In this document: piece by piece, positions 1 through 23,720 of the stretch
Layout: every line of letters begins with the position of its first letter
Position numbering within the stretch: the stretch's first letter is position 1
DNA from: a virus
DNA: 23,720 nt
IMG/VR virus record: IMGVR_UViG_3300034980_000795
Coordinates: 1-23,720 of that record
Strand: one strand, 5' to 3'
Made by a program: the position numbers and the translations under genes
The notes under the pieces: model-generated
What the model saw: only the letters and a program-made list of their open reading frames with translations
Database searches by the model: none
What the model was told of the DNA's origin: nothing

Positions 1-530
1 CCTGGCGGCCTCTGCGCCCGGTCCCCAAACCACCAGAGTGTTGCTGCCGTCGCCGCATAGATCGCTGAGTTGATCACATAGGTGGTCATCAATGCCGCGT
101 CCTCTGCCGGAATTAACCCTGCTTCAGCACGACGGAGCATCCAGGCGAACGCGATCATCGCGATTACCCAGAGCAATGGTGTGAGCACCGGACGCACCAT
201 GGACCGTACAGCGTTCGCCCAGGCCGGAACATTGGTCGTTGCCGCATCTGACACATGAGACGCCTGGAGCCCCGCCCAGCTGCCCTGAGTCCGCGCAATG
301 GCGATCTCGTTCTCCGTTTCGGCCGTATTGGTTAAACGGCTTTCACGCAGCAGCTCAAGCTCATGGCCACGCACCCGGCTAAACTCTTCGTTCGCCAAGG
401 CCCGGTCCTGTCTGGCTTCTCGACGTTCAAAGATCGAGAACACCCTGCCGGCCAGTGATCCAAGAATACCTGTGAGCCCGCCAGTCATGGCTGCGGCCCC
501 TACTCCAACTACGTCAGAAATTGCGTCCAT
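1..530 (-). CDS. Phage membrane protein of the lysis region, possibly GTA 3TM-holin-like (partial, C-terminus cut by window edge)
   Basis: I translated this directly from the minus strand: the ATG at 530 opens a frame that stays open to base 1, about 176 codons, with the C-terminus outside the window. A GGAGG sits 10 bases before the ATG, and the start lies inside the end of the M15 endolysin gene (22-base overlap). The protein begins with a Gly/Ala-rich segment, followed by a charged, probably helical stretch (about residues 30-80, many E and R). Two hydrophobic segments follow around residues 115-130 and 148-168, ending near WWFGDRA. Proteins of this build, with a helical N-terminal half and a membrane C-terminal half, are common beside alphaproteobacterial phage endolysins, and some are annotated as GTA 3TM holins. 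Position beside an endolysin and a second holin-like gene supports a lysis role (holin, antiholin or spanin-like). The exact role is inference. Confidence 0.65.
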   Translation of the reverse strand, partial: MDAISDVVGVGAAAMTGGLTGILGSLAGRVFSIFERREARQDRALANEEFSRVRGHELELLRESRLTNTAETENEIAIARTQGSWAGLQASHVSDAATTNVPAWANAVRSMVRPVLTPLLWVIAMIAFAWMLRRAEAGLIPAEDAALMTTYVINSAIYAATAATLWWFGDRAQRPP

Positions 531-976
531 TGTTTTCTTGCCTCCGGTGATGAAAACCAACGCCGTCCGGAACCGTCCGGTTTGATGCGTTGATCGATGT
601 GAAGAAACGTCCGGTAAAACCCGAACGAAGTGAACCCGCCCGCCTTGCAGGCGTCGAGCAGCTCGCGAGGATTGTGATCGTCGAGAGCCAGGTCTGCTGC
701 GATCAGTTTGTGTTGGGAAAGCGCTGCCCCTCCAACATAGGCATTGCGAAGTGCGCATCGATGAGCCGAGTTCATTCTGAGGGGCGCTCCAAGTCGGCTT
801 CGAACCACCTGCAGCCCATCAAAGAAGTCCGGGTCGTAGTAGAACTCGCCCCGGCAATAGTGAGGACTGTCGATCGGGCAACGACACGCCAATTCTGACG
901 GAGTGAAGTTTGGCCATCGGTGTCGGTCCCAAGGCGCATCTTGCCAACGCGAGAACAAACGTATTTGAAACGTCAT
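509..976 (-). CDS. Endolysin, peptidase M15 (D-Ala-D-Ala carboxypeptidase-like) family
   Basis: A 155-residue protein predicted to cut peptidoglycan peptide cross-links during lysis. The N-terminal part (WPNFTPSELACRC, residues 21-33) matches the usual start of the phage M15 family. The core shows SAHRCALRN (70-78), GGAALSQH (82-89) and FLHIDQR (124-130), which supply the expected zinc ligands His89, an Asp (Asp95) and His126. The spacing His89 to Asp95 is one residue shorter than the usual HxxGxAxD, and the conserved Gly is missing, so zinc binding may be altered. The ATG at 976 overlaps the stop of the upstream holin-like gene in an ATGA arrangement, and the 3' end overlaps the next membrane gene, so these are translationally coupled lysis genes. 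No signal peptide is visible, so export through a holin is expected. Confidence 0.85.
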   Translation of the reverse strand: MTFQIRLFSRWQDAPWDRHRWPNFTPSELACRCPIDSPHYCRGEFYYDPDFFDGLQVVRSRLGAPLRMNSAHRCALRNAYVGGAALSQHKLIAADLALDDHNPRELLDACKAGGFTSFGFYRTFLHIDQRIKPDGSGRRWFSSPEARKQWTQFLT

Positions 977-1308
977 CGATCGTCCCTGCCCCGCAGGAAT
1001 TGGATCAACCTCTCGACCAGCCCATTCGGGTGCGTCTTGAACTGCTCAGAGAGCTCAATGAGCCCCTTGATGATGTTCTCGCCCATGATGGCTGAGGCCG
1101 ATGCCGCAGCCAGGTCCCAGCCAGGGGGCGTGCCAAACTCTTTGGCCAGCCAACCGCCCAAAAACCCTGTACCGACCGCGACAGGCCAGGTCACCAACGC
1201 GACCTTCCAGCTCTGTCGCCCAATGATCAGGGTCCGCAATGTCCCGGTCAGGGCCGATGCAATACCGATCGGGATAAATTCGGGCGGAATACGAAAATTC
1301 TCGAACAT
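973..1308 (-). CDS. Holin-like small membrane protein
   Basis: A 111-residue protein with three hydrophobic stretches, roughly residues 11-30, 36-55 and 66-82, then an amphipathic and strongly charged C-terminal tail ending RGRDDR. Size, topology and position directly before an endolysin fit a phage holin, which forms holes in the inner membrane to release or activate the endolysin. The ATG at 1308 is preceded by AAAGGA with about 6 bases of spacing. About 25 bases upstream of the ATG is the 3' arm of a strong hairpin with a run of six T on the coding strand, so the lysis genes are set off from the tail operon. The family cannot be named firmly from sequence alone. The assignment rests on context and topology. 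Confidence 0.65.
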   Translation of the reverse strand: MFENFRIPPEFIPIGIASALTGTLRTLIIGRQSWKVALVTWPVAVGTGFLGGWLAKEFGTPPGWDLAAASASAIMGENIIKGLIELSEQFKTHPNGLVERLIQFLRGRDDR

Positions 1309-1327
1309 CGGAAATCCTTTCAGGCAT

Positions 1328-1351
1328 AAAAAAGCCGCCTCGATGGGCGGC
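1328..1351 (-). terminator. Rho-independent terminator or intercistronic hairpin before the holin gene
   Basis: On the transcript strand there is a perfect 6-bp stem GCCGCC/GGCGGC with loop CATCGA followed by six T. It lies 58 bases after the stop of the large tail protein and its 3' arm ends 25 bases before the holin start. Loop and downstream context resemble the hairpin at 18581-18604. Confidence 0.8.
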
Positions 1352-1409
1352 CGGAGGGTTTCGATTAACGGCGCAGTCTACCGCCACCTCAAATTCGAAA
1401 ACGTGAAAG

Positions 1410-4400
1410 CTAGGCGGCCAGTTGAAGCTGCGCGCCCGCGCCAATTCCTCGTCCAAATGACGCGCTCATCTGATAAACGACAATATTGATATTTGATGGT
1501 ACGCTTCCAAAATCATCCACTAGCTGTGCTGACGGATAGGTCACCATCTCAGATTTTGAAGTCAGTGTTCGAAGCACAACCGCGCCATTCAGGATGTCAA
1601 TTTCATAGGCTTCGGTATCTTCACTAAGTGGCACTTCTGACAAACTCCAACCATCACCACCGATCCGCGTGCGTCGAATCCAATGGATCAAGAGATCACC
1701 GGTGCCATTCGTTTCAGCTCCGACTTGAACAGGCGACAGTGGCCGCAGCCCTTTACCAAGAAACGCTAGGCGATCACTTGCCGCATAGGCCGGATCGGTG
1801 ATCACTGTACCTTCGGGCCCATAGCGCCAATTTAGCTCAAGCCCCAATTCGTCAAGGCTGACCTCGAGAGGCACGACCGCACTCGACAGCAGCACAAACC
1901 TTGCGCCCGCTGCGATAGGAGATTGCATGGCATGCTCGGTGCCGTGTTGCCCTCGCAAGAGCCTGGTCAATTTATAGTGTCCGGGAGAGATCAACTCGGC
2001 ATCGACAAACGAAACCAGCTCAATTTCCCCAACGCCATTGATCACGGCCGCGAGGTTTGAACCCGCGAGGATTTCGGCATCAGACTTCGATGACAATGTG
2101 CCATCGTATAAATCAACCCAAAGCTCATTGCCGTCATCCCAACGCCCGGCCGGTCCCTCGTAAAGATCAAAGGCCAGCACACCAATTTTCGCGGCTTGCG
2201 AAAGGCTCTGTTGCAATACGAAGCCTGATTGAGATTGGCTTTTCCAAAACTGAATTGCGCCCGGCCAAGGCGAGGAATATGCCGCCACATACGGCCGGTG
2301 CAAATCTGTTGTAGCGGCAAGAATCGGCCCATCCAGGAACACCACTTCAGGCGGACCATAAACCACAGGAGCAAGCATAAACGAAGCACGACTTGTGCCA
2401 TTATTCGGAGTGTAAAGCGCAGCGTCATAGCCCGCGAGTTCAACCGGCCTGGCACCCGCGTCGCGCGTTGAAACGACCAGGAAGTCTCGCGAGTATCCAC
2501 CCAGTGTCAGGTCGACAACATCGGTCGCTTCAATTGCAATCATCGAGGGAGCCAGCGCTATGCTCATGCGCTCACGGGCGCGCCATTGTTCCATCAGCCA
2601 GGATTGAGCGATCGCCGAAGCCTGGCCTGAATCGATTGAGAGATTGAATGCGCGGGTCGTAACCCGCTTGGAGAGCCCCGCTTGCCTTTGAGCTTCAACG
2701 GTCAGGTTTCCATAATCATCATCACCATCAACAAAGGTGAAGCGCGCCATCATTGGCAATTCTGTTTCCTGCCCCCGCGTTGCTTCCCAGTCGGACGAGT
2801 TCCCATCCAAAGCAACCACATCATCTTCAGTCAAAGAAATTGCCGCGTCCTGTCCGCGATGCACAAATTTGATCTCAGCGCCGCTTTCAACAGCGTCGAA
2901 ATTAAAGGCCAGCATTAGCGGTTCCAGGCTGGCTCGCACGCTCTCAACGTCATTGATGATGTAACCATTCACGACCCCGTTTAAATTGACGACATTGAGA
3001 TCAATGAAGTCGGCAGAGGCCGCAATTTCCGTCACGATTGCGGCCAGATCGCCGCGCCCCATCCTTCCGGTGATCCAGTGACCCAGTGACCAATTCTCGC
3101 CATCGCTCCAAACGTCAAGCCGATTAGGGAAATCGGGATAAGGCCTTGCATCCCAGGCCCAGATATAGACGCGGTTAACATCGATCATCGGCGCGGCATA
3201 AACGGATGATGTCGGATTATTGCCGCTGGCAACCTCGAAATACGTCAATGACGCTTCGATGAATCGCCTCTGCATCAGATCGTCACGATTGCCTCTCGAG
3301 TAGAATGGTACCGCGCTCTCTGAAGACTTCGGATCAACAAACACATTGGGCTGGTTAGCCCCCTTGTCGACAGATGGACAGCCGATCTCCGTGAACCAGA
3401 TCGGCTTTGATTGCGCGATCCAACTTGTCGGCGATCCATTCTTCACACCAGACGGCCGATCATGGTGCGCGTTGAGCCACCAGTTTTTGATATCCTTGTA
3501 TCGAAAAACCCAGGGTTCACTATAGGCACCATCGGTTATCGTGGTTCGCGCTTGAGCGTCGCGAGCGGCTTCGCTGGCATAATACCAATCATAACCCTCA
3601 CCGCCCTCGATATTCGATTGCAGATAGCCGCGATCATAAATCGAATCCCAACCGCTCAACGCGTCAATGTGGCCTGCGCCATCGCGCCAATCTGAAAGCG
3701 GCATGTAATTATCAATGCCGATAAAATCGGTGTTCGCATCTGACCAAAGCGGATCAAGATGAAAGAAGACATCGCCGGAACCATCGGCCGGATGATGGCC
3801 GAAATATTCAGACCAGTCAGCCGCGTAAGACAAATTGACCGACGCCCCAACTATCGCGCGCACATCAGCCAGCAATGTGATCAGTGCGGCAACAGCCGGG
3901 TAAGCGCCGGTGTTGTCTCGAATTTGTGTCAGCCCGCGCATTTCAGATGCGATCAAGAATGTGTCGACGCCACCCGCCGCCACGCACAGTTTTGCATAGT
4001 GAAGAATGAAGCGGCGAAAGCCCCAATCAGCGCCGCCCGTCCAGGACACAACTTCACCGTTGACGGAAAAGTCCGCCGCTACGGCAGAGCCGAAAAAGCT
4101 TGTGACTTGCGTGGCTGCAGCGGCGGTCTTGTCGGCTGTTCCCGCTTGTCCGGCCGCAGGCATGCAGGTGATGCGACCGCGCCAAGGAAAGGCTGATTGC
4201 TCAACGCCGCCATAGGGATCGGTCAAGGCATTGCCGGTTGGAACGTCCATCAAAATGAATGGGTAAAACGTGACGACATAGCCGCGAGCCTTTAGCTCCT
4301 GGATCGCCGCAACAACACAACCATCCGAAGGTGTTCCGCCATAAACCGCCTTGCCGTCAGCATCGACCGACATGAGGTGCGCGTTCGCACGATCGACAGC

Positions 4401-5330
4401 ATTTACAAGCCAGGTTTCGGGCGATGTAGTCTTGCTCAAAAGCTCAACCCCAGGCCTAAACTCGATGTTGCCGCATCGCAGGTCATCACCGAACCAGGTC
4501 ACGACCAGGGCGACATTGCCAACGCCCGGCAATTCATCACCGAGCTGATCCAGGGCCACCAGCATGTCAGGCTTACCATGCAATGAGTGAATGGTTTCCG
4601 GCGCAACACGGCCAGGCCCTAACTCTTGAATGATGACTTGATCGGAATAGACGAATTCTCCCGAAGCCGGAATGAGATCAACGGCCTTAATCAGACTTTC
4701 GGCCTTGTCACTTCCGCCCGCGCTTTTGATAATCTCAACATTGATTTGCGGAATTCTATTTCCAAACTCTTCAAGCTCAAGGTCTTCAAAAACGATATAG
4801 GCAAGGCCGCGATATGCCGGAACATAATCGCCACCTTCAATAGATACGATGAGAGGATCGGGCTCTTGTGTCTCGTCACCTTTATAAACCCGGTAGGTGA
4901 CATTTTGGAGATCAAACGGCTGACCATCAGCCCATAAACGACCGATGCCGTCGATCACACCTTCGCAAAGCCCTATCGCGAAGCTGGCAGAATACAGATA
5001 GCTAGTCGTGGTAGCACCGCCGCCACCGCCGCCCTTGCCGCCGCCTTGGGTTTCCGTGACCTGGCGCTCGCGAAAGTTGGTTGCCCAAATACATTGCCCG
5101 CCGACACGCATCCGCCCGAACAAGCGCGGAATGCTGGCCCCTTCTGTCGACGCCAGCGCATGCAGGTTTTCTAGGCGCGCTCCATAGGCACGTTGCTCTG
5201 TGCCAAAAAGCGCATTGTCGATCGCAGAACCAGCCAAGGCCGCACCGGCGTTTAGGACCGACTGCATCAGGACATTATTCATGCCGCTTGTTGCGGCTTG
5301 AGAAGCAATGGTTAGAGCGATTTGGGCCAT
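1410..5330 (-). CDS. Large tail tip / host-specificity protein, GTA gp15-like, with TIM-barrel-like domain
   Basis: A 1306-residue protein matching the architecture of the GTA ORFG15 tail protein, which forms the distal tail tip and contacts or degrades the host surface. The N-terminal part (residues 1-90) begins with a short hydrophobic alanine-rich region. A glycine run lies at about 96-105. A phage-tail domain spans about 110-420. A glycoside-hydrolase-like TIM barrel covers about 430-740, with ASEMRGL near 461, FIGIDNYMPLSDW near 536-548 and PIWFTEIGCP near 643-652 (Glu648 is a candidate catalytic acid). The C-terminal half is beta-rich and ends in a typical phage tail/Rcc01698-like region. 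The start ATG at 5330 overlaps the NlpC/P60 gene by 19 bases, and no good Shine-Dalgarno is visible, so translational coupling is likely. It is the last gene before a terminator. Length is close to that of GTA homologues. Confidence 0.9.
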   Translation of the reverse strand: MAQIALTIASQAATSGMNNVLMQSVLNAGAALAGSAIDNALFGTEQRAYGARLENLHALASTEGASIPRLFGRMRVGGQCIWATNFRERQVTETQGGGKGGGGGGATTTSYLYSASFAIGLCEGVIDGIGRLWADGQPFDLQNVTYRVYKGDETQEPDPLIVSIEGGDYVPAYRGLAYIVFEDLELEEFGNRIPQINVEIIKSAGGSDKAESLIKAVDLIPASGEFVYSDQVIIQELGPGRVAPETIHSLHGKPDMLVALDQLGDELPGVGNVALVVTWFGDDLRCGNIEFRPGVELLSKTTSPETWLVNAVDRANAHLMSVDADGKAVYGGTPSDGCVVAAIQELKARGYVVTFYPFILMDVPTGNALTDPYGGVEQSAFPWRGRITCMPAAGQAGTADKTAAAATQVTSFFGSAVAADFSVNGEVVSWTGGADWGFRRFILHYAKLCVAAGGVDTFLIASEMRGLTQIRDNTGAYPAVAALITLLADVRAIVGASVNLSYAADWSEYFGHHPADGSGDVFFHLDPLWSDANTDFIGIDNYMPLSDWRDGAGHIDALSGWDSIYDRGYLQSNIEGGEGYDWYYASEAARDAQARTTITDGAYSEPWVFRYKDIKNWWLNAHHDRPSGVKNGSPTSWIAQSKPIWFTEIGCPSVDKGANQPNVFVDPKSSESAVPFYSRGNRDDLMQRRFIEASLTYFEVASGNNPTSSVYAAPMIDVNRVYIWAWDARPYPDFPNRLDVWSDGENWSLGHWITGRMGRGDLAAIVTEIAASADFIDLNVVNLNGVVNGYIINDVESVRASLEPLMLAFNFDAVESGAEIKFVHRGQDAAISLTEDDVVALDGNSSDWEATRGQETELPMMARFTFVDGDDDYGNLTVEAQRQAGLSKRVTTRAFNLSIDSGQASAIAQSWLMEQWRARERMSIALAPSMIAIEATDVVDLTLGGYSRDFLVVSTRDAGARPVELAGYDAALYTPNNGTSRASFMLAPVVYGPPEVVFLDGPILAATTDLHRPYVAAYSSPWPGAIQFWKSQSQSGFVLQQSLSQAAKIGVLAFDLYEGPAGRWDDGNELWVDLYDGTLSSKSDAEILAGSNLAAVINGVGEIELVSFVDAELISPGHYKLTRLLRGQHGTEHAMQSPIAAGARFVLLSSAVVPLEVSLDELGLELNWRYGPEGTVITDPAYAASDRLAFLGKGLRPLSPVQVGAETNGTGDLLIHWIRRTRIGGDGWSLSEVPLSEDTEAYEIDILNGAVVLRTLTSKSEMVTYPSAQLVDDFGSVPSNINIVVYQMSASFGRGIGAGAQLQLAA

Positions 5331-5791
5331 GAGTCAGGAAACCTATAAGCGAACGCTGTTCGCGCCTTGAGCGCACGATCAAGCTTTCGGCGCGCTACGC
5401 CGCCTATTTCTCGTGCATCGATTATTTGCCCGTCGCGCCACGGCTTACCGGGTTTGCTGGTCGGACATTCCAAGATGGCGATATGCTTTGCAGGCGGCCG
5501 GCGCATCATCGCGAACAAAAACAAGTCGCCGGCAATAGCCTCTTCAATGGGCACAGCCGTAAATACTTTCGCCAAGCCTTCGGAGAATTGCTCTTTGCCT
5601 TCGACTTCGTTCCAGTCGCGCGTATATCGCGGCAAGGCCTGTGCAGGGAGTCCGTACACATCGCTAATGATCCCACAGATCAAGCCGAGACAATCGGCCC
5701 CTACACCTCTCCTGGAGGCTCGGTGATGATACGGCGTCTGGAGCCATTTGTTCGCGGCGGTCAAAACGCTGAGCCGCATCGCCGAACTCAT
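5312..5791 (-). CDS. NlpC/P60 family tail peptidase, GTA gp14-like
   Basis: A 159-residue cysteine peptidase of the phage/GTA NlpC/P60 type, a tail-associated enzyme that opens peptidoglycan during DNA entry. The catalytic Cys is in GADCLGL (Cys34), and the His is in AKHIAIL (His103). The ATG at 5791 is chosen because it overlaps the stop of the DUF2793 gene as ATGA. The same frame runs open further upstream to 5944, but those residues duplicate DUF2793 coding sequence and look non-coding. Its place between the DUF2163 hub and the ORFG15-like tip protein is the standard GTA order, apart from the inserted DUF2793 gene. The 3' end overlaps the next gene by 19 bases. Confidence 0.88.
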   Translation of the reverse strand: MSSAMRLSVLTAANKWLQTPYHHRASRRGVGADCLGLICGIISDVYGLPAQALPRYTRDWNEVEGKEQFSEGLAKVFTAVPIEEAIAGDLFLFAMMRRPPAKHIAILECPTSKPGKPWRDGQIIDAREIGGVARRKLDRALKARTAFAYRFPDSWPKSL

Positions 5792-6525
5792 GATTGCGGA
5801 ACCGTTGGCATGTAGTAGCAAATCGCGATGCGAACCGATCCGTCCGTGAAGTTGCCGCCGCTCGCCGTCAAACGGATTGGCGTGTCGGCGTAGAACGCAG
5901 TCGGGCCGATGACGCCAAGATTGACCCCATTCAGGCCAGACCAAAGACCCGAGCCAAACTTGGAGACCTGCGATGCGGTGCCGACGCTAAAGCTCGAAGC
6001 CCCGGTGATCGCCAAAGTCACACGCTCGGACACGTTGAAGACGATGGCCCCATTCGGAATTTGAATTGATGAATCCACATAGGCCCCGGACAGGCCCGTC
6101 AACTCCTCTTCGACAACTTTCAGCTCGAGAGCCGCGCCGTTGGCGCTGGTAAGCTTGAAGGCCTTGAACGTTTCAAACAGCTCACTTTCAAGCTCCCAAG
6201 CAGAACCCGTCCAGACAACGAAATCGGATTCATCCGCGACGAAAAAGCGCCAACCATTGCCAGGCGTAATAAATTGCCAGGAGCCATCGCGATAATACGC
6301 CAGATGCAAATCCGTTTCGCTGCCCCATTCGGTGCCGGTCTTGCCCGCTGGCATGATGTAGAGAACACCGTCGACAGGCGAACCAGGCTCGGCACTTGTT
6401 GACCTGGACGCCGCATCACCTTGAATCAGACCATCAAGCAAACGCAGCGCATCATTGACCGTGACATGCTTTTGAGATTGGGAAGCCGAGAGATAGGTGA
6501 GTCCCAAATTTGCTGATGTCGTCAT
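5788..6525 (-). CDS. DUF2793 tail protein, probable tail fibre or receptor-binding component
   Basis: A 245-residue protein with the DUF2793 signature at its N-terminus: LGLTYLSASQSQKHVTVNDALR near residues 7-28, then a beta-rich GTEWGSE...LAYYRDGSW region. The C-terminal 90 residues, ending CYYMPTVPQS, are beta-rich and low in charge, as in short fibre or receptor-binding domains. The start is set at ATG 6525, because AGGAG lies 8 bases upstream. A TTG at 6531 would leave only about 2 bases of spacing. The gene sits between the DUF2163 hub and NlpC/P60 genes, where the classical GTA cluster has no gene. DUF2793 proteins are known as phage or GTA-associated tail proteins in alphaproteobacteria. 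A host-recognition role is inference. Confidence 0.85.
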   Translation of the reverse strand: MTTSANLGLTYLSASQSQKHVTVNDALRLLDGLIQGDAASRSTSAEPGSPVDGVLYIMPAGKTGTEWGSETDLHLAYYRDGSWQFITPGNGWRFFVADESDFVVWTGSAWELESELFETFKAFKLTSANGAALELKVVEEELTGLSGAYVDSSIQIPNGAIVFNVSERVTLAITGASSFSVGTASQVSKFGSGLWSGLNGVNLGVIGPTAFYADTPIRLTASGGNFTDGSVRIAICYYMPTVPQS

Positions 6526-6536
6526 GCTCAACTCTC

Positions 6537-7463
6537 CTATTCTTCAAAGTAGACATCGCCGCCATCGCCGCGACCGTGCCGAGAGCCACCCGAATTGGCG
6601 TTCTTGCGCTTGGCGATTTGTGTCATCGTTGCATCGCCAGGCATCAGCACAGCATGCCCACGAAAATTATTGATGTTGGAGAAGCGAACGCCGCACGTTA
6701 CGAGCTGCTTGTCGCAACCGGCCGTGAGAGTGAACGTGTCGAAGACAGCTATCTGATCGGGCGGGCGATCCCACAGCTCGAGCGAGACGACGCCACCGAG
6801 ACTTGAATGAGATCGAACATCAAAGCGACGGCCGGAATTTGTCCCGCTGGTGAATGTCAAAAGCCCGAATGTGAAGACCGCATCAGAAAAACCAGAAAGA
6901 CCGCTTGCTGTAAAAATTCGCTCATTCTCCAGCGTAGAAATTGCCCCGGTTCCCGCGTGCGCCGCATCGGTGAGATCAATGCCGCATTTGGCATCGCCAA
7001 GCACCGCGCCGCATGTCGGTAAATATTGTTGCCCAACGGGTTGATTGAGCCGCGCCGATAAGCCGCGCACTTCGGCTTCAAATCCGATTGGCCCGCGGCG
7101 AACCTCGCCGAGGTTTCCCTTGATCATTTGGACGAAAAGGGTTGGTTCTTCCCAGTCGACCCGCCAAATTTCAATTTCCGCATCATCGTACCGGCCAGCC
7201 TGAATATCCGACTCCTTGATGCGAAAGGAGGAGAGCGCGCCGAAAACTTCCAGGTTATCGGTTGCCAAACCGAGCGAGCCCTTGATCTCACTGGCTGTCA
7301 AACCGGTTTGCGGGCTGAATTTTATTCCTTCTACGAACAGAACTTGGTCATGATCGGTAAAACCCATCACTTCGCCATCGGACAGGGAGATTTTGAAGCA
7401 CCAGCACAAATTTGCTGTGCCGGCCTCCAGCTTTGATCGAAGTGGAAGCGGAACATACCTCAT
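6537..7463 (-). CDS. DUF2163 / BR0599-family tail hub protein, GTA gp13-like
   Basis: A 308-residue protein of the GTA ORFG13 family, which forms the baseplate hub under the distal tail protein. The N-terminal DUF2163 region (about 15-165) includes MGFTDHDQ and ASEIKGSLGL. The C-terminal phage_BR0599 region carries four cysteines: Cys151 (LPTCGA), Cys160 (AKCGI), Cys250 (AGCDK) and Cys257 (VTCGVRF). In siphovirus and GTA hub proteins such cysteines hold a 4Fe-4S cluster. All four are kept, so a cluster is expected here too. The ATG overlaps the stop of the DUF2460 gene by 4 bases (ATGA). The C-terminal tail is Gly/Arg/Asn-rich (about 286-303). Confidence 0.92.
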   Translation of the reverse strand: MRYVPLPLRSKLEAGTANLCWCFKISLSDGEVMGFTDHDQVLFVEGIKFSPQTGLTASEIKGSLGLATDNLEVFGALSSFRIKESDIQAGRYDDAEIEIWRVDWEEPTLFVQMIKGNLGEVRRGPIGFEAEVRGLSARLNQPVGQQYLPTCGAVLGDAKCGIDLTDAAHAGTGAISTLENERIFTASGLSGFSDAVFTFGLLTFTSGTNSGRRFDVRSHSSLGGVVSLELWDRPPDQIAVFDTFTLTAGCDKQLVTCGVRFSNINNFRGHAVLMPGDATMTQIAKRKNANSGGSRHGRGDGGDVYFEE

Positions 7464-8101
7464 TCACCAACCACCTCCACAAGTGAGATGTCGGGATACG
7501 CCCCCAAGCTACCCGTCTGCAAATTGGCGGGAAGATGGTCCGCGTCGAATCGGACCGGTACATCAAATTCAAATCCGGCACTGACCAACTCACCTTGCGC
7601 AGGCACTGATCCAGGCAAGAATGTGACCGCGCCAGACAACGCGTCGATTGAGAAATCGGAACCAATCGTTTTCTCAACACCAGCAACTGCTACCCGCACG
7701 CTTGCTGGTATCGGCTTGGTGATCGGGCGGTTCCAGGATGCGCTGCCTGAAGTATAGAGTTTTGTCAGATAGAAACAGGTCAGCACTCCGTCCCCAAAAC
7801 CTACTTCTTGATCCTCGGGGCTGATCGGTTCGAGTGATCCACAGGATTTAAAATCGGCCCAATCCTTGAAGCGAAACCCGTACCGGCGACCTCGTCGAGC
7901 ATTGAAGAACGCTGTCACTAATTCAAGTTCGTCAAGCTGATGAATGCCATAGCCAATATCGTAACGCTGCCTGGCATTTGCCCAAGGCGAATTGCGTTCC
8001 TCGCGACCACTGGCTAGCGCAACAATCTCGGTGCGCCATTGAGGTCCCCCCTTGGCATTAAGGGCTATATCGACGGGAAATCGTACGTCATGAAAGGTCA
8101 T
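7460..8101 (-). CDS. DUF2460 distal tail protein, GTA gp12-like
   Basis: A 213-residue protein of the DUF2460/TIGR02217 family, the distal tail ring that joins the tube to the hub. Characteristic motifs are FPVDIALNAKGGPQW near the N-terminus, GREERNSPWANAR (33-45) and FFNARRGRRYGFRFKDWADF (65-84), with GYEFDVPVRFD-like residues near the C-terminus. The ATG at 8101 comes 3 bases after the stop of the tape measure gene, so translation is coupled. The next gene overlaps by 4 bases. Length and position match GTA homologues. Confidence 0.93.
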   Translation of the reverse strand: MTFHDVRFPVDIALNAKGGPQWRTEIVALASGREERNSPWANARQRYDIGYGIHQLDELELVTAFFNARRGRRYGFRFKDWADFKSCGSLEPISPEDQEVGFGDGVLTCFYLTKLYTSGSASWNRPITKPIPASVRVAVAGVEKTIGSDFSIDALSGAVTFLPGSVPAQGELVSAGFEFDVPVRFDADHLPANLQTGSLGAYPDISLVEVVGE

Positions 8102-8104
8102 GGG

Positions 8105-11100
8105 TTACATATTCCGCTGAGCAAGTTGAACCGCGCGCGCAATGTCGGATGCGATTTCCCCGCGCGCACGGCGAATGGAATTGGCGTCAGACCCGGTGCC
8201 GAGGTTGAAATAAACATGTACCTCGCCACCCGCTTGCGAGGAGACATTGGCGAGGTTTTGCAGCTTCTGCTGGGCCCCGGTCAGCACGTCCACTCGCTCA
8301 CCTCGCGAGGCTTTGAAGGCGACAAGGTTGTTGTCGGTACCGCCCGCACCACCGACCTTGAACGACGCGCCAGAATTAAAACCCATCAGGGACGAGAAGA
8401 ATGACCCCGCTCCAGATGAGGCCGCATCGCCGGCTGCACCGGTAACACCACCTGCCACCATTGCAGTTGCAATCGCAGCAGCGGCTGTCGCGCCTGCTGC
8501 CGTCATGGCTCCTGAAATCGCCAGTGCCGCTGTTCCTCCCGCTGAAATCATGCCCGTCGAGATAGGCAGCGAGGCCGCTACACCCTGTGTGGTCCCCTCA
8601 GCGGCTGCATTGAACTGGCCAAAGATTGAGTCAAAGAGCGTGTCTGCGAGCTCGTTAAGTGCCTTATCGGCAAAGTGCTCTGCGATCCCAATTCCAAACT
8701 TGGCCGCTGCAGATCCCCAATCTCCCTCGCGAAGGGCGATATCGAGAGCCTCAGTCAGTGAGGATTTAAACGCCTCTCGAAATTGCCCACGTTGCTCTGC
8801 GGCAAAGCGCTGGTCTGCTTCGTTCGTCGCACGAGCCTGTGCCTGCGACCGGCTTAGTTGACCTTCATCGCGATAGCGGCTGGTTCGCTCCTGGATATAG
8901 GCGGCGCGTTCCAGCAAGCGAACGCGCTCTCGCTCTCCGCGTAGGCGAGCAAGCTCGAGCTCATGTTCCGCCCGCATATCATCCAGCGCTTGAGCTCTTG
9001 CGCCTTGTCTTGCCTCTTCCAGCCGCAAAAGGTCTGCCTGAGCCCGTGCGGTGGCTTGGGTCAGGCTTAGTTCTGTTCGACGATATTGAGCGATTAGACG
9101 CTCAAGTTCAGCATTTCTTTCCAGAGACCGGATCGCCTCATGATCCTGCTCGATCCGTGCGACCTGCAGGGTCAATTCATCCTGCATAGCGTCAAGAACA
9201 CGCGTCCGAGCGAATTCACGTGCTTCATCGAGCTCCAATTGATTTTGAGCAACTTGGCTCTCTGCCTGGGATCGCTCTATCCCGGTCGCAATCAATCGAT
9301 TGATACGATCGCGCAAGGATCCTTCCCTTTGCAACAAGGCCAGGCGTGTTTGATCACCTAGAGCGCGGGCGATCTTAATTTGCCAGGCCTCTTCGATTTT
9401 AGTTCGTTCAGATTGAAGGGCCTGATTGCGCGCGTCTTGCAGGGCAGACAGGTCTCGCTGGGCACTTAAACGCGCCTCATCACTGGACTGTCCGGCACGC
9501 TCATAAGCCTGACGCGATCGGATCAATTGGATCTGATCGGACAGCTGATTGGCCAATTGAGCATTGTTGGACAATCGCGCCACTTGCATGCGAGCGGATA
9601 GTTCGAGCAATTGGATCGCGTCGCTGTTTTGTACCGAAGGCGTGGTGCGCTCACCGGAAAGCACCCTGGCGAGCTCCTCGCCGGCCAGCTGAAGGGAGTT
9701 GAGTTGTTCACGTGCGGAGATGACCGCATCGCTCTGTACACCCTGCACACGTGACATCAGCCCGCTCAGCGTGGTGTTTTGCGCTTCAATGGCATTACCG
9801 AGGGAAGTTTCAGCACTTTGGGTAAATTGAGGAAGAAGCGCCTGGGCGGCACGCAGCTGATCGAGATAAAGATCGCGCTGTTCTTCAAGAACATCTCGTC
9901 TTGAACCCGTTGCATCGGCCAACTCCCGCTCGATCGCCATAACCCGGTTCATGGCGCTATCGGAGATCTCCAGAACACCCATTTCCTGACCGCTCTGGAT
10001 GATATCGGTTTGTAGGGTCTCAAGCGCAGCCTGCGTGGCCTCGAGTTGATGTCTTGCCCCATCAACGGCGCGGTCACCAATAACGCCCAAGCGGCCTTCA
10101 CCCGATTGGATATGCCGCGCTCGTTGCAATCTGGCGCGGGCCAGGACGACCTCAGCTCGCGCTGTTTCAAGCAGGGCATCTCGCTGGGCGATCAAATTGG
10201 AGCGATCTGTACTGGATGCAGAAATCAAGCGCCGGCTGATGTCCAACAAGTCTTCAGAACTTTCCAACACACGCGCGCTGGTCCCGTTCAGATCATTATA
10301 GGCGCTTGATAATCCCCATACTGCCGCAGACACAGCCAGGATGCCCAACCCGATGGGACCACCCAAAAACGCCATGGTGCCCCGCAACGCACTCATGGAA
10401 ACCGCAGCGATACGCGCGCCATTGGTCATTGAGCCGATAGCAACACTGGCGGCTCTGGCGGTAGTCGCCACATTGACCTGAGCTGCTGAAAGCGTTGTCT
10501 GTGCTGCGGCATCGCGCGCAAGGGCTGCGGTATGAGCCTCCAAAGCACGTGTGCGAAGCTTGGTGGTGGTAGCTGCGGCAACATGAGCGGCAGACTTTCT
10601 GACCACCGCCTGGGCGCTGCTCGCCTCTACGCTTGCAGCGCGCGATACGGCAATGGCATTGGCGTGTACGGACTGAGCGTATGCCCGATTTACTGAAGTG
10701 GCTTGATGGCTTGCTGCGGTGCGTTGATTCAAACTCTCAACCCCGCGCGATGAGGCTCGAAGCAAGGCTGGACCACCAATCGCCGCGATCAATAACCCGC
10801 TCGCCTGCGCCACCTCGTCAAAGTTTTCCGCCATCTTCGAGATGCCGCCGGCAAAGCGCTCGGAAGCTCCCAAGCCCTGATCCATTTGGCCGACATACCT
10901 CAGCAACGCATTGGACACCTGGGTGACCGCCTCATCGACTTTCAGGCGTAATTGGCCCACCCGGTCCGCCAACTCACCACTATCATCGAGCAAAGGCGCC
11001 AGGATGGCATCAAGTTGAAGTTCTCCGCGCGGAGCCATTTCAAACAACGCACCGCGGGTTACACCGAGTTGTTCTTGAAGCAGGCGCGCAAAGACGCGGT

Positions 11101-11776
11101 TATTCTCCAGCACCGATCTAAACTCATCGCCATCCAGTTTTCCCTTTGAAAGGGCCTGGGCAAACTGAAGAGTAGCCGCAGCGGACTCAGACGCCGTTGA
11201 GCCTGACGCGCGAAGCGTCCTGTTCCAGCCTTCGAGAATACGTTGACCCTGTTCATCATCGATATCACCGCGAGCGTCGCGGATGCCAACATAAAGCCGG
11301 GCTGTTTCAAGAAGACCGCGGCGATTGCGTTGGGCATTTGCAAAAAGGTTTTCCTCCACATCGCCCAGACGTTCCTGAGACCCGATCACCAGGCCGAGTT
11401 GGTCTTGAAGTCGTGCATAGGCGTCTGCGCGCTCCACCACCCCTTTGGCAACCAAGCCCCCACCAGCGACGCCGACACCTATTCCCAACGCTGTACCCAT
11501 ACCGCTGAGCGTGCGCTCGAAACGCTGGGCCGCGCCCTGGCTTTGGCGAAAGGCGGCCGATGTGGTCGAGCCAAACAATCGAGCCTTGCGGGTGGCCTTG
11601 CCCAATTCACCAGCAATGGGTTTGATTTTGGAATGCGCGGTCTGGAATGCGCGGCCTGTTCGCATCCCTGCTCGCTTGGCGGCAGTTTCTCGAGCTTTGA
11701 GGTCATTACCGAAGGCTTTGCCGTCATCGGCGCGAACTTCGATGTAAACGCCTCCGACTTTGACGGCTTTGGGCAT
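8105..11776 (-). CDS. Tape measure protein
   Basis: A 1223-residue tail length-determining protein. The ATG at 11776 has GGAG 8 bases upstream. A hydrophobic Gly/Ala segment lies at about 93-113. The TIGR02675 tape-measure domain covers about 118-300, with LQDQLGLV, LFANAQRNRRGLLETARLY, LSKGKLDGDEFRSVLENN and QEQLGVTRG. Another hydrophobic segment spans about 466-490. Residues 500-1005 are helical and rich in Gln, Arg, Ala and Glu, including four repeats of exactly 70 residues between about 715 and 994. An Ala/Gly-rich membrane-like region (1068-1125) and a C-terminal module with SFKVGGAGGTDNN and ASRGERVDV (1138-1163) close the protein. The latter is typical of this tape-measure group. By the usual 0.15 nm per residue rule the tail would be on the order of 180 nm. 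It is preceded by its own terminator-like hairpin rather than by direct overlap with the chaperone gene. Confidence 0.95.
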   Translation of the reverse strand: MPKAVKVGGVYIEVRADDGKAFGNDLKARETAAKRAGMRTGRAFQTAHSKIKPIAGELGKATRKARLFGSTTSAAFRQSQGAAQRFERTLSGMGTALGIGVGVAGGGLVAKGVVERADAYARLQDQLGLVIGSQERLGDVEENLFANAQRNRRGLLETARLYVGIRDARGDIDDEQGQRILEGWNRTLRASGSTASESAAATLQFAQALSKGKLDGDEFRSVLENNRVFARLLQEQLGVTRGALFEMAPRGELQLDAILAPLLDDSGELADRVGQLRLKVDEAVTQVSNALLRYVGQMDQGLGASERFAGGISKMAENFDEVAQASGLLIAAIGGPALLRASSRGVESLNQRTAASHQATSVNRAYAQSVHANAIAVSRAASVEASSAQAVVRKSAAHVAAATTTKLRTRALEAHTAALARDAAAQTTLSAAQVNVATTARAASVAIGSMTNGARIAAVSMSALRGTMAFLGGPIGLGILAVSAAVWGLSSAYNDLNGTSARVLESSEDLLDISRRLISASSTDRSNLIAQRDALLETARAEVVLARARLQRARHIQSGEGRLGVIGDRAVDGARHQLEATQAALETLQTDIIQSGQEMGVLEISDSAMNRVMAIERELADATGSRRDVLEEQRDLYLDQLRAAQALLPQFTQSAETSLGNAIEAQNTTLSGLMSRVQGVQSDAVISAREQLNSLQLAGEELARVLSGERTTPSVQNSDAIQLLELSARMQVARLSNNAQLANQLSDQIQLIRSRQAYERAGQSSDEARLSAQRDLSALQDARNQALQSERTKIEEAWQIKIARALGDQTRLALLQREGSLRDRINRLIATGIERSQAESQVAQNQLELDEAREFARTRVLDAMQDELTLQVARIEQDHEAIRSLERNAELERLIAQYRRTELSLTQATARAQADLLRLEEARQGARAQALDDMRAEHELELARLRGERERVRLLERAAYIQERTSRYRDEGQLSRSQAQARATNEADQRFAAEQRGQFREAFKSSLTEALDIALREGDWGSAAAKFGIGIAEHFADKALNELADTLFDSIFGQFNAAAEGTTQGVAASLPISTGMISAGGTAALAISGAMTAAGATAAAAIATAMVAGGVTGAAGDAASSGAGSFFSSLMGFNSGASFKVGGAGGTDNNLVAFKASRGERVDVLTGAQQKLQNLANVSSQAGGEVHVYFNLGTGSDANSIRRARGEIASDIARAVQLAQRNM
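8795..9634 (-). repeat. Four in-frame 210-bp (70-residue) repeats inside the tape measure gene
   Basis: The anchor tripeptides VAR, IAR, VAR and LAR occur at residues 732, 802, 872 and 942, exactly 70 apart. Around them each unit reads roughly as a helical stretch rich in A/R/Q/E, followed by a LERNAELERL-like and an AQ-rich segment. The last two copies are the most similar (AREFARTRVLDAMQ versus ARQGARAQALDDMR, and SLERNAE versus LLERAAY). The first two are more diverged. Boundaries are approximate. Confidence 0.7.
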
Positions 11777-11790
11777 TATACTTTCTCCAA

Positions 11791-11815
11791 AGAAAAACCC
11801 CGCACAGGGCGGGGC
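11791..11815 (-). terminator. Rho-independent terminator after the GNAT gene, before the tape measure gene
   Basis: The transcript strand has a CCCCGC/GCGGGG stem (6 bp, loop CCTGT) followed by five T, C and three T. It begins 32 bases after the GNAT stop codon, and its 3' arm ends about 21 bases before the tape measure ATG, so it sits just upstream of that gene's ribosome binding site. Confidence 0.8.
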
Positions 11816-11846
11816 TTGGTTGGTGTCAGGTTTGCACTCGGTGGAA

Positions 11847-12482
11847 TTACGTCATCTCAATCAACTCGGAATACCCGTCAACGTCTCCGAATAGCCGCTC
11901 ACCTTGCTCGTTCTCCCAAGCCTCAGTGAACGTTACGACATCCACCGCAGGCATGAGCATTTTTCGTTCTTTGCCGTCGGTATATCGAACGAAGCCGTAG
12001 TTTTCGAAGAATAACTCCGCCGCTTCATCCACGGCGGATAGATGAAGAGCATAAGTACCACAATTCCGCAAAACATCGCCTGCCGTTATGATGGCATCGG
12101 TCAAAGTTTGTTCGCCCAGTCGGTGGCGAACACCTTCGGATTTCTCTCGCGGACGTTGAAATTTTTGCTGAACTCCGAAATGAGCAATCTGTAAGCAGGG
12201 AAAATGGCTTGGGTATTTGCCAGTCTTATTTTTGTGCTCGCCTACAGCACCCTGTACTGGTTCAGCCTGCATTTGCAGCGAGTAGAATGAACGGATGTTT
12301 TCACCATCATCTGTTCCAATTCGCACCCGACTACGGAACATTCTATGGTGCTTCAAGGCGTCTTTGCGAATAAATGACGTCAGGAATCCGTGCTCGCCGA
12401 CATCGAAGTCGTGCGATTTATGCTCATCCGAAATCGGATAAAACGAGAGATCAAGCGGTGCGTTTTGTGGATCGTCTGGCAT
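11847..12482 (-). CDS. GNAT-family N-acetyltransferase (TacT/AtaT-like fold), accessory cassette gene
   Basis: A 211-residue protein that I read as a GCN5-related acetyltransferase of the toxin-like group. Visible features are HDFDVG (24-29, the usual FDCG segment), an A-LKHH helix (42-46), SFYSLQ (65-70), the beta-4 strand CLQIAHFGVQQKFQ (96-109), a degenerate acetyl-CoA loop around RHRLGEQTL (119-127) and FFENYGF (158-164). Family members acetylate aminoacyl-tRNA or small molecules. Two oddities stand out. About eight extra residues precede the CoA loop, which keeps only one of the usual glycines. The usual Tyr of the FYxxxGF motif is Phe159. Activity is therefore uncertain. The ATG at 12482 is chosen because residues further upstream in this frame shadow the preceding small gene. 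The two genes overlap by 32 bases. A terminator follows. Confidence 0.65.
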   Translation of the reverse strand: MPDDPQNAPLDLSFYPISDEHKSHDFDVGEHGFLTSFIRKDALKHHRMFRSRVRIGTDDGENIRSFYSLQMQAEPVQGAVGEHKNKTGKYPSHFPCLQIAHFGVQQKFQRPREKSEGVRHRLGEQTLTDAIITAGDVLRNCGTYALHLSAVDEAAELFFENYGFVRYTDGKERKMLMPAVDVVTFTEAWENEQGERLFGDVDGYSELIEMT

Positions 12483-12654
12483 CTGCTTCGATACGTCGAG
12501 CCAGAGCAGCCATGAGGGCCTTGTTGGGCCCTTTGCTCTTATTGTGTGTACGGCGCACGAACTCAAACGCCTCCCGAGAGGTTCGGAAGTGCGCTGTTGC
12601 AGTAGGACCGTTTCCGGCTCCAAAGAGTTTCATAAACCACGCCATAATACTCAT
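12451..12654 (-). CDS. Small basic protein of unknown function, partner of the GNAT gene
   Basis: A 67-residue open frame, ATG at 12654 (a second ATG at 12645 would give 64 residues). The N-terminus is hydrophobic (MAWFMKLFG). The rest is basic and probably helical, with AHFRTSREAFEFVRRTHNK and a lysine/arginine-rich end RRSTKRTA. I do not recognise a family. It is not an obvious ribbon-helix-helix (DUF1778) antitoxin of the kind that usually pairs with TacT-like GNAT enzymes. No strong Shine-Dalgarno is visible. It overlaps the GNAT start by 32 bases, so the two are probably co-translated. It may be a GNAT partner or an independent small phage protein. Confidence 0.5.
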   Translation of the reverse strand: MSIMAWFMKLFGAGNGPTATAHFRTSREAFEFVRRTHNKSKGPNKALMAALARRIEADARRSTKRTA

Positions 12655-12707
12655 GAACGTATATTCCACATGTTGCTATTGCAAGCACTGTAACGCTTTG
12701 AGGTGAA

Positions 12708-12736
12708 CATAAAGTGTGTGAAACTCCCTATGACAA
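12708..12736 (-). promoter_or_regulatory. Candidate promoter of the accessory cassette
   Basis: On the minus strand TTGTCA (5 of 6 to the sigma-70 -35 consensus) is separated by 17 bases from TTTATG (a weak -10). It lies in the roughly 185-base, more AT-rich gap between the chaperone stop (12841) and the small gene start (12654). I see nothing else clear in that gap. This is a weak prediction from pattern alone. Confidence 0.25.
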
Positions 12737-12840
12737 CCCAACTGGTGTTACTGGGCAGTATTTCCAAGAGCTGCATACCAGCCATGTCATACCAACAACC
12801 TCTAACCAGCAATTATCTCCATTCTAACTGCAGACTGATT

Positions 12841-13155
12841 TTATACGCCCGAACTGGACCGCTTAATCCATGCCTTAAATGCCGAGTTTGTATGCTGAAC
12901 CATATTCTCGTCACCTAATATTTTCACCCGCTCCTGCTGTTCGCGTTTGGTGAATAGGCTGTCTAGTTGCACCAGCCGCTTTGATCTGGAAAACGCCTCC
13001 CCATACCAACCCGATACAATCGCATTATCTCGGCGCTCCTGACGAATTCGAACAAACGCAAAAACCGACTGCCTGGACGCGTATGGCGTCAGTTTCCAGA
13101 AGGCCTCCCAACCAAGCGGGCAAGCTTCAAGAAAGGCTGCCAGGTCGTGTGCCAC
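12841..13155 (-). CDS. Tail assembly chaperone, downstream (T-like) component
   Basis: The frame runs from a GTG at 13155 to TAA at 12841, 104 codons. Motifs such as LGWEAFWKLTP (residues 14-24) and GWYGEAFSR...KRLVQLDSLF (48-69) resemble the small GTA/phage tail assembly chaperones that follow the tube gene. It overlaps the upstream chaperone by 67 bases in the -1 frame, and no Shine-Dalgarno precedes the GTG. It is therefore probably made, at least in part, as a frameshifted extension of the upstream protein, as with lambda G/GT. The true N-terminus is uncertain. It is the last gene before the accessory cassette interrupts the usual chaperone-tape measure junction. Confidence 0.7.
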   Translation of the reverse strand: MAHDLAAFLEACPLGWEAFWKLTPYASRQSVFAFVRIRQERRDNAIVSGWYGEAFSRSKRLVQLDSLFTKREQQERVKILGDENMVQHTNSAFKAWIKRSSSGV

Positions 13156-13487
13156 AAGGTCGCCAGTGCGCCGATCAGCTTTGGGCGCTCCTTCTCCTCC
13201 TCAGCGGCTATCTCTTCACCCCCAAACCATGCCCTGGCCCAGGCATCAGCCACTGCGGCTCTGGCCAGATCTACGGGTGGTGAAGTGTCGAGGACATGGT
13301 CACAGGACAGCGAACTGGCTGAAGCGATCAAGAAGGCCAGATCACCGAGGACCGGCGTGTTGATCGCCGCACTCATACGATCATCAAAGTCTTCACCCCA
13401 ATCGCTGCGAAGCTGATCAATCACCTGCCAGGTAAATTGAAGGCGATAGGTTTCGCCCTCAATCTCTATTGAACCGCAATCACGCAT
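13089..13487 (-). CDS. Tail assembly chaperone, upstream (G-like) component
   Basis: A 132-residue protein placed between the tail tube and the tape measure, the position of tail assembly chaperones that hold the tape measure before tube polymerisation. It begins with a beta-rich segment (SIEIEGETYRLQFTWQVIDQL) and continues with an alpha-helical region. The ATG overlaps the tube gene's stop by 1 base. Its 3' end overlaps the next chaperone frame by 67 bases in the -1 frame. The sequence is of the general GTA ORFG10/gene-transfer-agent-family type, but the assignment rests mainly on position. Confidence 0.72.
   Translation of the reverse strand: MRDCGSIEIEGETYRLQFTWQVIDQLRSDWGEDFDDRMSAAINTPVLGDLAFLIASASSLSCDHVLDTSPPVDLARAAVADAWARAWFGGEEIAAEEEKERPKLIGALATLWHTTWQPFLKLARLVGRPSGN
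13092..13098 (-). promoter_or_regulatory. Candidate -1 frameshift slippery site at the chaperone junction
   Basis: The transcript reads T GGA AAC immediately before the TGA stop of the upstream chaperone. It approximates the X XXY YYZ pattern: the YYZ part is AAC after AA, while the first triplet matches only partly. A stop codon directly after the site could favour slipping. I looked for a canonical heptamer elsewhere in the 67-base overlap and found none. Confidence 0.3.
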
Positions 13488-13924
13488 CAGACCGTCGGCG
13501 TGATGACGGCAGCGCCGGTTGGACGAAGCGTCATGGTCGCAGTCAACTTGCCCTCCATTTCAATGGGTCGGGTGACGCCTTTGACCAGCGCATCGAAAAC
13601 AATCTCCTCACCGGTTGCGCCATCATCTTCAAGCAGGGTGGCTTTGAATTTGAGAGCGTCACCACCGACCGCATCACGAAGTGCGTTGTGGTGGATATTG
13701 GCGAAAATCCAATTGATCTCAAAACTGGCTTCGTCAGCATCGATAAGCCCGTTGCGGTATTCCTTGCGATTGTCTGGAGAGGAAAACGTCGTGACCTCAT
13801 GGGTGTCAGACTTTTCCTCACCGGGATCGAAGGAATTGATATTGGGGATCTCGTTGTAAACCGTTCCGCCATCGGTGGAATATGACAGCGAGAAGTTCTC
13901 AGGCTTCATGATCAAGCCGCTCAT
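13487..13924 (-). CDS. Major tail tube protein
   Basis: A 145-residue protein of the phage major tail protein (TP901-1/GTA ORFG9) type, which polymerises into the tail tube around the tape measure. Features are FSLSYSTDGGTVYNEIPNI near the N-terminus, HEVTTFSSPDNRKEYRNGL (41-59), FEINWIF and the C-terminal GKLTATMTLRPTG strand. The ATG at 13924 has AGGAG 7 bases upstream, one of the clearer ribosome binding sites in the tail block, as expected for an abundant protein. A second ATG at residue 6 is also possible. It sits 10 bases after the tail terminator gene and overlaps the chaperone start by 1 base. Confidence 0.9.
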   Translation of the reverse strand: MSGLIMKPENFSLSYSTDGGTVYNEIPNINSFDPGEEKSDTHEVTTFSSPDNRKEYRNGLIDADEASFEINWIFANIHHNALRDAVGGDALKFKATLLEDDGATGEEIVFDALVKGVTRPIEMEGKLTATMTLRPTGAAVITPTV

Positions 13925-13934
13925 GGCGCACTCC

Positions 13935-14354
13935 TTAGTAGATCAGGGAAAGCTGGATTAGACGTCCGATCAGACTTTTATCGTCCGTGGGCGCATCAAC
14001 CGGTCCAGCGACGGTTGATTGATAGTGGGTCGAGCCAATGTCGAAGCTGCGGGCATCAAACAGGTCCGCGATCAGATCAGCGGCCAGATCGAGATTACCT
14101 GGGCCGGGATCGCTATTATCGATGCGGCGATAAAGCCGGATATTGAGATAAAGCGATCGGCCACGAACCGAGAAGTCATTGTCGGGTTCGACACGTCTTG
14201 GAACATCAATGACCAAGGCGGGTTCTGCGCCGACCTTGAAACCACCAGGAAAGCGCCCGTCAAAGATCGCTGGCCCGGCGTCATAGATCGCTACCAGAGC
14301 GCTAAGAGCCCCGCTCCCGAGCAGATAGTCGCGAACATCCTTGCTGGCGCTCAT
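13935..14354 (-). CDS. DUF3168 tail terminator / tail completion protein, GTA gp8-like
   Basis: A 139-residue protein of the DUF3168 family, which caps the tail tube and joins it to the head. Features are LLGSGALSALV near the N-terminus, PALVIDVPRRVEPDNDF (44-60), LYLNIRLYRR and GNLDLAADLIADLFDAR (86-102). The ATG at 14354 overlaps the stop of the upstream HK97 gp10-like gene by 1 base. Order and length match GTA ORFG8. Confidence 0.88.
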   Translation of the reverse strand: MSASKDVRDYLLGSGALSALVAIYDAGPAIFDGRFPGGFKVGAEPALVIDVPRRVEPDNDFSVRGRSLYLNIRLYRRIDNSDPGPGNLDLAADLIADLFDARSFDIGSTHYQSTVAGPVDAPTDDKSLIGRLIQLSLIY

Positions 14355-14776
14355 CAGCGTCCTGCGCCCTTCACAAAGGCGATGAAGATTTGATCCCGCC
14401 TCGCCTTCTCATCGCTTAAGCGTGAGGTGTGAGGGCGTGGTTTCATCTTCTCGGTCCCAAGTTCGGTCTCGATCGCGTGACGCGAGGATGCGCCAACACG
14501 CCCGACAATGGCTGAGCCTTCGCGGCCAACGGTGCTGGCGACGCTTTGAAGCAGATCACCGGTGTCGACGGCGGGTGCTTCACCAGGGGCAGAGGCTTGA
14601 TGGGTCTTGCCGCCCTTGCGCCTATAAATCCGCCCGGAACGCGCAGGCGGCACGCTGAGGATATCAACAAGCTGGGCTTCGCCATCTAGCGAAGCAGCCT
14701 TGATGCCGTCCGCGGCAACCTTGCCCGCTAATGCGATGCCCGCCTCGATCTTGAATTGGGTTTTGACCGCCACCAT
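14354..14776 (-). CDS. HK97 gp10-like head-tail connector / tail completion protein
   Basis: A 140-residue protein with the family signature HQASAPGEAPAVDTGDLLQS near its middle and a GRIYRRKGGKTH segment just before. These proteins act at the neck, joining head and tail. The ATG at 14776 is preferred: GAGGT lies 4 bases before it and it overlaps the upstream stop by 1 base. A GTG at 14779 would add one residue. The C-terminal EKARRDQIFIAFVKGAGR is basic. Confidence 0.88.
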   Translation of the reverse strand: MVAVKTQFKIEAGIALAGKVAADGIKAASLDGEAQLVDILSVPPARSGRIYRRKGGKTHQASAPGEAPAVDTGDLLQSVASTVGREGSAIVGRVGASSRHAIETELGTEKMKPRPHTSRLSDEKARRDQIFIAFVKGAGR

Positions 14777-15075
14777 CACGACCTCACATCACAAATGAAC
14801 ACGGGCCCGGACCTGACGACATCCTGAAGGATCCAGCTGCCCGATGAATGTTCGAGGCGATCACCCTGGATCGGCGCTGTCGTCAGACCAGCTGCCAGGA
14901 TGTTGAACTTTTGCCGTGAGCTGGGCGTTTGAATATCTGTTGCCAGAACAGAGGCCAAAACGGGCTGGGCCATAACTGAGATAACGCCGCCAGATTGGTG
15001 AAGCTGACAGGCATCGTAAAACGGCGCGCAGCTGGCACCCAAGGCCGCATTGAGCGCATCGCCAAAAATGCTCAT
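14776..15075 (-). CDS. Head closure (stopper) protein, putative
   Basis: A 99-residue protein between the DUF4054 and gp10-like genes, the position of the head closure protein that plugs the connector. Residues VLATDIQTPSSRQKF and LTTAPIQGDRLEHSSGSWILQD resemble small beta-barrel closure proteins. The family is not recognised with certainty. It starts 4 bases after the DUF4054 stop and its own stop overlaps the next start. Confidence 0.65.
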   Translation of the reverse strand: MSIFGDALNAALGASCAPFYDACQLHQSGGVISVMAQPVLASVLATDIQTPSSRQKFNILAAGLTTAPIQGDRLEHSSGSWILQDVVRSGPVFICDVRS

Positions 15076-15079
15076 CGCT

Positions 15080-15445
15080 TCACACCGTCAAGATCGTGGG
15101 CACATTGCGCCGCATCAATTCCAAAAAACGCCGGCCATAGGAGGTCACCGCCAGGACGTTGCCGTGTGATGTCTGATCACGCTGGACTGACAAGGGGCCG
15201 GATTTGAACCCCTTAAACGCCATCATCGGAGCGGTTTGCGCTTCGGGGTGAGAACCATGACCATCAAGGGTCAAGACATGCGCTCCGCCCAGCAAGATAG
15301 CGGGCGCAAAATCATCCTCGCTCCAGGTATCATCCACCCTGCGCGCACCCTCGAGGATACACGCCTCAACAACACCATCATCAACGCCGGCAAAGACCGG
15401 GAACCGTGATTTAAGGTCACTCGCTCCCGGGACCAGATAGGCCAT
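15080..15445 (-). CDS. DUF4054 head-tail adaptor protein
   Basis: A 121-residue protein of the DUF4054 family, which forms the adaptor ring under the portal. Characteristic segments are DLKSRFPVFAGVDDGVVEA near the N-terminus, DDTWSEDDFAPAILLGGAHVLTL (38-60) and the C-terminal YGRRFLELMRRN. It begins 3 bases after the stop of the upstream 143-residue gene, so it is translationally coupled. Confidence 0.85.
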   Translation of the reverse strand: MAYLVPGASDLKSRFPVFAGVDDGVVEACILEGARRVDDTWSEDDFAPAILLGGAHVLTLDGHGSHPEAQTAPMMAFKGFKSGPLSVQRDQTSHGNVLAVTSYGRRFLELMRRNVPTILTV

Positions 15446-15448
15446 CTA

Positions 15449-15880
15449 TCAGGCAGCTTTCTTGGCTTTGCCACGGCCACGACGTTTGGGTGTCACTGGG
15501 GTGGTGGTGGCTTTGGCGATGGGCTCGGCGGGGACGGCAGCGGGCGGTGTCTGATCTTGTTGAATAGGTGGCTGATCCTCACCGACTGAAGCGTCCTGCT
15601 CGGCCGTGTCTCCAGCTTCGCTCGTCTCAGGCAATTCCGGTTCTGGTTCGACTGGTTTCACCTCGTCCTTGATAGGAAGTGGGTGATCCAGGGCCAATTG
15701 CTCCTCATCAGCCACGACACTGATTTCCTTCGCATCGATACGCGCTTTTAGGCGTGGATGCTCTGGATCAACATCGAGATGATATTCACGGCCCGGCTCG
15801 AGCAATTTGGAGAATAGGGATCCGCGTTCTTTTGCATTGATGAAGCGTGGGCCCGGGGCATGATTTGTCACGTAGTACAT
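15449..15880 (-). CDS. Small head-region protein with acidic/proline linker and basic tail, unknown function
   Basis: A 143-residue protein of no recognised family. Residues 1-60 look folded (MYYVTNHAPGPRF, LEPGREYHLDVDPEHPRLKARI). Residues 65-120 are a low-complexity linker rich in Pro, Glu, Gln and Ala. The last 15 residues are strongly basic (KRRGRGKAKKAA). The ATG at 15880 has AAGGA 8 bases upstream and a 10-bp hairpin just before that. Its place between the major capsid and DUF4054 genes suggests a head or neck component, and the basic tail could contact DNA. Both are inference. Confidence 0.8.
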   Translation of the reverse strand: MYYVTNHAPGPRFINAKERGSLFSKLLEPGREYHLDVDPEHPRLKARIDAKEISVVADEEQLALDHPLPIKDEVKPVEPEPELPETSEAGDTAEQDASVGEDQPPIQQDQTPPAAVPAEPIAKATTTPVTPKRRGRGKAKKAA

Positions 15881-15903
15881 GGAAGAAATCCTTCTTCAAA
15901 CGC

Positions 15904-15932
15904 AAAGAGGCACCCCGATGGAGTGCCTCTTT
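15904..15932 (-). terminator. Intercistronic hairpin after the major capsid gene
   Basis: A perfect 10-bp stem (AAAGAGGCAC with GTGCCTCTTT, loop containing CATCGG on the transcript strand) lies 22 bases after the capsid stop, and its 3' arm ends 23 bases before the next start codon. The T run on the minus strand is short (3), so termination may be partial. It may instead stabilise the capsid mRNA. Confidence 0.65.
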
Positions 15933-15954
15933 TGCGCAGTGATGTTGGGTAGGT

Positions 15955-16902
15955 TTAGATGCCGTCCAGATACCGCATCTCTCGCGGTAGCCGCACATCC
16001 AGACCGCCCAGTCGCAAGATACCAGGCACTTCCCAAGTCGTTGGACCTGACTGCCACAAAGGCAAGAACTGGAAGGGCAATGGCATGTGCAAGGTAAGCA
16101 CTTCAGGAGAGCGACGATACGCCACCAGTCGGGCCACAGAGCCCTGCCCGGCCGTTTCCAAACCTCGAACGCCGCGGATGGTCAAAGGAAGCCCCGTCTC
16201 CATCGTGTAGGCGTTCTTTTCCACCACGAAGTCCAAAATGGTCTTGTCTGAATTTGTATGAAGCAGACGCTGACCAATATCGTGAAGCTGGGTGTAGGGC
16301 ACCAAAATGGTGTCCGCCAACGCCGTGGTATTGGTATCGGTGAAGATACCTGAAAGCACAGCATTGATATCGGCCAGGACATTTTGAGGCGTCTTGGTCG
16401 ACCATTCAGTCGCAGAACCGGTTCCTGTCGCAGCTGCATCACCATCAGTAACGGTGGCAGTGTTGACCAGGCCGGACATGCCCTTTGAAGCATCGCCAAA
16501 GAGCGCGATATTGTCTGTGAATTCCTCAGCAACACGGCGCGCGGCCATGCCCTTTGAAGCGGACAGGTTTTGACCCAATAGCTGAGCCTGGCCCACCTCC
16601 TGAATATCAAACCCAAAGCCGATACCCGCCATCGAGACTGTGGTCTCAAACTTGTCCCTGGTGATGTCAGCGTGGGGAATATCGCTGGCAGCGCCATTGA
16701 TCCAGGCGGCTTTACCGACATGGTCCATGGAGAAGTAGGTGATTGAAGGGACCCACGGATGGGCGGAGGTATCAACCGGGATCAAGGAGGGATAACGGAT
16801 CGCTGGATAGCGCGCCTTATAGACCTCGGTTTCGATATGAGACGCCTGTGAGATCATGAAGGCATGAGCTGACTGGGCGTCATAGTTTGGCATGTTGAGC
16901 AT
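15955..16902 (-). CDS. Major capsid protein, DUF2184 family (HK97-like fold expected)
   Basis: A 315-residue protein that I assign to the DUF2184 capsid family. Features are the N-terminal helix AHAFMISQASHIETEVYKARYPA (12-34), the segment HPWVPSITYFSMDHVGKAAWING (49-71), FGFDIQEVGQAQLLGQNL (97-114) and the C-terminal GPTTWEVPGILRLGGLDVRLP. The start is ATG 16902 because AAAGGA lies 6-7 bases upstream and the gap from the cement gene is then 13 bases. The same frame continues upstream to 17007, but that part overlaps the cement gene and looks non-coding. It lies directly after the protease/scaffold and cement genes, and a hairpin follows. Confidence 0.85.
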   Translation of the reverse strand: MLNMPNYDAQSAHAFMISQASHIETEVYKARYPAIRYPSLIPVDTSAHPWVPSITYFSMDHVGKAAWINGAASDIPHADITRDKFETTVSMAGIGFGFDIQEVGQAQLLGQNLSASKGMAARRVAEEFTDNIALFGDASKGMSGLVNTATVTDGDAAATGTGSATEWSTKTPQNVLADINAVLSGIFTDTNTTALADTILVPYTQLHDIGQRLLHTNSDKTILDFVVEKNAYTMETGLPLTIRGVRGLETAGQGSVARLVAYRRSPEVLTLHMPLPFQFLPLWQSGPTTWEVPGILRLGGLDVRLPREMRYLDGI

Positions 16903-16915
16903 GAGGTATCCTTTC

Positions 16916-17365
16916 TTATGCCAGACGAAGCACGCACAGCGCGCCTGAGGCGGCCGAGGTGTCGAAGATTGCGCCATCGATTGCGACATTGCCGGCAGCG
17001 ACCACATTGGTCAGTGCCCCTGTCGCCTCTACAAATAGAGCGGGTTCACCGGCAACGACTGTCGCACCAGCAAGTACCCAGACCGGGCCCTTGGTGATCA
17101 CGGCGACGTTGTCGTACTGGGCGTATTGATCGACGTTGTTTGGACGAACAGTCTTGTCCATCAACGTGATCCCGCGAAATGCCTTGCCGGCTTCAGAGAC
17201 ACGCACTTCATCATCGCCCACGCCTTGAACAGCAACGACACCAAAGCCGATACCCGCCGCCGTTTCGCAAATACGCGAGATGACCGTTGAAGGCTCAGAG
17301 CTTGCGATCATGCCGGCAACAGCGCTGACAGCTTGATCCAGATATGAGGTTTGAACGCTTGGCAT
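16916..17365 (-). CDS. Capsid cement / decoration protein, putative
   Basis: A 149-residue Ala/Val/Gly-rich protein, mostly beta-strand by appearance: GFGVVAVQGVGDDEVRV, GPVWVLAGATVVAGEPALFVE and VAAGNVAIDGAIFDT. It lies between the protease/scaffold and the major capsid genes, where many alphaproteobacterial phages encode a structural cement (Gp24-like) protein that stabilises the expanded head. GAGGG sits 7 bases before the ATG at 17365. The role is inferred from position and composition. Confidence 0.7.
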   Translation of the reverse strand: MPSVQTSYLDQAVSAVAGMIASSEPSTVISRICETAAGIGFGVVAVQGVGDDEVRVSEAGKAFRGITLMDKTVRPNNVDQYAQYDNVAVITKGPVWVLAGATVVAGEPALFVEATGALTNVVAAGNVAIDGAIFDTSAASGALCVLRLA

Positions 17366-17368
17366 GAT

Positions 17369-17944
17369 CTAACCCTCCTGGCTGTGGGCTTGGCTCATCC
17401 AGGCGTTTGAATTGCGATCCATCATGGCCTTGTGGGCCGCAACGGCTGCGCTCTCGCCTGTATCGCTGGTTTGGATGGTTTGACCGGAGACGACTTGTTT
17501 GACCGGATCGGCTTGGACCGCACCATCCTTGGCGAGATGATCAAACAAGCCGGTGACGTAATCATCGGACTTACCGTCGATGGTCTCGTCACCCAATTTG
17601 GCGATCACCGCACCGCGGCGGATTGCGACAAGCTCAAGGCCGTCGGTTTGGAGATCCTTGGCGATGAGTTTGGCCCGGGCGATGACGTCGGAGCGGTCTT
17701 TGACCATGCTATCAAGGGCGGACACATCAAGCTGCTCTGCTTTGAGCGTGGCGATCTGGGCATCCTTGGCACCCAACTCACCATCCTTTTGAGCGATCGA
17801 GGCAGTATGAACCTCGTTTGCAGATTTGAGCGCATCATTGGCCTCAATAAGCTGGCCTTGCAGCTTTTCGACGGCCTGGGCGCCCTGATCGGTGGTTTGA
17901 ATCGTAAGACCGTCAACGACGATTTCACGGAGCTTGTCAGACAT
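17369..17944 (-). CDS. Nested capsid scaffold protein from an internal start within the protease gene
   Basis: An in-frame ATG at 17944 would give a 191-residue protein equal to the C-terminal half of the DUF2213 protein. It is preceded by a perfect GGAGGT with 6 bases of spacing, stronger than the site used by the full-length gene. The encoded segment is a probable long helix (EKLQGQLIEANDALKSANEVH, SIAQKDGELGAKDAQIATLKAEQLDVSAL) typical of scaffolds, with an acidic C-terminal part and a short ending NSNAWMSQAHSQEG. This is the arrangement known for lambda C/Nu3, where the protease and scaffold share a reading frame. The scaffold role is inference from composition and position. Confidence 0.7.
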   Translation of the reverse strand: MSDKLREIVVDGLTIQTTDQGAQAVEKLQGQLIEANDALKSANEVHTASIAQKDGELGAKDAQIATLKAEQLDVSALDSMVKDRSDVIARAKLIAKDLQTDGLELVAIRRGAVIAKLGDETIDGKSDDYVTGLFDHLAKDGAVQADPVKQVVSGQTIQTSDTGESAAVAAHKAMMDRNSNAWMSQAHSQEG

Positions 17945-18559
17945 GAGCTGACCTCCTTGTTGATCGGGCGCAGTTAAGTTGGAACCAGCATCGACGGCGC
18001 GCCCGTCGCCGATACGGCATTGGTGTCCTGCGCGGCCGCGAGAGACGACTGCGAGGTGGTTGGCTTTGATGTTTCGCTGAACGGCGTCGTAGGGCTCGCC
18101 TTGATCTGTCTGACCCGGCGTCCAATCGATGTCGCAGGTGTAGCCAGCTGAGAGCTCTTGCTTGCCAGCCCGAACCTTCTCGATGACGTCCTGATCCATC
18201 AATGTGAGAGGCACACGGACGTAGCGAACATCGCCATCCTTTTCTTCGAGCACCTCATCACCGGTGGAGCCGACACTGACGCGTTTCCAATTGTCCGCTG
18301 AGACCATTTCTGGCGGGTGATCATCGGTCATCGGGCGGTGAGCAAAGGACCTCATGGTCGCGTCCGAGAAGACTTCATCACGCGGGCGATAGACGCGAAT
18401 GACATCGCTATGCCCCTCACCCATTTCCGAACCGAGATACTCCTGGATCCCCGTTCGAGCGATCCGGGCCTGACCAACCAGATAGCCGTCAGAGGTTATA
18501 CGAACGCCCTCCAGAACCACGCGATCGCGGAACCGGGCGTCTTTGGTGACAGAGGTCAT
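17369..18559 (-). CDS. DUF2213 prohead protease fused to scaffold domain
   Basis: A 396-residue protein. Residues 1-190 form the DUF2213 protease domain: RVVLEGVRITSDGYLVGQ, FAHRPMTDDHPPEMVS (His81 near its middle), GKQELSAGYTCDID (Ser137) and NIKANHLAVVSRGRAG (His168). These are the candidate catalytic His/Ser residues. Residues 206-396 form a helical scaffold region, also made separately from an internal start. The ATG at 18559 has AAAGG 7 bases upstream. The frame extends to 18658 but that part crosses a hairpin and the end of the upstream gene. The protease processes the scaffold and capsid proteins during head maturation. Most head morphogenesis genes of this phage are packed directly downstream. 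Confidence 0.85.
   Translation of the reverse strand: MTSVTKDARFRDRVVLEGVRITSDGYLVGQARIARTGIQEYLGSEMGEGHSDVIRVYRPRDEVFSDATMRSFAHRPMTDDHPPEMVSADNWKRVSVGSTGDEVLEEKDGDVRYVRVPLTLMDQDVIEKVRAGKQELSAGYTCDIDWTPGQTDQGEPYDAVQRNIKANHLAVVSRGRAGHQCRIGDGRAVDAGSNLTAPDQQGGQLMSDKLREIVVDGLTIQTTDQGAQAVEKLQGQLIEANDALKSANEVHTASIAQKDGELGAKDAQIATLKAEQLDVSALDSMVKDRSDVIARAKLIAKDLQTDGLELVAIRRGAVIAKLGDETIDGKSDDYVTGLFDHLAKDGAVQADPVKQVVSGQTIQTSDTGESAAVAAHKAMMDRNSNAWMSQAHSQEG
17951..17956 (-). promoter_or_regulatory. Internal Shine-Dalgarno GGAGGT for the nested scaffold start
   Basis: GGAGGT on the coding strand lies 6 bases before the in-frame ATG at 17944, inside the protease gene. Its match to the anti-Shine-Dalgarno is the best among the minus-strand genes here, and supports high-level independent initiation. 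Confidence 0.75.
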
Positions 18560-18576
18560 GGGATTGCCTTTCGGGC

Positions 18577-18604
18577 AGATAAAAGGGCCGCTCGATGAGG
18601 GCCC
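18577..18604 (-). terminator. Intercistronic hairpin/terminator between minor head and protease genes
   Basis: The transcript strand has GGGCC/GGCCC plus an inner CTC/GAG pair around loop ATC (one bulged C), followed by four T. The loop region reads CATCGA, as in the hairpin at 1328-1351. It starts 11 bases after the minor head protein stop, and its 3' arm ends 25 bases before the protease start. Confidence 0.7.
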
Positions 18605-18615
18605 ATGGCGTGTGT

Positions 18616-19413
18616 TTAAATCGGCGATCCAATCACCGCTCTGGCCTTGCACCGACACCTGATCTCATGGCCTGGATGCCCGGTTCGTTTTGGAGGTCTG
18701 GCCCAGGAGAACCGCTTTGAGTTATTGGCCCGGTGCGTATCGCGCTCACGCCCATCAAGATTGGTCTTCCAGTCGTAATGCGTCAGGCCGGCTTGTTGAT
18801 GTCGGACATGATCAAGCGACGAGCTGAACGATCCCAGCTGGTCACGGGCAATCAACCTCGCCCGTGCAGGCGCAAACCTAAATTGCTCTCTGAGCACCCT
18901 TGCTAACGCCATAGAGCTCATACCCTCGCCATAAGCCGTCCAGATCGCGCTCTGAACGCGCTTGGCCAGTTCCGCTGACAATCCTTCAATCAGAGCGACA
19001 TTGCGCTCCAAGGCCGCCTTGAGCATCGGTGCGACATCAGCCCGGCTCATGAGAGGCAAGATGTCCAATCGGACAGTGCCAACGACATTCGCAGCGAACC
19101 GCTCACGATGCCAAAGCTCCAGATCGTTCAACCAGCGATCAATCCTGGGCACTGTCTGGCCGACAACAACCTCACTATCACGAAGCGCGACTTGCAAAGC
19201 CGCTTCAATCGCCATCGGCGAAGCGGCTGATTGAGACGACCGCACTGCACTGATCAGACTTTCACGAACTGATCTGCGCCAGCCTGCAACAATGGTTGCT
19301 ACGATTGCGGTCAGGCTTTTCTCCTGAGCCTGAGTGTTCACGATTGCCGGCAGGACCGCGGTTGAGACCAGCCCGGAAGCTGATGCCATCCGCGGCAGAT
19401 CATAATCGCTCAT
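18616..19413 (-). CDS. Mu F-like minor head protein (SPP1 gp7 family)
   Basis: A 265-residue protein of the phage Mu F / SPP1 gp7 head morphogenesis family, a minor head component associated with the portal. The C-terminal domain shows LIARDQLGSFSSSLDHVR (about 188-205), THYDWKTNLDGRERDTHR and the family ending GHPGHEIRCRCKA (about 243-255), with a Cys pair CRC. The N-terminal part is a long helical region. The ATG at 19413 overlaps the portal stop by 1 base. Confidence 0.9.
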   Translation of the reverse strand: MSDYDLPRMASASGLVSTAVLPAIVNTQAQEKSLTAIVATIVAGWRRSVRESLISAVRSSQSAASPMAIEAALQVALRDSEVVVGQTVPRIDRWLNDLELWHRERFAANVVGTVRLDILPLMSRADVAPMLKAALERNVALIEGLSAELAKRVQSAIWTAYGEGMSSMALARVLREQFRFAPARARLIARDQLGSFSSSLDHVRHQQAGLTHYDWKTNLDGRERDTHRANNSKRFSWARPPKRTGHPGHEIRCRCKARAVIGSPI

Positions 19414-20732
19414 CAGACTTGATCTGGACTCTCAGCGCCGTCCGGATCGAGATCGTCATCGCCGCCAAGAGCTGCAAGCTCAAACTCATCCATCGCCGCA
19501 TCTAGCCCCGGCAACATCCCGTCTTGAATCAACATATTGGTCGTGGCTTCACCCAGGGCTTCAACGGGAATCAGGGCTGTTCGCACAATCGTCTCGATCG
19601 CCTTGGCCTTGGTCGCCATGATCTCCGCTTCATCGGATTTGGATAAACGCCAAAGCGGCGTCCAGCGATAATCGATCTCTTCTGGACGACTTCCCAAAGC
19701 TGACCGGATCAACACCTCATCAAGACGCGCCAGAGCGGGCCTGAGGATCGTTTCCTGGTCCGCACCGATACGATCATAGTAATTGCGCATATCGCCGTCA
19801 CCGGTCGCATTGAGCCCCTTTGGCGAGGTGCCAATCAAACGCGTAGCCGGTATGTCTGCCGCTCCTGCAGCGATCTCCAGGTACTGGCTGAGCAGCTCAG
19901 GCATCTGAGAGAAGTTGACCTGCTTTTGTTGCCAGTCTTCCTCAGCATCGAGCAACGTCACGCTCATGGATGATTTCATCTGCGTGGCGAGCATGAACCG
20001 CTCTTGAAGCCGCGCGGTATATTCCTTGGTTGAAAGCTGGCTCATCATCCGCGGGATACGGATCACATCGACCTTGGCTTCCTGGATCAGGCTTGCGATG
20101 CCTTGCTGGCTGGCGGCCGCATTACGCACCGCATCATACAGCGACTGCAGGACGCTATCGCCCCACTCATCGCCTCGCAGCGCCTCATCCAAAATAGGCG
20201 CTCCGACAAACGGGATAATCCGGCTTGAGTGGATACTGGCCACACCGGTGTCGCTCGACATCGTGTAACTTTTTGGCCTCCCAAAGAACTCGCTTTCAAG
20301 ATCGCGATTTATCTCCTGAGCGGACAATTCATTACGTCCTGCTACGTGGATGTAGGACAATGAGTCCTTGGCGATAGTTTCCAGATCAAGCGGCTCACTT
20401 GGATCATCACCTGCAACGCCGACAATCAGCGCGGCGCCTCCATGAAGCCTGGCCCGCTTCATCGCCTCACAGATCTTGTGCTGCAGGCCGATTTTCGTTT
20501 CCATGGCGGTGATGGCTGAGACCGCTTGAGCCTCACCCTTCCAGTCGCGCCATTCTCGTGTGGCGTCCTGGGCCGGAACATCGATGATCTTGCGGGCGAT
20601 CCAGTCGCCTCTATACGCGCTTTGCAACTCAGCCTGGCTCAGCGGATTGAAGACAAATTGGGCCGCGTGAAGCTTGTCCTTGGACGTTCCAAGACCGGTG
20701 ACCAGATTGGTGAGGGTATCAAGAATATTCAT
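19413..20732 (-). CDS. Portal protein, DUF1073 family
   Basis: A 439-residue portal protein, the dodecameric ring at the head vertex through which DNA passes. Family-typical segments, in order, are WIARKIIDVPAQDATREWRDW (about 43-63), ARLHGGAALIVGVAGDD (about 93-109), IHSSRIIPFVG (about 167-177), PATRLIGTSPKGLNATGDGDMRNYYD and the C-terminal PLWRLSKSDEAEI. The ATG at 20732 lies 2 bases after the TerL stop. The frame is open further upstream to 20795 but only inside TerL. Databases sometimes label DUF1073 portals as Acb1-family. Location between TerL and minor head protein supports portal function. Confidence 0.92.
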   Translation of the reverse strand: MNILDTLTNLVTGLGTSKDKLHAAQFVFNPLSQAELQSAYRGDWIARKIIDVPAQDATREWRDWKGEAQAVSAITAMETKIGLQHKICEAMKRARLHGGAALIVGVAGDDPSEPLDLETIAKDSLSYIHVAGRNELSAQEINRDLESEFFGRPKSYTMSSDTGVASIHSSRIIPFVGAPILDEALRGDEWGDSVLQSLYDAVRNAAASQQGIASLIQEAKVDVIRIPRMMSQLSTKEYTARLQERFMLATQMKSSMSVTLLDAEEDWQQKQVNFSQMPELLSQYLEIAAGAADIPATRLIGTSPKGLNATGDGDMRNYYDRIGADQETILRPALARLDEVLIRSALGSRPEEIDYRWTPLWRLSKSDEAEIMATKAKAIETIVRTALIPVEALGEATTNMLIQDGMLPGLDAAMDEFELAALGGDDDLDPDGAESPDQV

Positions 20733-20734
20733 TG

Positions 20735-22090
20735 TCAGACCACGTGTGCCAGAGTGTATCCCGATCCATCGAGCATCAGCTCGGTTAAAGCCCATACCGC
20801 CGCATCAAGCCGGTCAGGACTTCCTTCAGCGGCATATCCGTCCTTGGACATCGACGTCATCTGGGCTTCCAAAAGCTCAAGGCCCGCCACGTGGCCTACT
20901 CGGCCTTGCTCATAAAGCGCAGCCACAGGCTCAGCTCGAACCACCTTGCCGCGTGAGGCAACGACCTCGCCGTAATTGACTGATGGGTCTACGGTTCGGA
21001 TGACGTGCTCAACCATGGCCCCGCCGTAATTGCGTTCGGCGATCAGCTTGTCGGCTTTAAACTCGTCATAGGCGTCGACCGCTCTTGCGCCCCATCCGGC
21101 TGGTGAGAGGTCACAGGTTCTATCCGCAAGGATGTAGGCGCGTCCGTCTATGCCTTTGCCGGCCACCACGACTCCAACACTGTCGGCCTGACTATCTGGA
21201 TCGCCGCCTGTTCCGGACGGATCCAGCGCAACAACGATGCGGGCCATATCAGGCAGATCACCCGTCAGCCGTGTCGCCTCAATCATAGCGGTCGTCCAAA
21301 GCGCACCAGGCACATCATCAAGGATCTCCGCGTTGATCTCCTGTCGGCCCAGCCTTGTTCCCTGCAAAGGCTCAATGACCTCGCGGTAGAAGATCGGCGA
21401 CAAGTTCTCGCGGTTATCAAAGGTCGACCCAATGGTAACTTTGGTGGACGGCCTCTTGAGCAGATCCCGGATCAGGGCAATCGGTCTTGGCGTGGTGGTG
21501 ACGATCCCTCGAGGATTTCCCTCACGCATGCCAAATAGCATGTTGGACCAGCCAGCTTTGGCGTAACGGCTCTTGGCTAGCTCATCCCACCAGAAGAAGG
21601 ATCCCGACGCACCTCGTAGCGCCTCGGGGTCTTCTGATGAGAATAGCAACGCCTTCGCCCCATTGGGCCAGGTCAGCGTTTTCTTGGAAGGCTCATGTAA
21701 GGGTCGGTAGTCCGGCGGGCCCACATTCATGAAACCGGATGGTCCCTCGATTGTGTACTGCCTCATATCAAAGGGGCTATCTGCTATGATCGACATCACC
21801 GCTGGTGCGTTGCTCGGTGCGCTTAGAGGTGTCTTGCCCCTAAGCATCTGGGAGATGCACTCAACAGCGGTTCTCGTCTTGCCCCACCCCCTGCCCGCAA
21901 GGATCAGCCAGACAAACCAGTCTTCATCGGTTAACTGCTGATTGGGCCGCCCCCAGAAACTCCAGTCGTGCTCGAGGTATTCCAGCTCACTGGGCGTCAG
22001 GCTCTTTAGAAACTTTTTCCTGAGCGCCATTGGCTGCGAGGCCAGCCAGCTTGCTCTCGATGTCTGAAGCGATCTTGGCGGGGTCGACAT
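20735..22090 (-). CDS. terL: Terminase large subunit (TerL)
   Basis: A 451-residue packaging motor subunit, close to GTA/HK97-type TerL. The N-terminal ATPase has Walker A AGRGWGKT (about 65-72), Walker B FFWWDE (about 165-170, Asp169-Glu170) and the coupling motif TTTP (198-201). The C-terminal RNase H-like nuclease has Asp290 in VALDPSGTGGD, AERNYGG (about 351-357) and SPDRLDAAVWAL (about 424-435, Asp429). The N-terminal SWLASQP...LTPSELEYLEHDWSFW is typical of GTA TerL, so the start lies before it. ATG 22090 is preferred over TTG 22129 or ATG 22030, though no strong Shine-Dalgarno decides it. It overlaps TerS by about 100 bases. Confidence 0.95.
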   Translation of the reverse strand: MSTPPRSLQTSRASWLASQPMALRKKFLKSLTPSELEYLEHDWSFWGRPNQQLTDEDWFVWLILAGRGWGKTRTAVECISQMLRGKTPLSAPSNAPAVMSIIADSPFDMRQYTIEGPSGFMNVGPPDYRPLHEPSKKTLTWPNGAKALLFSSEDPEALRGASGSFFWWDELAKSRYAKAGWSNMLFGMREGNPRGIVTTTPRPIALIRDLLKRPSTKVTIGSTFDNRENLSPIFYREVIEPLQGTRLGRQEINAEILDDVPGALWTTAMIEATRLTGDLPDMARIVVALDPSGTGGDPDSQADSVGVVVAGKGIDGRAYILADRTCDLSPAGWGARAVDAYDEFKADKLIAERNYGGAMVEHVIRTVDPSVNYGEVVASRGKVVRAEPVAALYEQGRVGHVAGLELLEAQMTSMSKDGYAAEGSPDRLDAAVWALTELMLDGSGYTLAHVV

Positions 22091-22424
22091 GATGGCGATG
22101 ACGGACCTCTCCGGAATGTTCTGTCGCAATACGTTCTTTGTACTTTTTCGGGCGCCGCGCCTTGAGCATGAAGATCAACAAGGTATCGGACCCATCCCTT
22201 GCACGCCTGACAGCTTCATCCTCAAGCACATCAGTCCCCGCTTCGATTGCGTCGTCCCAGGCTTTGGCGAACGCCTCGTCAGCCTCTCGCCAGTCGTAGG
22301 CTGTGCGCCTTCCCATTCCAGCCGACACCGAGGCCGCCATTATCGACGCGCCGTCACCGAGAGCTTTTAGGAATGCGGTTCTTTTTTTAGGTGTGCGGGC
22401 TGCGCGATTGGATTGTGCTGCCAT
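21987..22424 (-). CDS. terS: Terminase small subunit (TerS)
   Basis: A 145-residue DNA-recognition subunit of the packaging terminase. The N-terminal basic segment (RAARTPKKRTAFLKAL) leads into a helix-turn-helix (about 15-47, including SIMAASVSAGMGRRTAYDW), followed by helices LEDEAVRRARDGSDTLLIFMLKARRPKKYKER, typical of phage TerS. The C-terminus is charged and probably binds TerL. The ATG at 22424 faces a 111-base divergent intergenic region. No convincing promoter or Shine-Dalgarno is visible for it there. Confidence 0.9.
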   Translation of the reverse strand: MAAQSNRAARTPKKRTAFLKALGDGASIMAASVSAGMGRRTAYDWREADEAFAKAWDDAIEAGTDVLEDEAVRRARDGSDTLLIFMLKARRPKKYKERIATEHSGEVRHRHHVDPAKIASDIESKLAGLAANGAQEKVSKEPDAQ

Positions 22425-22490
22425 GGATCTTGTTTCGCCTCAGATTGCGACTTGCCGCTCCACGTGTCAGATTGCACTTTAACAACCTAG

Positions 22491-22511
22491 GAATCCAAAT
22501 GTTTGGGATTC
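22491..22511. repeat. Imperfect inverted repeat upstream of the small plus-strand gene
   Basis: GAATC-CAAA ... TTTG-(G)-GATTC with a 2-base centre and one bulged G. It lies in the divergent TerS / small-gene gap, 24 bases before the plus-strand start. It could be an operator for the divergent genes or an mRNA hairpin. Confidence 0.4.
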
Positions 22512-22535
22512 TGATTTTACTTAGGAGCAGATCAA

Positions 22536-22745
22536 ATGTCAGGATGGATAGTCACTAAAACCGAAGGTGATTTTATAGAAACTTGGGCGGCAGCGGTTAG
22601 CGACAAGGAAGACGCAACAGCTGCCGTTGCTGAAGCGGACCCCCAACCTATGGCTAGAACAAGCTACGAGCCAACAAGAGCAGTGTCTCAAAAAGAGCTG
22701 ACCGCGTGGAGCGTTTCAAGTGGGTGCGTCAAGCGAATTCAATAA
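22536..22745 (+). CDS. Small divergent protein of unknown function
   Basis: A 69-residue protein, the only convincing plus-strand gene. AGGAG lies 8 bases before the ATG. The sequence (SGWIVTKTEGDFIETW, then an Ala/Asp-rich stretch and a Ser/Thr-rich C-terminus) belongs to no family I recognise. No membrane segment or DNA-binding motif is visible. It is transcribed away from TerS and is followed by a terminator at 22892-22928. It may be a prophage regulatory or accessory gene or a host gene beside the structural block. Confidence 0.6.
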   Translation: MSGWIVTKTEGDFIETWAAAVSDKEDATAAVAEADPQPMARTSYEPTRAVSQKELTAWSVSSGCVKRIQ

Positions 22746-22847
22746 ACAGCTGATTTGCCGCTATTGCCGGGACCACAGCTATCTCACATGTTTGTCATCT
22801 ATCGATTGTTTGGTTGCGTCGTAATCCGAACCAGCTTTAGTCAATAG

Positions 22848-22871
22848 ATCACCTTTACGATCAGAGGTGAT
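22848..22871. repeat. Perfect 7-bp inverted repeat ATCACCT / AGGTGAT
   Basis: Loop of 10 bases (22855-22864). It lies between the small gene and its terminator. Possible operator or mRNA/sRNA stem; nothing in the sequence decides between them. Confidence 0.45.
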
Positions 22872-22891
22872 GTTACCAAGCACCACTATAG

Positions 22892-22928
22892 CCCTGCCTG
22901 TGACTTGATCACCGGCGGGGTTTCTTTT
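22892..22928 (+). terminator. Rho-independent terminator for the plus-strand small gene
   Basis: CCCTGCC pairs with GGCGGGG (7 bp with one T-G wobble, 15-base loop) and is followed by TTTCTTTT. It lies about 147 bases after the small gene's stop. Confidence 0.6.
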
Positions 22929-22953
22929 GGGTGCTGTTTGGTGAGTGGACATG

Positions 22954-22984
22954 AAAACGCCCGGTCGCGGTTAGCGCCGGGCGG
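22954..22984 (-). terminator. GC-rich hairpin, probable terminator of the right-edge membrane gene
   Basis: A perfect 7-bp stem CGCCCGG/CCGGGCG with a 12-base loop. On the minus strand it is followed by GTTTT-like bases, and on the plus strand by GTTTCCTT, so it could act in both directions. It lies about 90 bases after the stop of the membrane protein gene at 23073. Confidence 0.5.
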
Positions 22985-23072
22985 TTTCCTTGAAGATGAC
23001 CATTTGAATCATGGTTTTGAGGGGTGGGTCAAGACCAATTCTAAAACGTTCACTTTCCACTTTATGCGCGCG

Positions 23073-23720
23073 TTAACTCTGCTCTCCCTCGACCTGTGAA
23101 TAGGTTGTGGGATCTGAACCTCGCCCAACATTCGGATCATTGATTTTGTAGACCCGGTCCAGCATCAAATAGAAGAATGCTAACGAGATAATTAGTACGG
23201 CTACTCCAATAGACGCTGTCTTCACGCTGGCATCACCATAAGAGACCTCCAGTGCCCCTGCCCCAGGAATAATGGCTTCATCCCCGTCATCACTATTGGG
23301 GATCGTATCCCGCCGCGTCGAAGCTGCGGCCAGTCGCATAGCGCACCAGAGTTGAAATCCCGAAAACCCTAAACCACAGAGAACCACAAGATATACCAGC
23401 GCGAAGACCAATGACCCCTGAATGCGTTGCTGACTATAGGTCCCAATATAAAGATTACGGGTCTGCATTGAGTGCTGCATTGCATGAGCTATCTGATTTC
23501 TTCGCATCTCAGCCAACTCACTTATTTGTTCTGGAGTCAGGTATGCATCCAGAGCAGAAAAGCGATCTGGAGCATCCGATTTGGCCGGTAGCGCTTCTGG
23601 TTGAGCCGCGAATTCCCTAATGCACCGGCCAATAGCATCATCATCACCGGTGAAGGCATCCGCGCAGTCGCCGGGCACCATAACTTGCACCATCAAAACG
23701 GCAATTATTCCAGCTATCAT
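23073..23720 (-). CDS. Membrane protein of unknown function (edge of window)
   Basis: A 215-residue protein beginning at an ATG that coincides with the last three bases of the window, so the true start may lie further right. The N-terminus is hydrophobic (signal peptide or anchor, residues 1-16). A periplasmic-looking region contains two Cys (19 and 33) and LTPEQISELAEMRRNQ. Two membrane segments lie at about 103-128 and 169-188. The protein has no recognised family. It is on the same strand as the prophage but separated by about 330 bases with terminators, so it is probably a host or phage-edge gene rather than part of the structural operon. Confidence 0.6.
   Translation of the reverse strand: MIAGIIAVLMVQVMVPGDCADAFTGDDDAIGRCIREFAAQPEALPAKSDAPDRFSALDAYLTPEQISELAEMRRNQIAHAMQHSMQTRNLYIGTYSQQRIQGSLVFALVYLVVLCGLGFSGFQLWCAMRLAAASTRRDTIPNSDDGDEAIIPGAGALEVSYGDASVKTASIGVAVLIISLAFFYLMLDRVYKINDPNVGRGSDPTTYSQVEGEQS

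Follow-up and report, generated by a model that had tools for sequence, protein, structure and literature searches.

Hairpins immediately upstream of ribosome-binding sites at late-gene junctions of a phage genome fragment

Phage late operons are usually drawn as a single uninterrupted message, and the DNA described here raises the question of what terminator-like hairpins would be doing inside one. The window, meaning the whole stretch of 23,720 nucleotides that was analysed (positions 1 to 23,720 of IMG/VR record IMGVR_UViG_3300034980_000795), carries a run of co-directed virion genes. A first-pass annotation made from the letters alone had placed a hairpin ahead of the head protease gene, a gene of 143 residues, the tape-measure gene and the holin gene, and had proposed that these hairpins form one repeated regulatory unit, three of them with CATCG in or around the loop. 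All four were found again on the minus strand, each inside the run of virion genes.

Four hairpins of different types

The hairpins and the leaders that follow them are:

1333 to 1352, minus strand: terminator-like hairpin before the holin gene (terminator scan; fold -13.6 kcal/mol)
1309 to 1332, minus strand: holin leader, made up of a T-run, the ribosome-site region TGCCTGAAAGG and a spacer before the ATG at 1308
11795 to 11817, minus strand: terminator-like hairpin before the tape-measure gene (terminator scan; fold -14.9 kcal/mol)
11777 to 11794, minus strand: tape-measure leader with T-rich tail and GGAG ribosome site, ATG at 11776
15904 to 15932, minus strand: post-capsid hairpin (fold -27.5 kcal/mol; gap z-score)
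15881 to 15903, minus strand: leader with AAGAAGGA ribosome site, ATG of the 143-residue gene at 15880
18585 to 18604, minus strand: hairpin before the head protease gene (fold -13.1 kcal/mol)
18560 to 18584, minus strand: protease leader, ATG at 18559

The downstream genes were named by a Pfam Phage_holin_3_3 match (holin junction), a PHROG tape measure match (gene starting at 11776), and matches to PHROG head maturation protease and Pfam DUF2213 (gene starting at 18559). The four units lie in gaps of 56, 74, 70 and 101 nt, with 18-25 nt from hairpin to start, a measurement in which the end taken for the protease hairpin is off by one base. Counted from the G-C arm, the next start is 25 nt (protease), 23 nt (143-residue gene), 21 nt (tape measure) and 25 nt (holin) away, exactly the distances from the 3' arm given in the annotation, and spacing this short leaves no room for a promoter behind the hairpin, as had been claimed. 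The claim that the wider junctions carry a hairpin stood at these four; inspection of a fifth wide gap (12,840-12,670, minus strand) gave no comparable hairpin.

Judged by sequence, the holin and tape-measure junctions have typical terminators, each with a G-C rich stem of at least 5 bp and a U-tract following at once. The holin hairpin (1352-1333) reads GGCCGCC-CATCGA-GGCGGCT and is followed by a T-run; its stem has 7 bp with a G-U outermost pair, and its loop is CATCGA. The tape-measure hairpin (11817-11795) reads AAGCCCCGC-CCTGT-GCGGGGTTT, with 9 bp, a CCTGT loop and a U-tract. These were the only two of the four picked up by the terminator scan, which ranked the tape-measure hairpin first and the holin hairpin third. 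At the loose threshold the scan gave 23 sites in bases 1-20,000 versus 19.9 (sd 4.4) in shuffled sequence, so that its count by itself carries no meaning. The protease-junction hairpin (18604-18585; GGGCC-CTC(ATC)GAG-[C]-GGCCC, then TTTT) resembles a terminator more weakly, with a 5-bp outer stem, a bulge and a U4 tract only. The post-capsid hairpin has 13-base arms around an ATC triloop closed by a C-G pair (17 bp plus a bulge in the fold), and having no U-tract it falls outside the definition of an intrinsic terminator. Its gap folded far better than shuffled sequence (z-score -5.35; none of 200 shuffles equally good), the whole-gap z-scores elsewhere being -0.74 (holin), -1.49 (tape measure) and -1.93 (protease). 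The window gave no match to Rfam covariance models at the gathering score. In the protease leader, TGCC(CGAAA)GGCA at 18577-18565 could form a mini-hairpin that covers the GAAAGG of the ribosome site.

The four hairpins are thus of different types and not four equal copies. The description of all four as terminator-like holds for holin and tape measure, weakly for the protease junction and not for the post-capsid site; what repeats from junction to junction, and also in other phages, is the layout of hairpin and ribosome site.

The CATCG loop and the likeness of two leaders

CATCG is indeed common to three of the four hairpins, at 1345-1341 (holin), 15920-15916 (post-capsid) and 18597-18593 (protease), and in two of the three its C and G pair with each other around a triloop, ATC. 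If CATCG were the site of a phage-specific RNA-binding or antitermination protein at three or four junctions, or if the holin and protease units were copies, this sharing would be accounted for, and its naive probability is 2e-5, albeit for a motif chosen after being seen. The exact hairpin GCCGCC-CATCGA-GGCGGC, which we found in 47 distinct contexts in viral contigs, is also one-sided: 23 of them have a T-run next to the CATCGA side alone, and 1 has it next to the opposite side alone. Nevertheless, we consider both versions highly improbable. CATCG stood in or at the loop of just 11 of 611 terminator-like hairpins in viral loci (3 of 274 strict terminators) and in 3 of 168 modules elsewhere, and six-base loops of such hairpins generally favour C-A-T-N-G-N, so that CATCG is read here as one variant of this common loop class and not as a recognition site. 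A role as a conserved signal, which the annotation had expected to see at related junctions, is rejected on the loops of relatives at homologous junctions, which are CTCGA, CTTGA, CCG and ATCCC. CATCGA was absent from the 121 pattern matches listed, and an exact search gave 31 CATCGA hairpins with five T. Of note, fixed-stem matches were retained in the 168-module count, the six-base-loop preference, the 47 contexts and the 946 pairs considered below.

The idea that the host's own lineage uses CATCG as a loop of its terminators found no support in chromosome pieces of one order, to which the true host may not belong: among 68 strict terminators, eight had six-base loops and none of these had CATCG.

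The holin and protease leaders were identical at 19 of 28 positions in an ungapped alignment, slightly fewer than the roughly 21 counted by hand in the first pass. Among modules of protein-chosen loci with non-homologous downstream proteins, this identity was equalled by 4 of 882 pairs (0.45%), which favours copying, and the alignment score of 41 by 24 of 882 (2.7%), which does not; a looser figure of 6.3% of 946 pairs takes in pairs with homologous downstream genes. With six pairs possible within the window, the likeness stands out slightly, if at all. A loose connection of the two units, which might include the copying of one unit within the phage, is possible from their sequences.

Homologous junctions and the survey of other phages

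Relatives were reached through an alignment or the tail protein, at about 50% identity (up to 80 loci listed per search); the capsid protein alone found no close relatives in viral contigs. The expectation that related junctions would carry hairpins was borne out at the endolysin junction, with a hairpin in 22 of 23 relatives (1.4 expected by shuffling) and a T-run in 21 of 23. The loose hairpin test behind these counts was also positive for a segment within the endolysin reading frame in 12 of 23, which leaves the T-run and the position as the only distinguishing marks of this junction. The same expectation failed at the protease junction, with 11 hairpins in 63 relatives (8.8 expected by shuffling, hence no excess) and T-runs in 4 of 63, and at the tape-measure junction, where the unit was present in 3 of 26 relatives with genes taken from a crude gene caller. 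After the capsid gene, 2 of 58 relatives had a hairpin with a T-run, and 21 of 62 distinct relatives had a GGCCCC-type hairpin without a U-tract close behind the capsid stop. In this family of 21 sequences three pairs were changed on both sides, as many as in none of 500 shuffles, so that the compensatory changes proposed as a check were found. The sequences had been selected by an expression requiring a CCCC/GGGG core. This selection by itself accounts for part of the 98.4% of cells paired, and none but the five pairs outside and inside the core are informative. Hairpins are conserved at two junction families of relatives, though after the capsid gene only in part.

These data bear on two other explanations. 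Hairpins that do not terminate could be RNA processing or stability elements, guarding the upstream 3' end or marking RNase cuts, with the nearness of the ribosome site keeping the next leader short. The long post-capsid stem without a U-tract, the folding of its gap and the compensated family in relatives all agree with this, whereas stability alone needs none of the T-runs seen at the holin and tape-measure junctions and in 21 of 23 endolysin-junction hairpins; for the units as a whole we regard it as rather unlikely. Secondly, the units could be mosaic joints, short gene-border sequences retained so that whole genes can be exchanged without harm to their neighbours. Presence at one junction does vary among relatives, and one exact hairpin occurs in the 47 contexts given above. 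However, the loops and stems of most units are too unlike for homologous exchange, and compensatory changes indicate selection on structure, not on DNA identity, which makes mosaic joints very unlikely.

We also compared viral loci with chromosome pieces from one alphaproteobacterial order, that of Pararhodobacter. In the viral loci, 84 of 274 strict terminators ended 16-27 nt before a start bearing a Shine-Dalgarno sequence (SD), versus 10 of 274 on the opposite side, and the chromosome pieces gave 3 of 68, versus 1 of 68 on the opposite side (viral versus chromosomal, p 1.5e-6). Some of the viral loci are relatives of one another, and the 84 units represent 69 distinct protein starts; of the 69 distinct proteins, 65 were taken in, all but a short piece and three more endolysins. 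Two of the four viral groups had been fetched by hairpin pattern, and the matches that fetched them were excluded from the counts of 611 and 274. Loci chosen by protein similarity only showed the layout in 45 of 117 cases, and on the opposite side in 6. Of the same-strand gaps of 45-110 nt in protein-chosen viral loci, 42 of 98 held a strong hairpin (shuffling predicts 9.2), as did 16 of 101 in the chromosome pieces (8.3 predicted); a hairpin with a T-run was present in 26 of 98 versus 3 of 101. The commonest distances from unit to start were 18-22 nt, and 41 of 63 distinct units began less than 27 nt past the upstream stop.

The hairpins might also have arisen by chance, or be leftover terminators of morons that do nothing today; against this stand the excess over shuffles and chromosome pieces and the conservation at the endolysin junction. 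The tape-measure hairpin does lie directly behind a gene that resembles an acetyltransferase and is a possible moron, and yet as an account of the hairpins this has, in our estimate, hardly any probability. Many other phages show hairpin and ribosome site in the same arrangement, which therefore seems to be common to phage late operons in general and no switch peculiar to this one. We found no description of the unit as a class in the open-access PMC papers searched.

Known systems and a possible mechanism

HK97 is under Q-type lambdoid control. Its record (NC_002167) lists seven putative late-strand terminators, including sites before the protease, after the capsid and before the tape measure; that putative terminators lie at matching late-gene borders is thus already known. 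The annotated terminator ends are 5-13 nt from the next start, and HK97 differs from the window phage in its sequences and loops, the post-capsid loop being GAAA. Our unit scan recovered just one of these seven sites, and the same scan gave no unit in the late regions of Mu and JBD26. In phage D3 it gave four units, among them the one annotated terminator, and lambda has hairpins immediately before and immediately after its capsid gene E.

A terminator has been predicted inside the single late operon of Salmonella phage L, whose authors state that the roles of intra-operon terminators are not known; the account concerns a single site, located where the procapsid module ends, and gives no spacing to a ribosome site (PMC8022706). 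In the gene transfer agent (GTA) cluster of Caulobacter crescentus, an alphaproteobacterial phage-like structural cluster, GafZ lets polymerase pass an internal terminator, terGTA, which unlike the window hairpins is a terminator of tandem-repeat type placed behind gene one (PMC11150451). The window encodes a GTA-type tail protein; no GafZ relative was noticed in it, and no antiterminator was recognised among the proteins searched of what is a genome fragment. LUZ100 has an apparent strong terminator directly behind its capsid gene, and LUZ100 and T7 share with the window a terminator-like stem-loop at this place, although both use a phage RNA polymerase and the window hairpin has no U-tract (PMC10134795). 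In the Gram-positive phage SPP1 terminators lie between late gene clusters (PMC6316719), and ribosomes repress a terminator lying within about 27 nt of the upstream stop (PMC4824070).

The window hairpins are best read as attenuators of an ordinary kind within the operon, or as hairpins at mRNA 3' ends. Probably they are compact intra-operon elements, those with a U-tract acting as leaky terminators and the post-capsid one as a stabiliser or RNase mark. Each would fit into the space between a ribosome terminating on one gene and another initiating on the gene after it. At the holin and tape-measure hairpins, and weakly at the protease hairpin, most likely leaky intrinsic terminators, a fraction of polymerases would halt, giving a step in mRNA amount and a stable 3' end for the upstream message. 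The remaining polymerases would read through, perhaps with help from a ribosome close behind or from an antitermination complex of the phage, and the next gene would be translated from the ribosome site directly past the U-tract. The post-capsid hairpin, since it has no U-tract, more likely stabilises the message or marks it for RNase. We infer termination, read-through and a dosage effect from sequence features; the hairpins, their spacing and the presence of the same layout in other phages are observed. Counting against leaky termination as the main reading are the two of four hairpins that are poor terminators by sequence, and the absence of the protease and tape-measure units from most relatives.

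It is also possible, if doubtful, that many phages use a standard gap-filling cassette for late operons, in which the U-tract doubles as a spacer while upstream translation and antitermination decide read-through. Such a cassette would prefer loops of the classes TNCG, CNNGN and CATNGN, its hairpin would just fit between the terminating and the initiating ribosome, and gene dosage would be set by the position of hairpins, not by extra promoters. Altogether, between neighbouring phage genes there often stands a terminator-like hairpin joined directly to the ribosome site of the second gene, and this arrangement is commoner in the phage loci than in the chromosome pieces with which they were compared.

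The late-gene hairpins of the window

The late genes of this 23,720-base virus record are co-directed on the - strand. They comprise terminase, portal, a MuF-like head protein, a DUF2213 head protease, a structural protein and the major capsid protein, followed by neck and tail genes, an acetyltransferase-like gene, the tape measure, a GTA-type tail protein of 1306 residues, the holin and an M15 peptidase endolysin; protein identity to relatives in public collections is roughly 40-55%. Two overlapping ORFs in different frames (13487-13089 and 13155-12841, - strand) come straight after the tail tube gene, a position that usually encodes a tail assembly chaperone produced through ribosomal frameshifting. 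An ORF of 215 residues reaching the window end (23073-23720, - strand) has hydrophobic stretches by eye and no match in PHROG or Pfam.

The first-pass annotation had described one unit, a terminator-like hairpin followed by the ribosome site of the next gene, repeated at four junctions. The hairpins at these junctions are as follows:

1352-1333, - strand: holin hairpin, a typical terminator, among the top entries of two terminator scans
11817-11795, - strand: tape-measure hairpin, a typical terminator, among the top entries of the same two scans
15932-15904, - strand: post-capsid hairpin (before the 143-residue gene), a long stem folding into 17 bp plus a bulge (-27.5 kcal/mol), without U-tract
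18604-18585, - strand: protease hairpin, GGGCC-CTC(ATC)GAG, one bulged C, GGCCC, then four T

All four hairpins are present, and the distances given between G-C arm and following start codon are correct: 25 nt (protease), 23 (post-capsid), 21 (tape measure) and 25 (holin). They are not of the same kind, however, since two are typical terminators, one is short with four T and one has no U-tract. The number of sites in a loose terminator scan was at shuffle level (23 versus 19.9, sd 4.4, in shuffled sequence), and the folding z-scores of the whole gaps were -0.74 (holin), -1.49 (tape measure), -5.35 (post-capsid) and -1.93 (protease). The idea of a hairpin in every wide gap does not quite hold, given a fifth gap of about 170 bases (12,840-12,670, - strand), which lacks such a hairpin and has a G+C content of 0.43 versus 0.56 across the window. 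This gap sits upstream of a small ORF and the acetyltransferase-like gene, and may be the edge of an inserted moron. In the protease leader, a candidate mini-hairpin, TGCC(CGAAA)GGCA (18577-18565, - strand), would cover the Shine-Dalgarno sequence of the protease gene; a related sequence, TGCCTGAAAGG, occurs in the leader of the holin gene.

Hairpin and ribosome-site layout in phages and relatives

Strict terminators were defined throughout by a stem of 6 bp or longer that includes 5 G-C pairs, and by 5 T in 6. In viral loci, which are partly related to each other and whose gene starts were assigned with simple rules, a start codon with a Shine-Dalgarno sequence followed after 16-27 nt at 84 of 274 strict terminators, against 10 of 274 in the opposite-side control. 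Chromosome pieces of the Pararhodobacter order (Rhodobacterales), 1.1 Mb in total and possibly not of the host's lineage, showed the same layout at 3 of 68 (other side, 1; p 1.5e-6 versus viral). Viral loci chosen by protein similarity only gave 45 of 117 (other side, 6). In same-strand gaps of 45-110 nt, a strong hairpin occurred in 42 of 98 gaps of these protein-chosen loci (9.2 expected by shuffling) and in 16 of 101 chromosomal gaps (8.3 expected), and a hairpin with a T-run in 26 of 98 versus 3 of 101. The spacing from hairpin to start was tight in the viral set, most commonly 18-22 nt (72/157) with a smaller peak at 32, and of the 63 distinct units whose upstream gene could be recognised, 41 began fewer than 27 nt after its stop codon. 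We infer that this spacing roughly matches the space left between one ribosome finishing a gene and another starting the next, using footprint figures as quoted in PMC4824070. Among the best 25 of 159 matched PHROG families, the downstream proteins (65 scanned, 69 distinct) fell most often into major tail protein (10), central tail fibre J (5), tape measure (5) and tail assembly chaperone (4).

At homologous junctions the picture varied. Directly before the endolysin, among 23 distinct relatives whose endolysin start could be read, a hairpin was present in 22 and a T-run in 21, against 1.4 hairpins expected from shuffling; a control window inside the endolysin coding sequences was positive in 12 of 23 when judged on the hairpin only. 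In these relatives the endolysin is separated from the matched GTA-type tail gene by about 1.4 kb or more of other sequence, and the gene behind the hairpin is the endolysin, not the holin; the correspondence is therefore with the border of the lysis genes rather than with an exact gene pair. In 21 of 62 distinct relatives (comparison loci L087-L148), a GGCCCC-type hairpin lies about 7 nt after the capsid stop and ahead of the next ribosome site, like the window's without a U-tract; the remainder have unlike hairpins or no gap, and a hairpin with a T-run follows the capsid gene in 2 of 58. Three pairs in the 21 hairpins were changed on both sides in a compensatory way, each in one sequence, a number reached in 0 of 500 shuffles and against 0 or 1 in slid controls, and further pair types were not above shuffles (89/500). 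The 98.4% of paired cells is partly built in, since the sequences were picked with an expression demanding a CCCC/GGGG core. For the post-capsid hairpin of the window, a role in stability or processing is the more probable reading. The protease junction showed no clear excess (hairpin in 11 of 63 relatives versus 8.8 by shuffling, T-run in four), and with a crude gene caller the unit was found at the tape-measure junction in 3 of 26 and at the other genes downstream of the capsid gene in 40 of 317. This junction-by-junction variation indicates that the units come and go. Separately, relatives of the window gene at 6531-5788 (g247) had a hairpin within 80 bases before the start in 54 of 69 (9.5 expected by shuffling) under a loose hairpin test; only 4 of 69 had a T-run, and these hairpins may lie in coding sequence.

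Loop sequence and likeness of the holin and protease leaders

CATCG lies in or at the loop of three of the four window hairpins, with p 2e-5 at the background rate for a motif picked after the fact; it was found in 11 of 611 terminator-like hairpins of viral loci, 3 of 274 strict viral terminators and 3 of 168 hairpin-ribosome-site modules. Module loops are far from random, with four-base loops tending to TNCG, five-base loops to CNNGN and six-base loops to CATNGN (n=19; C first in 17, A second in 12, T third in 12, G fifth in 15). CATCGA fits the six-base class; the other two CATCG-bearing window hairpins have ATC triloops with a C-G closing pair, which come close to it. Conservation of a CATCG loop is not supported: at homologous junctions the stem is kept and the loop varies. 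The exact hairpin GCCGCC-CATCGA-GGCGGC occurs in 62 IMG/VR stretches (47 distinct contexts), of which 36 contexts have a T-run behind the CATCGA strand; in 21 of these 36 a Shine-Dalgarno sequence and start codon follow within 50 nt (other side, 1/36), which indicates the same kind of unit in other phages.

The holin and protease leaders are alike, with an ungapped count of 19 of 28 rather than about 21. Among 882 module pairs from protein-chosen loci with non-homologous downstream proteins, the alignment score of 41 was equalled by 24 and the 19 identical bases by 4, and in a looser control with homologous pairs kept 6.3% were as alike. Given six pairs in the window, the kinship signal would be mildly unusual at most. 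That CATCG is a recognition site, or that the holin and protease units are copies of one unit, we consider highly improbable.

Precedents and possible working of the units

Comparable arrangements occur in known phages. For the late strand of HK97, the GenBank record lists seven putative terminators. One follows the major capsid gene; the others precede the protease, the major tail subunit, the next tail gene, the tape measure, tail I and J. All of them stop 5-13 nt short of the next start. Our scan found one of these seven, and at this recovery no unit in Mu or JBD26; D3 has one annotated terminator and three more by scan. Lambda (L413) has hairpins just before and just after capsid gene E:

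6097-6118: terminator-like, 16 nt before E
7163-7180: TTCG hairpin, just after E

Salmonella phage L likewise has a predicted terminator inside its single late operon (PMC8022706). In SPP1, late gene clusters are delimited by potential terminators, according to PMC6316719. With these precedents the window hairpins belong to a kind already known.

A U-tract hairpin would stop part of the polymerases, giving the upstream message a hairpin 3' end, while the remainder would continue and allow use of the following ribosome site, located immediately after the U-tract. An antitermination complex may increase read-through, for which GafZ in the Caulobacter GTA cluster is a precedent (PMC11150451), and so may a ribosome behind the polymerase. 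The E. coli tR2 terminator is described in PMC4824070 as repressed near an upstream stop codon and at full strength beyond about 27 nt. In the window the distances from upstream stop to hairpin are 11 nt (protease, from the MuF stop), 22 (post-capsid), 29 (tape measure) and 57 (holin). By this distance rule the protease and post-capsid hairpins would be weak and those of the tape measure and holin strong, and lysis-gene expression would thereby be lowered relative to that of the virion genes.

Follow-up and report, generated by a model that had tools for sequence, protein, structure and literature searches.

In phage lambda, the 3′ portion of the protease gene C also encodes, in frame and from an internal start, the scaffold Nu3, the protease gpC itself being of the ClpP/S49 type. 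Phage Mu carries a similar arrangement in I/Z, a protease gene with an in-frame internal scaffold start, and herpesviruses, whose proteases use a Ser-His-His set, make their scaffold alone from a separate nested transcript. An interaction between lambda C and Nu3 has been described (PMC3224144). In Pseudomonas phage Pa193, gp24 residues 286-326 were resolved as a helical hairpin bound inside the fivefold capsid vertices; the authors regarded gp24 as a putative scaffold, could not tell whether or not it is cleaved, and in their preprint mention neither a protease nor an internal start (PMC11042391).

The locus examined here lies on an IMG/VR virus fragment of 23,720 bases, referred to below in its entirety as the window. 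Its head gene cluster, on the minus strand, comprises the small and large terminase, portal, a Mu F-like protein, a DUF2213 protein, a cement protein and the major capsid protein. We find that the DUF2213 gene very probably gives rise to two proteins, a full-length protease-scaffold and an abundant scaffold alone, the latter from an internal start. The relevant features are as follows.

18616..19413, minus strand: phage Mu F-like head protein, upstream of the DUF2213 gene in the head cluster
17369..18559, minus strand: full-length DUF2213 head-maturation protease and scaffold fusion, 396 aa, with an ATG start and a weak Shine-Dalgarno sequence (AAGG)
18005..18499, minus strand: DUF2213 protease domain (residues 21-185), predicted by profile and model to have a T4 gp21/herpesvirus assemblin-like fold
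18317..18319, minus strand: His81, an invariant alignment column, candidate catalytic residue
18149..18151, minus strand: Ser137, an invariant alignment column, candidate nucleophile (ELSAGY motif)
18056..18058, minus strand: His168, an invariant alignment column (NH motif), candidate third triad residue
17945..18004, minus strand: linker, residues 186-205, disordered in the model and variable in sequence and length among relatives
17951..17958, minus strand: internal Shine-Dalgarno AAGGAGGT, perfect, with a spacing of 6 to the ATG
17942..17944, minus strand: internal start codon ATG (Met206), codon 206 of 396, in frame with the DUF2213 gene
17369..17944, minus strand: nested scaffold ORF, 191 aa, in frame and with the same stop codon as the full gene
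17738..17890, minus strand: 51-residue helix (residues 224-274) of the scaffold domain in the AlphaFold2 model
16916..17365, minus strand: capsid cement/decoration protein of the E217 gp24/Pam3 gp6 family, by homology
15955..16905, minus strand: major capsid protein, Pam3-like, aligned from residue 11

The stop codon of the DUF2213 gene ends at 17369, and its start is most likely the ATG at 18559 rather than the GTG at 18658 that opens the longest ORF, because the homologues begin within a few residues of that ATG. The original prediction had placed an in-frame ATG at 17944 inside this gene, preceded at 6 bases by GGAGGT and opening a 191-residue helical scaffold; the ATG, the spacing, the product length and a helical domain in the model are all borne out, whereas the Shine-Dalgarno (SD) sequence proved longer than quoted, with 8 nt rather than 6 (AAGGAGGT). 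The gene thus contains an internal in-frame start with a ribosome-binding site and a stop codon in common with the full-length frame. AGGAGG-N7-ATG occurs a single time in the window, both strands counted together, with 0.12 occurrences expected by chance. Predicted SD pairing in this window is -12.6 kcal/mol at the internal site versus -3.2 kcal/mol at the full-length start, where the SD match is 4 nt long.

The protease half is readily recognized. It matches PF09979 (DUF2213) at 186 bits against a curated cut-off of 22, and the head maturation protease family phrog_530 matches over residues 7-391 (E = 4e-98). The AlphaFold2 model, built with 70 relatives (mean pLDDT 86.7), contains a confident N-terminal domain at about residues 20-185. 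This domain superimposes on the T4 prohead protease gp21 (Z 11.2, 130 residues, 2.7 Å) and on the herpesvirus assemblins (pseudorabies pUL26N, Z 9.1, 118 residues, 3.0 Å; cytomegalovirus, Z about 7.3), a match that comes from realignment of Foldseek's list, with the top two above unrelated rows, Foldseek alone giving the protease model no match at E ≤ 0.001. H81, S137 and H168 are invariant in 81 sequences, and the equivalent H/S/H residues are invariant in three divergent groups (A5, A6 and A7). Judged by its modelled fold and conserved Ser/His residues, the domain appears to be a prohead protease of the herpes assemblin/T4 gp21 type, with predicted proteolytic activity. As had been proposed, no part of the catalytic region reaches the internal start: the DUF2213 domain stops at residue 185, and the fold and all three invariant residues precede Met206.

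Beyond the protease domain, pLDDT falls below 50 at residues 188-191 and 196-206 of the AlphaFold2 model, and the chain then resumes with a beta-hairpin (211-222), followed by the 51-residue helix and further helices. Modelled alone, the 191-residue product keeps this form, with a mean pLDDT of 90.7. Compared with solved structures, the scaffold model alone reached a best Z of 4.8 and matched no solved scaffold; among viral models, its best matches are mostly other DUF2213-type proteins. Through its DUF2213 part, the family profile does match (E = 1.5e-19) chain G of PDB 9b40, the Pseudomonas phage Pa193 protein annotated as ‘gp24 Scaffolding protein’. A PB1-like homologue (L188) has an internal SD-ATG at about residue 195 in Pa193 gp24 numbering; therefore, the density assigned to Pa193 gp24 residues 286-326 falls within the nested product. 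By analogy with Pa193 gp24, and from the helical model, the C-terminal half is probably the scaffold in this phage as well.

The alignment of the major capsid protein to its Pam3 counterpart begins at residue 11, too early for a long fused scaffold (delta) domain to fit in front of it. Its longest ORF (15955-17007) overlaps the cement gene, and homology favors the later start at 16905, giving 316 aa. Elsewhere in the window, the tail-tip genes at 1410-8101 carry domains of gene-transfer-agent type (GTA_TIM, Rcc01698_C, DUF2460 and phiJL001 Gp84-like); this tail tip together with a Pam3-like head cluster suggests that the phage is a mosaic, perhaps one that infects an alphaproteobacterium. Between the genes for the tail tube and the tape measure, where a frameshifted pair of tail assembly chaperones of the G/GT type is usually encoded, two ORFs overlap in different frames (12841-13155 and 13089-13487). 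On the plus strand, opposite to the structural genes, a region otherwise lacking long ORFs contains a small ORF (22536-22745, about 69 aa) whose ATG is preceded by AGGAG.

The original prediction would have been undermined had the internal SD and ATG not been conserved in DUF2213 homologues. We gathered relatives from phage records, IMG/VR and prokaryote genomes, and removal of those above 75% identity left 82 non-redundant sequences. An in-frame ATG lies between the protease and scaffold domains in all 82, and 81 of them have an SD of at least 4 nt at a spacing of 4-10 nt, compared with 67 of the 428 in-frame ATGs found elsewhere in these genes. At a threshold of at least 5 nt, the counts are 67/82 versus 19/428. 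When only genes with exactly one linker ATG are considered, a restriction that removes best-of-several bias, the SD is present in 52 of 53 (Fisher p = 4e-35 against control ATGs), a comparison in which the control is imperfect since the relatives, being related sequences, are not fully independent samples. In many relatives the internal SD is only 4-5 nt long, and it is stronger than that of the full-length start in 43 of 80, so that this is no family rule and is clear only in the window. Pam3 gp5 has AAGGAG-N6-ATG at its codon 191, and the internal site is also present in Synechococcus phage Ssp-JY40.

The nucleotides around the start behave differently from the residues they encode. Linker residues are unconserved except for Met206, which is nearly invariant, and the SD is spelled by different residues in different relatives, for example Lys-Glu (AAG GAG), Glu-Arg (GAA AGG) or Gly-Gly (GGA GGC), in all three reading frames. 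Within the SD zone, Arg is encoded by AGG in 12 of 27 cases, against 4% gene-wide, and Gly by GGA in 19 of 38, against 9%. Synonymous recoding retains an SD of at least 5 nt in 50%, whereas 82% is observed, and when the eight codons upstream are shuffled synonymously, the pairing predicted with the anti-SD becomes weaker (energy z = -5). In 75 of the 82 genes, the RNA is less structured around the internal ATG than over the gene on average. The internal ATG follows the end of the protease by as few as 3 or as many as 99 codons, and still the SD-ATG keeps its place at the N-terminus of the scaffold. The longest distance belongs to a relative (L001:504-1940) with an insertion between the two domains, where 99 residues separate the IGD motif from the internal Met and AAGGAG-ATG still adjoins the scaffold. 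Given the variable residues and length of the linker, the rare AGG and GGA codons and the weaker mRNA structure, we conclude that it is the start site, rather than the protein sequence, that is under selection.

In the mechanism that we infer, translation from the ATG at 18559 would yield the 396-aa protease-linker-scaffold fusion, while independent initiation of ribosomes at the internal AAGGAGGT-ATG (17958-17942) would yield the 191-aa helical scaffold alone. In this window, the short scaffold would be expected in excess over the fusion, with many scaffolds per protease, because the internal SD is far stronger than that of the full-length start. Through the C-terminal helical domain that both products have, a minority of molecules carrying the protease could assemble together with the scaffold in the prohead core, where the protease would later cut the scaffold and the N-terminus of the major capsid protein.

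A different route to a free scaffold would be self-cleavage within the linker, with the SD-like sequence a by-product of a Lys/Glu/Gly-rich composition. Prohead proteases generally cut linkers; the model shows this one as disordered, and in many relatives K, E and G abound in it. Cleavage of the major capsid protein is moreover documented in T1-like phages (PMC11447400). However, Met206 is nearly invariant beside linker residues that are unconserved, AGG and GGA codons are enriched, the shuffle result is z = -5, and release from one fusion per scaffold would force a 1:1 ratio. We therefore regard cleavage as the sole source of the scaffold as very unlikely, although it may take place in addition to internal initiation. 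It is less credible still, to the point of being highly improbable, that the internal SD initiates nothing and instead makes ribosomes pause, so that the protease domain can fold ahead of scaffold synthesis. The SD does sit exactly between the two domains. A pause, however, has no need of a start codon, yet an ATG at SD spacing is present in every one of the 82 relatives, and the reduced RNA structure around it fits initiation.

Somewhat easier to entertain, while still unlikely, is that both products are made and that the short one is not an assembly scaffold, being instead, for example, a permanent minor capsid or pilot protein. This reading draws on the persistence of a Pa193 gp24 fragment in the mature virion (PMC11042391) and on the failure of the helical domain to match a solved scaffold. 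Against it stand the position of the gene directly before the cement and major capsid protein genes, a major capsid protein without a delta domain, the long-helix architecture, and the attached protease, which is of the herpes/T4 prohead class. Internal initiation that produces a separate scaffold thus remains our preferred explanation.

The site extends to more distant DUF2213 genes. It is found in 24 of 26 scorable representatives of the T1-like group, in all 18 ZF40/Jedunavirus/Vibrio group members with an ATG in the zone, and in 38 of 39 of the PB1-like group, counts for which the best of sometimes several ATGs was taken and against which 21-27% of control ATGs carry a similar SD. Three sampled genes of Chaseviridae (L184, L192 and L194) have no usable internal ATG with an SD; therefore, the site is not obligatory. 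Natural gene fission into separate protease and scaffold genes was also considered: in three candidates (L171, L173 and L345) the protease has no intact scaffold to match it, and these, which resemble degraded or rearranged prophages, were left out. We think it probable that an old internal start, kept by selection, is common to the DUF2213 genes of several major tailed-phage lineages (Pam3/Rhizobium-type, T1-like, Jedunavirus/ZF40 and PB1-like) and yields a separate scaffold. This would be the phage equivalent of herpesvirus UL26/UL26.5, with the same protease fold, and would account for the scaffold that has been reported as unidentified in XM1-type phages. The suggested link to XM1 is one of family membership only; a search for its DUF2213 gene by way of its cement protein gave no PDB match to the Vibrio query, and XM1 was absent among the phage matches listed.

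Relatives of the DUF2213 gene occur in more than 1,900 phage records, including Klebsiella, Escherichia and Pseudomonas phages, and mostly bear the annotation of a single protein (‘head maturation protease’, ‘major head subunit precursor’ or ‘hypothetical’). No separate scaffold gene is annotated beside a match to the scaffold region among the matches listed. Our literature searches, which covered few subscription papers, found no earlier report of an internal start in DUF2213 proteases. In two lineages with the second start, scaffolds have been left unidentified or unexplained in published structures. For such phages, a conserved nested start would provide a direct and testable answer, and it would correct annotation across the family.

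Among individual homologues, Pam3 gp5, an annotated head scaffold, is related over its full length (47% identical) and has the same gene order; it is annotated as one 377-aa scaffold, with the nested start unannotated. Pa193 gp24 (PDB 9b40) is a DUF2213 homologue whose C-terminal part, located at the inside of the fivefold vertices, has been described as a putative scaffold, and whose scaffold region is longer than that of the window gene and diverged. In kind, the arrangement is already known from lambda C/Nu3, Mu I/Z and herpesvirus UL26/UL26.5. The parallel with lambda that had been drawn originally stands as to organization, a nested in-frame scaffold, which is all that is compared, and as to the difference in protease family; the likeness to Mu I/Z is again one of arrangement, with a different protease family. 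By its modelled fold, however, the DUF2213 protease domain is of the herpes assemblin/T4 gp21 type rather than the ClpP/S49 type of gpC, which places the gene closest to herpesviruses and T4, not to lambda. With UL26/UL26.5 it has in common the protease fold, a conserved Ser-His-His pattern, the fusion of protease to scaffold and, as we infer for the DUF2213 gene, a scaffold also made alone with the same C-terminus. Where herpesviruses rely on a nested transcript, the DUF2213 gene has an internal bacterial ribosome-binding site. Taken together, these likenesses strengthen the link between phage and herpesvirus capsid maturation, with the same protease fold and the same coupling to the scaffold, and a different route to the second product.
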